NCBI GenBank assembly: GCA_022822135.1
Contig: JAJECH010000025.1
Location: 124,001-188,000 of the forward strand
Direction of reading: 5' to 3'
From: Pseudomonadales bacterium
GTDB taxonomy: Bacteria; Pseudomonadota; Gammaproteobacteria; Pseudomonadales; Azotimanducaceae
DNA length: 64,000 nucleotides
The notes beneath the pieces are model-generated. The model was not told the origin of the DNA. It was given only the letters and a program-made list of their open reading frames with translations, and did not search any database. Positions within the stretch are counted from its first letter, which is position 1, and each line of letters starts with the position of its first letter. Both the position numbers and the translations under genes were made by a program. Positions 1 through 64,000 of this stretch are shown piece by piece.

Positions 1-88
1 GTTTCAAATTGGTGCAGAAAAAAGCTACCTCGCATCTTTTCATTTTGATTCTTAAAATAGCGCCTCTTCTCCGTAACCCTTTTCACGC

Positions 89-2047
89 ATGGCAAAGCAA
101 GCCCGGGCTAGTTCACTCCAAGATTCCCAGCAAGCAACAATCGAAACACGCGAAAATACAGATTCGGTTACTGACTCGATCGAGTTCTTAGCAAAAGCCC
201 GAGAGCAAGGCTACGTAACGTACGAGGAGATCACCGACTTTATAGACGTCGGTGATGATGACAGCGACATAAGTGTCGTATTCGAGGAATTCGTCGCCGA
301 TATCAAAGACGCCGGGATCAAAGTCTTCGAACAACCTCCGACAGAAGAGGATTTACTTCAGGGCAATGAAGCATCAGCGAGCGACGACGAGTTATTAGAG
401 GAAGAGCAACTAAACGCCGCATTAACGGCTATTGAGAAAAATCAGACGGGACGAACCACCGATCCACTTCGGATGTACATGCGAGAAATGGGCAAGGTTG
501 GTCTATTGACGCGTGAAAAGGAAATCGAAATTGCAAAACGGCTAGAAGCCGGTATCAGCGCAGAACTAGAGGCGGTTGCAGCGTTCCCTGGCGTCGTCGA
601 TTACGTCTTGGAAGTCTATGAAGACGTAACTAAGCGTAAAAAACTAGGGGAATTATTGGTTGGGTATCTCAACCCAATGGAGGTAGTAAAACCAGCCCAA
701 CAAATTGACGCGAACACGCCAAAGGACGAGACGAAAGACAACAAGCGAAAAGGACCTGATCCTGACATAGCGAAGAAACGATTCGATGAGTTGAAACGAG
801 CACACGCAAAGTGTCACAAGGTTCTTGCAAAACAACGTAATTGGCGTACGAAAGAAGCCGTGAAAGCGCTCGATGATATGGCGCAGATATTTAAGTACTT
901 CAAATTTACTTTAGTCCATCATGACCATGTTTGTCAGATAGCCGAAACATCTTGGCGTCATCTAAGGGAGCAAGAGCGCGCACTCGAAAAAATCGTGCGG
1001 CGCTGTCGCATGCCGATTGAGGAGTTCAAGGAGGAATTTCGTGGGAAAGAATCCTCCGCTAGTTGGTACAAGCGACACTCAACCGATAAACCATATAGCC
1101 GCAAACTTACCGAATATGAAATAGAGATACTCCGAGCACATAGATACATACGAGAGGAAGAACTAGATCAGCGTCACTCTCGAGCCATCCTCAAACGAAG
1201 AACTGGCATCACGCCCCCCGTACCGACCCATTCCCGCAACCCTGGTCTGAAGTACTCCACCATTCGCGGAATCCATGAGCGCGTGAGACACGGTGCCAAA
1301 GAAAAGAGCTTGGCCAAAAATGACATGGTTGAAGCGAATTTGCGGTTGGTGATGTCGATCGCCAAAAAGTACACCAATCGCGGCCTCCACTTCCTCGATT
1401 TGATTGAAGAAGGCAACCTCGGTCTCATGAAAGCCGTCGATAAATTCGAATATCGGCGTGGATACAAGTTCTCGACCTATGCGACGTGGTGGATCCGGCA
1501 GGCAATCACTCGAGCGATTGCGGATCATGCTCGAACGATTCGTGTGCCCGTACACATGATTGAGACGATCAATAAACTCAATCGCATCACGCGACAAATG
1601 ACACAAGAGCTCGGCCGGGAACCAACGCCAGAAGAACTGTCAGAGCGGATGGAAATCAACGAAGAGAAAGTTCGACGTGTCCAGGAAATCGGGCGCGAAC
1701 CACTATCAATGGAGAAACCCGTCGGTGAAGACGGCGACGCGACGGTAGGGGATTTCATTGAGGACGCAAGCGCTCAGTCCCCGGTGGACAATACCGCTCA
1801 CAAGAACCTATCCGATGCGATAAAAGAGACGCTAGACGACATGGACCCACGCGAAAGTCAGGTCCTTCGCATGCGATTCGGCATCGGCATGAACCAAGAC
1901 CACACGCTTGAAGAAGTCGGAAAGCAATTCGACGTGACACGCGAACGCATTCGCCAGATCGAGGCGAATGCCATGCGGCGCATTAGCAATTCGGATCGAA
2001 TTCGTTCTCTCCTGAAGGACTTCGGGTTCGATCTTCTCGCGAGTTAG
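89..2047 (+). CDS. rpoD: RNA polymerase primary sigma factor (sigma-70)
   Basis: 652 aa, close to the usual length of gammaproteobacterial RpoD. It directs core RNA polymerase to housekeeping promoters. Visible in order: an N-terminal region 1.1-like segment ([17 protein letters not shown]), region 1.2 ([19 protein letters not shown]), a long charged non-conserved region, then region 2 with the -10-recognition helix ([19 protein letters not shown]), region 3 ([17 protein letters not shown]) and region 4.2 with the -35 helix-turn-helix ([17 protein letters not shown]). The C-terminus LLKDFGFDL is typical. The ATG at 89 gives the expected N-terminus. It is followed directly by a strong terminator, so it ends its transcription unit. 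The upstream neighbour (often dnaG) is outside the window. Identification is secure. Confidence 0.98.
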
Positions 2048-2076
2048 CCTCTAAAAGCGCTAAAAAATCTAGTCAT

Positions 2077-2107
2077 AAAAACGGCGATGCTAAGCATCGC
2101 CGTTTTT
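2077..2107. terminator. Bidirectional rho-independent terminator
   Basis: Near-perfect inverted repeat: five A, ACGGCGATGC-type stem arms and five T. Because the A-run and T-run mirror each other, it works as an intrinsic terminator on both strands. It closes rpoD (plus strand) and begins 3 nt beyond the CCA end of the minus-strand tRNA gene, so it probably serves both convergent units. Confidence 0.93.
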
Positions 2108-2109
2108 AT

Positions 2110-2449
2110 TGGTGGGCCCACCAGGACTCGAACCTGGGACCAATGGATTCACGATCCGCTAAGCGGACATCCGAGTGTTTCCACTCCGCGTGGACTATCT
2201 CACCGCCCTAACTTAGGGCGCGGGACGCTCTATTGCCTGTCATTAAGAACTCTCGACCGCATCTTGCAGTCAGTTCTCAGGTAGTCTCTGCACCTTCCGA
2301 GAGTGCACTCTCGGCTTGGCTCAGGATTGCCATCGTCGACAGATGTTGACCTTAGGTTTCCCTGAATTCATCCCGTTCATCTGACGATTCACATCGCCAG
2401 CGCACCATTTTGATGAGTCCACTGCTCTAACCAACTGAGCTATAGGCCC
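2110..2449 (-). tRNA. ileX-like: tRNA-Ile(CAU), interrupted by a group I intron
   Basis: The two exons are 2413..2449 (37 nt, 5' half) and 2110..2149 (40 nt, ending in encoded CCA). Joined, they give a full cloverleaf: acceptor GGGCCUA/UGGGCCC, D-arm GCUC/GAGC, anticodon stem GUGGA/UCCAU, loop CU-CAU-AA and T-arm CCAGG-UUCGAGU-CCUGG. Splicing falls after the third anticodon base (U36). Anticodon CAU with this body and a UUGGUC-type variable region looks like the minor isoleucine tRNA, whose C34 is modified to lysidine by TilS; elongator tRNA-Met is the alternative. It lies 49 nt downstream of glyS on the same strand. A plain tRNA search may miss it because of the insertion. Confidence 0.9.
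2150..2412 (-). ncRNA. Self-splicing group I intron (tRNA type, IC3-like)
   Basis: 263 nt, no ORF. In RNA orientation it starts CAAAAUG and carries a GUG guide (2403-2405) able to pair with the anticodon CAU, giving the required U-G pair at the 5' splice site; it ends in G (2150). Visible core: P2 with a GNRA-type loop (2381-2400), P3 CGGGAUG/CGUCCCG (2369-2375 with 2221-2227), P4 UCAGG/CCUGA (2361-2365 with 2321-2325), conserved GGGAAACCUAAGG and GAGCCAAGCC strings, P6 (2297-2314), the AAGGUGCAGAGACUA string with P7 GACUA/UAGUC (2282-2286 with 2193-2197), P8 (2204-2220), P9 with a GAAA loop (2173-2186) and P9.1 (2155-2167). The closest known analogue is the Azoarcus tRNA-Ile(CAU) intron, which splits the same anticodon. 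Confidence 0.93.
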
Positions 2450-2498
2450 GTGGTCGGAAGTTTAAGAGATATCGGAGGACCGACTTTGAAACAGGCTA

Positions 2499-3875
2499 CT
2501 ACTGCGTAGAAACTGCGCCGCTCAAATTGGAAGCGAGGTAGCCTGGTAAGTCCGTAATCGCTAGTCGTATCTGCTCCATTGAGTCGCGGTCTCGGACCGT
2601 TACTGTATCGTTTTCCAAAGTTTCAAAATCTATCGTCAGGCAGAAAGGAGTTCCAACTTCGTCGTGCTTTCGATAGCTCTTTCCGATGTTGCCACTGTTC
2701 TCTAAAAAGATGCGACCTAAGCCAAGCTTCTGAAGCTCGCTACGCAGCGACTGCGCTTTCGTTACGATCTCTTGATGGTTTCGCTTAAGCGGAATCACAG
2801 CAGCCTTGATCGGTGCTAGATGCGCCGGTAGACGAAGAACGGTACGCTCTTTGCCTTCATCTAATTGCTCGATGGTATACGCCTCATTCAGAACAGCGAG
2901 CACACCGCGATCAACGCCCGCCGACGGCTCGATCACGTACGGAACTACCCATTGCTTAGTTTCTCGGTCTTGCATCGCAAGTTTCGCCGTGGAATCTACA
3001 TTCGGTTGTATGCTCGCGTGTATGTCGAGTTCGTCTTGTTGTTTGGTGTGCGAACCAAGGTCGAAATCGGTTCTGTTCGCGATTCCTTCAAGCTCCTCTA
3101 CACCGTGAGGAAAGCGGTACATGATGTCAACGGTCGCCTTCGAATAGTGGGCTAGTTCCTCACTCGGGACGTCATAGCATGAAAGGTGGTTCGAATTCAC
3201 CCCTTGTTCACGCCACCACGTAAGACGATTCTCGACCCACGTCTGATGCCAAGTTTCATCGGTGCCCGGCTGGACAAAAAACTCAAGCTCCATCTGTTCG
3301 AACTCACGCACCCGAAAAATGAAGTTTCGAGGCGTGATTTCATTTCGAAATGCCTTGCCGATCTGTGCAATGCCGAACGGCATCTGCCGAGACGTTGAAT
3401 CCACGACATTCTTGAAGTTAGTGAAAATCGCCTGTGCAGTTTCAGGTCGCAGATATGCGATATCCGCACCTTCCTCAACTGGACCAATCGACGTCTTGAA
3501 CATCAAATTGAAGGGACGTGGTTCTGTTAAAGACTGGGAACCGCAGTACGGACACTTACCGTCTACGATGTGATCCGCACGCGAACGCTTCTTACAATCA
3601 CGACAATCCACCAGCGGGTCCGTAAAAGTCTCTTCGTGTCCCGAATAGTGCAGCACCGAACGATGGGTGAGAATCGATGCGTCTAAGCCTTCGACGTCAT
3701 CGCGTTCATACACCATCGCGGACCACCACGCCGCTTTGAGGTTGTTCTTTAATTCAACACCAAGTGGACCGTAGTCGTATGCCCCCTGAAGGCCACCGTA
3801 GATTTCACTGGATTGGTAGAAGAAGCCTCGGCGCTTGCATAAAGCGACGAGCTCATCCATGTTTTTTGCGGTCAC
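2499..3875 (-). CDS. glyS: Glycyl-tRNA synthetase, single-chain (alpha2) type
   Basis: 458 aa class II synthetase that charges tRNA-Gly. The N-terminus ([20 protein letters not shown], then [14 protein letters not shown]) and the motif-2 region ([20 protein letters not shown]) are those of the homodimeric enzyme of archaea, eukaryotes and Gram-positives, and motif 3 is seen as [14 protein letters not shown] Cys pattern ([16 protein letters not shown]) suggests a zinc site in the insertion. Most gammaproteobacteria use the unrelated alpha2beta2 GlyQ/GlyS enzyme, so this form is uncommon here. It is divergent from rmuC and followed by the intron-split tRNA gene. The symbol follows common usage for the single-chain form. 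Confidence 0.95.
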
Positions 3876-4036
3876 GAAAAGGCTCGAAGATCAGGGCGAA
3901 CACGGGATTAACCCGTGCAAGGCGGCGGAATTGTAGACACCTCTGTGAAGGGAACCAAACTCAAGAAAATTAGGTTTGAGTTGGTCGCCGCGAAGAAACA
4001 CCTTAAGATTCTGCGAGCTGTTAGAGAGGAAATCCG

Positions 4037-5110
4037 ATGGACCCACTATATATTGTGCTGATCTTAGGCGGCTTGTTAGCGGCTGGTCTCGTTGTCTACA
4101 CGATGACAACTCGTAACCAACTGGTCCGGACCTTACACGAAATGGATCAACGGCAAAAGTCAGAGGCTGAAACGCTTCGACAAGCATTGGATTCGGGTCT
4201 TAGCAAAGGTCGTGAAGAAGCTGCCGCTCGAAGTAAAGAAAACACCGAATTAATTGCAAATGTGCGCGAAAGGTTAGTCGCGATTTCTGAATTCAAGGAT
4301 AGTGTTAAGCAGAGCGTAAGCGATCTGAATGAGAGCGTGACGGGTGTGAAACGGATCTTCGACAATCCGAATAAGCGAGGTTTGTTTGGCGAAAGCCAAC
4401 TGAAGGATATCGTGACGACTGCCTTGCCGAATGAGCTATATGAGTTTCAACATCGGTACGACAAACTAGATGGCGGATACGTTACGTTTGACTGTTTTCT
4501 CAAACTTCCTGACCCGCCCGGTCCCATTGGGATTGATGCGAAATTCCCTAGTGAACTCTATCGAAATATCGCTGAAGCCACGACACCTGACGCTCAAAAC
4601 GAGGCTCGCAAACAGTTTGAGCGGGAAATAAAACGATTGTTAGGTGACATCGCGGATAAGTACATCATCCCTGAGGTCACTTCAGAATTCGCGTTGATGT
4701 TTGTCCCCTCTGAAGCGATTTTTGCCGAGATTTATTCGTCAAGCCCAAGCGTAACTGAGGTCTCACATAAGCGGCGCGTGTACATCGTATCTCCGTCGAC
4801 GCTGATGGCCGCCTTAAATACCATTCGATCCGTCGTAAATACCATGAATGTTCAACGAGCGGCCGAGCAGGTGCTCAAAGGTCTCGCCGAAGTAGCGAAA
4901 GACGCTGAAAGGCTTCAGAAACGTACCGAGGACTTTCAAAAACGACTATCGTCAGTCTTAAACAAAACGGATGAGGTTGTGACTTCCTCCCGCAAGATCA
5001 ATGAAAGAGTGCAGAAGATGCAGGGCGGAAACACTGAATCGCTTACTTCCGGGGAGGAGTCGACGACGCTACTTAGTAACGGTCAAGAGTTGCCTGACCG
5101 TCTAACGTAG
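4037..5110 (+). CDS. rmuC: DNA recombination protein RmuC
   Basis: 357 aa. An N-terminal membrane anchor (residues about 4-22, YIVLILGGLLAAGLVVYTM) is followed by a coiled-coil stretch and the RmuC domain: RGLFGESQLKDIV, then GYVTFDCFLKLPDPPGPIGIDAKFPSE written here in part as IGIDAKFPSELY, and SEFALMFVPSEAIFAEI. RmuC proteins carry a nuclease-like fold and limit recombination at inverted repeats; the biochemical activity is poorly defined. The start ATG is preceded by GAGAGGAAA at good spacing. A C-terminal coiled-coil and low-complexity tail follow the domain. It is divergent from glyS across 161 bp. Confidence 0.93.
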   Translation: MDPLYIVLILGGLLAAGLVVYTMTTRNQLVRTLHEMDQRQKSEAETLRQALDSGLSKGREEAAARSKENTELIANVRERLVAISEFKDSVKQSVSDLNESVTGVKRIFDNPNKRGLFGESQLKDIVTTALPNELYEFQHRYDKLDGGYVTFDCFLKLPDPPGPIGIDAKFPSELYRNIAEATTPDAQNEARKQFEREIKRLLGDIADKYIIPEVTSEFALMFVPSEAIFAEIYSSSPSVTEVSHKRRVYIVSPSTLMAALNTIRSVVNTMNVQRAAEQVLKGLAEVAKDAERLQKRTEDFQKRLSSVLNKTDEVVTSSRKINERVQKMQGGNTESLTSGEESTTLLSNGQELPDRLT

Positions 5111-5191
5111 AGTTTTGGAACATTCTGCGAGTAGATTGGTCAGAGTGGATAATCGACGCTCACACTCAATTTCCGGAGCCTAGTACCAACC

Positions 5192-5929
5192 ATGCGGACA
5201 TGGGTTCGTATTCTGCTATACAGTGCATGCGCATGTCTAGCCCTTGCTGTCGGGGGTGCTTCGTTATTTAAGTACGGAATAACCCCATTTGAACTAAGTA
5301 GCATGTTGGTGCTACTAGGATTCGGTCTAAGCGTTCTATTCGCGGTCCTTTCTATAGGAACACTGTTCGTTTCGGTTCTGCGCAAACAACCATATGGACT
5401 CTTTACCATGTTTGTCGCATTCCTGATCTGTTTTTGTCTAGCTGGTTACGCAGCGATCCTATACAACAATGCAAGTACCCACCCAGTCACTTACAACATA
5501 TCGACCGATTTAGTCAATCCGCCTGAGTTTTCTCAAGCGGTTATCGACATTCGCGGTGAGACGTCCAATCCGGTTGAATTAGATGATCGTAAAAAAGAAC
5601 TTCACAAAGGTGCGTATGACGATCTTAAACCCCTCGTCCTTAGTACATCTAAAGACGACGCATACTCAACCGCACTGGAGCTAGTACGGGAGCGCGGCTG
5701 GGAGATCATCACACAAAATGAAGAGGACGGTACGATTGAGGCAACTGCGACGACGTTCTGGTTTGGGTTTAAAGACGATGTCGTGATCAGAGTTCAAGGT
5801 GACGTCAACGCGGATTCTGCGACCGTCGATTTACACTCCGTTTCACGGATGGGTCAAACCGATCTAGGTAAGAATGCAGAACGAATCCGTGACTTCCTTA
5901 ACGATCTAAATAAAACTGTTGGAAACTAG
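5192..5929 (+). CDS. DUF1499 family membrane protein
   Basis: 245 aa. The N-terminal third has three hydrophobic segments (about residues 5-28, 33-60 and 70-92). The C-terminal part is a soluble domain matching the DUF1499 pattern: a Pro-rich start (VNPPEFSQAV), AYSTALELVRERGWEIITQ, TIEATATTFWFGFKDDVVIR and VDLHSVSRMGQTDLGKNAER. This domain is common in proteobacteria and plastids; its function is unknown. It may belong to the rmuC unit (81-bp gap). No enzyme motif is evident. Confidence 0.82.
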   Translation: MRTWVRILLYSACACLALAVGGASLFKYGITPFELSSMLVLLGFGLSVLFAVLSIGTLFVSVLRKQPYGLFTMFVAFLICFCLAGYAAILYNNASTHPVTYNISTDLVNPPEFSQAVIDIRGETSNPVELDDRKKELHKGAYDDLKPLVLSTSKDDAYSTALELVRERGWEIITQNEEDGTIEATATTFWFGFKDDVVIRVQGDVNADSATVDLHSVSRMGQTDLGKNAERIRDFLNDLNKTVGN

Positions 5930-5972
5930 AAAACCGGCTGTTAGCTAGCTATGTTTATTAGACTCGTAGGTG

Positions 5973-6458
5973 CTAGAACTTAAGTAGCTCGACTTCAAGA
6001 TTGCGCAGGTCGACCACGCCAATCGCGTTGTAGCCAACCATTTGTCCCGCACACTCGCCAGGATTGAATATCAAGCGTTCAGCGCTCCGTTCTTCTCTTC
6101 TTAAGTGCGTATGGCCGTGCAAAACCAATTCTGAGTCCGCAAAACCTACTTGTCCGAGCGTCGCCGGGTCGTGCACAACCAAGATTGACCGTCGATCCCA
6201 ACTTACCCTCAAAGGTGGTTCCTGAAATTCAAAGCCGTGGCGTGCGATTGACTCCATGAGTCCCTCCCTTTCAACGTCGTTGTTACCAAACACGCCATAG
6301 AGCGAGCAATTCAATGCACTAAACAGATCAAGTGTCGAACCCTTGGTAATGTCGCCCGTGTGGACTACACGATCAACCTTCGCATCGTTGAATAATTCAA
6401 CGATGCGTGCTACGTTTTTAAGGTTGTTGTGCGTATCGCAAACAACACCAATCTTCAT
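5973..6458 (-). CDS. YfcE/MJ0936-type metallophosphoesterase
   Basis: 161 aa from the chosen ATG at 6458. The longer ORF starts at 6509, but its extra 17 codons read through a clear terminator hairpin, so the shorter start (MKIGVVCDTHNN) is preferred. Calcineurin-like phosphoesterase motifs are all present: DTHNN (D-x-H), GDITKG, GNND and the C-terminal HGHTH. Members are small Mn-dependent phosphodiesterases acting on cyclic nucleotides or artificial diesters; the native substrate is not evident. It stands alone on the minus strand, convergent with the DUF1499 gene. Confidence 0.88.
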   Translation of the reverse strand: MKIGVVCDTHNNLKNVARIVELFNDAKVDRVVHTGDITKGSTLDLFSALNCSLYGVFGNNDVEREGLMESIARHGFEFQEPPLRVSWDRRSILVVHDPATLGQVGFADSELVLHGHTHLRREERSAERLIFNPGECAGQMVGYNAIGVVDLRNLEVELLKF

Positions 6459-6475
6459 GCACGTTCCAGAAAAAA

Positions 6476-6502
6476 CGCCGCTCATCCGAGGACGAGCGGC
6501 GC
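6476..6502 (-). terminator. Rho-independent terminator after the thiolase unit
   Basis: Read on the minus strand: an 8-bp GC-rich stem (CGCCGCTC/GAGCGGCG) with a 10-11-nt loop, followed at once by a run of T (plus-strand A-run at about 6470-6475). It ends the hydrolase/OB/thiolase unit and supports the internal start of the phosphoesterase downstream. Confidence 0.88.
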
Positions 6503-6581
6503 TATTCAAATCTCAGTCACTTAATCTCGAGACACACTAAAACCTACGCACGTCTCGATAACCTAAATGACCTGTTTCCGT

Positions 6582-7727
6582 CTAAGCAGCTTTCTCGAGA
6601 ATGTGTATCCCACAGGCGCTACCGAGACCAATCACGTGGGTCAAGCCGATTTTTGCATCTTCCACCTGTCGGCGACCTGCCTCGCCACGTAGGTGAGTGC
6701 TGACTTCGTAGATATTCGCTATTCCTGTTGCACCGAGAGGGTGTCCCTTCGAAAGTAGACCCCCGGAAACATTCACTGGAATCCGTCCACCTAGTTCAAC
6801 TTCGCCATCATCGATCAGTCGACCTGCACCGCCTTCTTCACAAAGTCCTAGATTCTCGTAGTGAAGAATCTCTGCGGTAGCGAAGCAATCATGCAATTCG
6901 ACCAGATCAAGGTCCTCCGGTCCGACGCCAGCCATTTCGTATGCCGCTTTCGACGCCATCTGTGTGCACGAATTAACGTCGGGCATCACAAGATCACGCT
7001 CTTGCCAAGGATCTGACGTTAGCACGGATGCACGTACTTTGACGGCTCGATCCATCAACCCGAGTTCTCGTACCTTCTGCTCGGAAGCAACGACGGCCGC
7101 AGCCGAGCCATCTACATTCACGGAACACATGAGTTTAGTGTTCGGATAGGAGATCATCTCAGCGTTCATGACCACCTCAAGTGGCGTCTCGATCTGGTAC
7201 ATCGCCTTCGCGTTCATAGTCGAATGATGGTGATTCTTCACCGAGACTTTCGCAAATTGCTCGAAGGTGGTTCCATGATTTCGGGTGTGTTCTAGCCCCG
7301 CTTCGGCGAACACCGAAGGCATCGTGCCAGATCCAAGCAGACCCTCTTTCGAGATACCCTTCGACCCGCCTCCGCCTCCAAGCAAGCCTCTGCCCATCTG
7401 CTCGACGCCGACTGCAAGCACAATGTCATAGACGTCCGCTTTAACTGACATCCAAGCCTCTCGGAATGCAGTCGCACCCGTCGCGCATGCGTTCGAGACA
7501 TTGACTACCGGGATACCTGTTTGCCCAATCTCTTGCAAGATACGTTGACCTACCATTCCGCTCGCTTGGTTGAGGTTTCCACAATACAATGCTTCCATGT
7601 CCTTGATGGACAAACCACAGTCGTCGAGCGCGAGCAACGCTGCTTCAGCGCCGAGTTGCGGTACTGATTTCTCGGGGAACCGACCAAATTTGATCATGTC
7701 CACGCCGACTATATATGCGTCTGCCAT
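6582..7727 (-). CDS. SCP2-type thiolase (acetyl-CoA acyltransferase family)
   Basis: 381 aa. Thiolase fold with the nucleophile Cys81 in NVSNACATGA, the HDCFA motif, and the C-terminal GGLLSKGHPLGATG and GLGSACG motifs. The sequence resembles the SCP-x/lipid-transfer thiolases that cleave or condense branched or sterol-type acyl-CoAs more than the FadA type. It sits 13 bp downstream of a DUF35 OB-fold gene; such pairs form a complex in which the OB protein binds the acyl-CoA. Lipid or steroid side-chain catabolism is a reasonable guess, but the substrate cannot be read from the sequence. Confidence 0.9.
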   Translation of the reverse strand: MADAYIVGVDMIKFGRFPEKSVPQLGAEAALLALDDCGLSIKDMEALYCGNLNQASGMVGQRILQEIGQTGIPVVNVSNACATGATAFREAWMSVKADVYDIVLAVGVEQMGRGLLGGGGGSKGISKEGLLGSGTMPSVFAEAGLEHTRNHGTTFEQFAKVSVKNHHHSTMNAKAMYQIETPLEVVMNAEMISYPNTKLMCSVNVDGSAAAVVASEQKVRELGLMDRAVKVRASVLTSDPWQERDLVMPDVNSCTQMASKAAYEMAGVGPEDLDLVELHDCFATAEILHYENLGLCEEGGAGRLIDDGEVELGGRIPVNVSGGLLSKGHPLGATGIANIYEVSTHLRGEAGRRQVEDAKIGLTHVIGLGSACGIHILEKAA

Positions 7728-7740
7728 TACTCTCTCCTAG

Positions 7741-8154
7741 CTAAGCAGGTTTGAAAAAATACGAAAGGTAGCTGTTTCCGTCTGCGTCCTTCCGACCGAG
7801 CGCGTCATCGAATACGACCTCAACCGGCATGCCGAAACTGATCTTCTCCGGGTCTGCTTCGATACCGATTAGGTTTCCCTTGATCGTTCCGCCTCCATCC
7901 AGATCGACGATCGCCGAGATGTAAGGCACGTCGATACCAGGGAACGAACGATGAACGATCGAGTACGAATAGAGAGATCCGCGGTTAGACAGTTGGATAG
8001 TCGACATCGAATCACGCGCACCACACTTTGAACAGTGTTGACGCTCGCCGAGATAGACAGAACCACATTCGTCACATCGATGTCCTTCAAGGTAGGGCTC
8101 GCCCTCCTCGGGTATCTTGAGGTAACTAACAACTGGCAATGGTCCGTCCGACAT
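7741..8154 (-). CDS. DUF35 OB-fold acyl-CoA-associated protein with zinc ribbon
   Basis: 137 aa. A rubredoxin-like zinc ribbon (Cys27, Cys30, Cys41, Cys44; CDECG and CSKCG) is followed by an OB-fold with GSLYSYSIVHRSFPG and PYISAIVDLDGGG. This is the standard partner of SCP2-type thiolases and is thought to hold the CoA moiety. Its place directly upstream of the thiolase gene supports a functional complex. Confidence 0.88.
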   Translation of the reverse strand: MSDGPLPVVSYLKIPEEGEPYLEGHRCDECGSVYLGERQHCSKCGARDSMSTIQLSNRGSLYSYSIVHRSFPGIDVPYISAIVDLDGGGTIKGNLIGIEADPEKISFGMPVEVVFDDALGRKDADGNSYLSYFFKPA

Positions 8155-8186
8155 CCTTCCCTCTATGCAATCGGCTACTTCTGATT

Positions 8187-9413
8187 TTAAGGGATACGGC
8201 TTGATGCTCTATCACGAGACGTATCAATATGTTTCCGCCCAGGCTGCTCTTGAGGCTGTACTAGTGACTGATAAACGGTTGACGAGATGGTTCCAACGGG
8301 TTCGTTCGGCGCACCTATGAGTTGCGTAAAAAACACGACTGCGAGCTCGTAATTGGGATCGACCCAAAATGACGTACCGGCAGCGCCACCCCAGTAAAAG
8401 GTATCAATGGTTTGGTTCGGATCGAACGGATCCGGGCGCTCACGAATGCCGAAGCCAAGACCGTAGCGAAACTGATTCGTCTCAGTCGCCAGCTGGTTTG
8501 TCATCATTTCCAGCATCGTGGATCTTTTCAATGGTGCGTTAATTTGGTCGGTCAAGCTATCTAAGATGGATTGAGCGAACTTCCCGAAGTCGTGAATCGA
8601 CATCACCAATCCGCCACCACCGGACAGGAACGTTACGTCGCGAAACTCTGGGTCGACTCGCGGCGTGTCCTGAATTGGAAACTCTCCTTCTCGATAGGGA
8701 TACTGATTCGTTCCAAAACGATTCAATTCGCTATCAGGGACATCAAAATAGGCGTCCTCGATTCCCAATGGACGCCAGAGTTCTTGAGTTAGAAAGCGGT
8801 CGAATCGCATCCCGGAAGAACGTGACACAACCTCGCTGACCACATCGGAAGCAAAACCGTAGTGAAATCGCTCACCAGGTTGAAACAACAGAGGCAACTT
8901 CCCGAGCGCAACCACGAGATCATGCGTAGTCGGTACAAGATAGTCCCAGTCGTCGATCAATCCTGCTTCTCGATAAAGGCGATCTACTTCAGTGTCGCCG
9001 TAATATCCGTACGTGAGACCCGCACTGTGCGATAACAGATGTCGTAATGTCATCGGCGAGGCTTGAACGTGATCACCGTCAACCAATACCTTTAAGTCAC
9101 TAAATTCAGGCAACACGTTCGAGATGTCGTCGTCGAGTGACAGCTTGCCGCTCTCTACTAACTTCATGGCCGCTACAGCAGCGACTGGTTTCGTCATCGA
9201 GTAGATACGGTAAAGCGAATCACGCTGCACTGGAGTACCTAGCTCGAGATCCAGCGTTCCAACGTGGTGCTCGAACACATTCTCACCGCGAAACAGCACC
9301 AGTAATGCCGAGTTCGGTAACGTGTTGGAATCTATCCAGCCTTGCATAACAGGTTTAAGCGATTCAAGAATGCTCAAATCCATGCGCGCCTCGTTCTCGG
9401 CAAAACAAGGCAT
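8187..9413 (-). CDS. Beta-lactamase-fold serine hydrolase, probably exported
   Basis: 408 aa from the ATG at 9413. Class C beta-lactamase/esterase fold: the nucleophile is in SMTK (Ser72-Lys75), HLLSHSAGLTYG follows, the Tyr motif is YGF (Tyr185) where YxN is usual, and WGGAAGTSFW occupies the KTG position. Members include esterases and D-amino peptidases; true beta-lactamase activity is unlikely. The in-frame sequence upstream of 9413 encodes a good signal peptide (ANLVWSFVVLISMPCFA) without any ATG, GTG or TTG before a stop at 9540-9542. The ATG at 9413 would leave only its tail. An ATT at 9536 overlaps the stop of the preceding reductase gene and could be the real start, so the 5' end is uncertain. 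Confidence 0.85.
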   Translation of the reverse strand: MPCFAENEARMDLSILESLKPVMQGWIDSNTLPNSALLVLFRGENVFEHHVGTLDLELGTPVQRDSLYRIYSMTKPVAAVAAMKLVESGKLSLDDDISNVLPEFSDLKVLVDGDHVQASPMTLRHLLSHSAGLTYGYYGDTEVDRLYREAGLIDDWDYLVPTTHDLVVALGKLPLLFQPGERFHYGFASDVVSEVVSRSSGMRFDRFLTQELWRPLGIEDAYFDVPDSELNRFGTNQYPYREGEFPIQDTPRVDPEFRDVTFLSGGGGLVMSIHDFGKFAQSILDSLTDQINAPLKRSTMLEMMTNQLATETNQFRYGLGFGIRERPDPFDPNQTIDTFYWGGAAGTSFWVDPNYELAVVFFTQLIGAPNEPVGTISSTVYQSLVQPQEQPGRKHIDTSRDRASSRIP

Positions 9414-9535
9414 GCTAATCAGAACGACGAACGACCATACCAGATTTGCAACCCGTCGCCGAAGGCCGCCAATTTCGGGTCGCGTACGAACGGCGGTTAA
9501 GGCACGATCGCTAGCTGGTTTCTGAGACTCGAAAA

Positions 9536-10558
9536 TCAGCTAACACCGAGACGTTCGTGCATGATCGGGCTAGTCGTCGTGTATTGCAGGTAGACCTTCT
9601 CATCAGGATTCGTGCGTGCTTTGATCGCGAACGCTGCGAGTGCCGCCTCGTGGAAGCCTGAGAGGATTAGTTTCTTTTTCCCTGGATAGGTTGCGATGTC
9701 ACCAACGGCATAAATGCCTGGAACGTTTGTCTCGAATTTCTCGGTGTCGACCGTGATCTGCTTGCGGTCTAACTCAAGACCCCACTCAGCGATCGGTCCT
9801 AGGTTAGGTGATAGACCAAAAAAGACGAGCAAGTCATCAACGGGTATTTGCGTAATAGATTTGTCCGGATGCGTTACTGCTACTTGGCGTAGAACGTTTC
9901 TTTCCACGTGTAATCCAGTTACGTTTCCAATCTGAAATGAGACCTTTCCAGCCTGCTCAAGCGATCGCATGGTCGCAACCGAAGCGTCAGCAGCTCGAAA
10001 TCGGTCGCTCCGGTGGATCAATGTGAGACTTGCCGCCCGTTCAGCCAACTCGTTCGTCCAATCAAAGGCCGAATCGCCACCGCCCAAGACGATCAGATGG
10101 CGATTCTCGAATCGCGAAGGATCTTTGACACGGTAGAAAATCTGTTGGTCGATCAGTGCTTCAACGCCGTCAACGCGTAACGGTTGTGGCTCAAACGAAC
10201 CGACACCCCCTGCGACTATCACGGATTTGGTCGTAAACTCCGTACCGGCGCTTGTTGCTACAGCAAAAGACAAATCATCGATCGCTTCTACCTTGGTCAC
10301 CTGCTGAGACAGGTGATACTGCGGGTCAAACGGCTTAATCTGTTCATCGAGTTTTGCGACGAGCTCTTGCGCATCGCACACAGGAATACCGGGTATGTCG
10401 TAAATTGGCTTATCTGGGTAGAGTTCGGCGCACTGCCCACCGATAACGTCCAGCGCGTCAACCACGTGGGCGTTTAGTCCTAATAACCCCAGTTCAAATA
10501 CCTGAAACAAACCACAAGGACCTGCGCCAACAATTACTGAGTCGGTTTGAATACTCAC
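9536..10558 (-). CDS. Ferredoxin/flavodoxin-NADP(+) reductase, thioredoxin-reductase-like type
   Basis: 340 aa FAD protein. The N-terminal FAD motif is GAGPCG (11-16), GGQCAELYPDKPIYDIPG is typical of TrxR-like FNR, the NADPH motif is LIVLGGGDSAFDWTNEL, and the C-terminus has YAVGDIATYPGKKKLI. The redox CxxC of true thioredoxin reductase is missing, which separates it from TrxB. It moves electrons between NADPH and ferredoxin or flavodoxin. It may supply electrons to the Rieske or di-iron oxygenases far downstream, but nothing links them directly. Confidence 0.88.
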   Translation of the reverse strand: MSIQTDSVIVGAGPCGLFQVFELGLLGLNAHVVDALDVIGGQCAELYPDKPIYDIPGIPVCDAQELVAKLDEQIKPFDPQYHLSQQVTKVEAIDDLSFAVATSAGTEFTTKSVIVAGGVGSFEPQPLRVDGVEALIDQQIFYRVKDPSRFENRHLIVLGGGDSAFDWTNELAERAASLTLIHRSDRFRAADASVATMRSLEQAGKVSFQIGNVTGLHVERNVLRQVAVTHPDKSITQIPVDDLLVFFGLSPNLGPIAEWGLELDRKQITVDTEKFETNVPGIYAVGDIATYPGKKKLILSGFHEAALAAFAIKARTNPDEKVYLQYTTTSPIMHERLGVS

Positions 10559-10656
10559 CTTCTATTGGTTCCCGTTTCGTAAGATGTCAAGCATAGACAA
10601 AAGCCGGAGTCAGGACTTTAGTCGTTTTTAGAGTAAGGTCGTGATCGCGCGTCAGA

Positions 10657-12036
10657 TTAGATCGCGCTCGAATCCGTATCTTGGTGATTACAAATCATGC
10701 CAGCGCCGACCGTCTCATTCGAGATGCGATCGATCACGATAAATGAGCCCATCGTTTTGTCATCTGCGTAATCTTCAAACACAACCGGGCGTTGCAGTTG
10801 AATCCGCACTAATCCGATTTCATTTGCATCGAGCTGGTCGCACGATTCACGTGCTTGCGTGTTGACATCCAGACGGTGAATGAATTCAGCGACCTGCCCA
10901 GTTACTTGGCGCGCTCCCATCTTAAATAGGTAGCTCTTGTTCGCAGCGAGTGCGCGATTAGCCATCCATACAACATTCGCTTGAAACGCATCACTAACAC
11001 TTGGCGTATAGCTTGGCGATACCAGCGTATCTCCGCGGCTGATACTCAACTGATCACTAACGGTCAACGTAACTGATTGAGGTGCGAAACCCGCCTCTAA
11101 ATCGCCATCCATCGTGACGACGCGCTCAACTCGGGTCTCATGTCCTGAAGGCAAGACTACGACGGGGTCTCCCGGGCAAATGACTCCCTTGGTGATCATG
11201 CCCGAATAGCCGCGAAAGTCCTCACTTGGATGATGAACTCGTTGAACTGTCATGCAGAACTGTTCAAGATCTGCGTCCGCCGATACTGGCGCTCGTTCTA
11301 GAAGCTCGATGATCGTTTCGCCGGCGTACCAGTCCATGTTGGTTGAGCTGTGTACGACATTCTCTCCGAACTTTGCTGCAACTGGAACAAAAGACGTCTG
11401 CGTGAACCCTAAAGATCTTGAGAATTCAAGGTACTCCGTACGAATGCGTTCGTAAGTTTCTTCATCGTAACCAACAAGATCCATCTTGTTGATCGCAACG
11501 ACTACCTGACTAATACCAAGCAGATCGACGATTAGTGAGTGACGTCTAGTCTGGTCAAGTACACCGTTTTGTGCGTCGATCAGGATAACCGCAAGTTCAC
11601 AATTGCTTGCACCTGTGGCCATGTTCTTCGTGTATTGGCTATGTCCAGGGCAGTCCGCGATGATGTATTTACGGGTACTCGTAGCGAAGTAGCGATACGC
11701 TACGTCAATCGTGATGCCTTGTTCTTGTTCCGCCTTCAACCCATCGGCTAGTAAAGCAAACTCAAGTTCATCGCTGCCGTGACCCAAGCGTCTACTGTCG
11801 CGGATTAGGGCGTTTAAGTGATCCTCGTAAACCTTGTTCGAGTCGTACAACAAGCGACCAATCAGCGTGCTCTTGCCGTCATCAACACTTCCGCATGTCA
11901 GAAACTTCAACAACTCCGTCTGTTCGTTCTCCGCTAAGTAGTCGTTCATGTATTCGATGTCTGACACGTCGCGCTCCAATTCCAGCGCAAGAGGTAACCT
12001 TAGTCGAGATTCTGCAAGTGCAGCTTGACCCATCAT
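10657..12036 (-). CDS. cysN: Sulfate adenylyltransferase subunit 1 (GTPase)
   Basis: 459 aa. EF-Tu-like GTPase: GSVDDGKST (G1), DCPGHSQYTKNM (G3) and NKMDLV (G4). With CysD it makes adenosine 5'-phosphosulfate, coupling GTP hydrolysis to sulfate activation. The length fits CysN alone; the C-terminal APS kinase (CysC) domain found in CysNC fusions is absent and no cysC lies nearby. ATG codons directly follow the cysD stop (12036, 12033); a third at 11949 (MNDYLAENEQ) is also plausible. It forms an operon with cysD. Confidence 0.96.
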   Translation of the reverse strand: MMGQAALAESRLRLPLALELERDVSDIEYMNDYLAENEQTELLKFLTCGSVDDGKSTLIGRLLYDSNKVYEDHLNALIRDSRRLGHGSDELEFALLADGLKAEQEQGITIDVAYRYFATSTRKYIIADCPGHSQYTKNMATGASNCELAVILIDAQNGVLDQTRRHSLIVDLLGISQVVVAINKMDLVGYDEETYERIRTEYLEFSRSLGFTQTSFVPVAAKFGENVVHSSTNMDWYAGETIIELLERAPVSADADLEQFCMTVQRVHHPSEDFRGYSGMITKGVICPGDPVVVLPSGHETRVERVVTMDGDLEAGFAPQSVTLTVSDQLSISRGDTLVSPSYTPSVSDAFQANVVWMANRALAANKSYLFKMGARQVTGQVAEFIHRLDVNTQARESCDQLDANEIGLVRIQLQRPVVFEDYADDKTMGSFIVIDRISNETVGAGMICNHQDTDSSAI

Positions 12037-12948
12037 CTAAAAATACCCTTCTTGCTTCTTGGTCTCCATCGAAGCCGCAGTATCGTGATCAATTAGACGT
12101 CCTTGTCGCTCGGAAGTATCAGCGACCAACATTTCGTGAATGATCTCGGGTAGTGTTGAAGCGCTCGATTCGATGGCTCCTGAAAGCGGGTAGCAACCTA
12201 ACGTTCGAAATCGAACCGTGCGTATTTCTGGTTTCTCGTCAGGTTCGAGACGCATACGGTCATCGTCGACCATGATCCAAGTCCCTCTCCGCTTCACTAC
12301 AGGACGTTCTTTCGCAAAGTAAAGGGGGACGATCTCAATGCCTTCTTTATAGATGTACTGCCATATATCCAATTCGGTCCAGTTTGAAAGTGGAAATACT
12401 CGGATTTCCTCGTCTTTGCGAATATTGCTGTTGTAAATCCGCCATAGTTCCGGACGTTGATTGCTTGGGTCCCATTGGTGAAACTTATCGCGCAACGAAA
12501 ACACGCGTTCTTTCGCCCGAGACTTTTCTTCGTCTCGTCGCGCGCCGCCAAACGCTGCGTCGAACTCGTATTTGTCTAAAGCCGCTTTCAGAGCGTCTGT
12601 CTTCATGATTTGCGTGTATGTGTCCGCATCGTAATCGAACGGATTGACGTCGTCCTCCCGACCCTCTTCGTTCGTATACACGATCAAGTCAAAGTCGCGT
12701 TTCTCCGCCAGGCGGTCGCGGAATGCAATCATGTCCTTGAACTTCCACGTTGTATCAACGTGAAGTAACGGAAACGGCAACTTCCCGGGGTAGAACGCTT
12801 TCTTTGCAAGATGCAGCAAAACAGACGAGTCCTTGCCGATGGAGTACATCATCACCGGATTTTCGCGCTCGGCCACGACCTCACGCATGATGTAAATGCT
12901 CTCTGCTTCTAACTGCTCAAGATGCGTCAGCTTGTATGCCGCGCTCAT
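12037..12948 (-). CDS. cysD: Sulfate adenylyltransferase subunit 2
   Basis: 303 aa from the ATG at 12948 (a GTG at 12954 adds two codons). PAPS reductase/ATP-pyrophosphatase fold with the PP-loop [45 protein letters not shown] and [11 protein letters not shown]. It catalyses sulfate adenylation within the CysDN complex. It abuts cysN without a gap. An AT-rich stretch lies immediately upstream. Confidence 0.96.
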
Positions 12949-12982
12949 CGACACTTGCGCTCATCAATTGGGTGGACGAGTT

Positions 12983-13010
12983 ATTCTAAATAACGACACG
13001 ATTTATTTAA
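12983..13010 (-). promoter_or_regulatory. Possible sigma-70 promoter of cysDN
   Basis: On the minus strand, TTAAAT (13005-13010) and TAGAAT (12983-12988, five of six bases of the -10 consensus) are separated by 16 bp, inside the AT-rich gap between gatB and cysD. The start of transcription would be about 30 nt before cysD. The -35 match is weak. Confidence 0.3.
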
Positions 13011-13032
13011 CCACAAATCATATTGTTTTATG

Positions 13033-14472
13033 TTATATGTTTAGCAGGCGTCTTAATAGGTCATTCACCTTTTTAGGATCCGCTTTACCTTGCGATGTCT
13101 TCATTACCTGACCAACCAAGTAGCCAATGACCTTGGTAGCTCCACCACGGACTTGCTCAACCTGCTCTGGGTGCTCGTTAATAACGCTTTCGACCAATGA
13201 ACGCAGTTCGTCCACATCGCTTAATTGTCGAAGCCCCCGATCTTCGATGATCTCATCGACTGACTTATCGGATGACCACATTCCTTCAAACACTTCCTTG
13301 GCTAGACTTGACGACAGTGTTTTATCTTCTATCCGTTTCATCAAATCTGCCAGCTGTTGCGGCGATACCGGTACGTCGTCGTAACCCTTCTCTTCTCGGT
13401 TAAGAGCGGCTGCGACCTCTCCCAGTAACCAATTTGCTGTTATTTGCGGATCAGCACCTAACGCAACGGTCGTCTCGTAGAACTTCGCGATGTCATGATC
13501 GCGTGTCAATCTCACTGCTACTGGTCGAACTAACGTAAAGTCTTCAACGAACCGCTCAAGTTTCTGTTGAGGTAACTCCGGCATCGTAGAACGGACGTAA
13601 TCAAGAAAAGCAGTCGACAATCGCAGCGGTAAGAGATCGGGATCAGGAAAGTAACGGTAGTCGTCGGAGAGCTCTTTGCTTCGCATTGAGAAAGTCATAT
13701 CCCGACCCGCATCATACTGTCGAGTCTCACGAACCACCTCACCACCATGTTCAAGGATATCGATCTGACGCTCAATCTCGTAGTTCAAAGCACGCTCTAC
13801 AAAGCGAAACGAATTGATGTTCTTGATCTCGGTCCGTTCACCAAACGTTTTGTCGCCAACCGGTCGCACCGACACATTCGCGTCGCATCGCATCGATCCT
13901 TCCGCGAGATTTCCATCACAGATACCCAACCAACTAACAAGCGAGTGAAGTTGCTTAAAGCAGGCAGCCGCTTCCGCTGCGGAACGCATATCCGGCTCCG
14001 TAACGATCTCAAGCAAAGGAGTTCCCGCGCGATTGAGGTCGATCCCCGTAGACTCCGCAAATCGATCATGAACCGATTTACCCGCATCCTCCTCCAAATG
14101 CGCACGCGTGATTCCTATGTCTCGGACCGAACCATCCTCAAGAAAGACTGGTAGTTGGCCACGACCGACGATCGGAGATTCAAACTGACTAATCTGATAA
14201 CCCTTTGGAAGGTCAGGATAAAAGTAGTTCTTCCTGTCAAAGACGCAAGTTTCTGCGATCTCGGCATCGATCGCCAATCCAAATTTCACAGCCATTGAGA
14301 CCACTTCTTCGTTTAAAACCGGAAGTGCACCTGGCATAGCGAGATCAATTAAGTTTGCACGTGTGTTTGGTTCTGCCCCGAACTCCACTGACGTACTAGA
14401 GAATATCTTTGATCGCGTCGCTAACTGAACGTGGACTTCAATCCCGACGACCGGTTCCCAGCTACCCGTCAC
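13033..14472 (-). CDS. gatB: Asp/Glu-tRNA amidotransferase subunit B
   Basis: 479 aa. GatB/E core with GIEVHVQLATRSKIFSS, YFYPDLPKGYQISQ, the LLEIVTEPDMRS region, RCDANVSVRP and RTEIKNINSFRF, then a helical/YqeY-like C-terminal tail that binds tRNA. It phosphorylates the mischarged aminoacyl-tRNA and transfers ammonia from GatA. Overlaps gatA by 4 bp as the last gene of gatCAB. Confidence 0.97.
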   Translation of the reverse strand: MTGSWEPVVGIEVHVQLATRSKIFSSTSVEFGAEPNTRANLIDLAMPGALPVLNEEVVSMAVKFGLAIDAEIAETCVFDRKNYFYPDLPKGYQISQFESPIVGRGQLPVFLEDGSVRDIGITRAHLEEDAGKSVHDRFAESTGIDLNRAGTPLLEIVTEPDMRSAAEAAACFKQLHSLVSWLGICDGNLAEGSMRCDANVSVRPVGDKTFGERTEIKNINSFRFVERALNYEIERQIDILEHGGEVVRETRQYDAGRDMTFSMRSKELSDDYRYFPDPDLLPLRLSTAFLDYVRSTMPELPQQKLERFVEDFTLVRPVAVRLTRDHDIAKFYETTVALGADPQITANWLLGEVAAALNREEKGYDDVPVSPQQLADLMKRIEDKTLSSSLAKEVFEGMWSSDKSVDEIIEDRGLRQLSDVDELRSLVESVINEHPEQVEQVRGGATKVIGYLVGQVMKTSQGKADPKKVNDLLRRLLNI

Positions 14473-15923
14473 GGCGCGCTCGGTTCGTCAAGACTTGGAT
14501 GTTGCTCATGCCAGTCCGTCTCGCGCTGAAATGCCATCCCACCCGCGAGTACATCGCCTTCCCCAAAGTGTGGCCCGATCAATTGCATGCCAACTGGCAA
14601 GCCGTCTATGAATCCGCACGGCAGCGACAGTGCCGGTAATCCTGCCAAACTCACTGGAATGGTGTAGAGATCCTGCTTATACATTTCAACCGGATCTGAT
14701 CTCAATGATCCAATCTCAAATGCCGTCGTGGGAGTAACCGGCGCCAGGATCAAGTCAACTGACTCAAACGCTGCGAGAAATCCATCACGTACCAAACGAC
14801 GTATTTTTTGAGCTTTGAGATAGTACGCATCAAAATACCCAACCGAGAGCGAGTAGGTACCGGTCAAGATTCGCCGTTTAACCTCAAGACCAAACCCCTC
14901 CGTGCGCGATCGGCAGTACATATCGAGTAGATCCTCAGATGTCTCCGTTCGATGACCATAACGCACACCATCGTAACGCGCGAGATTCGTTGATGCTTCC
15001 GCACTCGAAAGAACGTAATATGCCGCAACTGCAGCGTCGATGTATGGGAGCTCAATAACCTCGATTTTGTGACCTAACGCTTCGAACTGACGTCGCGCCT
15101 GTTGAATACGCTCCGCAATTCGCTCGTCCAGACCTTCCAAGAGTGACTCTGGATATCCGATCACATACCGTCGTTCGCGTGTTGGTAAAACGGTTTCCTT
15201 GACACGAGCTGACGTCGAATCCTGAGGATCATGACCTTCCATGGCCGCCAGTAGCTCGTAGACATCATCCGCACTGTGTGCTATAGGACCACCTTGATCC
15301 AAACTTGAAGCGAATGCGATCATGCCAAATCGAGACACTCGTCCATACGTCGGTTTTAGTCCGGTAACTCCGCATAAACTAGCAGGTTGTCGAATCGAAC
15401 CACCGGTATCGGATCCGGTGGCCAAAGGTGTCATACCGCTCGCTACAGACGCTACGGCACCGCCAGAAGAACCACCAGGCACGCGTTTCATATTCCAAGG
15501 GTTACTAACGCCACCGAAGTAACTCGTTTCATTGGAAGAGCCCATCGCAAACTCATCCATATTCGTTTTGCCTAACGAGATAGCGCCCGCATCCGATATT
15601 TGTTTGACCACCGTCGCGTCATAAGGGGCGATGAATGATTTCAGCATGTTTGATGCACATGTTGTTCGTACGCCCGCAGTACAAAACAAATCTTTGTGTG
15701 CAATCGGAATGCCGCACAAAGGTTGGGGATGTGACGACGCCAACTGTCGATCCGCGACGGCAGCGCGTTCTAAGCATCGCTCCGTGTCTACGGTGATGAA
15801 GCAGTTAATTCGATCATTGAGATCAGCTATGCGATCTAAATAGAACTGAGTGAGTTCTACGGCGCTGTATTTCTTTGCTTGGAGATCGGTACGAAGTTCC
15901 CGCACCCCGACGAATGGCTTCAA
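14469..15923 (-). CDS. gatA: Asp/Glu-tRNA amidotransferase subunit A
   Basis: 484 aa amidase-signature protein. The Ser-cisSer-Lys triad is visible: Lys in IAHKDLFCTAG, cis-Ser in GSSGGAVASVASG and the nucleophile in GSDTGGSIRQPA. It hydrolyses glutamine to release ammonia, which is channelled to GatB. Overlaps gatC and gatB by 4 bp each, indicating translational coupling. Confidence 0.97.
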   Translation of the reverse strand: MKPFVGVRELRTDLQAKKYSAVELTQFYLDRIADLNDRINCFITVDTERCLERAAVADRQLASSHPQPLCGIPIAHKDLFCTAGVRTTCASNMLKSFIAPYDATVVKQISDAGAISLGKTNMDEFAMGSSNETSYFGGVSNPWNMKRVPGGSSGGAVASVASGMTPLATGSDTGGSIRQPASLCGVTGLKPTYGRVSRFGMIAFASSLDQGGPIAHSADDVYELLAAMEGHDPQDSTSARVKETVLPTRERRYVIGYPESLLEGLDERIAERIQQARRQFEALGHKIEVIELPYIDAAVAAYYVLSSAEASTNLARYDGVRYGHRTETSEDLLDMYCRSRTEGFGLEVKRRILTGTYSLSVGYFDAYYLKAQKIRRLVRDGFLAAFESVDLILAPVTPTTAFEIGSLRSDPVEMYKQDLYTIPVSLAGLPALSLPCGFIDGLPVGMQLIGPHFGEGDVLAGGMAFQRETDWHEQHPSLDEPSAP

Positions 15924-16207
15924 CGCTGATCCAGTACTTTCGGCACGAGATAAAAACCGTCTGCAGTCTTAGGGGCGATCGATTGGAAAACGTCCCGATC
16001 TTCGTCTACGACAGCACGATCTTCGCGCAAAGGCTGATCTAGATCTACTGCGTGTGCGAGTGGTTCAACACCTTCTGTATCGACTTGATCCATGATCTCA
16101 ATGAACCCGATGATCGCATCTAAATCTCGACTTATCTTCTCCTTGGCTTCCCCATCAAGAGACAATTGGCTCAAGGTCATAAGACGTTGGATCGTTACTT
16201 CGTCCAT
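15920..16207 (-). CDS. gatC: Asp/Glu-tRNA amidotransferase subunit C
   Basis: 95 aa. Small helical GatC with LMTLSQLSLDGEAKEKISRDLDAIIGFIEIMDQVDTEGVEPLAHAV in its middle (motif positions about 10-55) and the C-terminal FYLVPKVLDQR typical of the family. It staples GatA to GatB. First gene of the operon; the promoter must lie in the AT-rich gap before mreB. Confidence 0.95.
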   Translation of the reverse strand: MDEVTIQRLMTLSQLSLDGEAKEKISRDLDAIIGFIEIMDQVDTEGVEPLAHAVDLDQPLREDRAVVDEDRDVFQSIAPKTADGFYLVPKVLDQR

Positions 16208-16527
16208 GCTGCGAGCACATGCAAAAATTGAGGCGTCATTTTAAGAACGAACAACCATCGAAGAACACGGAATTTTATCTGTTTATATGTATAGTTTAAT
16301 ATCAAAAATACGATGAAAAGCTTCTACGTTGAGTCACCTTTGTAAGAGAATCAGATCAATACAGTCATAGATTTGTCGTTGCATTTGATCATTTTTGCGA
16401 TCTTTAGTTAAACATGTATGTTCGTAGGTTCACTTGACGCGAATTTATTGGTCTATGCGCCGCCGAGTTTTTCTTTGCTTTGGTATTCTTACCGCCCTCC
16501 ATCAAACTACTACCGAGTAATGTTGCG
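16208..16527. other. Divergent intergenic region gatC / mreB
   Basis: About 320 bp, clearly AT-rich (notably 16270-16310), with no supported gene. It must hold promoters for both gatCAB and mreBCD. Several weak -10-like hexamers exist (for example TATAGT near 16290), but none has a convincing -35 partner, so no site is called. Confidence 0.6.
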
Positions 16528-17553
16528 TTGCTAAAGACCCTCTTCGGAATGTTCTCGGAAGACTTATCTATTGATCTGGGAACTGCTAACACCCTTATCG
16601 TCGCCAAAGACCGTGGAATAGTACTAAACGAACCTACAGTAGTTGCATTAAGAAGAGAACCTCGTAGTGTTGTAGCGGTAGGCACCGACGCTAAACGTCT
16701 TCTCGGGATTAGTCCGCAGAACATTGAAGTCATTCGCCCCATGAAGGACGGGCAAGTTGCTGACTTCGAAGTTACTAACACGATGTTAGCCCACTTCATC
16801 AAGATGGCAAACGGCAACCGCGTCTTGCCATCCTATCCTCGCGTCATTATTTGCATACCCGCTCAATCCACGTCCATTGAGAAACGAGCAATTCGGGATT
16901 CTGCGAGGTCTGCGGGTGCGCGGGAGATTTACCTCATTGAGGAACCACTTGCCGCAGCAGTTGGGGCTGGCTTACCGGTGCAAGAAGCAAGTGGCAGCAT
17001 GGTCGTAGACATAGGTGGCGGAACGACGGATGTCGCAATCCTCTCAGCCGGTTCGATCGCCAATTCCGAATCTTTGAAATGCGCTGGAAATGCTTTCGAC
17101 AACGATATCATCACATACGTCCGTCAGAAGCACGGTTGCAGAATCGGCGAGCTAACTGCAGAAAAGATCAAGCATGAGATCGGTACAGCGATCGAACTTC
17201 CTAAAACTAAACAGCTAGAGATGACGATTCAAGGACAACACCTTGAATCAGGGATGCCTAAGCGATTCAACCTGGACAGCAACGATCTATACCTTGCTTT
17301 AAATGTATCCGTGAATCAAATCGTGGACGCTGTGCGACGATGCCTTGAAAAGAGCCAACCACAGCTAATCGTAGATATCGCAGATCGTGGTATCGTCCTA
17401 ACTGGCGGCGGAGCGTTACTCTCAGGTCTCGATCAACGGATTCGCGACGCGACGGACACACCTGTAGTCATAGCAAGCGACCCGTTAAAGTGTGTAGCCG
17501 ATGGGTGCGGTCGTATTCTCCAGGAAGGTAACGCGCCGGAATACCAGACATAG
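16528..17553 (+). CDS. mreB: Rod-shape-determining actin homologue MreB
   Basis: 341 aa from a TTG at 16528, giving MLKTLFGMFSEDLSIDLGTA, which matches the canonical MreB N-terminus and length. An ATG at 16480 would add 16 atypical residues. Actin-fold motifs: phosphate 1 DLSIDLGTANTLI, phosphate 2 VVDIGGGTTDVAIL and the adenosine motif IVLTGGGALLSGL. The N-terminal GMF stretch is the usual amphipathic membrane helix. It builds the filaments that guide lateral cell-wall synthesis. First gene of mreBCD. Confidence 0.97.
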   Translation: MLKTLFGMFSEDLSIDLGTANTLIVAKDRGIVLNEPTVVALRREPRSVVAVGTDAKRLLGISPQNIEVIRPMKDGQVADFEVTNTMLAHFIKMANGNRVLPSYPRVIICIPAQSTSIEKRAIRDSARSAGAREIYLIEEPLAAAVGAGLPVQEASGSMVVDIGGGTTDVAILSAGSIANSESLKCAGNAFDNDIITYVRQKHGCRIGELTAEKIKHEIGTAIELPKTKQLEMTIQGQHLESGMPKRFNLDSNDLYLALNVSVNQIVDAVRRCLEKSQPQLIVDIADRGIVLTGGGALLSGLDQRIRDATDTPVVIASDPLKCVADGCGRILQEGNAPEYQT

Positions 17554-17617
17554 CAGGAATCACCAAGCGTGCGTGCCATTCTTGTGATCTGCGTGGATCC
17601 TTAAAGGTTAGCTAGTC

Positions 17618-18445
17618 GTGGCTCTGCGCTCTGGACAGACGATTCAGAACACACATTTATTTTTGGCGTTACTTATTAGTTCTGTTCTGTTACTTGCAGT
17701 TAGTGCTAACACGAGATACCTAACGCCGATCGAAACGGTAATCCGATGGCTTGCGCAACCGATCGTTTATGTAGCCCATTTGCCTGCCAACGCCAAAGAA
17801 GCAGCTGGGTCGTACGTCGTATCGATGGACGAACTCCACAACAGAAACGACCAATTGTTAAAGGATGTCAGTCGATTGAACGCAACGATCGCTGAATTGA
17901 CCCAAGCCCAAAGAACCATCGCGGAGCTCCGCGACGCCTTAGGTTATGTCCAAGAGAACACACGAACACAAGTGCTTTCCGAAATCGTGCAAGTGAATCC
18001 CAATCGGCAAAGGTTAGAGGTGATCATCAATGTAGGTGAACAACAAGGCATCGAAGTAGACAGAGGCGTCTTGGATCCTTGGGGCGTATACGGTCGAACC
18101 GTAGAGGTCTTTCCCAATTCTGCTCGTGTTTTGCTCCTGAATGATGAGCGACACGCGACCCCTGTCCTCGTGAGCCGAACACGACAATATTTCATAGCAT
18201 CTGGTAACGGACCCGATGAGCCACTCACGTTAGACAATGTGAACCTAAGCAGCGATATTCGAGTAGGTGATACAGTAGTGACGTCCGGTCTCGGTGGTGT
18301 ATTCCCGGAGGGTCTCGTCGTCGGGATCGTCGAATCGGTAACGGACGTCGTTTCAGAGTCGCTCAAGCGGGTAACAGTTTCGCCTATCGCGAAGGTCAAA
18401 GCGAAGTCATACCTGCACGTTATTTCATCGGTCGAACAACGATGA
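17618..18445 (+). CDS. mreC: Rod-shape-determining protein MreC
   Basis: 275 aa from GTG. A single N-terminal membrane helix (about residues 14-32) is followed by a periplasmic coiled coil (residues 65-105) and the beta-domain pair with GVYGRTVEVFPNSARVLLLND and GDTVVTSGLGGVFPEGLVVG. MreC links MreB to the periplasmic elongation machinery. Its stop overlaps the mreD start (ATGA). Confidence 0.95.
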   Translation: MALRSGQTIQNTHLFLALLISSVLLLAVSANTRYLTPIETVIRWLAQPIVYVAHLPANAKEAAGSYVVSMDELHNRNDQLLKDVSRLNATIAELTQAQRTIAELRDALGYVQENTRTQVLSEIVQVNPNRQRLEVIINVGEQQGIEVDRGVLDPWGVYGRTVEVFPNSARVLLLNDERHATPVLVSRTRQYFIASGNGPDEPLTLDNVNLSSDIRVGDTVVTSGLGGVFPEGLVVGIVESVTDVVSESLKRVTVSPIAKVKAKSYLHVISSVEQR

Positions 18446-18945
18446 CCGACACTCAAGCGTGGTCTTACTTCTTGCTGACGACGGTCTTAGCCTTGATCTT
18501 GACTATCGCACCAATGCCATTCGATGTGCCGGAGTGGCTAAGAAATTTAAAACCTGATTGGATCGTACTGTGCTGGTTTTTCTGGGTCACATTTCAGCAC
18601 GAACGATGCTCGTTGATCATGGCGTTCGTCGTTGGTTTGATCCTCGATGTTCTATATGATGAGCCGTTAGGCATCAACTCGCTTCTATTACTCGCCTTGG
18701 TTTTCGCGGGCCGTCTTTCACTTCGATTCATTCAATCAAGCGTCGGTCTGCGGTCATCCATCACCGTATTTATTTTGTGTTTTTTCGTTACCGCGACGAA
18801 ATCGTTGTTTCTACTTGCTACGCTTGACGTTGACATTCAAGTAAGTAGCGTCGTAATGCCACCCATTGCGACACTCATATGGTGGGTCTTGTTAATTCCA
18901 ATTCTTATGTCAGAGCACTCTCAATTCCGCGACTCCGTTCAGTGA
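18442..18945 (+). CDS. mreD: Rod-shape-determining protein MreD
   Basis: 167 aa integral membrane protein with about five to six hydrophobic segments. The family features PDWIVLCWFFW and GLILDVLYDEPLGINSLLLL are present. Third component of the elongasome. Overlaps mreC upstream and maf downstream by 4 bp. Confidence 0.93.
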   Translation: MTDTQAWSYFLLTTVLALILTIAPMPFDVPEWLRNLKPDWIVLCWFFWVTFQHERCSLIMAFVVGLILDVLYDEPLGINSLLLLALVFAGRLSLRFIQSSVGLRSSITVFILCFFVTATKSLFLLATLDVDIQVSSVVMPPIATLIWWVLLIPILMSEHSQFRDSVQ

Positions 18946-19550
18946 ATGAGCCACAAATTACTTTAGCTTCTGCTTCCCCTCGGCGAGCGGCGCTGCTCCG
19001 ACAGATCGGGATTAGATTCGAGATCAAGCCGAGCAATATTCTTGAACGGCAACTTTCGCACGAATCACCCGACACCTACGTACAACGCCTCGCCCGCGAG
19101 AAAGCAGTAGCGGTACAGCACGATTGCCTACCTGCTCTCGGCGCGGACACAATCGTCGTTCTAAATGGTCAAATCCTTGAGAAGCCAAATGACCAGGACG
19201 ATGCATTGAAAATGCTGCATTTGATGCAAGGAGAGCGCCACAGCGTACTAACGGGAGTGTGTATCAGCGATGGTAAGACGGAACGGTCTGTGCTCGCCAC
19301 AGCAGAAGTCCAGTTCAGAAAGGCGACGAGTACGGAGTTGAGTAAATACTGGGAGAGTGACGAACCCGTTGATAAAGCGGGGGCATACGGCATACAAGGA
19401 CTTGGCGCAATCTTTATCACAGGCATTTGCGGTCAACCAAGCACTGTTGCTGGTCTGCCTTTAGTCGAAACGAATCAGTTACTTTGCGATTTTGGCGTGG
19501 ATGTGTGGAGACATCGTAAAGCCATGTTGCAAGAGAGTTTACAGGTCTAA
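18942..19550 (+). CDS. maf: Maf-family nucleoside triphosphate pyrophosphatase
   Basis: 202 aa from a GTG at 18942 that overlaps the mreD stop (GTGA). An upstream ATG at 18879 would run 67 bp into mreD and is not preferred. Motifs: LASASPRRAALLRQIG, ALGADTIVVLNGQILEKP and DKAGAYGIQG. Maf/YhdE proteins hydrolyse dTTP/UTP or modified nucleotides to monophosphates. The position after mreBCD is conserved in gammaproteobacteria. Confidence 0.94.
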   Translation: MNEPQITLASASPRRAALLRQIGIRFEIKPSNILERQLSHESPDTYVQRLAREKAVAVQHDCLPALGADTIVVLNGQILEKPNDQDDALKMLHLMQGERHSVLTGVCISDGKTERSVLATAEVQFRKATSTELSKYWESDEPVDKAGAYGIQGLGAIFITGICGQPSTVAGLPLVETNQLLCDFGVDVWRHRKAMLQESLQV

Positions 19551-19554
19551 AACC

Positions 19555-22500
19555 GTGCTCGAACTTGCGCGCAAGAGTTTCTACCTGGCGACCGTTCTAA
19601 TCGTCTTATGCGCTATCACACTAACTGCCGGACGTCTTTTCTCGATGTATCCGAATTACGTTCAGCAGTTTGCGAATACAAGACTCGCGGACCAAGGCAT
19701 TGAAATCTTCGGCCTCGAATCGCATTGGCTTCTTACAAACCCAATCATCGAGATCGACCGTATTCAACTACCGGAAGGGTCCGCGCGTGACGTAATAGTC
19801 GAAGTTGCGGTATTCGAGAGTCTCATTCGTAACCAGTTCGTCGCACGCCGGCTCTTCATCGACGAACTAGATCTTGACATTGAACTGACCGAGCAGGAAT
19901 CAGAGTTCAACTTTTTGAAGCTCATCGATCAGATTCAAGCCAACTTCGATTGGGTAAGACATACGGATGAACTTGAGTTAAACGCGGCATTGACACTCAG
20001 GCGTGACCATGCTCGTCAACGTTTCAATTTGAGAGTTCATGCCGTAAATCAGGAAGGAGTCCATCGATATCGCGCCAAGCTTTGGCAAGATGATCGTAAC
20101 GAAGACGGCACCGCAGAATTCGTTGCGGATGCCGTAGATACATTGCTTGATCTACGGACCGGCAACTACCAAATGACGCTGAAGGTGAACGGTCTAGAGG
20201 TTGATTTGCCGCTACTGACCGGCAACTCTCGACTTTCCCGATATCGCCTCAACGGCCAAGCTGAATGGGAGAAATCTAAGAGTCGTGTGCAAGGCCACCT
20301 TGATGTTGATATCCTGCACCTCGACCGCGACCCGCTAAACGCCCACATAGAAACCGCATTTGTTCAGCTTGATGATGAGCCAGCCCGTTTTAAATTGCAA
20401 TCAACATGGTTTGAGGAAGACGAGCATCAAGTCCCGTTACCCGAATTGGTGTTTGCAATTGGTGATGACTCATTGTTTGGGTCGACTTACAACGTCCAAT
20501 TACAGGAACTTGTACCTATCACCACGGACTTCATCACGAACGGTGAAAACCAACTGCGCTGGCCAAACGGTGTTGGGCTTCGCGGTACGTTTCAACGATA
20601 TGAGTTTTTACTCGACTCAGGTGGATTTCACTGGTATGCGGAGGCTCGAGACATGGTGTCCAAGAGCTTCGAGAACCTCCCACGAATGCAACTCGAAAGC
20701 GGCGCGTTATATGGGAATTCAAAACAAATCGCGATAGACGTGAGCAACTCGCCAAGTGGACTATTTCTAGACTCTCATTTTCAATCCCCGTGGCGTTTCG
20801 GTTCTGTATCCGGCTTCGCGGTTACCGACATGCGCAATCGGCAAGTCGGGTTGCACATGCGCGACGTAACGGCACATATCGCCTCGGAGGACACGGAGAA
20901 TCCAGATTCCCAACTTAACGTTTCCTCATTGCTCAGACGAGAAGATGCAGAAATACAACTCAATGAATTGATACATGAACCAGTTTCCGCAACGTTTCGC
21001 GGGAGTATTCGGCATACACAGGGTAATGCGCCAGATTACCGCGTCGCCGTGCTGATTGAGTCACTGAACACGTTGCTGCCTGCTCATCAGACCATCGAGT
21101 TCATACCGAGTAAGTTAGTAGACGATCTAACTCGTTGGCGGAAGCAGTACCTGGAAAGCGCGAGCTTTTTTGGAACTAGAGTCGCATACATGACATTTCG
21201 CGACGATGTATTCACCCAAAACGAACGAGAGATGTCGATCGAGGGACAGTTCACTAACGGAACTGTCACATATCAATCCGAATGGCCACCAATAACTAAT
21301 TTAGGGGGGACTTGGCACGTCAACAACGACAGTATCGTCGTCACAGCAGATCGCGCCACGGTACAAGGCACCGAATTACAAGATGCCGTTGGTACGTTTC
21401 CTTTCGGTAGTGACAAACCGTTTCAGCTCATCTTCAAAGCAACGGCGAAGACACAAGATCTATTGGATTTCGTGCAAGCTAGTGGTTTGAAGTCCCTATT
21501 GCCAGTAATCGACGTATCCTGGCATGGTGCCGGATTGGTGTCCATCGATGCCGATCTTTCGTTTCCATTCAAAGCCGCGCAGGAGGAACGTACGAATGTC
21601 CAAGCCAATCGTGACAACTTTCAAATCAGTTTTGAAATGCACGACGCATCACTGTACATGCCTAACTTCGATATCGAGTTCCATGAACTCAACGGTACAG
21701 CCGAATGGAATTCGCCGTACGACCTCACAGCGACACTTACGCGTGGAACCTTTTTCGATGAACCGATGGAGGGTGCGATCCTATCAAAGCTTCATGATGG
21801 CCAGTCGGAGATTGAGTTCCATTTAAGCAGTCGAATCAACGCATCAAACGCGTTAACTATCTCCGGATTAGACGAGATAGAGACTGGTCGAGGAATCACG
21901 GATTTCGAAGCAACGTTGCGCGTTTCTCCTGGGAGAAATGAATCAACAAAGTTGCATATCACATCCGATTTCATGGGAATTGAATTCGATACACTCACGT
22001 CCGTAGCAGTCCAATCCGAAGTACCAAATCCAAGTAATCTAAGGTTCGAGTTCCACGAAGATCGAACTGAAATCACGGTGTTAAGCCGCGACATCAATGG
22101 TTGGATGACGTTGGCAGGAACACCTACTTCCATCAGCGAAGGAGCGATCGCATTAGGTCCAAGTACCGCTGTTCCTGATCGGATAACCGATCACTTACAC
22201 CTATCAGGTGCTCTTGATTCCTGGCGATATAGCACCGATGACTCTGAGCAACTGGATGTACCCATCGTTCTCACGGACGTCGCCGTTGAACGATTCGACG
22301 CTTTTGACCTCAAATTCGGTAATGTGTTGCTCAATGGCTCCTATGGAAGCAACAACCTGAATGTGGTCGTCGAATCGGATGAGTTCAACGGAACGATCAT
22401 TAAGCGACCTGATAGTTCGTCTACTGAAATCCACGCAACACGGCTTCTATGGACGCTTTCGAATGACACTGAGAGTGACGATCCGCTCGACATTTCGGTG

Positions 22501-23373
22501 ATGTCACAGATCGAACCTACGAAAGTCAGTATCGACGATCTACTGCTTCGAACCGACGGCGAATCCTTCGAATCGTGGGGTCAATGGAATTTCACCATGT
22601 CGCCAACCGACTACGGCATAGAAATTTCCGATTTAAGTGCCGATACTCGTGGACTACGTATCGAAACTAAAACACCGATCAAGTGGATTCGCGAGACCGA
22701 TTCGACCGAGTTTGATGGAAGGATATACGGCGAAAATCTAGGTTCAATCCTAGAGGCGTGGGACTTTGACGCAAGCGTAGAAAGCGAACAATTCGACCTG
22801 AATGCCAACATCCATTGGCCAGGGTCGCCTTTAGCGGTCGACATCGTGAACTCGTCAGGTCAATTTCAGGCAACTGCCACGAACGGTCGATTTATCGAAA
22901 TTGATCAAGGTGGCGATGTGTTCCGCTTAATCAGTCTCCTGAATTTCTCAAAAATCCTTAATCGACTCACTCTCGACTTTCGGGATGTAGCACAACAAGG
23001 TCTTCACTATGACAGCGCATCGATGGATGTGACTCTCGACAATGGTCTCCTTTCGTTTACAGAACCATTGAAAATCGATGGACCTGGCGCTCGTCTACGT
23101 TTAGCAGGGAAAGTGGACACGCGTTCTGGTGAATTAAACAATGAACTGACGGTGAGATTTCCGCTTCACAAGGGGCTCCAAACCTACGTCGCGTATCTCG
23201 CTGCTACAAATCCCGCATCTAGTGTCGCGTATCTACTCGGAACACTGATCGTCAGCGAGCCGATTAAAGCACTATTAACTGCGAAGTACGATATCAGTGG
23301 TGATATAGACAACCCTGTCCTTACCCGCGTTGGATTAGAACCTACTCAAGCGAATCAGGTCGCAACGCCATAG
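19555..23373 (+). CDS. yhdP: YhdP-type AsmA-like envelope protein
   Basis: 1272 aa from a GTG at 19555, 4 bp after the maf stop (an ATG at 19492 lies inside maf). One N-terminal membrane helix (ATVLIVLCAITLTAGRLF) and a very long periplasmic beta-rich body, ending with an AsmA-like segment (FSKILNRLTLDFRDVAQQGL). Length nearly equals E. coli YhdP (1266 aa). YhdP belongs to the bridge-like AsmA family that carries phospholipids from inner to outer membrane. In E. coli rng lies between maf and yhdP; here it is absent. Confidence 0.93.
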   Translation: MLELARKSFYLATVLIVLCAITLTAGRLFSMYPNYVQQFANTRLADQGIEIFGLESHWLLTNPIIEIDRIQLPEGSARDVIVEVAVFESLIRNQFVARRLFIDELDLDIELTEQESEFNFLKLIDQIQANFDWVRHTDELELNAALTLRRDHARQRFNLRVHAVNQEGVHRYRAKLWQDDRNEDGTAEFVADAVDTLLDLRTGNYQMTLKVNGLEVDLPLLTGNSRLSRYRLNGQAEWEKSKSRVQGHLDVDILHLDRDPLNAHIETAFVQLDDEPARFKLQSTWFEEDEHQVPLPELVFAIGDDSLFGSTYNVQLQELVPITTDFITNGENQLRWPNGVGLRGTFQRYEFLLDSGGFHWYAEARDMVSKSFENLPRMQLESGALYGNSKQIAIDVSNSPSGLFLDSHFQSPWRFGSVSGFAVTDMRNRQVGLHMRDVTAHIASEDTENPDSQLNVSSLLRREDAEIQLNELIHEPVSATFRGSIRHTQGNAPDYRVAVLIESLNTLLPAHQTIEFIPSKLVDDLTRWRKQYLESASFFGTRVAYMTFRDDVFTQNEREMSIEGQFTNGTVTYQSEWPPITNLGGTWHVNNDSIVVTADRATVQGTELQDAVGTFPFGSDKPFQLIFKATAKTQDLLDFVQASGLKSLLPVIDVSWHGAGLVSIDADLSFPFKAAQEERTNVQANRDNFQISFEMHDASLYMPNFDIEFHELNGTAEWNSPYDLTATLTRGTFFDEPMEGAILSKLHDGQSEIEFHLSSRINASNALTISGLDEIETGRGITDFEATLRVSPGRNESTKLHITSDFMGIEFDTLTSVAVQSEVPNPSNLRFEFHEDRTEITVLSRDINGWMTLAGTPTSISEGAIALGPSTAVPDRITDHLHLSGALDSWRYSTDDSEQLDVPIVLTDVAVERFDAFDLKFGNVLLNGSYGSNNLNVVVESDEFNGTIIKRPDSSSTEIHATRLLWTLSNDTESDDPLDISVMSQIEPTKVSIDDLLLRTDGESFESWGQWNFTMSPTDYGIEISDLSADTRGLRIETKTPIKWIRETDSTEFDGRIYGENLGSILEAWDFDASVESEQFDLNANIHWPGSPLAVDIVNSSGQFQATATNGRFIEIDQGGDVFRLISLLNFSKILNRLTLDFRDVAQQGLHYDSASMDVTLDNGLLSFTEPLKIDGPGARLRLAGKVDTRSGELNNELTVRFPLHKGLQTYVAYLAATNPASSVAYLLGTLIVSEPIKALLTAKYDISGDIDNPVLTRVGLEPTQANQVATP

Positions 23374-23434
23374 CCGTGAAGGGTTTTGTCAACTGTTTAA
23401 TAGTTGACGTGTGAATTAAGCGTTAAAACGAGAC

Positions 23435-24883
23435 ATGTCAGATTCCCCCGCACAGTCGCGTCAGAACTTACTTGAGCAGGCAGAACTTACCGATCAGGAT
23501 CTTGCACTGAACGTCACGGGCATGATGGACAGGCAGATCGACGATGCGGAGCTGTACATCCAGCACAACCGAAGCGAAGCCTGGGCGCTAGAAGATGGCA
23601 AAGTCAAGGACGGGAGTTTTTCGGTAAGCCAAGGAGTTGGTGTTAGAGCCATCACAGGTGAAAAGACTGGATTCGCCCATACCAACGAACTAAACGAACG
23701 TGCGCTACACAAGGCTTGTGTGATGGCGTCGTCCATCGCAGATCGAGGCGGGAACCGTCGAGCTGAAACGCCCGGCGATACGCCGTTTCGACGTCTCTAT
23801 CCTGGCGGAGATCCAACAGCTGGAGTGACGAATGAAGACAAGATTCGATTTCTATCTGAGCTTGACCGTTTTACGAGAGAGATAGATCCTCGGATTGTCG
23901 AAGTATCGATCAGCATTAGAGGTTCATCGGACCGCGTTCTTGTTTACGGTAGCGATGGCACAAATCAGTTCGATGATCGTCCGTTAGTGAACTGCAGGAT
24001 TCACGTGATCGTCAAGGACGGAACCCGATCTGAGTCAGGCACCGATGGGTCTGGCGGGCGTTATCCCTTGGACGTGTTCTTCCAGGAGGACTTCGCAACT
24101 GCGAAACAGATGGCCCGTGAAGCGGTTCGGATGGCAATCACTAAACTCGACTCCGTTCCGGCTCCAGCCGGCGAAATGCCTGTCGTACTCGGTCCCGGAT
24201 GGGCTGGTGTATTACTGCATGAGGCGGTTGGCCATGGTTTAGAAGGTGACTGCGAGAGGAAAAACACGTCATGCTTCTCAGGGAAGATTGGTGAGAAGGT
24301 AGCAAATGAACTATGTACCGTTATTGATGATGCCACGCTTGACGGTAGACGAGGGTCTCTCAGTATTGACGACGAAGGTACCCCAGGCCAGCGTACTGTG
24401 CTCATCGAAGACGGAATATTGAGAGGATTTATGTGGGACAAGCACAACGCAATCCTCACCGGGAATCAAAGCACTGGGAACGGCCGACGCGAGAGTTTTG
24501 CAAGTCTGACCATACCTCGCATGACCAATACATTCTTACTCGGTGGTGAGAGCGACCCCGAAGATATCGTTCGCAGCGTGTCCAAAGGCGTCTATTGCAG
24601 TGCGTTTTCAGGCGGTCAAGTCGATCCCTCGAGTGGCAGGTTCGTCTTCGCCACAACCGAAGCCTATCTAATTGAGGATGGAAAACTCACGAGTCCCATT
24701 CATGGTTGCATGTTGACCGGCTATCCATGGGATGTCATGAACAGCATTACGATGGTAGGCTCTGATTTTGCCTTAGACCCGGGAGTTGGTACCTGTGGCA
24801 AACAAGGTCAAGGGGTGCCTGTTGGCGTAGGACAACCAACCATAAAAGTTGAGCAGATCACGGTTGGAGGCACTTCCGCATGA
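23435..24883 (+). CDS. tldD: Metalloprotease TldD
   Basis: 482 aa. The zinc motif HEAVGH is at residues 262-267, inside the family signature (GWAGVLLHEAVGHGLEGD). The C-terminal GTCGKQGQGVPVGVGQP is also typical. TldD pairs with TldE to form a protease that degrades unfolded peptides and cuts the leader from modified precursors such as microcin B17. It follows yhdP as in E. coli and overlaps tldE by 4 bp. This is an ordinary chromosomal gene, but its known role in RiPP maturation is relevant to the cluster at 40-57 kb. Confidence 0.96.
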   Translation: MSDSPAQSRQNLLEQAELTDQDLALNVTGMMDRQIDDAELYIQHNRSEAWALEDGKVKDGSFSVSQGVGVRAITGEKTGFAHTNELNERALHKACVMASSIADRGGNRRAETPGDTPFRRLYPGGDPTAGVTNEDKIRFLSELDRFTREIDPRIVEVSISIRGSSDRVLVYGSDGTNQFDDRPLVNCRIHVIVKDGTRSESGTDGSGGRYPLDVFFQEDFATAKQMAREAVRMAITKLDSVPAPAGEMPVVLGPGWAGVLLHEAVGHGLEGDCERKNTSCFSGKIGEKVANELCTVIDDATLDGRRGSLSIDDEGTPGQRTVLIEDGILRGFMWDKHNAILTGNQSTGNGRRESFASLTIPRMTNTFLLGGESDPEDIVRSVSKGVYCSAFSGGQVDPSSGRFVFATTEAYLIEDGKLTSPIHGCMLTGYPWDVMNSITMVGSDFALDPGVGTCGKQGQGVPVGVGQPTIKVEQITVGGTSA

Positions 24884-26247
24884 CGCTTGAACCCGAGACG
24901 AATGAAGCGATCGAACTCCACGATGAGAACGTTGCAGCCGAGCTGACAGAGCTTGTCGAACGACTCGTCGAGGAGGCGCAGCAGCAAGGAGCACACCAAT
25001 CCTCAGCCACAGTATCCGACTCAATTTCAGTCGAAGTATCAGCACGAGAACGTGATATTGAGAATATCGCGTATGAGCAAGGTCGAGCCTTTCGTGTAAC
25101 CGTTTACGTTGACCATCGAGAGGGTACCGCCGTGACTTCTGACGTTACGGATTCTGCGATTAAAGACACCGTGGCACAAGCGATGAGCATTGCTCGATTC
25201 ACTGAGTCGGATCCATGCAATGGCCTGCCAGACGAAGATCGACTCGCAACCGAGTTCCCAGACCTCGAGCAGAACTTCCCGCAACCAGTGAATATCGAGC
25301 ACCTTAAGGACGATGCACTTGCTGCAGATGCAGCATCACTTGACTTCGATTCTTGCATCATGCCTGCGAATGGAGCCGACGCATCCCAAACAGCAACATG
25401 TTCGGTTCGGGGAAATTCGTTGGGGTTTCTCAACGCGAACCGATACACCATCTATGGTCGATCCGCAACCGCACTCGCACGATCTGATGCGGGGATGCAA
25501 ACTGATTATTGGTTTGATCAGAGCTGTCAAGCTGAACAAGTCGAGTCTGCGGAGTTTATTGGACGACAAGCCGCTCAACGGGCACTGCGGCGCTTGAATC
25601 CACGAACCGTCGCTACCGGCACGTATCCGGTCATGTATGACCGATGGACCGCACCGTCACTCTTATATCCGTTGATTGAAGGTATTAGTGGCGGCAATCT
25701 CTACCGTCAAGAGTCGTATCTACAGGATTCGCTAGCTACTCAAGTTGCCACGACGAGCTTGACGCTACGAGAGTATCCTCATCTACACAAGCGAATTCAA
25801 AGTCGGAATTGCGACGCAGATGGCGTCGCAACCACCGAACATACGATCATCGACAAAGGCGTTGTCAATACCTACCTACTTGGCACTTATTCAGCTAGGC
25901 GCTTGGAGCTCGCTAGCACCGGGCATGCTGGGGGTGTTTCAAATGTCCATGTTGAGACGGACTTCACGCCTGTTGATGAACTACTCAAAGAACTTCAACA
26001 AGGCTTGCTCGTAACGTCCCTTATCGGGTCCGGAACCAATCTAGTAACAGGAGACTATTCCTGTGGTGCAGCCGGATTTTGGATTGAAAACGGCGAAATT
26101 GCTTATCCAGTAGATAACGTAACGATCGCGTCAAATCTTGAACTGATGTACAAAGGCATCGTGGGATTCGGCGACGACATTCAAGACCGTGGTACTTTCA
26201 GAACTGGGTCTATATTGGTCGACGCGATGACAGTCGCGTCAAATTAG
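24880..26247 (+). CDS. pmbA: TldE/PmbA subunit of the TldD/E protease
   Basis: 455 aa. TldE lacks the catalytic HExxxH and shapes the active cavity of the heterodimer. Family features: LVERLVEEAQQQGAHQSSAT, the central GISGGNLYRQESYLQDSLA region, and STGHAGGVSNVHV with the GDYSCGAAGFWIENGEIAYPV motif near the C-terminus. In E. coli pmbA is unlinked from tldD; here the two overlap by 4 bp (ATGA), so they are translationally coupled. Confidence 0.95.
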   Translation: MTLEPETNEAIELHDENVAAELTELVERLVEEAQQQGAHQSSATVSDSISVEVSARERDIENIAYEQGRAFRVTVYVDHREGTAVTSDVTDSAIKDTVAQAMSIARFTESDPCNGLPDEDRLATEFPDLEQNFPQPVNIEHLKDDALAADAASLDFDSCIMPANGADASQTATCSVRGNSLGFLNANRYTIYGRSATALARSDAGMQTDYWFDQSCQAEQVESAEFIGRQAAQRALRRLNPRTVATGTYPVMYDRWTAPSLLYPLIEGISGGNLYRQESYLQDSLATQVATTSLTLREYPHLHKRIQSRNCDADGVATTEHTIIDKGVVNTYLLGTYSARRLELASTGHAGGVSNVHVETDFTPVDELLKELQQGLLVTSLIGSGTNLVTGDYSCGAAGFWIENGEIAYPVDNVTIASNLELMYKGIVGFGDDIQDRGTFRTGSILVDAMTVASN

Positions 26248-26266
26248 TTACTCGAAGTTCCGCGCT

Positions 26267-26539
26267 CTATTCGGACTCTTCGAACTTTGCGGCTATTAAC
26301 TGCTTAATCGCATCCATCGCGACCTCTTCCTCATCTCCATCGGTTTGTAGCACAACCGTTGCACCGCGCTGTGCGGCGAGTTTCAGGACGCCCATGATGC
26401 TCTTAGCGTTCTGCAAATCGTCCTCAGTAAGACCGATTTGCACCCGACAAGGAAACGTCTTCGCTAACGCCACGAGCTTCGACGCCGAGCGCGCGTGAAT
26501 TCCCAGCTTATTGACGATTGCCACTCGATCTAAAAGCAA
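26267..26539 (-). CDS. ptsO: Nitrogen PTS phosphocarrier NPr (HPr-like)
   Basis: 90 aa. HPr fold with active-site His in NKLGIHARSASK and the KSIMGVLKLAAQRG helix that replaces the classical Ser46 region. It takes phosphate from EI-Ntr and passes it to PtsN. Last gene of the rpoN cluster, 5 bp after rapZ. Confidence 0.93.
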   Translation of the reverse strand: MLLDRVAIVNKLGIHARSASKLVALAKTFPCRVQIGLTEDDLQNAKSIMGVLKLAAQRGATVVLQTDGDEEEVAMDAIKQLIAAKFEESE

Positions 26540-26544
26540 TTGAT

Positions 26545-27405
26545 CTACTCGATACCTTCACGGTGACGTACGATTAAATCTGGATACCTCGCACGAAAAT
26601 GATCCGCTAACCGCTCCACCATGTAAACCGAACGGTGCGTGCCACCAGTGCAACCGACCCCAACCGTTACGTAAATTCGTCTCTGATCCAAGAATATCGG
26701 AAGCCACTTTTCCAAGTAGCGGCAGACATCCTCATAAAAATCATCGACTACTGTGCTCTCATCTAAAAAGAGCTTGATACGTTGGTGAAGTCCATTGAAT
26801 TGACGTAAATCCTCGCGCCAATAAGGGTTCGGCAAACACCGAGCATCAAATACGATGTCGGTGTCGATCGGCACGCCAAATTTGTAACCAAACGACTGGA
26901 AGAGCAACGAAATGTCGTTGCTCGAACGACCCGCGACCCGTTCCTTAGTCAAAACGTCGAGTTCATGCAACGTGCGATTAGTGGTATCTATCCGCAAATC
27001 TGCCATTTCAGCAATGGGAGTAAGAATCTGCTTCTCGTGCGCGATCGCATCCTTTAGCACGCTGAACTCGGCGTCTAACGGATGTCGGCGTCGGGTATCA
27101 CTAAATCGTTTTACCAGTACGGAATCGCTCGCATCAAGGTAAATCAGCCTAGGTTCTTGTCCTTCTACCTTCAGTTGCTCGATATATGTAGGTAATGCGG
27201 CCAGCTCGTCCGGTGAATTTCGAACGTCAATGCAGACCGCCAAATCAGGCACGTCATCAACGGGACGAGCGGCTTCCCTCATCACATGCTGGACCAACAA
27301 GCTCGCAGGAAAATTGTCGATGCAATTGAAGCCAGAGTCTTCAAGTGCATGAAGAACGGTGCTCTTTCCAGACCCGGAGCGACCACTAACGATAAGACTC
27401 CTCAA
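26545..27405 (-). CDS. rapZ: RNase adaptor protein RapZ
   Basis: 286 aa. N-terminal P-loop GRSGSGKST (8-16), DNFPASLLV, and the C-terminal sensor/RNA-binding part with VGVGCTGGTHRSVYMVERLA. In enterics RapZ presents sRNA GlmZ to RNase E and so sets GlmS level; in others the GlmZ link is absent. Overlaps ptsN by 4 bp. Confidence 0.94.
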   Translation of the reverse strand: MRSLIVSGRSGSGKSTVLHALEDSGFNCIDNFPASLLVQHVMREAARPVDDVPDLAVCIDVRNSPDELAALPTYIEQLKVEGQEPRLIYLDASDSVLVKRFSDTRRRHPLDAEFSVLKDAIAHEKQILTPIAEMADLRIDTTNRTLHELDVLTKERVAGRSSNDISLLFQSFGYKFGVPIDTDIVFDARCLPNPYWREDLRQFNGLHQRIKLFLDESTVVDDFYEDVCRYLEKWLPIFLDQRRIYVTVGVGCTGGTHRSVYMVERLADHFRARYPDLIVRHREGIE

Positions 27406-27875
27406 GCTTCAGCCTCCGCCAAGAGTCTATCGCGAAAAATCTCAAAGACTGATTCAGGCGAACCCGCAGCTAGGATTAATTGCAGACTTCGTTCGTCGTC
27501 GATCAATCTAACGATGAGTCGTAGTACCTTCAGCGCTTCTTCCGCAGCGTCCTCCGGAAAACACATCCCGATCAATAGGCGTACATCTTGTCCACCGAAG
27601 TCCACGGTGTTGCCGTGCTGGATCTTGAGTAATGAAGCGATTGGGATCGGGCATTTCGCCATGCGGCAATGAGGAATCGCAACCGGCAAGTCGTCGAGAA
27701 CCGTCGAACCTTCGCGTTCGCGCTCTTCGAGCTTGAAAAAAATGTCTCGAGACGACGAGCCAGCTCCCTGAGCCAAGTACTCGGCAAGCTGATGCAGCGC
27801 AGTCTTGCGCGACGGCAGTTCGTCAACGACAGCAACGCGATCAAGCGACAAAAATGCTTCGTAATCAATCATCAA
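27402..27875 (-). CDS. ptsN: PTS EIIA-Ntr regulatory protein
   Basis: 157 aa. EIIA fold with the phosphorylated His in AIPHCRMAKCPIPIASL. Receives phosphate from NPr and regulates potassium uptake, nitrogen and envelope functions. Embedded in the canonical rpoN-hpf-ptsN-rapZ-ptsO order. Confidence 0.94.
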   Translation of the reverse strand: MMIDYEAFLSLDRVAVVDELPSRKTALHQLAEYLAQGAGSSSRDIFFKLEEREREGSTVLDDLPVAIPHCRMAKCPIPIASLLKIQHGNTVDFGGQDVRLLIGMCFPEDAAEEALKVLRLIVRLIDDERSLQLILAAGSPESVFEIFRDRLLAEAEA

Positions 27876-27943
27876 ACACAGAGCATCTGAACGAGTGAGT
27901 TAACGGTGCTACTTCCGCTTCAACCCCTGTCATATCGCTAAGG

Positions 27944-28249
27944 CTAGGATGCGGATTGCACCCGGTGGCTACTGATTTTCTCCTTGTACTTAACGATTTG
28001 GCGATCGAGCTTGGCGGTCAATGCATCGACTGCCGCATAAGGCTCCGGTGCCTGCGCATCGGCGAAAATCTCGGTGCCCGACGCGTGAAGCGTCGCTTCC
28101 GCACGGTAACCTTGTTTTACCTCAGAGAAGATGACATGTATATTGGAAATATGATCAAAGTGACGTTCAAGTTTCGCGAAGCGCTTTTCAACATAGTCCT
28201 TGAGTCGTTTGGAGGGATGGGTATGGTGGCCGCTTAGGCTAATCTGCAT
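27944..28249 (-). CDS. hpf: Ribosome hibernation promoting factor (short form)
   Basis: 101 aa with the S30AE fold: MQISLSGHHTHPSKRLKDYV, HFDHISNIHVIF, AEATLHASGTEIFADA and YAAVDALTAKLDRQIVKYKEK. It binds the 30S decoding site in stationary phase. Short length means it lacks the dimerisation domain of long HPF. Located between rpoN and ptsN as usual. Confidence 0.93.
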   Translation of the reverse strand: MQISLSGHHTHPSKRLKDYVEKRFAKLERHFDHISNIHVIFSEVKQGYRAEATLHASGTEIFADAQAPEPYAAVDALTAKLDRQIVKYKEKISSHRVQSAS

Positions 28250-28337
28250 CAGTCGTTCTCCCTTTCACGTTGTATTCTCCTATCAGTTCCATTCTAACGA
28301 ACATTCGGTTAAAGCACCGCATTAATTCCAGCATTTT

Positions 28338-29873
28338 CTACGCGACGCGACGACGCTCCTTCGAGGATGGGATTGCGAGTGATTCACGGTACTTTGTAAC
28401 CGTGCGTCGTGATATTTCGATGTCACTCTCCTTTAATCGAATTGCAATCGCTTGATCAGATAGCGGTCGTCCCGGGTCCTCGTCTTGAATCAAGTTCTTG
28501 AGCACCGCACGGATCGCAACACCGGAATGTTCCTTACCAGGTTGACTACCGACTCGATTCGAGAAAAAGTACTTCAATTCATAAACACCGCGCGGAGTCT
28601 CGAGGTATTTACCAGTCGTTAGGCGTGATACCGTAGAGTTGTGGAGTCCAATTTCGTCGGCCACGTCAGCTAGTAACAGAGGCTGCATTGCGCCTTCGCC
28701 ATGTTCGAAAAAAGCCTGCTGTTTGGAAACAACAACCCACAATATCCGCATGACGTTGAAGTTTCGGAAACGTAAGCTCGAAAGAAGCAATTTCGCCCGA
28801 CTATGACATTCCTTCAAATACTCTCGATCTTTCGCGTCGGCTGAATTAGCATGCTCACGACTCGACTTACGTCCAACCGAACGACGATACTCACTGTACC
28901 AATCTGAAATCTTCAGCTGCGGGACGTAGTCGTCGAGCATTTCCACCTGCCACGTATCGTCAACCTTGCGCACACGAGCCTCTGGTTTGATGTATTCGAT
29001 GGTTTCATCAACAAAGCTCGACGCTGGTCGGGGATTTAGATGCGTGATGAACTCTACCGCGTCGTTGAGCACTTGCGGCGTCATATCTAACGCTTCCCCG
29101 ATTAGGTCGAACTGTTGGCTCGCTAACAAATCGAACGCATCACGCAGGATCCGCATGACACTCGGTATACGTTCGTCCGTACCGGCGAGTGCGCGAGTTT
29201 GAATCATCAGACACTCACGTAAGTCGCGCGCGCACACACCCAGTGGAGAAAACCCTTGCACCAGAACCATGACGTCCTCTAATTCGGCCATGGTGCATGC
29301 AACGAAGCGTTGCACCTCTTCCAGAAGTGAATCGTCAGTCAACGGCAGAAACCCGTCTTCATCGAGAAACTCGAACATGATCTCTGCGATTCGCGCTTCA
29401 TTCTCTGTACACGCAGTAAGTCTCAGTTGCTCGAATAGATGATCGACTAACGTGTCGGACTTCGAACGATTCTCCAGTACTGCCGCCAGATCATTGTCAT
29501 GTGTGTCCCGCGGAGACGAGAGATGCGAAAGCTGATCATCCCACTCAATCTCTCGCTCGATAGACTTATCTGAGTCAAGGCGATCGAGGTGTTGCGTTTG
29601 GTCAAACACTTCCCCGTCGTCGTACTCCGTGGACTCCGAGTCATCCAAGTCCGATCCAAGCGAATCCGATTCATCGATCGGCTCATGAAGGTTCTCCGAT
29701 TCGTCGGGTGGCTCGTCGATTTCGAGTAAGGGATTGTCCGCCAATTCCTGTTCTATAGCGGATGACAACTCGAGCTTGGTCATCTGTAGCAAATGAATCG
29801 ATTGACTCATGCGAGGTACGGCTCGATTGCGCAAAGCGACCGTTTGCTGAAACCCGGTCCGCATCGCACTCAT
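28338..29873 (-). CDS. rpoN: RNA polymerase sigma-54 factor
   Basis: 511 aa. Region I is Gln/Leu-rich ([25 protein letters not shown]), region II is long and acidic, and region III ends in the cross-linking/helix-turn-helix part and the RpoN box ([17 protein letters not shown]). It recruits polymerase to -24/-12 promoters with enhancer-binding activators. Overlaps lptB by 4 bp. Confidence 0.96.
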
Positions 29874-30607
29874 AGTCTGAACTCTTCACCGAGATACACG
29901 CGACGTACTTGTTCGTTCGCCAAGATAGCGTTTGAATCGCCGTCAGCTATGATGTGCCCGTCACTTACGATGTACGCACGGTCACAAATATCCAGCGTGT
30001 CGCGGACGTTATGGTCGGTAATCAGTACACCGATACCGTAACTAACTAAACGACGGACGTTCTCTTTGATGTCATTGACTGAAATCGGATCAACGCCCGC
30101 GAATGGTTCATCTAGCAGCATAAACCGAGGCGCTGAGGCAAGTGCTCGGGCAATTTCTAGCCGTCTCCGTTCACCACCTGACAACCGCTCGCCCCGCGTA
30201 TCTTGAAAACCCGTTAACTGAAATTCTTCCAGCAAACGCTCCATGGTTGCAGTTCGCCCGGTCTTATCTAAATCTCGTCGTAGTTGCAGTACCGCGATAA
30301 GGTTGTCACGTACAGTCAATCGCCTAAATACGCTCGCTTCCTGTGGCAGATACCCTAAACCCCCACGTGCTCGAACGTGCATCGGCGCTTTAGACACGTC
30401 GACTCCATTGACGGTAATCTTGCCTGAGTCCATCCTCACTAGCCCGACGATACAGTAAAAACACGTCGTTTTACCCGCCCCGTTTGGACCGAGTAATCCA
30501 ACAATCTCGCCACTGTCTACAGTAAGCGAGACACCTTCAACGACTCGTTTCTTACCGTAACTCTTGGTGACGTCTGTCACCACGAGTGCATTGTCGCCGT
30601 CGCTCAA
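29870..30607 (-). CDS. lptB: LPS export ABC ATPase LptB
   Basis: 245 aa. Walker [10 protein letters not shown], signature [15 protein letters not shown], Walker [14 protein letters not shown], and the H-loop in [10 protein letters not shown] typical of LptB. Powers LptB2FG extraction of lipopolysaccharide from the inner membrane. Overlaps lptA and rpoN by 4 bp each. Confidence 0.96.
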
Positions 30608-31200
30608 TCTTCATCATCCAATACGAATTCAATCTGCTGACCATCCGTCGGGTCCGTAGAACCTGCGATCAACTCGCCTGCATCCAAGTCGTACTCAATA
30701 CGCTCCCCTCGTATCTGATTGCCGTCTTGAAGGAGAATTACGTTACCTGAAAGCACGATGGTCTGCTCATCCACGCTATAGGTCATACTTGACGAGGATG
30801 CCGTTACTAGATTCGGTTCACTTTGCGTAAATTGCACAGGCTCACCGTCGGCGACGACCGCCACGATCTTCCCCGCCGTTCTCTTCACTGTCATACGGTC
30901 TGCGGTCAGTGTCATCGAACCTCGTTCTAACTGGACATCGCCATCGAACGACCAACTGCTATCACCGTCCGCTAGATTTGCCTGAACCGAATTCCCGACT
31001 ACCCGAATTTGCGCGTCTTCATCGTTAGTCTGCCCCAATATAGGATGCGACGCTACGACCAGAACCGACGCTATAAAACTAAGAACCAACCGGTACCAGT
31101 AATTCGACTTGTGAATCTGTGCTTGCCGAAAATTCGATCGTTCTAGTTGCCAAATCCGCTTCAAAATGGTCGGCATGAAATTTGCTACCCCCACTCTCAA
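30604..31200 (-). CDS. lptA: LPS periplasmic bridge protein LptA
   Basis: 198 aa from 31200, or 190 aa from the ATG at 31176. Signal-peptide-like segment ([19 protein letters not shown]) then the OstA/LptA beta-jellyroll ([45 protein letters not shown]). Forms the periplasmic bridge carrying LPS. All ATG starts fall about 100-120 bp inside lptC, giving an unusually long overlap and an extended N-region; a later TTG is possible but would leave a very short leader. Product is clear, start is not. Confidence 0.88.
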
Positions 31201-31672
31201 CGCTAACTCTACTCATCGACTCGACGAATTGTCGACGCGGGTAAATCTTCAGTGATTCCGTTGTCACCGTTATTGCTGATTGTTGATCGCATACCGATGA
31301 CAAATGCACACTGCCACTTAAAGTCAGTGATGGGTCTTCGGGATGTTCTTCATAGATTCCTTCGTTCGCCCTTAATCGCCAGTCATCTTTACCTTCCGTA
31401 AAAACGGTCATCCGAAGACCAAGTATGTCAGTTCGGTCTCGTCGATCGTAGTACGTCGCTTCGTTTGCATAAATCCGGTACAACTGGGTGCCTTCGATAT
31501 CAAATTGCGTAACCTCGAAACCCGAAATCAACGCATCTGGTTCGTCGCTGAGCGCTTGCGGAAACGGATCTAAGGCAGGGGGTTCATCTGAATTAATAAG
31601 GTAGACGAAAACAACCGCCAGACCGCTTATGAGTACGACGTAAACCCATTTCATCTCAAGAAAGCGCGACAT
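31079..31672 (-). CDS. lptC: LPS export protein LptC
   Basis: 197 aa (or 191 aa from 31654, MKWVYVVL). One N-terminal membrane helix (KWVYVVLISGLAVVFVYLI) and a periplasmic beta-jellyroll with LYRIYANEATYYDRRDRTDI and LTLSGSVHLSS. It takes LPS from LptB2FG and hands it to LptA. Its 3' end overlaps lptA considerably. Confidence 0.9.
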   Translation of the reverse strand: MSRFLEMKWVYVVLISGLAVVFVYLINSDEPPALDPFPQALSDEPDALISGFEVTQFDIEGTQLYRIYANEATYYDRRDRTDILGLRMTVFTEGKDDWRLRANEGIYEEHPEDPSLTLSGSVHLSSVCDQQSAITVTTESLKIYPRRQFVESMSRVSVESGGSKFHADHFEADLATRTIEFSASTDSQVELLVPVGS

Positions 31673-32186
31673 AGAGCCGATCGCATACCTCTCTCACAGC
31701 GCCTTCACCGCCGCTTCGATTCGTCACCCAATCTGCGTGTTCCTTAACACTTTCTACCGCATTCGCCACCGCTACCGAAAGACCGGCTAAACGCATCGCC
31801 GGCAGATCAGGTTCATCGTCGCCCATAAAAAGCGCTTGTTCCCCAGACAGATCGAGTTCCATCAACAGATTTGACAACGATTCTGCTTTGTTTGTGGAAC
31901 CTTGTACGACATGCGGAATGTCGAGTTCACGAGCGCGAGAAGCAACAATCGGGCTGCTTCGACCGGTGATGATGCCGATCGCTACGTTCACTCGTTGTAG
32001 TTTGCGCAACCCGTATCCATCCTGCACGTTGAAAGTCTTGTATTCCGTACCACTCGAGTCGAATGTCAGATCTCCATTTGTCAGGACACCGTCAACGTCA
32101 AGCACGACGAGTCGGATTCGTCGTAAGCGGTCACGCAGTGATTCGTTAACCGACACTAGGCTTTGCCAATTCTTGTACAACCACAA
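31656..32186 (-). CDS. kdsC: KDO-8-phosphate phosphatase
   Basis: 176 aa from 32186 (overlapping yrbG by 41 bp), or 166 aa from a GTG at 32156. HAD phosphatase of the C0 type: LDVDGVLTNGDLTFDSSG, ITGRSSPIV and MGDDEPDLPAM. Produces KDO for LPS inner core. The kdsD isomerase gene that normally sits between yrbG and kdsC is missing here and must be elsewhere or replaced. Confidence 0.94.
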   Translation of the reverse strand: MWLYKNWQSLVSVNESLRDRLRRIRLVVLDVDGVLTNGDLTFDSSGTEYKTFNVQDGYGLRKLQRVNVAIGIITGRSSPIVASRARELDIPHVVQGSTNKAESLSNLLMELDLSGEQALFMGDDEPDLPAMRLAGLSVAVANAVESVKEHADWVTNRSGGEGAVREVCDRLYVALS

Positions 32187-33135
32187 TCACGATATAACCA
32201 ATGTAGCCTAGCAAGAGCACCGATCCTTCAAATCGGGTCACAATCTTCTTCGAGCGAATCCCGTAAGCGAAGAGTGCTAACAACATTGTGAACGCAAACA
32301 TAGTACCAAGATCGCGCCAAACCTCCGTCGTCGACAATGCGTACGGCAGAATCAAAGCCGGAATCGGCAGAACCGCCAAAATGTTCAGGATGTTTGATCC
32401 AACGACATTGCCGATCGCTATTTCTGGATGTCCTTTCGTAGCCGCCGTCATCGTCGCCGCCAGTTCCGGTAAGCTCGTACCAAGCGCGACGATCGTCAAT
32501 CCCACGACGCTGCTAGGCACACCAAAATAACCCGCTATGTACTTTGCACCGAAGACCACCATCTCAGCAGCACCCACAAGTAATAACGATCCAACTATTA
32601 ACCAACTCCAAGCTTGCCGTTTGCTCATCTCCTCCAGGTCTTGAAGCTCTTCCTCGAGTCCATCGGGAAGTGCATGTCGTTTGCGTGCGGCGCGAAACAT
32701 CTGATACATCCCCGCAGCGAGCATGACAAATAAGATCACTCCGTCGATTCTGGATAGCTCGTAGTCCCATCCGAGAATACATGCGACGAGAAGGGTGGCC
32801 AGCAGTAACCATGGCATCTCAAATTTGAGAACCGACATCGCAAACGGTAAGGGCACGACAATGGCCGTCATCCCGAGAACTAGACCAATGTTGGCGATAT
32901 TCGATCCGATTGCATTGCCAAATCCGAGACCGGAATTACCTTGAAGCGCGGCAATAAGTGTGACAACAATTTCTGGAGCTGATGTGCCGACTGACACAAC
33001 GGTCAAGCCGATTAAGAGCTTTGGGACGTTCATTTGCGTAGCGATCGCAACCGCGCTCGCAACGAACTTGTCCGCACTCCATATCAGTAGAACCAATCCC
33101 CCAAGCAGAATGAAAAATGAAAGAACTAGGAACAT
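32146..33135 (-). CDS. yrbG: Calcium/sodium antiporter, YrbG family
   Basis: 329 aa with about ten membrane segments and the two inverted alpha-repeats of the CaCA superfamily: GTSAPEIVVTLIAALQ with GNAIGSNIANIGLVLG, and GTSLPELAATMTAATKG with GNVVGSNILNILAV. Cytoplasmic acidic linker (DGLEEELQDLEEM) between them. First gene of the LPS/rpoN cluster. Confidence 0.92.
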   Translation of the reverse strand: MFLVLSFFILLGGLVLLIWSADKFVASAVAIATQMNVPKLLIGLTVVSVGTSAPEIVVTLIAALQGNSGLGFGNAIGSNIANIGLVLGMTAIVVPLPFAMSVLKFEMPWLLLATLLVACILGWDYELSRIDGVILFVMLAAGMYQMFRAARKRHALPDGLEEELQDLEEMSKRQAWSWLIVGSLLLVGAAEMVVFGAKYIAGYFGVPSSVVGLTIVALGTSLPELAATMTAATKGHPEIAIGNVVGSNILNILAVLPIPALILPYALSTTEVWRDLGTMFAFTMLLALFAYGIRSKKIVTRFEGSVLLLGYIGYIVIVVVQELAKPSVG

Positions 33136-33468
33136 TCCGCAGGAATCGATCGACGCGTTAAGGCATAAATCGGATTGTATCCCGCCCCTTTTCGTTGCGT
33201 AGAAATTCGATGAGACTTATGTTCCGGAACGGAAGCTGAATCTCACTTACAACGGTTACGGTTCTTGCAGCACACGCTTCGCTCAATGTCCGTAGCGTTG
33301 TAGATTCACTTGCCGCTTCGAAAGTGACCATATTGAGTTAGCAAGTAACATTTCGTTTGTCGTTCGCATAGCAGCGAGGCCGTCTAAATCGGCGCTCATT
33401 CTGCACTGCACAGTAACTCTTTCCCGTCTTTGCGGTCGAACTTAAACCTCCTATTGGTCTCGTAAACT
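33136..33468. other. Intergenic region yrbG / ibaG
   Basis: 333 bp between divergent genes. In enterics the mla operon lies here; no mla gene is present. Short open frames exist (for example about 34 codons ending near 33345 on the plus strand) but lack starts and family resemblance. No clear promoter or hairpin seen. Confidence 0.5.
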
Positions 33469-33705
33469 CTGTTAGAAGACACGATTCGTTCGAATCTCGA
33501 ACAAGAATTTCCAGATGCCGCCATCGAAATCACAGTCGATGGAAACCGCTGTCTAATTAGCGTCATCACGGTAGATTTCGAAGGCAAGTTGCGCGTACGA
33601 CGCGAGCAACGCATATACGGCTGTTTGAAAGACCTACTGGCTTCTGGGGAGCTGCATGCTGTCACCATTAATGCCAAAACCCCAATAGAAGCGAAGGCAG
33701 ACTAA
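33469..33705 (+). CDS. ibaG: BolA-family protein IbaG
   Basis: 78 aa if started at the CTG at 33469. An in-frame stop (TAA, 33463-33465) leaves no ATG, GTG or TTG before the conserved body, so an unusual start is needed. The BolA fold is evident: DAAIEITVDGNRCLISVITV, RVRREQRIYGCLKDLL, and the C-terminal GELHAVTINAKTPIEA. BolA/IbaG proteins pair with monothiol glutaredoxins in iron-sulfur cluster handling. Position directly before murA is the conserved one. Too short and without a standard start, so easily missed in annotation. Confidence 0.85.
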   Translation: MLEDTIRSNLEQEFPDAAIEITVDGNRCLISVITVDFEGKLRVRREQRIYGCLKDLLASGELHAVTINAKTPIEAKAD

Positions 33706-33707
33706 CT

Positions 33708-34970
33708 GTGGAGAAACTCCGAATCCGGGGTGGTCGTCCGCTTCACGGTCATGTGCCGATTTCAGGGGCGAAAAACGCCTCTTTACCGATGCTAGCCGCC
33801 ACTCTACTGACGTCCGATCCAGTACAAATTAGCAACGTACCGAGACTACGCGATGTTCATACGATGCTCGCTGTACTGCAATCGCTCGGCGCGGACGCCT
33901 CTTTTTGCGGTGAAGCCGAGGTTTCAGTCCAAGCAGACAACATCAACAACCTCAAAGCGCCGTACGATCTTGTTAAGACGATGCGCGCTTCGTTCCTGGT
34001 TCTCGGCCCGCTGCTCGCGCGTTTCCAGTTTGTCGAGGTATCCCTCCCCGGTGGCTGTGCCATCGGTACTAGACCGATCGATCAACATCTGAAAGCCCTC
34101 GCGGCACTCGGCGCCACGATTGAGCTCAAGGAAGGCTATGTAACTGCGGAGATCGATGGTCGACTAAGAGGGTCGCTCATCGATATGGATATTGCGACTG
34201 TCACTGGAACACAAAACGCGCTCATGGCCGCAACCCTAGCGGACGGGGATTCCACTATCGTGAATGCAGCCCGTGAACCAGAAATCGTCGCACTCGCGAA
34301 CATGCTGAACGATATGGGAGCTGATGTCGAGGGGGCCGGTACGGACGTAATTCATGTCCGTGGGAAAGAAGCCCTTCATGGCTGCACGGTCACGTTGATG
34401 CCAGATCGGATCGAAGCAGGAACGTTTCTTATCGCTGGTGCCGCGACGCGTGGTTGTATCACCATAAATGGTGGTTGCCATGATCTGCTGGATGCGCCCA
34501 TCGCAAAACTCCGTCAAACCGGTGTCGAGGTCACCGTCGACGGGGACTACATCCACCTAGACACTCACGGTGAGCAACCACGAGCGGTGGATATTCGCAC
34601 AGCGACATATCCAGGGATTCCAACCGACCTTCAAGCTCAATTTCTTGCGTTGAACTGTGTTGCCAAAGGTACTAGTCGAGTTATTGAAACAATCTTTGAG
34701 AATCGGTTTATGCACGTACCGGAACTCGCGCGACTTGGCGCTACGATCGAAAGCGACGGCACGACCGCCACAACAGTAGGTGTACCCCAACTCTACGGCG
34801 CTAATATCATGGCAACCGATCTACGCGCCTCTTCATGCTTGGTGATTGGCGGACTGGTCGCGAGCGGTGAGACCGTCGTCGATCGTGTCTATCACCTCGA
34901 CCGCGGTTACGAACACATAGAAGAGAAATTGACCGCCGTCGGCGCGGATATTCAGCGGATCGACGAATGA
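33708..34970 (+). CDS. murA: UDP-N-acetylglucosamine 1-carboxyvinyltransferase
   Basis: 420 aa from a GTG at 33708. Lys22-Asn23 in GAKNASLPMLAA and catalytic Cys117 in LPGGCAIGTRPIDQHL, the fosfomycin target. First committed step of peptidoglycan synthesis. Presence of the Cys predicts fosfomycin sensitivity at target level. Follows ibaG by 2 bp and overlaps hisD by 4 bp. Confidence 0.97.
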   Translation: MEKLRIRGGRPLHGHVPISGAKNASLPMLAATLLTSDPVQISNVPRLRDVHTMLAVLQSLGADASFCGEAEVSVQADNINNLKAPYDLVKTMRASFLVLGPLLARFQFVEVSLPGGCAIGTRPIDQHLKALAALGATIELKEGYVTAEIDGRLRGSLIDMDIATVTGTQNALMAATLADGDSTIVNAAREPEIVALANMLNDMGADVEGAGTDVIHVRGKEALHGCTVTLMPDRIEAGTFLIAGAATRGCITINGGCHDLLDAPIAKLRQTGVEVTVDGDYIHLDTHGEQPRAVDIRTATYPGIPTDLQAQFLALNCVAKGTSRVIETIFENRFMHVPELARLGATIESDGTTATTVGVPQLYGANIMATDLRASSCLVIGGLVASGETVVDRVYHLDRGYEHIEEKLTAVGADIQRIDE

Positions 34971-36289
34971 TGGGGTTTTCCGTCCGACATCTCGACACGC
35001 AAAAACCAGACTTCGAGCCAAACTTTGAGGCTTTGCTCGACTGGGACAATCGTGAAAACGCCGATATTGTTAAACGTGCTCGACAGATCGTAGACGCAAT
35101 TCGCAATGACGGCGACGACGCGCTTGTCCATTTCACGCGTGAATTCGACAAACGCGATGTGCGTGCGGGAACCGACCTCAACATCACGCATGCATCCATG
35201 GCTTCGGGGTGGGATCGTTTGGAAAAAAGCGATCGAGAAAACCTGCGAGCCGCGGCTCAACGTATCCGCGATTACCATCAAAGGCAGCTCCCTGAAGACT
35301 CGGATTACACCGACGAATATGGCAACAAATTAGGCAGTCGCTCAAGCCCAATTTCTCGTGTAGGCGTTTATGTGCCGAGCGGTCAAGCTGCGTATCCATC
35401 GACGGTCTTGATGACGCTCATACCTGCAAACATTGCAGGCGTCCCGGAGACCGTCGTATCAGTACCAATGCCAAACGGCAAGATCAGCGACCATATCTTA
35501 GGTGCACTGCATCTCGTCGAACCAACACATGCCTTTGGCGTCGGCGGTGCGCAAGCCATCGCAGCGATGGCTTTTGGTACAGACACCGTGCCGAAGGTCG
35601 ATAAGATCGTGGGACCGGGCGGCGACTGGGTCGCCGCTGCGAAAAAACACGTCTTCGGTCCCGTCGGTATCGAATCGATCGCTGGACCGAGCGAAATATT
35701 GGTCATATCCGACGGCTCTGTCGACCCACGCTGGACAGCATGGGATTTGATGTCCCAAGCAGAACATGACGCAAGCGCTCAAGCCATCCTAGTGAGCCCA
35801 TCCTCGCAATACCTTTCTGACGTCGCTTCTCAAATTGAAGCTAATCTCGATTCATCCCCGCGCGCAAACATCATTACGCAGTCCCTGAAAAAGCGTGGCG
35901 CGTTTATTCGGACTCGTTCACTCGAGGAAGCGATCGAAATCGCCAATCGGGTCGCTCCGGAACATCTGCAATTGGCCGTTGAAAACGCACGCGATCATCT
36001 AGCAAGCATTAAGCACGCGGGCGCGATTTTCTTAGGTCAATTTAGCGCTGAAGCGCTTGGTGACTATGTCGCGGGTCCAAGTCATGTCTTGCCAACTTTT
36101 GGTACCGCTCGCTACGCATCCGTCCTTAGCGTCCAAGATTTCATGAAACGCACTTCCGTCATCGATATCACCGAGTCTGGTGCCGACGCACTCGGTCGCG
36201 TAGCCAGCCAACTTGCGGAAGTTGAAGGTTTGCACGCGCATGCCGAGGCCGCCCGAATTCGCATACGGGACTACGACGGCAACCGCTAA
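34967..36289 (+). CDS. hisD: Histidinol dehydrogenase
   Basis: 440 aa. Zinc enzyme for the last two steps of histidine synthesis. Family signature visible as VGVYVPSGQAAYPSTVLM, VDKIVGPGGDWVAAAK, IAGPSEILVI, the catalytic SQAEHDASAQAIL, NRVAPEHLQLAV and AGPSHVLPT. In many relatives hisG lies between murA and hisD; here hisD overlaps murA directly. Confidence 0.96.
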   Translation: MMGFSVRHLDTQKPDFEPNFEALLDWDNRENADIVKRARQIVDAIRNDGDDALVHFTREFDKRDVRAGTDLNITHASMASGWDRLEKSDRENLRAAAQRIRDYHQRQLPEDSDYTDEYGNKLGSRSSPISRVGVYVPSGQAAYPSTVLMTLIPANIAGVPETVVSVPMPNGKISDHILGALHLVEPTHAFGVGGAQAIAAMAFGTDTVPKVDKIVGPGGDWVAAAKKHVFGPVGIESIAGPSEILVISDGSVDPRWTAWDLMSQAEHDASAQAILVSPSSQYLSDVASQIEANLDSSPRANIITQSLKKRGAFIRTRSLEEAIEIANRVAPEHLQLAVENARDHLASIKHAGAIFLGQFSAEALGDYVAGPSHVLPTFGTARYASVLSVQDFMKRTSVIDITESGADALGRVASQLAEVEGLHAHAEAARIRIRDYDGNR

Positions 36290-36314
36290 TCATGCGGTAC
36301 AGTGGCTTCACTCA

Positions 36315-37406
36315 GTGAGTTTCGTTGAGCACTTTCAGCAACTCGTTCAACAGGACTTCGAACCTGACCCTGCTCAGCTAGAAGCCGCAAAGCTCTTCGA
36401 TACGATCGCGACCAGTCTTATCCAGGTAGAGGCACAGTCGAGCGTTCGTCGCGTTCTCAGACGATTCTTCGGTCTACGAAGTTCTGGTCAATCCCCAAAA
36501 GGCTTATATCTATGGGGTGGCGTTGGCCGTGGTAAGACGCTTCTAATGGATTTGTTCTTTACGTGGGTTCCAATAGAAGCTAAGAAACGCCTCCACTTTC
36601 ATCACTTCATGCAGATGGTTCACGAGAAACTTCACGAGTTCGAAGGTCGTGCAAATCCTCTAAGAGAAATCGCCCGAGTATTTCGCGAAGACACCTTACT
36701 GCTGTGTTTCGATGAGTTTTTCGTCGAGGATATCGGTGATGCGATGATCCTTGCCGAGCTTCTAGACGCGTTATTCGATGAAGGTCTGGTATTGATCACG
36801 ACCTCAAATACTCATCCTGCCGACCTCTACCAGAACGGACTTCAACGGAGTCGTTTTGTTCCAGCCATTCAATTGATCCAGGCGAATACCGTCGTACACG
36901 AAGTCGGCGGCGACCATGACTACCGACTTGAGAATTTACACAAGGGTGAAATCTATCGGCTGCAATTCCCTGTCGATGTTGATGCGATCAGAGAAGACCA
37001 GCAAACACTGCTGCATCGAGAGGAATTAGAGACGCCGCCGCTTATCGTTAATGGACGCGAACTTAAACCACTGTATTTCCGTGACGGTGTCGCTGGTTTC
37101 ACCTTCAACGAGTTATGTGAATCACCAAGAAACGCTTCTGATTACATCGAACTCGCACGTCAATTCAACACCGTCGTACTGTATGACGTTCCAATCCTGG
37201 ACGGTTCCTCCGAAAGCGCAGCACGTAGATTTATCGCAATGATCGACGAGTTTTACGATCGAAATGTGAACGTGATTTTTTATGCACAAGCGCCGATCCA
37301 GGAGATTTACCGAGGTGATCAGTTGCAGACGTCGTTCGAGCGCACTGTTAGCCGAGTCGTCGAAATGCAGGCAGATTCCTACCTAAGTTCAGCGCATCGA
37401 GCCTAA
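36315..37406 (+). CDS. zapE: ZapE/AFG1-like division ATPase
   Basis: 363 aa from a GTG at 36315, 25 bp after hisD (an ATG at 36213 lies inside hisD). P-loop GGVGRGKTLLMD, LHFHHFMQMVH, Walker B LLCFDEFFVED and ITTSNTHPADLYQNGLQR. ZapE acts at the Z-ring under stress or low oxygen; the AFG1 family is also linked to quality control of respiratory proteins. Confidence 0.92.
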   Translation: MSFVEHFQQLVQQDFEPDPAQLEAAKLFDTIATSLIQVEAQSSVRRVLRRFFGLRSSGQSPKGLYLWGGVGRGKTLLMDLFFTWVPIEAKKRLHFHHFMQMVHEKLHEFEGRANPLREIARVFREDTLLLCFDEFFVEDIGDAMILAELLDALFDEGLVLITTSNTHPADLYQNGLQRSRFVPAIQLIQANTVVHEVGGDHDYRLENLHKGEIYRLQFPVDVDAIREDQQTLLHREELETPPLIVNGRELKPLYFRDGVAGFTFNELCESPRNASDYIELARQFNTVVLYDVPILDGSSESAARRFIAMIDEFYDRNVNVIFYAQAPIQEIYRGDQLQTSFERTVSRVVEMQADSYLSSAHRA

Positions 37407-37468
37407 TACTGTCAATCGAAGGACATGGTCAGAACATCGCTTGATCGCGCGCTTCGTCAGCTAAAATC

Positions 37469-39859
37469 GTGACGCCAACACATTTTGAGTCGACCTGTGT
37501 GCGAACCCGTCGCAATCAACTACGTACATATTTGGTTGTGCACTCGGTGACTTCTCTCCTCTCTAAAGGGCGAGGTTTTACGCCGCCTTGGAGAAGTAAG
37601 TTATCCATCGTCGCAGTCTGGACAATTAGCTTTTTAGCCTCGACGATTCACGGTAAGCCGGAACTGTTCCCAAATGCGATCAAATTTGGCGCTAACGACT
37701 GCAGCTTTTGCCATCAAACGGTTGTCGGAGGAACTGCCCTCAACGAGCGTGGCGTCTGGTTAATCGATGAGCGTGCACGACGTAGCGCCCTTGAAATCGA
37801 CGTCAATTGGCTAAGCGATCGGGGCGAGAAAACAGATTCGACTCGAACAGTCGAAGTTTCCAACGAATCCGCAGCGATGGTCGCGTCGCCATCGGATACC
37901 GCTCTATCGACATCGTCGACGGCGCGGCTGCCACTGGACTATTCAACCAATTGGGGTGAATGGCCTTCCTACAACGGCAATTTACAAGCTCAGAAGTACA
38001 GCCCACTGCCTTACATCGATCAAGAGTCCATTAACGATCTCGAACTCGCATGGGTTTGGGAGGCTCAGATCGACAGTGGCCCAAGCGGTGATCGAAGGAA
38101 CCGTCGACGAGGTTGGGGTGGACAACCGTTTAAAGCAACGCCTCTCATGGTTGACGGCAGAGTTTTTGTGCGAACACGACTCTCGACGGTTGTTGCTATC
38201 GATGCCGCGTCTGGCGTCCAGCTGTGGGAATTCGATCCTGAAACTCGACTAAGAGCGCGACCCGCGATGTTTGGCTGGACAACTCGAGGTTTGGCATACC
38301 ACAAGCTAGAGGAGTGCACGGGTGAAACAGAATGTGAACGCGTCATCCTCCTAACAAGCGATGGCTGGATGTACGCGCTCGAACCGAGCAGCGGTGAGAT
38401 TATCGAATCGTTTGGGGACGATGGAGTTGTTGACCTCACCCAAGGTCTAAGACGTCCTCTCGAACGTTCGCAAGTTTCCTGGAGCCACCCGCCATTGGTA
38501 TGTCAGGACACGGTCGTAGTGGGTTCGCAGACGAACGATATGTCTCAGTTCCAATTTCGTGGTCCCGATTGGCAACAGAACCTACCCGTTGGCGATGTTC
38601 GAGGATTCGATCCCCTCACAGGCAAGCAAACGTGGGTTTTTAAAACGATCCCCCAAGAAGGCGAAGTCGGTGTCGAAACCTGGGAGAATGAGTCGTGGCG
38701 ATGGATGGGTAATACCAACGTTTGGTCAACTTTCAGTTGCGACCCTGAGCTAGGTCACGTGTATCTCCCGGTGACTGCGCCAACAAATCACATGTATGGT
38801 GGCGATAGACCGGGTGACAATCTCTTTGGCACATCCATAGTAGCAGTCAACATTGACGACGGTACGCGCGTCTGGCACTACCAAGTAACTCATCACGATA
38901 TCTGGGACTACGACTTACCGGCACCACCAGTCGTCGCAGACATCGTCGTAGATGACGTTCCTCGAAAAGTCGTTGCCCAAGTCACGAAAGTTGGTTTTCT
39001 GTTTGTGCTAGACCGTCTTACCGGTGAGCCTATCTGGCCCATCGAAGAATTACCGGTCCCGAAAAGCAACTTGAAAGGCGAAGTCGCTTCACCTACGCAA
39101 CCTCACCCAACAAAGCCGCCACCGTTCGAACTACAGGGTATTACGGTCGAGGATCTTAACGACCTTACGCCAGAACTACGGCGTCGTTCGGAGGAACTTA
39201 TTGAGAATCTTGATCACGGTCCGCTATATACGCCTGTTTCGTTGCGCGGTACTGTACTCTCACCTGGTATCGGTGGTGGTGCGAACTGGCCCGGCGCTGC
39301 ATTTGACCCAATCGATCGCCGTTTATATGTATCGTCACGTCGCGCACTCATGGTCGCCCGGAATATTCCTCTCCCTCAAGGTACCCCTGGGTGGGGAATA
39401 CCCTACCGCGAATCGTGGCAATCTTTGTCCATTGAGGGACTACCACCTGTAAAACCACCATGGTCGAACATTACTGCGTACGATCTAGACCTAGGTGAGA
39501 TTTCGTGGCAGGTAGCAAACGGGGTTGGCCCTCGGGGACATCGACTGCTAGAGACCGTAAAGGAAAAACTACCTGATTTAGGGGCATTGAACGCAAATCC
39601 GGGAATCCTAGTTTTGCCCGAGCTCCTAATCATGGGACACGGTGGAAACCCTTCGACGCTAAAAGCGCTCGACAAACGCACGGGCCAAGAAATCTGGTCA
39701 ACTGAACTAATCGGCGCGTTCGATTCACCTGCGCCAATCACCTATCTCGTCGGCAATCAGCAATTCATCGCGATCGCCACGGGACATGGATTTGAACCTG
39801 CCAGAATATCTGCATTTCGCCTCATAGTAGACGAAACAGAAATCAGTAACTCAAACTAA
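37469..39859 (+). CDS. PQQ-dependent dehydrogenase-like quinoprotein with N-terminal haem c motif
   Basis: 796 aa. Signal-like segment at about 41-61 (WRSKLSIVAVWTISFLAST), then a CSFCH haem c motif (78-82), then an eight-bladed propeller of PQQ dehydrogenases: SPLPYIDQESINDLELAW, VAIDAASGVQLWEFDPET, GDRPGDNLFGTSIVAVN, HHDIWDYDLPAPPV and GGGANWPGAAFDP. Likely periplasmic oxidation of an alcohol or sugar, with electrons passing to the attached haem. Usual quinohaemoproteins carry cytochrome c at the C-terminus, so the N-terminal single motif is less usual. The true start may be later than 37469. Substrate unknown. Confidence 0.82.
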   Translation: MTPTHFESTCVRTRRNQLRTYLVVHSVTSLLSKGRGFTPPWRSKLSIVAVWTISFLASTIHGKPELFPNAIKFGANDCSFCHQTVVGGTALNERGVWLIDERARRSALEIDVNWLSDRGEKTDSTRTVEVSNESAAMVASPSDTALSTSSTARLPLDYSTNWGEWPSYNGNLQAQKYSPLPYIDQESINDLELAWVWEAQIDSGPSGDRRNRRRGWGGQPFKATPLMVDGRVFVRTRLSTVVAIDAASGVQLWEFDPETRLRARPAMFGWTTRGLAYHKLEECTGETECERVILLTSDGWMYALEPSSGEIIESFGDDGVVDLTQGLRRPLERSQVSWSHPPLVCQDTVVVGSQTNDMSQFQFRGPDWQQNLPVGDVRGFDPLTGKQTWVFKTIPQEGEVGVETWENESWRWMGNTNVWSTFSCDPELGHVYLPVTAPTNHMYGGDRPGDNLFGTSIVAVNIDDGTRVWHYQVTHHDIWDYDLPAPPVVADIVVDDVPRKVVAQVTKVGFLFVLDRLTGEPIWPIEELPVPKSNLKGEVASPTQPHPTKPPPFELQGITVEDLNDLTPELRRRSEELIENLDHGPLYTPVSLRGTVLSPGIGGGANWPGAAFDPIDRRLYVSSRRALMVARNIPLPQGTPGWGIPYRESWQSLSIEGLPPVKPPWSNITAYDLDLGEISWQVANGVGPRGHRLLETVKEKLPDLGALNANPGILVLPELLIMGHGGNPSTLKALDKRTGQEIWSTELIGAFDSPAPITYLVGNQQFIAIATGHGFEPARISAFRLIVDETEISNSN

Positions 39860-39888
39860 TTCAGAGAGTGCTTCGTTTCTGCGGAGTA

Positions 39889-40293
39889 CTACTTTCGTTT
39901 CTTTACGTATAACACAAGTTCGTGGTCAACGAGATCGACCTCGTGGTTATCTGCAATTTCTCGTTGAATTTCCTCGATACGCTCATTGACGAACTCGGTC
40001 ACTTCACCCGTATCAATGTCAACCATATGATCGTGATGTTCGCCTTCTGCAAGTTCGTAAACCGCATGCCCATCGTCTGCGAAATTGTGGCGTCTTACGA
40101 TCTTGGCATCTTCAAACTGCATGAGGACTCGATATACCGTCGCATGGCCGATTGATTCGTCGAGAGCCAGCAACTTCTTGTAAATATCTTCGGCGGAAAG
40201 ATGGTGTGGTTCAGCTTCCTCAAGGACTTGCAGCACCCTCAATCGGGGCAACGTAACACGTAGCCCGGCTTTTCGAATATCTCTTTGACTCAT
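39889..40293 (-). CDS. fur: Ferric uptake regulator Fur
   Basis: 134 aa from the ATG at 40293 (MSQRDIRKAGLR; the 40308 start adds five residues). Winged helix with LRVTLPRLRVLQVLE, HLSAEDIYKKLL, SIGHATVYRVLMQFEDA and the metal site AEGEHHDHMV. The CxxC pairs that bind structural zinc in E. coli Fur are absent (HHDHMVDIDTGEV), as in some other gammaproteobacterial Fur proteins. Divergent from the RiPP cluster; its 297-bp upstream gap could allow iron control, but no Fur box was identified. Confidence 0.92.
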   Translation of the reverse strand: MSQRDIRKAGLRVTLPRLRVLQVLEEAEPHHLSAEDIYKKLLALDESIGHATVYRVLMQFEDAKIVRRHNFADDGHAVYELAEGEHHDHMVDIDTGEVTEFVNERIEEIQREIADNHEVDLVDHELVLYVKKRK

Positions 40294-40590
40294 CGCACAT
40301 CGTCTCAAATCTAAATTAAGTGTAGCACGTTCAACTCACAACTAGACGAATACTTTTGTTGTCCACTTCGTATCGTCTCTTCGCGAATCTGTTTTAGCTT
40401 CGACAATGAGCGCGAAATGGCAAGTTTTTCTACGATGCCACTAAACGACCGAAGAGGGACAGGGCATTTGAACTTACGAATATAACTATACAAATATATA
40501 TTTTCTCTGACTTTTGCTTTATTTACGACTAGATTCAATTTTCCGTTTCCTTATCCTTTTAATCCCTAATTGGGTTAATCTGCCGATGTC
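40294..40590. other. Divergent AT-rich region fur / RiPP cluster
   Basis: 297 bp, very AT-rich around 40480-40560. An ORF on the minus strand (40311-40538) has no family resemblance and is not called. It probably holds promoters for fur and for the exporter operon. Confidence 0.55.
40559..40578. promoter_or_regulatory. Imperfect palindrome before the RiPP exporter operon
   Basis: TTAATCCC and GGGTTAA arms around a 5-nt centre, 12 bp before the GTG of the first cluster gene. The symmetry suits a dimeric repressor site, but only one copy is seen and chance is possible in AT-rich DNA. Confidence 0.3.
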
Positions 40591-41157
40591 GTGTTCGAAA
40601 ATCCGTTCGATTCATTCCATAACGCTGTTGCTGAAGCGAAAGAGGAGCGAGAGCAGCTCGACAGACTGCTGACGATATCCACTCCTCGAGAACGGTCTCT
40701 CGTCGTCCTCATCAGCATAACGATCGTTGCCTTCGCAGCATGGCTCTTCTTCGGGCAGATTACGCACACTTTTGCAGTAGATGGCACGCTTACGATTCCT
40801 GAAGGAACCTCTCAAACGTCGAATGAAACGACTCAATTAGAGGTACTTGTACAAAGCGGATGGATCACGAACAAAGACACGTCGCAGATTTCTGTAGATC
40901 TTCCGGCCACGATCGAAATCAGCTTGTCAGATGGAGATAGCGCTGTGATTAGCGGCAAGGTCGCTTCGATTAATGCAGTGCATGTTATGGGAGAGTCGGA
41001 GTCATCACAAACACCAATCGCCTTATCCCTATACAAGATCGGTTTAGCGTTGAGCGCAGAAATTGATCTATCTGCTTTAAGTGACAGAAACTGCCGCGTA
41101 GTTTTCCTTGTAGGTACGAGGACCCCGATATCTCTCTTCGGAATGAGACGGTCCTAA
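40591..41157 (+). CDS. Shortened HlyD-like NHLM export adaptor
   Basis: 188 aa from GTG. Residues 1-35 are cytoplasmic and charged, with RLLTISTPRERSLVVLISIT leading into one membrane helix (about 37-56), like the start of NHLM-system HlyD proteins. The C-terminal part (VQSGWITNKDTSQISVDLPA, IGLALSAEID) resembles the distal barrel part of such adaptors. Full-length family members are around twice as long; the coiled-coil hairpin and lipoyl halves are missing or reduced. It is 1 bp from the C39 exporter, so it most likely acts with it. Identification rests mainly on layout and the N-terminus. Confidence 0.7.
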   Translation: MFENPFDSFHNAVAEAKEEREQLDRLLTISTPRERSLVVLISITIVAFAAWLFFGQITHTFAVDGTLTIPEGTSQTSNETTQLEVLVQSGWITNKDTSQISVDLPATIEISLSDGDSAVISGKVASINAVHVMGESESSQTPIALSLYKIGLALSAEIDLSALSDRNCRVVFLVGTRTPISLFGMRRS

Positions 41158-41158
41158 G

Positions 41159-43369
41159 ATGGCACCCCGCACCTCTAACGGGGGCAGCGAAAAACCCGTA
41201 TCTAGGCGCGTAAAGCACAAGATCTCGACACCAATTTTGTTGCAGATGCATGCGACCGAATGCGGCGCAGCGTGCCTAGGCACGGTCCTAGGGTTCTTCG
41301 GTCTCTGGGTACCTCTCACCGAATTGCGAGAAAAATGCGAGGTGAGTCGGGATGGGAGTAGCGCCGCAAGCATTTTGCGCGCTGCAAGGCACTATGGGCT
41401 AGAGTGTGGTGGACTAAGCCTACGCGCCGAGTCCCTAAAGCTACTTCAGCTGCCATTGATTTTGTTTTGGCAATTTAGCCATTTCGTCGTGCTTGAAGGC
41501 TACGATGAACATTACTTCTATATCAACGATCCGGCCACCGGTCGCAGGAGAGTGACCATAGAGGAATTCAATAAGGCATACAGCAGTATCGCTCTCCGTC
41601 TAAGTCCTGGCGCTGATTTCAAACCCGGTGGCGAGCGACCGAGTTTGCTGGGTCAACTGAAAACGCTGCTTACCGGTTCGTGGCGCGTCCTGATTGGAGT
41701 AATCGCTTGTGGGTTGATGCTGTCGCTACTAGCGCTAGTAGTGCCAACGTCTCTGAGTTTCTTTGTAGATAGTGTTCTCGACAATCGAGGCACCGGAATC
41801 GGATTGGTAGGCGTTCTATTAGGTGCGGGTACGCTAGTCTATATCTTGGCTCTACTCAAACATAGGTTCCTAAAACGACTCGCGGTAAGGATTTCCGTGA
41901 TTGGCTACGATCGGGGATTCTCTCGAATGCTACGTCTACCGGTCGAGTTCTTCTACCATCGGCTGGTAGGTGACCTCACAGATCGAGTATCGTCAATCGA
42001 CCGAATCGCGAAGAACCTCACTGAGCGATTTCTTGTACTCATCATTGATTTGACGATGAGTCTTGTCTTACTAATCGCCATGTTCCTCTACGACTATACC
42101 CTCACGCTCATTGTGCTTTTATTAGCCGTCCTGCATGCGGTGCTCGCACATTTTCTTAGTAAGGTTCGAGCGGTTCGAACACAGGCAATGAGACGCGAAC
42201 AAGGTCTCTTAATCGGAGTCGGCATGCAAATGTTGAGTCATGCCGACAACCTGCGTATGACAGGATCCGATGACCGGTTTTACTCTCGCTGGAGCGGTCA
42301 ACAAGCTCGCGAGTTGCAGACTCGACAGCTTTATTCGGAACTCGTCTCGATCAATACAGCCATCCCGGGGCTGATCGCGATGCTACGCGCTGCAATCGTT
42401 CTCGGTATCGGAGCAAGTCTGGTCATAGCGGGTCATATGACCTTGGGAACGCTCGTCGGGTTCTATATATTGGCAGAGATGTTTCTAACTCCGATCGGCA
42501 GATTTCTTGAGTTCGCCGATGAACGTCAAACCCTCGAAACCGATTTACAGCGTCTCGACGACATATCCAAAACGCCTGAAGATCCTGTTTTTAGTCGTCG
42601 CAGTCCTGGTTCTGAGTCAATTCCGACTCTCAACGGTCGCTTACAGCTAACCGGTCACCTTGAACTTCGAGACGTCACTTTCGGATATAACCGGAATCGT
42701 CCGCCACTCATAAGCAACTTCAACCTGACCGTCAAACCGGGTCAACGGGTCGCGGTGGTCGGTCCGAGTGGCTCGGGTAAATCGACGTTGGCACGTTTGG
42801 TATCTGGAATGTACCAACCTTGGTCGGGGCAGATTCTCTTTGATGGTTACTTGCGAGACGAAGTTCCAGAAGATGTGCTGCGTCGCTCCATATCGATGGT
42901 AGATCAAGAGGTAGTTCTCTTCTCTGCTTCGCTTCGCGACAACATCACGCTTTGGAATCCAGCAGTACCGGATGAGGCAATTTTCGCGGCGACTCGAGAT
43001 GCGTGCATACACGACGAAATCTTGGTAAGACATGACGGGTATGCGACGCTAGTCGAAGAAGGGGGCGCAAATTTCAGCGGCGGTCAAAGACAACGATTAG
43101 AAATCGCTCGCGCATTGGTCGGTAATCCAACACTCATCATCTTGGACGAAGCAACTAGCGCTTTGGATGCCGCTACAGAGGAAGAGGTCGACGAGGCATT
43201 ACGTCGGCGAGGGGTTAGCTGTCTGATCGTAGCGCATCGCCTAAGCACAGTGCGCGATTGCGATGAGATCATCGTACTCGACAAAGGTGTTGAGGTCCAA
43301 CGAGGTTCGCATGACGAGTTGATAGCGGACGAGACCGGCACTTACTACAAGCTAGTCAGGTCGGGGTGA
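41159..43369 (+). CDS. NHLM-type bacteriocin exporter 1: C39 peptidase-ABC transporter
   Basis: 736 aa. N-terminal C39 peptidase: nucleophile Cys35 in TECGAACLGTVLGFFG, His108 in SHFVVLEGY and Asp124 in INDPATG. Then a six-helix ABC membrane domain (about 165-450) and an ATPase with [26 protein letters not shown] and LIILDEATSALD. Such PCAT proteins cut leaders after a double-Gly-like site and export the core. The matching site here is the Ala-Gly of the LCCCW precursor. Overlaps the next gene by 4 bp (ATGA form). Confidence 0.95.
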   Translation: MAPRTSNGGSEKPVSRRVKHKISTPILLQMHATECGAACLGTVLGFFGLWVPLTELREKCEVSRDGSSAASILRAARHYGLECGGLSLRAESLKLLQLPLILFWQFSHFVVLEGYDEHYFYINDPATGRRRVTIEEFNKAYSSIALRLSPGADFKPGGERPSLLGQLKTLLTGSWRVLIGVIACGLMLSLLALVVPTSLSFFVDSVLDNRGTGIGLVGVLLGAGTLVYILALLKHRFLKRLAVRISVIGYDRGFSRMLRLPVEFFYHRLVGDLTDRVSSIDRIAKNLTERFLVLIIDLTMSLVLLIAMFLYDYTLTLIVLLLAVLHAVLAHFLSKVRAVRTQAMRREQGLLIGVGMQMLSHADNLRMTGSDDRFYSRWSGQQARELQTRQLYSELVSINTAIPGLIAMLRAAIVLGIGASLVIAGHMTLGTLVGFYILAEMFLTPIGRFLEFADERQTLETDLQRLDDISKTPEDPVFSRRSPGSESIPTLNGRLQLTGHLELRDVTFGYNRNRPPLISNFNLTVKPGQRVAVVGPSGSGKSTLARLVSGMYQPWSGQILFDGYLRDEVPEDVLRRSISMVDQEVVLFSASLRDNITLWNPAVPDEAIFAATRDACIHDEILVRHDGYATLVEEGGANFSGGQRQRLEIARALVGNPTLIILDEATSALDAATEEEVDEALRRRGVSCLIVAHRLSTVRDCDEIIVLDKGVEVQRGSHDELIADETGTYYKLVRSG

Positions 43370-46305
43370 TGTCGAGTTCCCAATCGCAATTTGCTTCGAT
43401 CGCTGACCTCGCAGCTCGGCTCGGAGAGCCGACCCCATGCGCAGGTAACTTACCGGTTGAACTCGATGATCCAGACAGTGTCTGGTATATCGATAGCGGT
43501 TCTGTCAATCTCTTCCTCGTCGAGTTTGAAAACGGATCAGAGCGCGCAGCGCCGCAGCATCTGCTGACTCGCGAAGCAGGCGCGATATTGCCCGGAGTCA
43601 CGCCTGACGTTCAAGATGAAGATACCACGCTTAGCATCGTCGCGAAGGGTTCCCCAGGTACGCTCCTTCAGCGAATTCCGACATCCTCGTTGACAGAAAT
43701 GCGTCCATCAGAAGTGGCGGAACAGATTGACTCGTGGGTGCTTGAGATCACCCATAAACTCTCTCGATATGTAAGTCGCCAACCTCGACCGACGGCACTT
43801 GCCGCGCCTGGTCAAACACGATCCTATGAACCATGCATACTCTCGGTTCGCCGCGGCGTCGTATGGGTTTCGCAACCTCCACGTGGCGCCAGTCTGTTCA
43901 TGGATGTGATCGATCCAATAGAGCACCCACCGACTAAAGAATGCAGTGACGCCGCAATTCCGTTAACGCATGCAAGCTGGCTCTCACTATTAGATGAAAT
44001 AACTTTTACGGAGGTTTCAACTGAAGCATTGGTAGAGCAGGAGCGACTCCTGCCGTCCCTCGATGCTTTTCACACAATCGCTTTCGCACTTGAGCGTCTA
44101 AATCGTCAGCTAGCCGTAGTCGACGATGCCAACCTCGAACGAGCGCGTACCACCAGTCGCCGCACCGCGGAAAAAGCCGCTAGGCAACGGCTCTTCAACA
44201 TTTATGACCTGCCCATTGATCGGGACTCAAGCGTCGAGGACCGAGCTCTGGGAGATGCCCTCGAGCTTGTAGGAGAACATCAAGGAATCAAATTCAATAT
44301 TCCGACGCGATCCGGTTCAACAGATTCTCCGGTCGGTCTCGTTGACGTTCTTGATGCGTCAGGTGTACGAGCAAGACGTGTGAAACTAAAAACTGAGGAC
44401 AATTGGTGGCGTGGCGATAGCAACGCCATGCTAGCGTTCCGTCGTGAAGATAGCCGACCTGTTGCGTTGCTACCAAGTACGTTCGGTCGCTATCGGCAAG
44501 TCGATCCCGTGAACAAGCGCAGTGTTCGAATGAATGCTAGTCGAGCCGTCGAACTCCTGGACGAAGCGTGGTTGTTTTATCCACCGTTGCCTTCTGGTAA
44601 CGTTGAATCATCCGATCTCTTGAAAATCGCGTTCCACGGATCGTCGGCAGACTTACTTAGGCTGGTTCTTGCAGGACTACCTGGCGGTCTGATTAAGCTA
44701 CTACCTGCACTCGCTCTAGGCTTCGCGACCAATCACATCATCACGGGTGGCGCGGTCGGCGTCCTATATGTACTAGCTGTATCCCTTGGTGGATTTGGAC
44801 TTCTGGCTGCGCTTTTGCACGTGTATCAAAACACGGCGATGATGAGACTAGAAGGACGTTCAGCATCGCGCCTTGAAGCTGCCTTTTGGGACCGCCTCAT
44901 GCGTTTGCCTCCGAGTGTTCTGCACCGGCATCCATCCGGTGACTTGGCAATGTCGGGCATGACATTCCAGAACCTACGCGACGGGATGCAAGGTGTGGTC
45001 GCGGACAGTTTGCTATCCATCATTTTCTTGCTACCTGTATTCGCGGTAGTCTTTTTCTACGACAAGACTCTCGGCTTAGTTACGTTGAGCTTTAGCCTTG
45101 CCAGTGTAGGGGTCACATTCGTGCTTGGGTTACGTCAGATTGCACCCTACGGTCGCATGATTAGCGCAGTGCGGCGTGTATCCGGCAGATTGTTTCAGAT
45201 CATAAGCGGCATCAGCAAACTTCGAGTAGAGAATGCGGAAGGTTCAGCATTCGATATCTGGGCACGCGATTACCGCGAGCAAAAACGTGCCGAACTCGAA
45301 CTAAGTTTGCTCGAAGGGCACGCCCGTGCGTTCGGAACAGCGCTGCCGTTTTTTTCTGCTGGCGTCATACTCTACGCCGTCTTAACGCAAGGAGACCGAA
45401 CCGTCCCGATCGGCGACTTTCTGGTCGTGTATACCGTCTTTCTTACGTTTCAACATGCGATTACCCGACTTGGAGAATCGTTCGGATCCGTTGCTGGAAT
45501 GCTCCCTGCCTTTCGGCAAATGCGGCCGCTCCTCAGTGCAATTCCCGATTCGGAATCCGAAGGTGATTCAGTCGAATACTTAAGCGGCGATATCCTGTTT
45601 GACCACGTATCGTTTCGATACGATCCAGAAGGTCCATTGGTCCTAGAGAACGTGAGCATTCAAGCACACCCAGGAGAATTCGTCGCGATCGCGGGGGAAT
45701 CTGGTGCTGGGAAAAGCACGTTGTTCCGCCTCGCATTGGGACTCGACCGTCCAACAGCTGGCGCTGTGTACTACGACGGGCGCGATTTAAGACACCTGAA
45801 TCTGAAACAGCTGCGCAGGAAAATAGGCGCTGTACCTCAATCGGTCGGACTGCATCCTCAAGATCTGTGGGACAACCTCGTCAGTCATCATCAGGACGCT
45901 AACACTGATGAAGTGTGGCGAGCGGCTCGAATTGCAGAAATTGAAGACGAGATCAAGAACATGCCGATGGGCATGATGACGATGGTTGGAACGAGTGGGG
46001 CTGTGTTATCAGGAGGGGAAAGTCAACGGATCACAATCGCACGCTCCGTCATGGGCAGCCCCAAGATCATGCTCTTCGACGAAGCAACGAATTGGCTCGA
46101 CAACGAAAATCAAGCCGAGGTCATGCGGAATCTGACGACGTTAACATCGACTAGACTCGTTATCGCTCATCGCCTGTCTACTTTGGAACAAGCAGATCGT
46201 ATCTACGTGCTGCAGGGCGGAAAGGTCGTACAAAGCGGTTCATTCAACTCACTTCTGGAGGTTGATGGCGTTTTTAAAGATCTGGTAAGACGCCAGTTAG
46301 CATAG
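43366..46305 (+). CDS. NHLM-type bacteriocin exporter 2: ABC transporter with long N-terminal domain
   Basis: 979 aa. About 400 N-terminal residues form a poorly conserved regulatory region (cyclic-nucleotide-binding-like in the family, not clearly readable here), then a membrane domain (about 420-690) and an ATPase with AGESGAGKSTLFRL, LSGGESQRITIARSV and IMLFDEATNWLD. No C39 peptidase. This is the standard second ABC protein of NHLM systems and probably forms a heterodimer with the upstream exporter. The D-loop reads NWLD rather than SALD, as in this family. Confidence 0.93.
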   Translation: MMSSSQSQFASIADLAARLGEPTPCAGNLPVELDDPDSVWYIDSGSVNLFLVEFENGSERAAPQHLLTREAGAILPGVTPDVQDEDTTLSIVAKGSPGTLLQRIPTSSLTEMRPSEVAEQIDSWVLEITHKLSRYVSRQPRPTALAAPGQTRSYEPCILSVRRGVVWVSQPPRGASLFMDVIDPIEHPPTKECSDAAIPLTHASWLSLLDEITFTEVSTEALVEQERLLPSLDAFHTIAFALERLNRQLAVVDDANLERARTTSRRTAEKAARQRLFNIYDLPIDRDSSVEDRALGDALELVGEHQGIKFNIPTRSGSTDSPVGLVDVLDASGVRARRVKLKTEDNWWRGDSNAMLAFRREDSRPVALLPSTFGRYRQVDPVNKRSVRMNASRAVELLDEAWLFYPPLPSGNVESSDLLKIAFHGSSADLLRLVLAGLPGGLIKLLPALALGFATNHIITGGAVGVLYVLAVSLGGFGLLAALLHVYQNTAMMRLEGRSASRLEAAFWDRLMRLPPSVLHRHPSGDLAMSGMTFQNLRDGMQGVVADSLLSIIFLLPVFAVVFFYDKTLGLVTLSFSLASVGVTFVLGLRQIAPYGRMISAVRRVSGRLFQIISGISKLRVENAEGSAFDIWARDYREQKRAELELSLLEGHARAFGTALPFFSAGVILYAVLTQGDRTVPIGDFLVVYTVFLTFQHAITRLGESFGSVAGMLPAFRQMRPLLSAIPDSESEGDSVEYLSGDILFDHVSFRYDPEGPLVLENVSIQAHPGEFVAIAGESGAGKSTLFRLALGLDRPTAGAVYYDGRDLRHLNLKQLRRKIGAVPQSVGLHPQDLWDNLVSHHQDANTDEVWRAARIAEIEDEIKNMPMGMMTMVGTSGAVLSGGESQRITIARSVMGSPKIMLFDEATNWLDNENQAEVMRNLTTLTSTRLVIAHRLSTLEQADRIYVLQGGKVVQSGSFNSLLEVDGVFKDLVRRQLA

Positions 46306-46397
46306 ACCAAGCACCTGTACCCCTCGCGCGACATCGATCACATCAATTGAGAAGCTAGCCGCCAATCTCGGAGTTCATCTGTAACTAGAAATACCAA

Positions 46398-47696
46398 ATG
46401 TCGACACCCAACGACCTCCAAGAGATCCTGATTGCTAAGGCGCATGAAGACAGCTCCTTTCGTGAACGTCTAGTCGCTTCACCGAAGGTCACCATCGAAC
46501 AAGAATTAGGCATAAAACTCGAGAGCGATCACGAGATACGTGTCCATGACGAAACCTACTCTGTTACGCACCTGGTATTACCCCCAACTAGCAAGTACAC
46601 CAAGGCAGAACGGGAAGAAGCGAAGGCGGGGGTCGGATCTCTTGAGTTTCTTCGAAAAACACTGCACGATCCCGCGCCACCTTTGCGAACCGACGATGCA
46701 GTCTCAACAGTCCGCTTTCGCGCCCAGAACCGAACGGCACTTCTCGACGCAGGAAGGCAGCGTATCCAACGAGGTCTTGCCTTCATAGAGTCAACGCTGG
46801 ACGAAAACGGTGCGTGGCACTGTATTCGCTTCAATGTAGCGGATCCGGACATTCCGCGGCATTTCGAACGACCACCATTTATCTCCGCACTGTGCGTGCT
46901 TGCACTGGATTCCTCCAACGAAGAACGCGCGAAAGCCATATGTTCGCGTACGAAGGTATACCTCGTTAAGAGCATCGAATACCCAGGTTTGTGGCGCTAC
47001 TACCGTCATTTACCAAACGACCTCGATAGTACGACGCTTTGTTCACTTGTCGTTGATTCGCATCCGTGGATCTTGTTGGGTAGAAACATAGCCACGATCT
47101 TGGAGAATCGCGACACGGATGGTCGCTTCATGACGTGGGTGCACGAAAAAGACGAACCGAATGTTGTCGCACCTTTCCGAATTGAAGCTGATCCTGTGGT
47201 CAATGCGAACGCAATCGCCTATCTAGGTGATCGTCCTGAAACCAAACAAGCGCAGTCGTGGCTAATCGCGTCGATTACAGACGGAACTTTTTTAGGCGCA
47301 TCTAAGTGGTACCCAGATCCGCTGGCGGGGTTCTATGCGGTGTCACGAGCCATCGTTCGCACTCAAAGTGCCTTGGAAGAAATCCGACCTATTCTTGCGG
47401 ATCGAATACTTGAACAGCAAGACGATCACGGCCATTTCGGTAACAGTCTCCAGACCTCTCAAGCGGTCTCTGCACTCTACAATATTGGAATGCTCGAGAA
47501 AATCGATGCAGCGCAGCAATTGGAGACAATCATTGCAATGCAGAGAGAAGACGGTAGTTGGCCAGAGCTGCTTGCGTTCGGTGACCAAACGCTCAGTTGG
47601 GGCACGATTGGCCAGATTGGTCATGGTTCCGAAGCCGTGACCTCTGCCTTCTGTATTGAAGCACTTGAAAAACTCATTGAATTCTTGAATGCGTAA
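46398..47696 (+). CDS. NHLP leader fused to an alpha/alpha-toroid (terpene-cyclase-like) domain
   Basis: 432 aa. Residues 1-80 are an NHLP leader closely matching the LCCCW precursor at 55534: both share I-x2-KA/SA-x-D-x2-FR, PK-x-TI-x-QELGI and HL-x-LPP, and both have Ala-Gly at the same place (AKAG here, ISAG there). From about 115 a prenyltransferase/squalene-oxidase-type toroid follows, with repeats such as LDENGAWHC, QQDDHGHFG and REDGSWPE, and NDLDSTT (207-213), which resembles the class II cyclase DxDD motif but with Ser in the fourth place. Either an enzyme carrying a docking leader or a carrier of substrate; terpene cyclisation is not proven. Follows the exporters by 92 bp. Confidence 0.82.
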   Translation: MSTPNDLQEILIAKAHEDSSFRERLVASPKVTIEQELGIKLESDHEIRVHDETYSVTHLVLPPTSKYTKAEREEAKAGVGSLEFLRKTLHDPAPPLRTDDAVSTVRFRAQNRTALLDAGRQRIQRGLAFIESTLDENGAWHCIRFNVADPDIPRHFERPPFISALCVLALDSSNEERAKAICSRTKVYLVKSIEYPGLWRYYRHLPNDLDSTTLCSLVVDSHPWILLGRNIATILENRDTDGRFMTWVHEKDEPNVVAPFRIEADPVVNANAIAYLGDRPETKQAQSWLIASITDGTFLGASKWYPDPLAGFYAVSRAIVRTQSALEEIRPILADRILEQQDDHGHFGNSLQTSQAVSALYNIGMLEKIDAAQQLETIIAMQREDGSWPELLAFGDQTLSWGTIGQIGHGSEAVTSAFCIEALEKLIEFLNA

Positions 47697-47775
47697 ATTG
47701 ATTCCCGCGTAACTCGCCTTCAGTGTTCGCATGCACGTCAAGGTGAATGGGGGTTGAAACCAGTGAGAGGCTGTT

Positions 47776-50166
47776 ATGTCGGAAGCACCAGTCACTGAAA
47801 GTGACCTAGGTTCAAACGAAACAAGAACCGCAGAATACATCGAACCGTCGATTCTCAATGCGTTGCCGCATTACCTGCCGCTAGGCATCTTCCCGTTACT
47901 CTTACTCGCATTGATCTACGGAGGTTGGTGGCTGTTACCACCATTTCTCTTTATGAGTGTCGTAGGTCCCGCAGACAGGGTATTCGGACCAGACGGTCAC
48001 AACATGGATCCGAAGAGAACGCCTGAACGACGACTCCTCTGGCACAATCTTCCAGTATGGGCATGGGCTTTTCTCTGGCCGCCGACGCTCATTTTTGGAA
48101 TGTGGCAAATCCTCGTAGCAAATCCATTTGCGGTCTGGGAAGAGGTCATACTCGTCTTCCTTTTGACGATGGAAGCACAGGCTGTGTTCATGGTCGGTCA
48201 CGAGCTCGTCCATCGTCGCACTACCTGGGAACGTCGAATCGCCGAGTTCCTTCTCGCATCCGGGTCCTATCCTCAATATGCGACAGAACATGTATACATT
48301 CACCATGCTTTGGTCGGTACGCCAAACGACGTCGGATCCGCGCCGAAAGGCGAGAGTTTTTGGCACTACTTCCCAAAAGAAGTCGCAAGCAATCTAACGA
48401 ACTCTTGGCGCACTGCGCGGGATCGTCTGGCTCGGCGACACCAGCCAGTTTGGCATTACACCAACCCGTTCTGGCGCTATGGGATCGGGCTTCTATTCTG
48501 GTACGGCTTGGCCTTTTGGATGGGGGGAATCTGGGCAGTAATCGTGTTCGCGTTTCTTGGTTTAGGCTGCGTCTTCTCGATGAAGATCATCAACTATTGC
48601 CAACACTACGGCTTACGACGAGTGCGCTTACCAAATGGTCGTTGGGAAAAAGTGATGCCACGCCATTCATGGGATGCTGATTGGAAGTTCAGTAACTGGA
48701 TGTTTTTCAAAATGCAACGTCATTCAGATCACCATGCGATGGCAAGTCGTCACTATCCGTTACTTCAGGTACGGGGCGCAGATGAGTCGCCGCAGTTGCC
48801 AGGCACCTACAGCGACATGATGAACTTGGTGATTCGACCAAAGCGATGGTTTGAAAAAATGGATCCTATGGTGGATCAATGGCGTGATCATTTTTATCCC
48901 GAAATCGACGATTGGAGTGCTTACGACAGTCCGTTGGCTGCATCTCGACCTGAAGCGTTCGATGCAATCATCGAGATATTCGGTGCCGCACCGCGCCTCG
49001 CCAAGTGGATAGAAGGAAATCCAGAACTACTCGATACACTCCAAGATCGCGAATTTACAGATCTTGATCTTCCGAGAGGATTCGGACCGGATCTCGATTA
49101 CGAGTCCACGGCAAGACGTGGATTAACGCGACTCTATTGGACACACGAAATGAATGTCCAAGGAATGAAAGAGCAGATCGCGGAAATACCATCCACTAAC
49201 GCGAAGGAAACCGCGGAAGTTGTGCGCAATTGGTCAAACGACAAGGCTTTTCAAATCGGGATGCATGTGATTCGAAAGAATCTGACACCGTCCGAGGCTT
49301 CCACCGCACTGTCTAATCTCGCCGAAGCCGTGGTCTCATCTATCCTCTCATCCGTGGTCGCAGATGCCGCTGAGCGGGATGGACCAATTCAAGGAGGTGG
49401 AATCGCTGCGATATTTCTTGGAGATTTAGCTAGTAAGGAGGTCTATCCTGGTATTCCGGTAAATGTGATATTCATTCGAGATGAACAGGATTCACAAGAT
49501 ATCACCCGAATTGCTCGAGGTTTTCGAGAGTGCCTAGCCAATATGGCGAAAGAGAGTCTTCTATTTAGTCCAATTCCTCAAAGTGGGTTCTTATGTTCCA
49601 CGATATCTATAGCTGATCTCCCGGAATGCTGCAAGGATTTCGATACCCATGGGGTCGATCTCCTTACCAGGGCGCAGTGTGCATTTGAATGTGGAGATTC
49701 CGAAATCGGACGAAGATTCGAGAAGACTCGTCAGGAAGTAATTGCAGAGATCAAGACGGATAGATCCGTGCTCTCCAGCTTAAATTTGGAATACGAAGTG
49801 TTTCCCGAGTCTGGGGTTGCCTCCTATGTTCAAATGCGTGGCGGATTGAATGACATCGAGAGAACCGCGCGTATCCTGCAGTTAAGTAACGGCGATGCCG
49901 AGTATGACGTGCCATCGCCGACAGCAACATCTATCTTTCAAAACGGTGGATTTGAATCACTAGCTGACGTAGCGAGAACCTGGCGGACACTTCATGGAAT
50001 CCAAAATTTGGTGATCGAGGATGCAAATGACTTGCTCGAAGCCGGAACAAAGGTCAGATCGCTTGTCGCCCATGCGTGTGGGTATGACGATTTCGACGCG
50101 CTGAGAGCTATGGTTGAAGAATCAGCAGACCAAGTAATCCGTGATTCCGAGACGATCACCTCGTAA
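47776..50166 (+). CDS. AlkB-like di-iron membrane monooxygenase fused to a degenerate GlnE-like domain
   Basis: 796 aa. Residues about 25-360 are an integral membrane hydroxylase/desaturase: His motifs HELVH (142-146), HVYIHH (172-177), HSDHH (316-320), plus NYCQHYGL (273-280), the AlkB signature. Residues about 390-796 resemble the first half of glutamine synthetase adenylyltransferase: FGAAPRLAKWIEGNPELLD, LTPSEASTALSNLAEAVV, then the nucleotidyl-transfer segment IFLGDLASKEVYPGIPVNVI, where GlnE has G-x-LG-x2-E with SDIDL. Both catalytic Asp are replaced, so AMP transfer is unlikely and binding is more plausible. I know of no standard family with this fusion. It probably oxidises the cluster's peptide at the membrane. 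Confidence 0.82.
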   Translation: MSEAPVTESDLGSNETRTAEYIEPSILNALPHYLPLGIFPLLLLALIYGGWWLLPPFLFMSVVGPADRVFGPDGHNMDPKRTPERRLLWHNLPVWAWAFLWPPTLIFGMWQILVANPFAVWEEVILVFLLTMEAQAVFMVGHELVHRRTTWERRIAEFLLASGSYPQYATEHVYIHHALVGTPNDVGSAPKGESFWHYFPKEVASNLTNSWRTARDRLARRHQPVWHYTNPFWRYGIGLLFWYGLAFWMGGIWAVIVFAFLGLGCVFSMKIINYCQHYGLRRVRLPNGRWEKVMPRHSWDADWKFSNWMFFKMQRHSDHHAMASRHYPLLQVRGADESPQLPGTYSDMMNLVIRPKRWFEKMDPMVDQWRDHFYPEIDDWSAYDSPLAASRPEAFDAIIEIFGAAPRLAKWIEGNPELLDTLQDREFTDLDLPRGFGPDLDYESTARRGLTRLYWTHEMNVQGMKEQIAEIPSTNAKETAEVVRNWSNDKAFQIGMHVIRKNLTPSEASTALSNLAEAVVSSILSSVVADAAERDGPIQGGGIAAIFLGDLASKEVYPGIPVNVIFIRDEQDSQDITRIARGFRECLANMAKESLLFSPIPQSGFLCSTISIADLPECCKDFDTHGVDLLTRAQCAFECGDSEIGRRFEKTRQEVIAEIKTDRSVLSSLNLEYEVFPESGVASYVQMRGGLNDIERTARILQLSNGDAEYDVPSPTATSIFQNGGFESLADVARTWRTLHGIQNLVIEDANDLLEAGTKVRSLVAHACGYDDFDALRAMVEESADQVIRDSETITS

Positions 50167-50204
50167 ACACAGATCAGCCGTGTATTTCTGTATGGAATGC
50201 CTTA

Positions 50205-52520
50205 GTGCAAGAAACGGAAAACAATAACCGTCGCGGAATACTCATCAGAAGGGTACCCGAAGACGAGGGAGCGATCGATGTTCCCATCCTGACTCCACAT
50301 CTGCAATTTCGCGACATTGGTGAACAGCAGACTTTGCTGGTTTCAGAGACCTTCAATACGTTATTACACGGTCAACTGACCGCTGATCTATTACCGTTAC
50401 TTGATGGACAAAATCCGTTAAATGAAATAGCCGACAAACTCAAAGCCAAGTACACGGAAGACGCCATTCATAGCGCTGTTGCTTCGCTTGCAACCAAGGG
50501 TTATGTCGTATCTGCCGAATACACAATGGAACATTCGAAGGCAGCGTATTGGACAACCCTCGGCGCGTCACCTAAGGCAGTTGAAGAAACCCTACGTACA
50601 GCACGCGTTACAGTTCATGGTGATGACGGTAAACTCGCTGAACAGCTAAACGGCTCTGGCATCGAAATCACTGAAAGAAACTCACAACTCTCTGCTTACG
50701 TCTGCGCAGACTACCTAGAAGAACGATTCGAAACGGTAAATAAACGCCACTTAGATGAAGGTACGCCATGGCTCCTGGCACGCCCACGCGGAGTTCAACC
50801 CTTATTCGGACCAGTTTTCCACTCAGATGGCGAAGGACCTTGCTGGACATGCCTTGGTTATCGGCTACGGAATCACCAAGAGGTCCATAGCTTTCTGCGT
50901 AATTTCGCTGGTGATACCGGTGCATTTAGAGCTTTCGCGACAGAACCAGCGGTTCTCGAAGCGATCTATCGGTTGATAGCCGCCGAAGTCGTAAAGTGGT
51001 TGGTTCTTGGTAACGTCTCCCCTATTCATGCCCACGCGATCGCGATGAACACTCGGACGTTTGAAAGTTCACAACATTTGGTTACGCACCGACCACAGTG
51101 CCAAGCATGCGGAGACCCGGACGCGTATCGACCGGATCGAACCGCGGATCCCTTGAACCTGAGTTCGAGTCCTAAGCCTCATCGAAACAGTGGTGGCGCA
51201 CGATCAGTACCGCCCCAAGTTACGTTAGCGAAGTACAGACACCTTATTAGCCCGATCAGTGGTGTGATAACCTGGTTATCACGTACGACGGATGAAACTG
51301 ATCCTTGGCTTCATGTCTATTGGGCTGGTAGCAATCTCGGAATTAGAAGTCGCACACTTAGCTCGCTACGACGGAGCCTTCGTAGCAAAAGTGCCGGCAA
51401 AGGCAGTACACGCGAGCAGTCTGAAGTTAGTGCGCTGTGCGAAGCTGTGGAACGCTATTCAGGTGCATTTCACGGAGATGAAATCCGCGTACGAAATTGC
51501 TTCAGAGAGATGGCAGCAGGAGAGGAAGCAATCCATCCCAACGACGTGCAGCTTTTCAGCGATGATCAACTTGATAACGCACAAAGCATCAATTCGATGG
51601 GACACTTATATAACGTGGTTCCCCCTCGTCTCGACACGAACATTGAGATCGACTGGACGCCGGTCTGGTCACTAACACAGCGCCGACATCGATACTTGCT
51701 GACATCGATGCTTTACAGTATGCCCGCGGAACAACGAGGTCCATCTGATTTGGTAGCCGATTCCAATGGGTGTGCCGCTGGAAACACCATAGAGGAAGCA
51801 ATACTTCAAGGTTTCTACGAACTGGTCGAACGCGATGCGTTCGCTATTTGGTGGTACAACCATCTGCAAGTACCGGCGGTCGACCTAACCAGTTTCGACG
51901 ACGATTTCATTAATTCTGCGACGGATTACTACGCTCGCTACGACCGCGAACTATGGCTACTTGACGTTACTTCAGACTTGGGTATTCCGGCGTTCGTTGC
52001 GCTCTCCAATAGGCCTAACGCGACAACTGAGGACATTATTTATGGCGCCGGTGCTCATGCAGATCCTCGAATCGCAGCATTGCGAGCGATCTGTGAACTG
52101 AACCAGTGTCTTACTTGGCTACCGCGTCCTGAAAGCCGTGATGGACGACCAACAATCGATGATCCGTTAGCTCTGTGGTGGTGGAAAACCGCCCGACTCG
52201 ATGACTGCCGATGGCTAGCTCCCGAGGAAACCGCGAAGCCTCGTCTGGCTTCAGACTTTCAAGTGATTGAGTCTGAGGATTCACGTGAAGACGTTGAGTA
52301 TTGTCAAACGCTAGTTGAGAGCAAAGGTATGGAATTGCTAGTACTCGAGCAAACAAGACCAGACATCGAAATGCCCGTCGTTCGGGTGATCGTGCCGGGA
52401 ATGCGACATTTCTGGGCGAGATTCGCACCCGGTCGGTTGTACGATGTACCGGTTCGCATAGGCTATCAAGAACGTCCACTCAGCGAAGATGAGTTAAATC
52501 CCGCGCCTGTTATCGCGTAG
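50205..52520 (+). CDS. Fused ThiF-like/YcaO azoline cyclodehydratase
   Basis: 771 aa from GTG. The N-terminal half (about 1-330) is the leader-binding and E1-like partner, with four zinc cysteines (213, 216, 299, 302; CWTC and CQAC). The C-terminal half is YcaO: SAGKGSTREQSEVSALCEAV with ERYSG (from about 396), then NGCAAGNTIEEAILQGFYEL with VERDA, and a Pro-containing end (NPAPVIA). YcaO uses ATP to turn Cys, Ser or Thr of a peptide into azolines. The one obvious substrate in the cluster has three adjacent Cys. Fusion removes the need for a separate E1-like protein. Confidence 0.95.
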   Translation: MQETENNNRRGILIRRVPEDEGAIDVPILTPHLQFRDIGEQQTLLVSETFNTLLHGQLTADLLPLLDGQNPLNEIADKLKAKYTEDAIHSAVASLATKGYVVSAEYTMEHSKAAYWTTLGASPKAVEETLRTARVTVHGDDGKLAEQLNGSGIEITERNSQLSAYVCADYLEERFETVNKRHLDEGTPWLLARPRGVQPLFGPVFHSDGEGPCWTCLGYRLRNHQEVHSFLRNFAGDTGAFRAFATEPAVLEAIYRLIAAEVVKWLVLGNVSPIHAHAIAMNTRTFESSQHLVTHRPQCQACGDPDAYRPDRTADPLNLSSSPKPHRNSGGARSVPPQVTLAKYRHLISPISGVITWLSRTTDETDPWLHVYWAGSNLGIRSRTLSSLRRSLRSKSAGKGSTREQSEVSALCEAVERYSGAFHGDEIRVRNCFREMAAGEEAIHPNDVQLFSDDQLDNAQSINSMGHLYNVVPPRLDTNIEIDWTPVWSLTQRRHRYLLTSMLYSMPAEQRGPSDLVADSNGCAAGNTIEEAILQGFYELVERDAFAIWWYNHLQVPAVDLTSFDDDFINSATDYYARYDRELWLLDVTSDLGIPAFVALSNRPNATTEDIIYGAGAHADPRIAALRAICELNQCLTWLPRPESRDGRPTIDDPLALWWWKTARLDDCRWLAPEETAKPRLASDFQVIESEDSREDVEYCQTLVESKGMELLVLEQTRPDIEMPVVRVIVPGMRHFWARFAPGRLYDVPVRIGYQERPLSEDELNPAPVIA

Positions 52521-52529
52521 GGACGATAT

Positions 52530-53648
52530 ATGGAAATCGACGAAGCGATTAACATCACGCAAGATCACCTAGCCGATGAAGGCGGCACCATGGGTGATTT
52601 GCTTGATAAGTTCCGAGATCGTGTTTCCCCTGTTCTTATTGGGGAGGCCGAGTGGGCACAGATTCTCGCTCGCGCCGGAACACTGCCGATAACCATGGCT
52701 GCGCTCCCATTCGGTTTTGAAATACCTTTACACGACCCTTCACCAAGGGCAGACCTTGGCGTTTCATTAGCTAGCGGAACTCGAACCGCCACGTTTTTTG
52801 AAGACCGAGCGCGGAACGAACGTGCAGACGGAACGGCAAAAGCGATTATGCGACTATTCAGTCAGATTGACGCTGAAGAATCGGAACTACAAGAAATTGT
52901 TGGTCGCAAGTTAATGTTGGAATACGACATTGGATCTGCAGAGGAACGTGATTCCAACATCCCAGGAATGTTCTTACGACCGGGCGAACGCCCGATTATC
53001 GGCGCGACTAATCAAGTGAACGATGTCAATTTGGTCGTTGACGCGTTGGTTTCCGCGGTCGACTGGGAGACGAATGAAAACGAACGTATCAACGTCCAAC
53101 GAACCTATTTAGCTCAGCCTGCTAACACTCGAATGGATTCATTTGGAGTTTTTCCGTCGAGGACAAGGTCCGTTCGCCTTGCGATCATGGGGTTTGAGTC
53201 TCAGCAGGAGATTTGTAAATATCTTGAAAACATCGACTGGCCAGGCGACGTAACTGCTATTGACGACACCATTTCGAGATTCCAAAAACGAGTTTCGATT
53301 GCCAGAACTGGTGCGAATATCGATGTTCAAGAAGACGGTGTTGGACCAACGCTAGGTCTCACTTTGATCGTCAAGCAAAGGTATACGAAAGATTCACGAT
53401 ACTGGCTCGACGGATTAACCGATTGGAATCCATTTTTAGACGCCTTGGGTCATGAAGAGCTCGTTAGCCAAGACAAACTAAAGGAACTTGCCGGTTGGGT
53501 CTCCAAACCAACGATGCTATTTGCGAAATCTGGACGTTATGTCATGTTGAGAGGTATTCACCACATAAAACTGGTCGTAGAGGAAAATCGGCTCACGAAG
53601 GCGAAGGCGTACGTATTTATGGTCCTTTCAGCCGCACTTTCGACCTAA
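52530..53648 (+). CDS. Unrecognised RiPP-cluster protein
   Basis: 372 aa, soluble, no signal peptide or membrane helix. It starts 9 bp after the YcaO gene, so it is very probably co-translated. Noticeable blocks: LPFGFEIPLHDPSPRADLGV (residues about 60-79), FLRPGERPIIGATNQVNDVN, and a C-terminal part with YWLDGLTDWNPFLDALG. It lacks nitroreductase features expected of a SagB/McbC azoline dehydrogenase, and no nucleotide-binding motif is visible. It may be an auxiliary maturation factor; function is unknown. Confidence 0.75.
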   Translation: MEIDEAINITQDHLADEGGTMGDLLDKFRDRVSPVLIGEAEWAQILARAGTLPITMAALPFGFEIPLHDPSPRADLGVSLASGTRTATFFEDRARNERADGTAKAIMRLFSQIDAEESELQEIVGRKLMLEYDIGSAEERDSNIPGMFLRPGERPIIGATNQVNDVNLVVDALVSAVDWETNENERINVQRTYLAQPANTRMDSFGVFPSRTRSVRLAIMGFESQQEICKYLENIDWPGDVTAIDDTISRFQKRVSIARTGANIDVQEDGVGPTLGLTLIVKQRYTKDSRYWLDGLTDWNPFLDALGHEELVSQDKLKELAGWVSKPTMLFAKSGRYVMLRGIHHIKLVVEENRLTKAKAYVFMVLSAALST

Positions 53649-54021
53649 TCTAAATCAGACACTGAACTAAGTCCCAAGCTTTTACATGTAGGTGTCGACT
53701 CACTCTCGTAGTGAATCGCAGGTACGCGATTCTCTTACGGCATTCCTCGAATAACTTGCCTATCGCTCTGAAACCACTGATTACGTCGACCATGTCAGTA
53801 TTACCTTCAAAGCACCCGTGGAGTGCCTCCCACTCGCGAAACACCCGCTTGGTATTCGTCAGCCGTACCGTGCGAAATTCGCTGAAAGAGCTTCTACGGG
53901 GGCGTCACAACCATACAGAAATATCGTACATTGCACCTTATATCCCCCTCCTGTGCGACAGGGCTTTACGGGGCGTGGGGTAAGCTACGATTTATTGGAA
54001 TTGTCGTAAAAGCGAGTTTCC
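53649..54021. other. Intergenic region before the Rieske gene
   Basis: 373 bp. Overlapping ORFs (plus 53711-53983, minus 53650-53844 and others) have no recognisable domains or leader-like sequence and look accidental. No second precursor was found here. Confidence 0.5.
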
Positions 54022-55203
54022 GTGAATCAATCAGAGCAACAACGCATTCTGAAAACACTAAACGAGCACCTCGCAAACGATACGACCGCAGATGCTGGCG
54101 GCATCATGCGGGCACCGATGTCGGATTTCACGTGCTCAAAACTCTTTGAACAGGAAAGAGATTTCTTCTTTCGATCTGTACCGCTCTGTATGGGGCTTTC
54201 GTCGGAACTTCCAGAACCCAATACCTATTGGTCGGACACTTCGACAGGAATCCCGATATTGATGGTTCGTGATGCAGACGGGCGATTTCAAGCTTACGCC
54301 AATGTTTGCAGACATCGAGGAAGTCAAGTCGTTCCAGAAGGGCGAGGTGAAAAGGACCGCTTTTCCTGTCCCTTTCACGCATGGACATACAAAAACGACG
54401 GTACATTACTGACCATTAACAAGAGTCATCATTTCGTCAATGCTTCGACACTGGATCTGCCTCTTATCGCATTACCGTCAGCCGAACTGCATGGCTCCCT
54501 GTGGGTCAGACCTACCCAAGGTAGTCCTATCGATGAGGACGAATGCCTCTGCGGACTTGAAGACGACCTCTTGCACTGGAACTTAGCGAATCACTCCTAT
54601 GCAGGAACGCAGATCATTGATGCTCGAATGAATTGGAAACTAGTGGTCGACTCATTCGGTGAAATCTACCACCTAACCGTTCTACACGCAGACACCTTGG
54701 CGAGCGAGGTACTCGGAAATGTGCAAACGTTCGACCGATTCGACACGAACCTCCGAATGGTTTTCGCCAATCCCAAGTTCAACCTCGTGCGAATGCTCAT
54801 GCCTAACTCGACTACTTGGCCTTACAAACAAATTACGACTACCGTGTATTTCTTATACCCAAACGTCATCATGTTGGTCGACGCATTTGGTGTCGATTTC
54901 ATACGAATTCTCCCACTCGAAGACTCACCTTCGAAATCCCGAACCATTCACACTTGGTACATCGAGCCGAAGATGCAGAAGCGTTTCGAGCAGAACAACA
55001 TGACTTATGAAGACAGATTAGCGAGATTCAGAGATTTCGTCGAGAAAGAGGATTACACAATAGGTGCCGACATCCAAGTAAATGCCGAGTGCGGAATACA
55101 GAAAGAGATCGTACTCGGACGGAACGAACCGTCTCTACAGCATTTCCACAACGTGCATCGTGCGGGTATGGGTCGTGAACAGCTACAGACGATGGATATA
55201 TGA
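54022..55203 (+). CDS. Rieske non-haem iron oxygenase, alpha-subunit type
   Basis: 393 aa from GTG. Rieske 2Fe-2S site: Cys96-x-His98 (CRHRG) and Cys116-x2-His119 (CPFH). Mononuclear iron site in DSFGEIYHLTVLH (His217, His222), as in ring-hydroxylating oxygenases. The usual electron-transfer partners are not next to it. It lies within the RiPP cluster, between the YcaO operon and the precursor, so hydroxylation or oxidative tailoring of the peptide (or azoline oxidation) is likely, but its substrate is unproven. Confidence 0.9.
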   Translation: MNQSEQQRILKTLNEHLANDTTADAGGIMRAPMSDFTCSKLFEQERDFFFRSVPLCMGLSSELPEPNTYWSDTSTGIPILMVRDADGRFQAYANVCRHRGSQVVPEGRGEKDRFSCPFHAWTYKNDGTLLTINKSHHFVNASTLDLPLIALPSAELHGSLWVRPTQGSPIDEDECLCGLEDDLLHWNLANHSYAGTQIIDARMNWKLVVDSFGEIYHLTVLHADTLASEVLGNVQTFDRFDTNLRMVFANPKFNLVRMLMPNSTTWPYKQITTTVYFLYPNVIMLVDAFGVDFIRILPLEDSPSKSRTIHTWYIEPKMQKRFEQNNMTYEDRLARFRDFVEKEDYTIGADIQVNAECGIQKEIVLGRNEPSLQHFHNVHRAGMGREQLQTMDI

Positions 55204-55533
55204 CGAATTAGACGATGAAAACGACAACGTAAAAATCGAAAACCGCTAGGCTATATGCGGCTCAAAGTTCATAGCCAAGAGCAACCTTGCAACTCCATTG
55301 ACGAGGCTTAGGACGACTAATTTAGCCGCCAAGTTAACGTGCGTATTCAGCGATGTATACGACTAAACCAATATCAGTTTGTCGGGCGCACCAATCCAAT
55401 CACGTGAACGCCCGATTTAAAAGAATAGAAAAATAGCCGTCCCCAATGAAGGGGACAACTAGACGTGCGTTAACTGAACCCGGTAACTTGCGATCTGTGG
55501 CAATCTAGCCGACTGATCACAAAACTCGATGGT
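55204..55533. other. Convergent intergenic region Rieske gene / precursor
   Basis: 330 bp with no supported gene. Holds two hairpins: one (55439-55456) is a good terminator for the precursor; another inverted repeat, TCGGGCG/CGCCCGA at 55382-55415, with a long loop, may end the Rieske transcript. Confidence 0.55.
55427..55456 (-). terminator. Terminator after the precursor gene
   Basis: On the minus strand, stem GTCCCC/GGGGAC with a 6-nt loop (55439-55456), followed within a few bases by a U-rich tract (plus-strand A-run 55427-55433). It lies about 80 nt past the precursor stop. Confidence 0.6.
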
Positions 55534-55785
55534 TTACCAGCAGCAACAAAGCCCCGCTGAGATGGCTTCGAGTTGCTCTTCCGTGATATTCGGATCCGGG
55601 GGAAGAGCTAGATGCACGGTCTGCATGTCGCTCTCGTGAATCTTGATCGTCATCGACTCAGGAATCGTGATACCCAATTCCTGACTGATAGTCGTTTTCG
55701 GATCGGAAAGAAGCTGCTGTCGAAAATCGGTATCCAACGCCGATTTTTCGACAATTTGCTTCAACATGTCGTCGCCACTTTGCAT
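55534..55785 (-). CDS. NHLP-type RiPP precursor with core LCCCW
   Basis: 83 aa. The ATG at 55785 has a strong AGGAG ribosome site; an upstream in-frame ATG (55866) gives 27 extra residues that fit no leader. Residues 1-78 are an NHLP leader (FRQQLLSDPKTTISQELGI, MQTVHLALPP, ITEEQLEAISAG). The likely C39 cut follows Gly78, leaving only LCCCW. Three consecutive Cys suit the YcaO enzyme, and the terminal Trp suits the divergent halogenase. It is the only convincing free precursor in the cluster and lies opposite to the modification genes. Five residues is a very short core. Confidence 0.93.
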   Translation of the reverse strand: MQSGDDMLKQIVEKSALDTDFRQQLLSDPKTTISQELGITIPESMTIKIHESDMQTVHLALPPDPNITEEQLEAISAGLCCCW

Positions 55786-56198
55786 CTTGATCTCCTCTTT
55801 AACCACAAACCGTCCGTCCAAAGCCACTTGGTCGAACTTGCATCCTGTAGTAGCGTAAACTACCACCGAACGTAAAGTTTACACCAAATTAGGAGATTTT
55901 CTACGTTTTAACGACTCAAAAAAGTAATCGACCGAGTACCGAATTTGACGTCGCTTCGCGCCAAGACACTTTCTTATATACGACAAAACATAGAGCGCGT
56001 ACACAGGAAGGAATCTCTTGGCTCAAGTTCGGAAATCAGTCTCTCTGCTGAGGAATTACGTACATAATGCACGGAGTGTCGTATAAAGTTCAGCATTGCA
56101 TTTAGTCCGTCGAAAGGGCGATCGCAATTCCCACGGATTTCGCGTGACGCGCAAAATCGAATAGGGTTTACTGGAGCCACCCGTGCAAGTTTCTCAAG
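55786..56198. other. Divergent regulatory region precursor / halogenase
   Basis: 413 bp. It must carry promoters for the precursor (minus) and the halogenase (plus). A minus-strand ORF at 55974-56207 has no recognisable domain and is not called. Confidence 0.55.
55855..55882. promoter_or_regulatory. Inverted GTAAAC repeat upstream of the precursor
   Basis: GTAAAC (55855-55860) and its complement GTTTAC (55877-55882), with a third GTAAA at 55872, lie about 70-95 bp before the precursor start. The spacing could suit a regulator site near the promoter. Evidence is weak, since the repeats are short. Confidence 0.25.
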
Positions 56199-57473
56199 AT
56201 GTTTCAACCAGGTAGAGCTTCTTTAGAGAGGATCGCTGTCGTTGGACGCGGGACCGCTGGATCCCTCGCTGCTGCCAGCATTGCACGCGCACTCCCAGAT
56301 CACGAATACGAGCTACATCACATTTATGACTCCCGGATCCCGGTCATTGGGGTCGGTGAAGGTAGTTGGCCGAGTTTAGTTTCGCAACTCCATGAATTGA
56401 CCGATTTGCCTCATGAGACGATCCAACGGCGCCTGAACGGGACTCGAAAGTACGGCGTTTCATTCGAGGATTGGGGTCGTCGCAATCAACATTTCATTCA
56501 CTTTTTCACCCCGCCACAAGTGTCATATGCCTATCACCTATCGGCTGACTTACTGGCGGGCATACTCGAAGAGGCAACAAAAGCACAACACATCGATGCC
56601 AATGTACTAAGAATTAGGAGAGTTGATGACGGCGCCGTAATTGATTTCGATGGACGATCATCTGAGCGTTATGACCTAGTGTTCGACGCTCGCGGTTTTC
56701 CGAAGGAAGTCGTACCGGAACAGCATATCGATATTTCCTTCATACCTACCAATACGGCGGTCATTCGACGCTGTCCAGCGATTATCGAACCGCAACACGA
56801 CGGGCCGGTAGTTGAACACACCTACACACGAGCCGTTGCCCGACCTCACGGTTGGGTATTCGTGATCCCTCTAACTGCACATACTTCCTATGGTTACATT
56901 TTCAATCGTGACATAACGAGCCTCACTGACGTTGAATCGGATTTCGATTCATTTCTTTCGGCCGATCAGGTGTCAGAGTTCGAACAGCGTGCCGTCCTTC
57001 AATTTCCTAATTTCGTACACCGCCAGATGTACGACGGCGTTATCGCACGCGTAGGGAACGCCGCAGCTTTTATGGAACCTTTAGAAGCGACCGCCATCGT
57101 ATCCGCACAGATGCAGATCGGAATGGTTTTACAAATGAGGATCAATCGTTCGATCGATCTCTTGGAAAAAGACACTCCCGTGGTTAATCGATTTCTTGTT
57201 AATAACGTGCTTACCTATGGATTGTTTGTCGGATGGCACTACAGTTGCGGGTCCACGTACGACAGCGAGTTCTGGAGAAAAGCGCGTGACAACTATTGGC
57301 CGACTCACAAGGATGTAGCGAATCCAAGAAGGGTTGATTGTTCCGCTCTTGAGAAATTCGACGCCTTACTTAAGTTGCTAAAGCAGCCAGTTATCGACAA
57401 AGAAGATTGGGGTCAAAACGCACCGCTTCCACTTAGCAGCTATGCCCAGATTTCTGAAGGGCTCGGCGTTTAG
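56199..57473 (+). CDS. Flavin-dependent tryptophan-halogenase-like enzyme
   Basis: 424 aa. FAD motif VVGRGTAG (14-21), GVGEGSWPSL (51-60), candidate catalytic Lys84 in NGTRKYGVSFEDW, a variant of the WxWxIP motif (GWVFVIPL, 218-225), and GNAAAFMEPLEATAI near the C-terminus. These are features of flavin-dependent halogenases, though the protein is shorter than free-Trp halogenases (about 500-540 aa). Some relatives act on Trp within peptides. The neighbouring divergent precursor ends in Trp, so halogenation of the core is a strong guess. Oxygenase activity without halide cannot be excluded. No flavin reductase gene is nearby. Confidence 0.87.
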   Translation: MFQPGRASLERIAVVGRGTAGSLAAASIARALPDHEYELHHIYDSRIPVIGVGEGSWPSLVSQLHELTDLPHETIQRRLNGTRKYGVSFEDWGRRNQHFIHFFTPPQVSYAYHLSADLLAGILEEATKAQHIDANVLRIRRVDDGAVIDFDGRSSERYDLVFDARGFPKEVVPEQHIDISFIPTNTAVIRRCPAIIEPQHDGPVVEHTYTRAVARPHGWVFVIPLTAHTSYGYIFNRDITSLTDVESDFDSFLSADQVSEFEQRAVLQFPNFVHRQMYDGVIARVGNAAAFMEPLEATAIVSAQMQIGMVLQMRINRSIDLLEKDTPVVNRFLVNNVLTYGLFVGWHYSCGSTYDSEFWRKARDNYWPTHKDVANPRRVDCSALEKFDALLKLLKQPVIDKEDWGQNAPLPLSSYAQISEGLGV

Positions 57474-57618
57474 TCAGCCTGCCTTAGTTCTGGAACTAAG
57501 CCACTAATATGACGAATTTCGGCGATTTGAAGCCGATTCAGGAGGTAGAACTTTCAACCTATGAGAATCGAATCTCTCGCTTGTCCAGGTTTCTCCATAC
57601 CCGTTCTTCACAAATCCT

Positions 57619-58455
57619 TCACTCAATCCTAGACATACGCACCATCTCGGTTTCGAAGGATTCTTCAGGGTTCTGCACGATCAATCTTCCCAATGCTTCG
57701 CCAGGCAGCTTGTATGCGATACACTCGCGCATCCGCTGCAATTCCCTGTAGGGTTTAACTTCGCGATTTTCATACTCTTGTAAGGCTTTTTCCATTTCAA
57801 CGTGTTCTTCGTCAGATAAGAGGTCAATCTGTCTTTCAGAAAGCAATTCACTCAAAAGCTTCGAGAACATTTCGACCTTAATCTTCCCATCGACACAATT
57901 AGCGAAATCCCGACTCGTCAATGAAGTTTCTTCATCAAAGAGTTGCGCCTCTGCGAAACGAGCGAGTCCTTGAATTTCAATCTTCCGAAATGCCACCGAA
58001 TCATTCTCTTGTAACACGCGGACGAACGAATAGCCTTCGAAATTGTTGAACTTTGGTTCCTCGTCCTCGCGACTGCGTTCCTCATACGAATCCATGTCGA
58101 TCTGCAGTACATGGATGCCATTCGACGCTAAGACCTCAGCGTTAAAGTACACAAATTGAGTTCGTGAGGACCTTACATTTGAGAGGTTAGAACTTGAACT
58201 ATCCAGGTTAGGATCAACTTCAAGTCTAAATGCCAGCTTGTCGTTTTCAAGCAATGAGACGTCCACTTTCATCGGTGGTTCTTCCAAACCTTCACTCACG
58301 TGCCAAGACCCTTGTAGTTTTTCATGAAGCGGACTCTGTTCCCATGGGAGTGGGTGTTCAAAGTTTGAGCATCCCGCGCTCATCCCGATCGTTAAAAACA
58401 CATACACGATCAATCGCGTTAGCGTCATATCCAGTTTTCTATCTACCCGCTTCAT
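57619..58455 (-). CDS. Putative lipoprotein of unknown function
   Basis: 278 aa from the ATG at 58455 (MKRVDRKLDM; 58548 would add 31 atypical residues). Signal segment LIVYVFLTIGMSAGC with a lipobox-like SAGC (Cys29; the -3 Ser is unusual). The rest is acidic, with a long helical C-terminal part (SDEEHVEMEKALQEYENREV). No family recognised. Convergent with the halogenase gene; a link to the RiPP cluster (for example immunity) is possible but not supported. Confidence 0.65.
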   Translation of the reverse strand: MKRVDRKLDMTLTRLIVYVFLTIGMSAGCSNFEHPLPWEQSPLHEKLQGSWHVSEGLEEPPMKVDVSLLENDKLAFRLEVDPNLDSSSSNLSNVRSSRTQFVYFNAEVLASNGIHVLQIDMDSYEERSREDEEPKFNNFEGYSFVRVLQENDSVAFRKIEIQGLARFAEAQLFDEETSLTSRDFANCVDGKIKVEMFSKLLSELLSERQIDLLSDEEHVEMEKALQEYENREVKPYRELQRMRECIAYKLPGEALGRLIVQNPEESFETEMVRMSRIE

Positions 58456-58734
58456 GCGGTTTCTACGTCCTCTGAAATCAATATTCGTGCTTTCAAGAGC
58501 ATCCAAGCTACATCTCAAATGTTTTTGATCTTCGAATACTCTGTCCAAGAGCGGGTGTCCGTATTCTGTATAGGCGACTGCTGAACATTAGAGTTCGTTC
58601 AACACTAGTTCTGACAGCAACCGCCAGCAATCATCCTACACCTCGAGCCTTCTCGACTCGCTAAATACAACCAGTTCCTCCGAGAATGCGAGATGTCGTG
58701 GATATGCTTGCACTCGCAACGCTTGGAAGGAACC

Positions 58735-59463
58735 ATGAAAGAAGACCACGTCGACATACAAACCAAAGACGGTGCGATGAACACCTTCATCACGAGACCT
58801 GATGAAGGCGGACCATTCCCCGCGGTCATCTTTTACATGGATGCGCCTGGAAAGCGTGAGGAATTGCATGACATGGCGCGACGAATCGCCACCGTCGGGT
58901 ATTACGTCATGCTCCCCAACCTCTATTACCGTGACGTCCGCGAATTTCACCTCGGTATGCCTGATGCGACCCGCGAACGCATGATGGAGTTGATGGGCAA
59001 CCTGTCCAATGCGATGGTATGCGAGGACACGCAAGTGATGTTCGATTACATGGCAAATGAACAGGACGCTAGCGATGGCCCTGTAGGTATTACCGGCTAT
59101 TGCATGAGCGGTCCCTTTGTCTTCGCCGCAGCCGCCGCATTTCCTGAGCGGATCAAGGCAGCCGCATCCGTGCACGGCGTGAAGCTATACACCGAAGATG
59201 CTGACTCACCACACTTGACAGCGGAGAAAATCCAGGGCGAGATGTACTTCGCATGTGCTGAGCTCGATCAACTGGCGCCACCATCGATGATCAACCCATT
59301 AGATGAGCATTTGAAGTCAACCGGTATCAACTATCGGATTGAGTGGTATCCCGCAGCGCAACACGGCTTCGTTTTCCCGCAGCGGGATGAGATGTTTTCA
59401 AAAGAGTCCGCGGAAAGGCATTGGTCTCGACTATTTGCGATGTTCGACAGAAACCTGCACTAA
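58735..59463 (+). CDS. Dienelactone hydrolase family protein
   Basis: 242 aa from the ATG at 58735 with a GGAAG ribosome site (58693 would add 14 residues). Alpha/beta hydrolase with the Cys-Asp-His triad: Cys123 in GYCMSG, Asp178 in AELDQLAP, His210 in AAQHGF. Members hydrolyse dienelactone or related esters. Substrate unknown. Precedes the peptide ABC genes. Confidence 0.9.
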   Translation: MKEDHVDIQTKDGAMNTFITRPDEGGPFPAVIFYMDAPGKREELHDMARRIATVGYYVMLPNLYYRDVREFHLGMPDATRERMMELMGNLSNAMVCEDTQVMFDYMANEQDASDGPVGITGYCMSGPFVFAAAAAFPERIKAAASVHGVKLYTEDADSPHLTAEKIQGEMYFACAELDQLAPPSMINPLDEHLKSTGINYRIEWYPAAQHGFVFPQRDEMFSKESAERHWSRLFAMFDRNLH

Positions 59464-59548
59464 TGCAAAATAGCGCCTTTGGTATTCCTCGCGCACCATA
59501 CTAAACTGAGTGCGCGCACGCTGCAACGAATCTTGAGGGACTATTAGG

Positions 59549-61156
59549 TTGGGAGCGATACTCGAAGTCGAAGATCTACGCGTCAATTTCGGCGAGAACG
59601 AAGCTGTTCGCGGTGTGTCTTTCGACATCCAGCAAGGCGAGACGGTTGCACTAGTTGGCGAATCTGGTTCCGGGAAATCAGTGACCGCACTTTCCGTGTT
59701 GCAGTTGCTGCCGTATCCACAGGCGAATCACCCAACTGGTAGTATCAAAGTTGACGGCACCGAAGTAATGGGGGCGCCGAACACGACCATGCTTGACATT
59801 CGCGGTGTCAAGGTCAGCATGATCTTTCAGGAGCCTATGACTTCACTCAATCCGCTCCACAAGATCTCGAAGCAAGTTGGCGAATCTCTCATCGTGCATC
59901 GAGGTATGACCAAGAATGACGCTCGAACTCGCACGCTTGAACTGCTGGAGCTCGTAGGACTTCAGAACCCGGAGTCGCGCCTGAACTCATACCCTCACGA
60001 ACTCTCAGGTGGACAACGCCAACGGGTCATGATCGCGATGGCGCTCGCGAACGAACCACAACTTTTGATTGCCGACGAGCCTACCACCGCTCTCGATGTG
60101 ACCATTCAAGCGCAGATCCTTAAGTTGCTACAGGATCTTCAAGATCAGCTAAATATGGCCATCCTGCTCATTACCCACGATCTGGGAATCGTGCGCCATA
60201 CCGCCAACCGAGTCTGCGTTATGAACAACGGAGAAATCGTGGAACGTGGTCCGAACGAGGAGATTTTTGGGCGGCCTAAGCACCCCTACACACAGCACCT
60301 ACTCGCTGCGGAACCATCCGGTGACCCTGTTGAGTCGAATACCAGCGCACCAGTTGTCACGGACGCCAAGCAGTTCACCGTTAAGTACGCGTTAGGAAAG
60401 GGTTGGCTAGGGAAGAGCAAGTTTTTCACAGCTGTCGACGACGTCGAGGTCGTTGTCCGCGCTGGTCAAACTGTCGGCGTGGTTGGTGAATCCGGTTCAG
60501 GGAAAACCACACTTGGACTCGCAATGCTGCGCTTGTTACCAAGTGAGGGTGGCCTTACCTTCAATGGCATCGATTTACAGGGTCTGAAACGCAAGGAACT
60601 CACGAAACTGCGACGCGATATGCAAATCGTCTTCCAAGATCCATACGGCAGTCTTTCGCCTCGCATGTCCGTTCAGAACATCATAGAGGAAGGTCTAGGC
60701 GTTCACCACCCTGACATGTCGAAGTCAGAGCGGCGCGAACGCGTTGCGGAGGTTATGACAGAAGTCGATCTCGATCCAGACATGATGATCCGCTACCCAC
60801 ATGAGTTTTCCGGTGGCCAACGGCAGAGGATTTCAATCGCACGCGCGATGGTTCTGAAACCTAAGTTCGTAGTTCTCGATGAGCCGACTTCTGCGTTGGA
60901 CATGTCGGTCCAAGCCCAAATCGTCGACCTGCTACGAAAGTTGCAGCGCGATCACGATCTGGCTTATATGTTCGTCAGTCACGACCTAAAGGTCGTTCGT
61001 GCTCTTGCGAATTGGGTCATCGTGATGAGGGATGGTGTGATCGTCGAACAAGGGGATTCCAAGAAAATCTTCGAAGAACCGGAGACTGAATACACTCACG
61101 CATTGTTAGACGCCGCACTCGACATGAAAGCAGACGAAGTGGTTGTGCGTCAGTAG
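59549..61156 (+). CDS. Peptide ABC transporter ATPase, fused double cassette (YejF/DppDF-like)
   Basis: 535 aa from TTG, with GAGGGA upstream. Two complete ATPase cassettes: [27 protein letters not shown] and [10 protein letters not shown] in the first; [29 protein letters not shown] and [11 protein letters not shown] in the second. Each is followed by an oligopeptide/dipeptide-type C-terminal motif (for example [10 protein letters not shown]). Powers peptide uptake; the binding protein at the right end of the window is a likely partner. Permeases are not inside the window. Confidence 0.94.
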
Positions 61157-61176
61157 TTGACCTACTGTAGTAGGTA

Positions 61177-62241
61177 CTAACTCGAATATTTGGCGATCAT
61201 CGAGTCCGCCATCCCAGCAGCTTTCGCTGCGTCTAATAATTCTGCCCAGGTCCGATCATCGAGCGGAATGCCTTCGACCGCACGTTCTGCCAACGTTTCT
61301 CTCTCTGGTTCACCCGGGATACGTACACGATCAGCTCCTCTTGCTGGCTGTGTATCGTGCAAATAGTCCACCACCGCACTAATCTCGTGTTGAAATCGCT
61401 CCGAACCGCCAAATACCTCCGGATTCAGAATCATCATCAGCATGTTATTGATGACGGTCCCATTCCGTTCGTGTTCGGGTTGCATGGTCCATTCGCCTAC
61501 GAGTGCACCGCCGAAAAGCTCACACATAAGCGCTAGACCGTAGCCCTTATACAACCCGAATGGTTGAACCGCGCCGCCTGGTTGGGAGAACATCACATTC
61601 GGATCATTGGTCGGGAGACCATCGTGGTCAACCAACGCACCATCTCGAATCGTCTTGCCCGCGTTGTACGCGACCTTTACCTTGCCGAATGCGATGAAGC
61701 TGGTTGCCATATCCAAGACGATCGGTGGTTCATTATTACGAGGTGCAACAGCACAGAACGGATTGGTTTGAAGACGACGTTCTGCACCGTTATATGGGGC
61801 GACTAACGGTTCGTGGCCAACTACATTCACGAAGTGAACCGAGACCATATTAGCTTCCGCGCACATTTCTCCGTACGAGCCGATTCGTCCAAGATGATGT
61901 GCATTTCGCAACCCAACGCACGCGATGCCGTTTTCTTGTGCTCGTTTGATGCCGACCATGGTGGCCTCTTTACCAACCACTTGCCCAAATCCAGTACAAC
62001 CATCGATCAATATCACGCCGCCAGCGTCTTTCACAACCTCGATGTGAGCTTTTGGATCTAAGAAGCCACGCTTAATGTTGCCTACGTACGATGGAGCCAT
62101 GACCACGCCATGTGAATCGTGTCCCTTCAGGTTTGCAAGAACAAGATGCTCCGCAGTCTGGACTGCGTCAGCTCGATCTGCACCCGCAGCTACGAATAAA
62201 TCCGATGTAAAAAGCTCCAAAGTCTCGGCGGCGATTCTCAT
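61177..62241 (-). CDS. Malate/L-lactate dehydrogenase (Ldh2/YiaK) family oxidoreductase
   Basis: 354 aa from the ATG at 62241 (62250 adds three residues). Family motifs: LKGHDSHGVVMAP, NAHHLGRIGSYGEM, the TNPFCAVAP stretch, VLDMATSFIAFGKV and GLYKGYGLALMCELFGGAL. These NAD(P)H enzymes reduce 2-oxo acids or related imines. Specific substrate cannot be read. It is convergent with the ATPase gene and divergent from the binding-protein gene. Confidence 0.9.
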   Translation of the reverse strand: MRIAAETLELFTSDLFVAAGADRADAVQTAEHLVLANLKGHDSHGVVMAPSYVGNIKRGFLDPKAHIEVVKDAGGVILIDGCTGFGQVVGKEATMVGIKRAQENGIACVGLRNAHHLGRIGSYGEMCAEANMVSVHFVNVVGHEPLVAPYNGAERRLQTNPFCAVAPRNNEPPIVLDMATSFIAFGKVKVAYNAGKTIRDGALVDHDGLPTNDPNVMFSQPGGAVQPFGLYKGYGLALMCELFGGALVGEWTMQPEHERNGTVINNMLMMILNPEVFGGSERFQHEISAVVDYLHDTQPARGADRVRIPGEPERETLAERAVEGIPLDDRTWAELLDAAKAAGMADSMIAKYSS

Positions 62242-62399
62242 AGTAAACACTGTTCAGAACTGAGGCGGCGGAAATTATCGTGACCGATTTACGTGCTTTA
62301 AACCGCATTGAAGCCGCGCAAATTGACCTTGCGAGGGCTACTCACCCATGCTGGTAACATGACCACGTTACACATGTACGTCTCGCGAAGGGGAGTTCC

Positions 62400-64000
62400 T
62401 TGCGCGAAAGCACTAGAAAATCAAGTAGATATATTGTTGTTGCCCTACTAACAATTCTTGTTGGCGGGCATGCTTCCGCCGAGGAAGAAGAAGAATGGCC
62501 TGAGGAGTGGTATCAGCCATTCAAAACAGCGTCACAAATTGGCTTAACCAATTTCAGCGATAGCCCAATACTCCACTCTGGAAAAATCGAACACCCGCAC
62601 TTCCAGAATCTACCGCCAGTCGAGCAACGCCTACCGAAAGACCCAATCGTCGTATACCCGCTCAAGGAAACAGGACACCATGGCGGGACCGCACGTCTAA
62701 CGAATCACGATCTTTGGCAGTTTTTTAACTGGGAAGCGGCGTTCACGATTTCCGCCGACATGCGAACATTCTTCCCTAACTTAGCGGAGTGGTTCGAGCT
62801 TAGTGAAGATGGTCTAAGTCTCACCATCAAGCTTCGGGAAGGATTACGGTGGTCAGATGGCGAACCACTAACAAGCCACGATTTCGCATTCACATTCAAC
62901 GATCTGTGGAATAACGATGAATATTCACCGGAAGCGTACAAGATCGTTGACGGTTCTAGGGTTGTGGTCGTTGACGACCTTCTATTTCGCTACGACTTTC
63001 CTACGCCACGGCCGTTATTTATCAATTTTGTAGCGCAGTATGGCGATTTCATGATCGACCCGTCTCACTACATGAAGCGTTTTCATCCCTACTACACCAC
63101 GGAAGAAGAACTCGATCAACGGATCAAGGATTACGAAGCGCTGAATTGGACACAACTGGTCAACGATATTCGTCGTGAGGGATCAGACGACAGCGTTGAG
63201 GTGCCAACCCTACGTGCGTTCAAGTTGGTCGAACGTTCGTCCATGAAACGCAAATACATCCGCAATCCCTATTACCCGAAAGTAGATCCAGAAGGTCGTC
63301 AGCTACCGTACATCGACCAGATCAATATGGAAACGGTTGAAAACGCCGAAATCATGGCTGCCATGGCGTCTACTGCACAGGTGGACTTCGCAGCATTTGC
63401 ACTCAGAACACAGGACATTCCGCTCTTGAAGCTAGGAGAACGCAATGGCGCTATCAAAGTGCACATATGGCAGCGCCTCCACTCGAGCGATGTTGCGATT
63501 CAACCAAATTACAACTACGAAGACGAGAGATACCAAGAGCTCTATTGGGATATTCGCTTTCGTGCCGCACTTTCTCATGCGATCAACCGCGACGAGCTAA
63601 ACCAGATCATCTACTTCGGTCGCGGCTTCCCGCGTCAAGTCACCGTACATCCAACCAGCTCGTTCTACAAGGAAGAGTGGGAGAAAAGGTATCTCGAATA
63701 TCGACCTGAATACTCAAATGAGCTACTTGATGAGATCGGTCTCATTGATGTTGACGGCGATGGCTACCGCGAGTTCGCGGACGGATCACGTCTCACTATC
63801 ACGCTGGAGTTTTACGACTTCGAGACCCCCAAAGGAATTACGATGGAACTCGTTCAGGAGTATTGGCGGCAGATTGGAATTGATTTGAGACTAAAGCTAG
63901 TTGACGGTAACTTGCAGCGTGAGCGCGCCGTTGCTGGCGAGATGCAGATGACCCTCTGGCATGCGGACCGCGTAACCGATGTGCTGTTTCCATTGTTCCC
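62400..64000 (+). CDS. Peptide ABC transporter substrate-binding protein (partial, runs off the window)
   Basis: Open from a TTG at 62400 (ribosome site GAAGGGGAG) to the window end, 533 codons so far without stop. Signal peptide: RYIVVALLTILVGGHASA, cut near residue 27. The mature part is a family 5 solute-binding protein: RWSDGEPLTSHDFAFTFNDL, RFRAALSHAINRDELNQIIY and WRQIGIDLRLKLVDG. It is of the large subtype, like those for longer peptides. Probably works with the double-cassette ATPase. 3' end not visible. Confidence 0.88.
   Translation, partial: MRESTRKSSRYIVVALLTILVGGHASAEEEEEWPEEWYQPFKTASQIGLTNFSDSPILHSGKIEHPHFQNLPPVEQRLPKDPIVVYPLKETGHHGGTARLTNHDLWQFFNWEAAFTISADMRTFFPNLAEWFELSEDGLSLTIKLREGLRWSDGEPLTSHDFAFTFNDLWNNDEYSPEAYKIVDGSRVVVVDDLLFRYDFPTPRPLFINFVAQYGDFMIDPSHYMKRFHPYYTTEEELDQRIKDYEALNWTQLVNDIRREGSDDSVEVPTLRAFKLVERSSMKRKYIRNPYYPKVDPEGRQLPYIDQINMETVENAEIMAAMASTAQVDFAAFALRTQDIPLLKLGERNGAIKVHIWQRLHSSDVAIQPNYNYEDERYQELYWDIRFRAALSHAINRDELNQIIYFGRGFPRQVTVHPTSSFYKEEWEKRYLEYRPEYSNELLDEIGLIDVDGDGYREFADGSRLTITLEFYDFETPKGITMELVQEYWRQIGIDLRLKLVDGNLQRERAVAGEMQMTLWHADRVTDVLFPLF

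Follow-up and report, generated by a model that had tools for sequence, protein, structure and literature searches.

The gene cluster at positions 40591–57473 of the window (the whole 64,000-nucleotide stretch analysed) belongs, with a probability of roughly 90%, to the srp (sponge-derived RiPP proteusin) family and shares its thiazoline-forming and bromination steps, since the core peptide, the leader motif, and the halogenase landmarks match SrpE and SrpI in the same numbering; the comparison was made by landmarks given in later papers. Srp clusters with SrpE, SrpC, and SrpI come from marine sponge microbiomes (Nguyen et al., 2021, via PMC10858898, PMC10286304, and PMC12615548). Two further proteins, an AlkB-type enzyme and a toroid, are conserved, and no role is assigned to them in the parts of the srp literature considered here. 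The new element is the toroid, in which an NHLP domain is joined to what its profile matches indicate to be a class II terpene-cyclase-like domain with an invariant catalytic triad.

All ten genes lie in the order given by the initial annotation, and the ORF coordinates agree. The short HlyD-like adaptor (40591–41157, plus strand, 188 aa) matches TIGR03794 at 22 bits (cut-off 156) over model positions 6–60 of 421, and by this match represents the N-terminal region of NHLM HlyD only. It is followed by two NHLM-type exporter genes, the first (41159–43369, plus) with a C39 leader peptidase and an ABC transporter (Peptidase_C39, ABC_tran; TIGR03796, 837 bits, cut-off 853), the second (43366–46305, plus) an ABC protein without the peptidase (TIGR03797, 658 bits, cut-off 709); the ABC and HlyD-like genes all score below the curated NHLM cut-offs. 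Next come the toroid (46398–47696, plus), the AlkB-type membrane di-iron oxygenase fused to a GlnE-like region (47776–50166, plus), and an SrpC-type protein (50205–52520, plus) that combines an RRE-like winged helix, a TIGR03882 region (132 bits), and a YcaO cyclodehydratase domain (YcaO 307 bits, TIGR03604 266 bits). Both TIGR03604 (SagD/YcaO) and TIGR03882 score above the cut-off, and this is the sole YcaO match in the whole genome. Its earlier description as a ThiF–YcaO fusion stands, the TIGR03882 region being described as weakly ThiF-like (PMC2887384). The cluster is completed by a 372-aa protein (52530–53648, plus), a Rieske non-haem iron oxygenase with Rieske and Ring_hydroxyl_A domains (54022–55203, plus), the precursor on the minus strand, and the halogenase (56199–57473, plus, 424 aa; Trp_halogenase, 162 bits). 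ORFs and profile matches thus confirm the gene order and the leader–toroid and AlkB–GlnE fusions, and by the profiles the initial annotation was right in reading a RiPP cluster with an NHLP precursor, an NHLM-type exporter, YcaO, a halogenase, a Rieske enzyme, and an AlkB-type oxygenase. A fur gene (39889–40308, minus) adjoins the cluster, and the stretch 40300–40600 was inspected by eye; a Fur-controlled metallophore, which the adjacent fur gene may suggest, was considered as an alternative reading.

The SrpE-type precursor, complement(55534–55785), starts at an ATG preceded by AGGAG and has 83 aa (TIGR03793, 71 bits, cut-off 50.9). Its core is L79-C-C-C-W83, directly preceded by A77-G78, and its leader carries NITEEQL at positions 66–72, so that the LxxxxL helix reads I67-x4-L72, with Ile replacing Leu67. 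SrpE has the same LCCCW core and NLTEEQL at 66–72, and in srp clusters three thiazolines are formed by a YcaO enzyme, and the terminal Trp is the target of a brominase (PMC10858898; PMC10286304). The halogenase has GRGTAG at 16, WVFVIP at 219, Lys84, and PPQVS at 105–109; SrpI requires Lys84 and has PQQVS at 105–109 (PMC10858898). Among 43 aligned halogenases Lys84 is invariant, and the consensus at 105–109 is PqqVs. One feature counts against the srp thiazoline reading: azoline-forming YcaO proteins typically carry a PxPxP tail, while the protein here ends in PxPVIA, and PxPxP is seen in none of 73 YcaO tails. Common to the srp clusters and this one are thus the LCCCW core, the NHLP leader with an (I/L)-T-E-E-Q-L helix, the YcaO cyclodehydratase, and the Trp halogenase with Lys84 and the 105–109 loop, the Rieske gene of this cluster being one difference. 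The mpr cluster (MprE/MprC/MprD proteusins) resembles the present one in an NHLP leader with an L(x)4L motif and an RRE–YcaO azoline synthase, but it has ten precursors where this cluster has one, and a flavin azoline oxidase of which no counterpart is seen here (PMC12455567). The cluster had been annotated as undescribed, and the literature search indeed found neither a RiPP joining YcaO with an alkane monooxygenase nor a system of halogenase, Rieske enzyme, and "nitrile hydratase leader peptide"; given the shared landmarks with published sponge srp clusters (PMC10858898; PMC10286304), however, an undescribed RiPP class with only superficial srp likeness is very improbable.

Scanning 84,980 species genomes with the AlkB–GlnE query yielded 162 stretches, plain AlkB possibly among them; the best 80 were kept, which together with the window makes 81 loci. 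These 80 are loci of MAGs labelled with eight phyla, presumably from sponges, as we take from the isolate-name series. Among the 81 loci (the best 80 of 162 and the window, as in all counts over loci below), AlkB, the bait, is found in 81, YcaO in 79, the toroid in 73, the 372-aa protein likewise in 73, the HlyD-like adaptor (at least 40 bits) in 57, and a halogenase inside the locus in 51; 64 of 69 precursors end in GLCCCW. The precursors of L037 and L039, which score below 60 bits, were disregarded in the sequence consensus. The Rieske enzyme scores at least 150 bits in nine loci, with weaker matches in two more; hence, the pathway part proposed in the initial annotation is present here but is an accessory one. 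The arrangement is not due to chance: within the genus, a close toroid is found in 16 of 18 genomes, the own genome included, and 15 relatives keep the order toroid, AlkB, YcaO, 372-aa gene (one with a 9 kb insert, one in pieces). The LCCCW precursor is seen in 14 of these 15, the exception, L032, stopping at a contig end. Co-occurrence of the genes with an NHLP–CCCW precursor, which the initial annotation had proposed as a test, is strong.

The toroid consists of an NHLP leader-like domain (residues 1–78; TIGR03793, 45 bits, cut-off 51), a conserved linker, and a terpene-cyclase-like domain with D208-L-D210-S and Y305, seen at first as a weak squalene-cyclase-like region. Its profile matches drimenol synthase (6e-7 and 4e-6) and, more weakly, a squalene-hopene-type cyclase (0.0016); a protein prenyltransferase was rejected, Rab geranylgeranyltransferase (E 0.015) ranking below both. 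The match to the HAD-TCbeta drimenol synthase extends over 222 positions and aligns the catalytic Asp-Asp-Tyr, D331, D333, and Y427 of the synthase corresponding to D208, D210, and Y305; the toroid differs in lacking the HAD phosphatase and in having an NHLP domain and a RiPP context (PMC12365925). The three residues are invariant in all 69 aligned toroids of the 73 found (L067, L068, L112, and L113 were too short). In 398 sampled genomes the toroid profile (E ≤ 1e-6) finds the own genome and G650. The leader-like domain could also mean that the toroid is itself a large cargo, with the C39 exporter cutting off the leader domain and the terpene-cyclase-like part being secreted. Gly78, matching the precursor cut site, is kept in 69/69 aligned toroids, and residue 77 of the window toroid is Ala, giving Ala-Gly as in the precursor and thus compatible with a cut; in the family, however, residue 77 is Thr in 45/69 and Ala or Gly in only 11/69, Arg replaces the helix Leu at position 72 in 67/69, the stretch past Gly78 is strongly conserved, and the catalytic triad is invariant. 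From family positions 77 and 72, in particular, we consider secretion of the toroid distinctly unlikely.

An SrpI-type halogenase is found for 61 of the 66 Trp-core loci: 42 whole, five cut by the locus edge, and 14 elsewhere in the genome. For the other five none is found in the genome, including L069, a 4.3-Mb chromosome record. Strict coupling of Trp and halogenase is thereby ruled out, and bromination is therefore not obligatory in the family. These five loci leave some room for a product that is chlorinated in this organism or for a silent cluster, but the halogenase encoded here is complete and retains the SrpI landmarks, and SrpI is reported to be without chlorination activity (PMC12615548), which makes either outcome unlikely. 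The product had been annotated as possibly halogenated; by analogy with SrpI, this can be narrowed to probable bromination at Trp C6. MibH, the Trp chlorinase of NAI-107, is likewise a flavin-dependent peptidyl Trp halogenase of a RiPP, but it needs the leader removed and chlorinates, whereas SrpI needs the leader and brominates (PMC10858898; PMC10286304).

The toroid is found for 65 of the 66 Trp-core loci (61 in the locus, four elsewhere in the genome); in L079, which has a Trp core, none was found. In a genus of another family, the cores readable in four genomes are LCCC, LCCC, LCCCL, and LTCCGC, none with Trp; there, the toroid and the SrpI-type halogenase are each found in 0/6 genomes, and AlkB–GlnE in 5/6, G346 lacking it. 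Since the toroid accompanies Trp cores and is not found where the readable cores lack Trp, we infer that it acts at the Trp end of the peptide; the link is drawn from a single comparison of clades, and their genomes are incomplete (76% completeness for G348).

In the AlkB–GlnE fusion, the AlkB part spans residues ~50–365 (8f6t, 1e-63) and the GlnE-like part residues ~460–735 (3k7d, 7e-9). Histidines 142, 146, 172, 176, 177, 277, 316, 319, and 320 are each kept in at least 95% of 82 aligned rows, and we take these nine to be the AlkB di-iron ligands. In these ligands and in the profile match the protein resembles AlkB alkane 1-monooxygenase (8f6t, 8sbb); it differs in the fused GlnE-like domain and in the signature, which in AlkB alkane monooxygenases is NYxEHYGL and here is NYxQHYGL, with Gln in 13/13 rows. 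An active GlnE adenylyltransferase was rejected: no catalytic Asp pair is kept in the corresponding region of the aligned rows, as we assume the place of the nucleotidyltransferase motif in the fusion, and the GlnE-like region is apparently non-catalytic. AlkB–GlnE (E ≤ 1e-85) is found in the own genome and in G236 among 369 sampled genomes.

The 372-aa protein has no family match in Pfam, NCBIfam, or PDB profiles, weak matches being chance-like. In 398 sampled genomes its profile (E ≤ 1e-10) finds the own genome only. Related proteins occur in Nif11 clusters and in other NHLP clusters, one of them fused to an oxygenase, which rules out an srp-specific protein; by these relatives, it belongs to a wider RiPP-associated family.

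In the proposed pathway, the 83-aa precursor would consist of a folded NHLP leader and the five-residue LCCCW core. The YcaO protein would convert the three Cys to thiazolines, as shown for SrpC in the literature and expected here by orthology; the halogenase, by orthology with SrpI, for which this is shown, would dock on the LxxxxL helix of the leader and brominate C6 of the C-terminal Trp. The AlkB-type di-iron enzyme probably oxidises something common to all cores, because it is kept where the core lacks Trp. The 372-aa protein may, more weakly, be its substrate-presenting partner, as it is kept with AlkB and one distant relative is fused to another oxygenase. The NHLP-fused toroid would act at the Trp end by Asp/Tyr acid catalysis, on the indole–thiazoline or on a prenyl group there; the Rieske enzyme would contribute an oxidation step in the minority of clusters that have it, the present one among them. 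Finally, the C39 peptidase of the exporter would cut after Ala77-Gly78, releasing either Leu-(thiazoline)3-Br-Trp or a derivative with additional modifications. The calculated [M+H]+ of Leu-(thiazoline)3-Br-Trp is 651.088 (79Br) or 653.086 (81Br), and 667.083 with one additional O.

That an NHLP-tethered class II terpene-cyclase-type enzyme builds rings at the Trp end of the srp peptide is a reading that we put forward tentatively. There is a precedent for a RiPP being modified by a class II cyclase: NctPC, which unites a prenyltransferase with such a cyclase, attaches a C20 group to a Trp of a ribosomal peptide and then cyclises it (PMC13290415). The cyclase-type domain of NctPC is, however, fused to an alpha-beta-beta-alpha prenyltransferase, whereas in the srp toroid the fusion partner is an NHLP leader-like domain, and no prenyltransferase is recognised nearby. 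In the plainer form of the ring-building reading, the toroid may protonate the thiazoline–indole end itself. In the bold form, the 372-aa protein may be an unrecognised peptide prenyltransferase, with AlkB oxidising the prenyl chain and the toroid closing it, and the widespread srp product may be a brominated indole-terpenoid tri-thiazoline and not a linear peptide.

A terpene–peptide hybrid as such, with a prenyl group on Trp that the toroid cyclises and AlkB oxidises, has NctPC as its precedent but is rather unlikely. The nearest plasmid relative of the toroid is part of a Nostoc protein with a UbiA-type prenyltransferase-like region (hhalign E 1.5e-26, 300 columns), and MMPL or LolA-like lipid-transport genes flank 34/81 loci, although neither is nearby in the window. 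On the other side, no prenyltransferase is seen by profile in the cluster, nor among the recurrent Pfam-identified neighbours (MMPL, LolA-like, weak DUF1302-like, RND pump, sodium symporter, enolase-like); the 372-aa protein, the sole candidate left, has no prenyltransferase match in Pfam, NCBIfam including distant relatives, or PDB profiles, and is retained where the core has no Trp.

The srp literature, in the parts considered here, covers two srp enzymes and no final product; these two are part of a larger conserved set. This set makes the AlkB step, the toroid step, and the action of the toroid at Trp testable, with the Trp-less clusters as a natural control. Beside the NctPC precedent, what would be new, if true, is that the cyclase is tethered by a leader domain, that it is linked to a brominated tri-thiazoline core, and that it is spread across genomes with eight phylum labels.

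The single YcaO match of the genome (3.75 Mb in 63 contigs) lies in the window, bases 124001-188000 of contig 9. The initial annotation had described a run of ten genes from an adaptor to a halogenase; ORF and profile searches find all ten ORFs in that order, the adaptor as a 188-aa stub aligning with positions 6-60 only of the 421-position NHLM HlyD model. The NHLP precursor (55534-55785, complementary strand; 83 aa) ends in AISAGLCCCW. A Fur-family regulator gene (39889-40308, minus strand) adjoins the cluster directly upstream; reading 40300-40600 by eye gives no clear Fur box. Elsewhere in the window, a tRNA-Gln(CUG) gene (2110-2449, minus strand) hosts a group I intron (2171-2424; Rfam RF00028, 73 bits); the gene is detected by aragorn with the intron option only, and is flanked by genes for a sigma-70 factor (89-2047, plus strand) and a class II aminoacyl-tRNA synthetase (2499-3875, minus strand).

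The window cluster is a real, well-conserved pathway of the already known srp kind. The primary srp paper (JACS 2021) reportedly terms the product cryptic. The published srp clusters come from sponge microbiomes; the core of the precursor SrpE is LCCCW, the YcaO enzyme SrpC converts its three Cys to thiazolines, and SrpI, which requires Lys84, brominates the terminal Trp at indole-6, guided by leader residues 66-72 (PMC10858898, PMC10286304); srp clusters are also cited, and srp-like ones recovered, in PMC9426513. The window precursor shares the core (residues 79-83) and has NITEEQL at 66-72, whereas SrpE has NLTEEQL; the window halogenase shares Lys84 and has P-P-Q-V-S at 105-109, against P-Q-Q-V-S in SrpI.

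Scanning 84,980 species genomes with an alignment of the AlkB-GlnE fusion (47776-50166, plus strand) yielded 162 related stretches, of which the best 80 were kept, giving 81 loci with the window. All 80 come from records whose titles start with 'MAG', and the series COS, RHO, IRC, and SB06xx among the titles are, we assume, sponge metagenomes. AlkB-GlnE, the bait, is present in 81 loci, YcaO in 79, toroid and 372-aa protein in 73 each, ABC2 in 65, ABC1 in 60, HlyD-like protein in 57, halogenase in 51, and Rieske protein in 9. The eight loci lacking a 372-aa match all stop inside or just past AlkB or YcaO; of the eight lacking a toroid, five had genomes searched, and four of these have it elsewhere (the exception being L079). 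The 69 precursors end in GLCCCW (64), LCCCGW (1), LSCCW (1), or MCCCGI (3); the last are second NHLP precursors on the strand opposite to the LCCCW precursor (L100 and L101, 18266-18538; L103, 18465-18737; all plus). In these three loci and in L102, L108, and L110, the match to the fusion extends only to about residue 650-678 of 796. MMPL occurs in 28/81 loci, a LolA-like gene in 22/81, and either in 34/81, with none beside the window's cluster; eight of the nine Rieske loci have neither in the fetched flanks. In L044, L046, L049, L050, L058, L078, L081, L114, and L119, among others, an MMPL exporter with a sterol-sensing-type domain lies upstream, and a LolA-like and a ~420-aa, weakly DUF1302-like protein downstream.

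A close toroid is found in 16 of 18 genomes of the window's genus, its own included; of the other two, G012 has a distant toroid only and G001 (78% complete) has none. The cluster also occurs in G023, from another genus of the family, and srp-type genes are rare in the genomes sampled from the class and phylum. In G009 (L028/L112), ~9 kb of extra DNA separates the toroid and AlkB-GlnE genes; in G013 (L035/L113), AlkB-GlnE and precursor are whole and the toroid, YcaO, ABC2, and 372-aa genes are fragmented, by decay or assembly errors. The 74 rows of the YcaO tree are labeled Pseudomonadota, Acidobacteriota, Nitrospinota, Nitrospirota, Gemmatimonadota, Latescibacterota, Myxococcota, and Binatota. 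Non-proteobacterial rows are scattered in several places among proteobacterial ones, the pattern expected of transfer between phyla, although the labels are submitters' titles and bins may contain foreign contigs.

The toroid (46398-47696, plus strand) is NHLP-like at residues 1-78; for the remainder, profile searches return two drimenol synthase entries (6e-7 and 4e-6) and a squalene-hopene-type cyclase (0.0016). In drimenol synthase D331, D333, and Y427 are all essential (PMC12365925); D333 donates the proton after activation by Y427. In the HMMER alignment these correspond to toroid D208, D210, and Y305, the numbering being anchored on an Asp-to-Asn change in the 9m7d chain, taken as the D333N of that paper. 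The triad is invariant in 69/69 aligned toroids, and two distant NHLP-associated toroids keep it (DADST in L036, DTDDT in L037, Tyr in each). Among plasmids, the nearest relative (hhalign E 1.5e-26, 300 columns) lies within a Nostoc protein of 1218 aa, which also carries a UbiA-type prenyltransferase-like region. In the NHLP part, Gly78 is kept in 69/69, residue 77 is Thr in 45/69 and Ala or Gly in 11/69 (Ala in the window), and position 72, the docking Leu of the precursor leader, is Arg in 67/69. As the docking Leu, and in most toroids the cleavage dipeptide, are lost, we read this domain as a putative tether. Adjoining 372-aa relatives in L147 and L149 are ~600-aa proteins with weak toroid signals (hmmsearch E 0.02 and 0.016; hhalign probability 7.5 for L147).

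In a genus of another family of the same class, AlkB-GlnE is present in 5/6 genomes, and four readable precursors end in LCCC, LCCC, LCCCL, and LTCCGC, all without Trp. They adjoin YcaO, AlkB-GlnE, 372-aa protein, and MMPL and, except at contig ends, exporter genes; genome-wide searches find no toroid in 6/6 genomes, and no SrpI-type halogenase is found in 6/6. Two of these genomes have extra AlkB-GlnE copies with no YcaO or precursor within the fetched stretch. Of the loci with a Trp core (66), 65 have a toroid and 61 a halogenase, counting copies in the locus or elsewhere in the genome; all five halogenase-less ones (L069, L072, L077, L090, L097) have the toroid. This toroid/Trp contrast is essentially one clade comparison with incomplete genomes, and L079, with a Trp core and no toroid found in its genome, counts against it. 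NctPC, in which a prenyltransferase is fused to a class II cyclase, puts a geranylgeranyl group onto Trp and cyclizes it (PMC13290415). With this precedent, toroid action at Trp gains plausibility and loses some novelty.

The AlkB part of the fusion matches solved alkane monooxygenases (1e-63), with nine histidines kept in at least 95% of 82 rows; the Glu of NYxEHYGL is replaced by Gln in 13/13 rows of one AlkB alignment. The second part matches GlnE (7e-9) and lacks the expected acidic pair, hence we take it as a predicted binding domain.

The 372-aa protein (52530-53648, plus strand) matches no known family in Pfam, NCBIfam, and PDB profile searches and, judged by where its relatives lie, belongs to a family that extends beyond srp. 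In a profile comparison it aligns (336 columns, E 3e-14, 21% identity) with the N-terminal part of a protein encoded on a Pseudanabaena plasmid, in a Nif11-leader RiPP cluster; this protein has a 2OG-Fe(II) oxygenase domain at its other end. Other relatives adjoin NHLP precursors and a PoyD-type epimerase (Nostoc), NHLP precursors (Azospirillum), and a Nif11 precursor and radical SAM methyltransferase (Acaryochloris). Residues E50, E122, D124, R211, H344, K346, and Y360 (first-row numbering), among others, are invariant in the wide set. Its fusion to an oxygenase in one relative and its steady co-occurrence with AlkB would fit a role as oxygenase partner; its occurrence with toroids, together with the make-up of NctPC, would fit a prenyltransferase. 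In G125 (L037) a relative immediately precedes the toroid gene, and in G012 (L036) one split in two lies near a toroid. Both loci are other NHLP clusters in which distant versions of the toroid and the 372-aa protein occur together, with Trp in the cores (ends AGDHIVW in L036, VCWSNCSDMGP in L037); a sulfotransferase-like ORF, seen by eye, adjoins the L037 toroid. One Trp-less cluster, with core LTCCGC, has three tandem 372-aa genes (L136, 2502-5933, minus strand).

In the proposed pathway, YcaO would convert the three Cys to thiazolines and the halogenase would brominate Trp at position 6, both steps shown for the srp family. AlkB probably acts on a part common to all cores, because it is retained where the core has no Trp; from the triad, the clade contrast, and NctPC, we infer that the toroid works at the Trp end of the peptide. 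The Rieske protein may add one further oxidation, and the peptide would be cleaved and exported; the predicted base product would have an [M+H]+ of 651.088. The interest of the cluster lies in its conserved proteins to which no role is assigned in the srp literature found.
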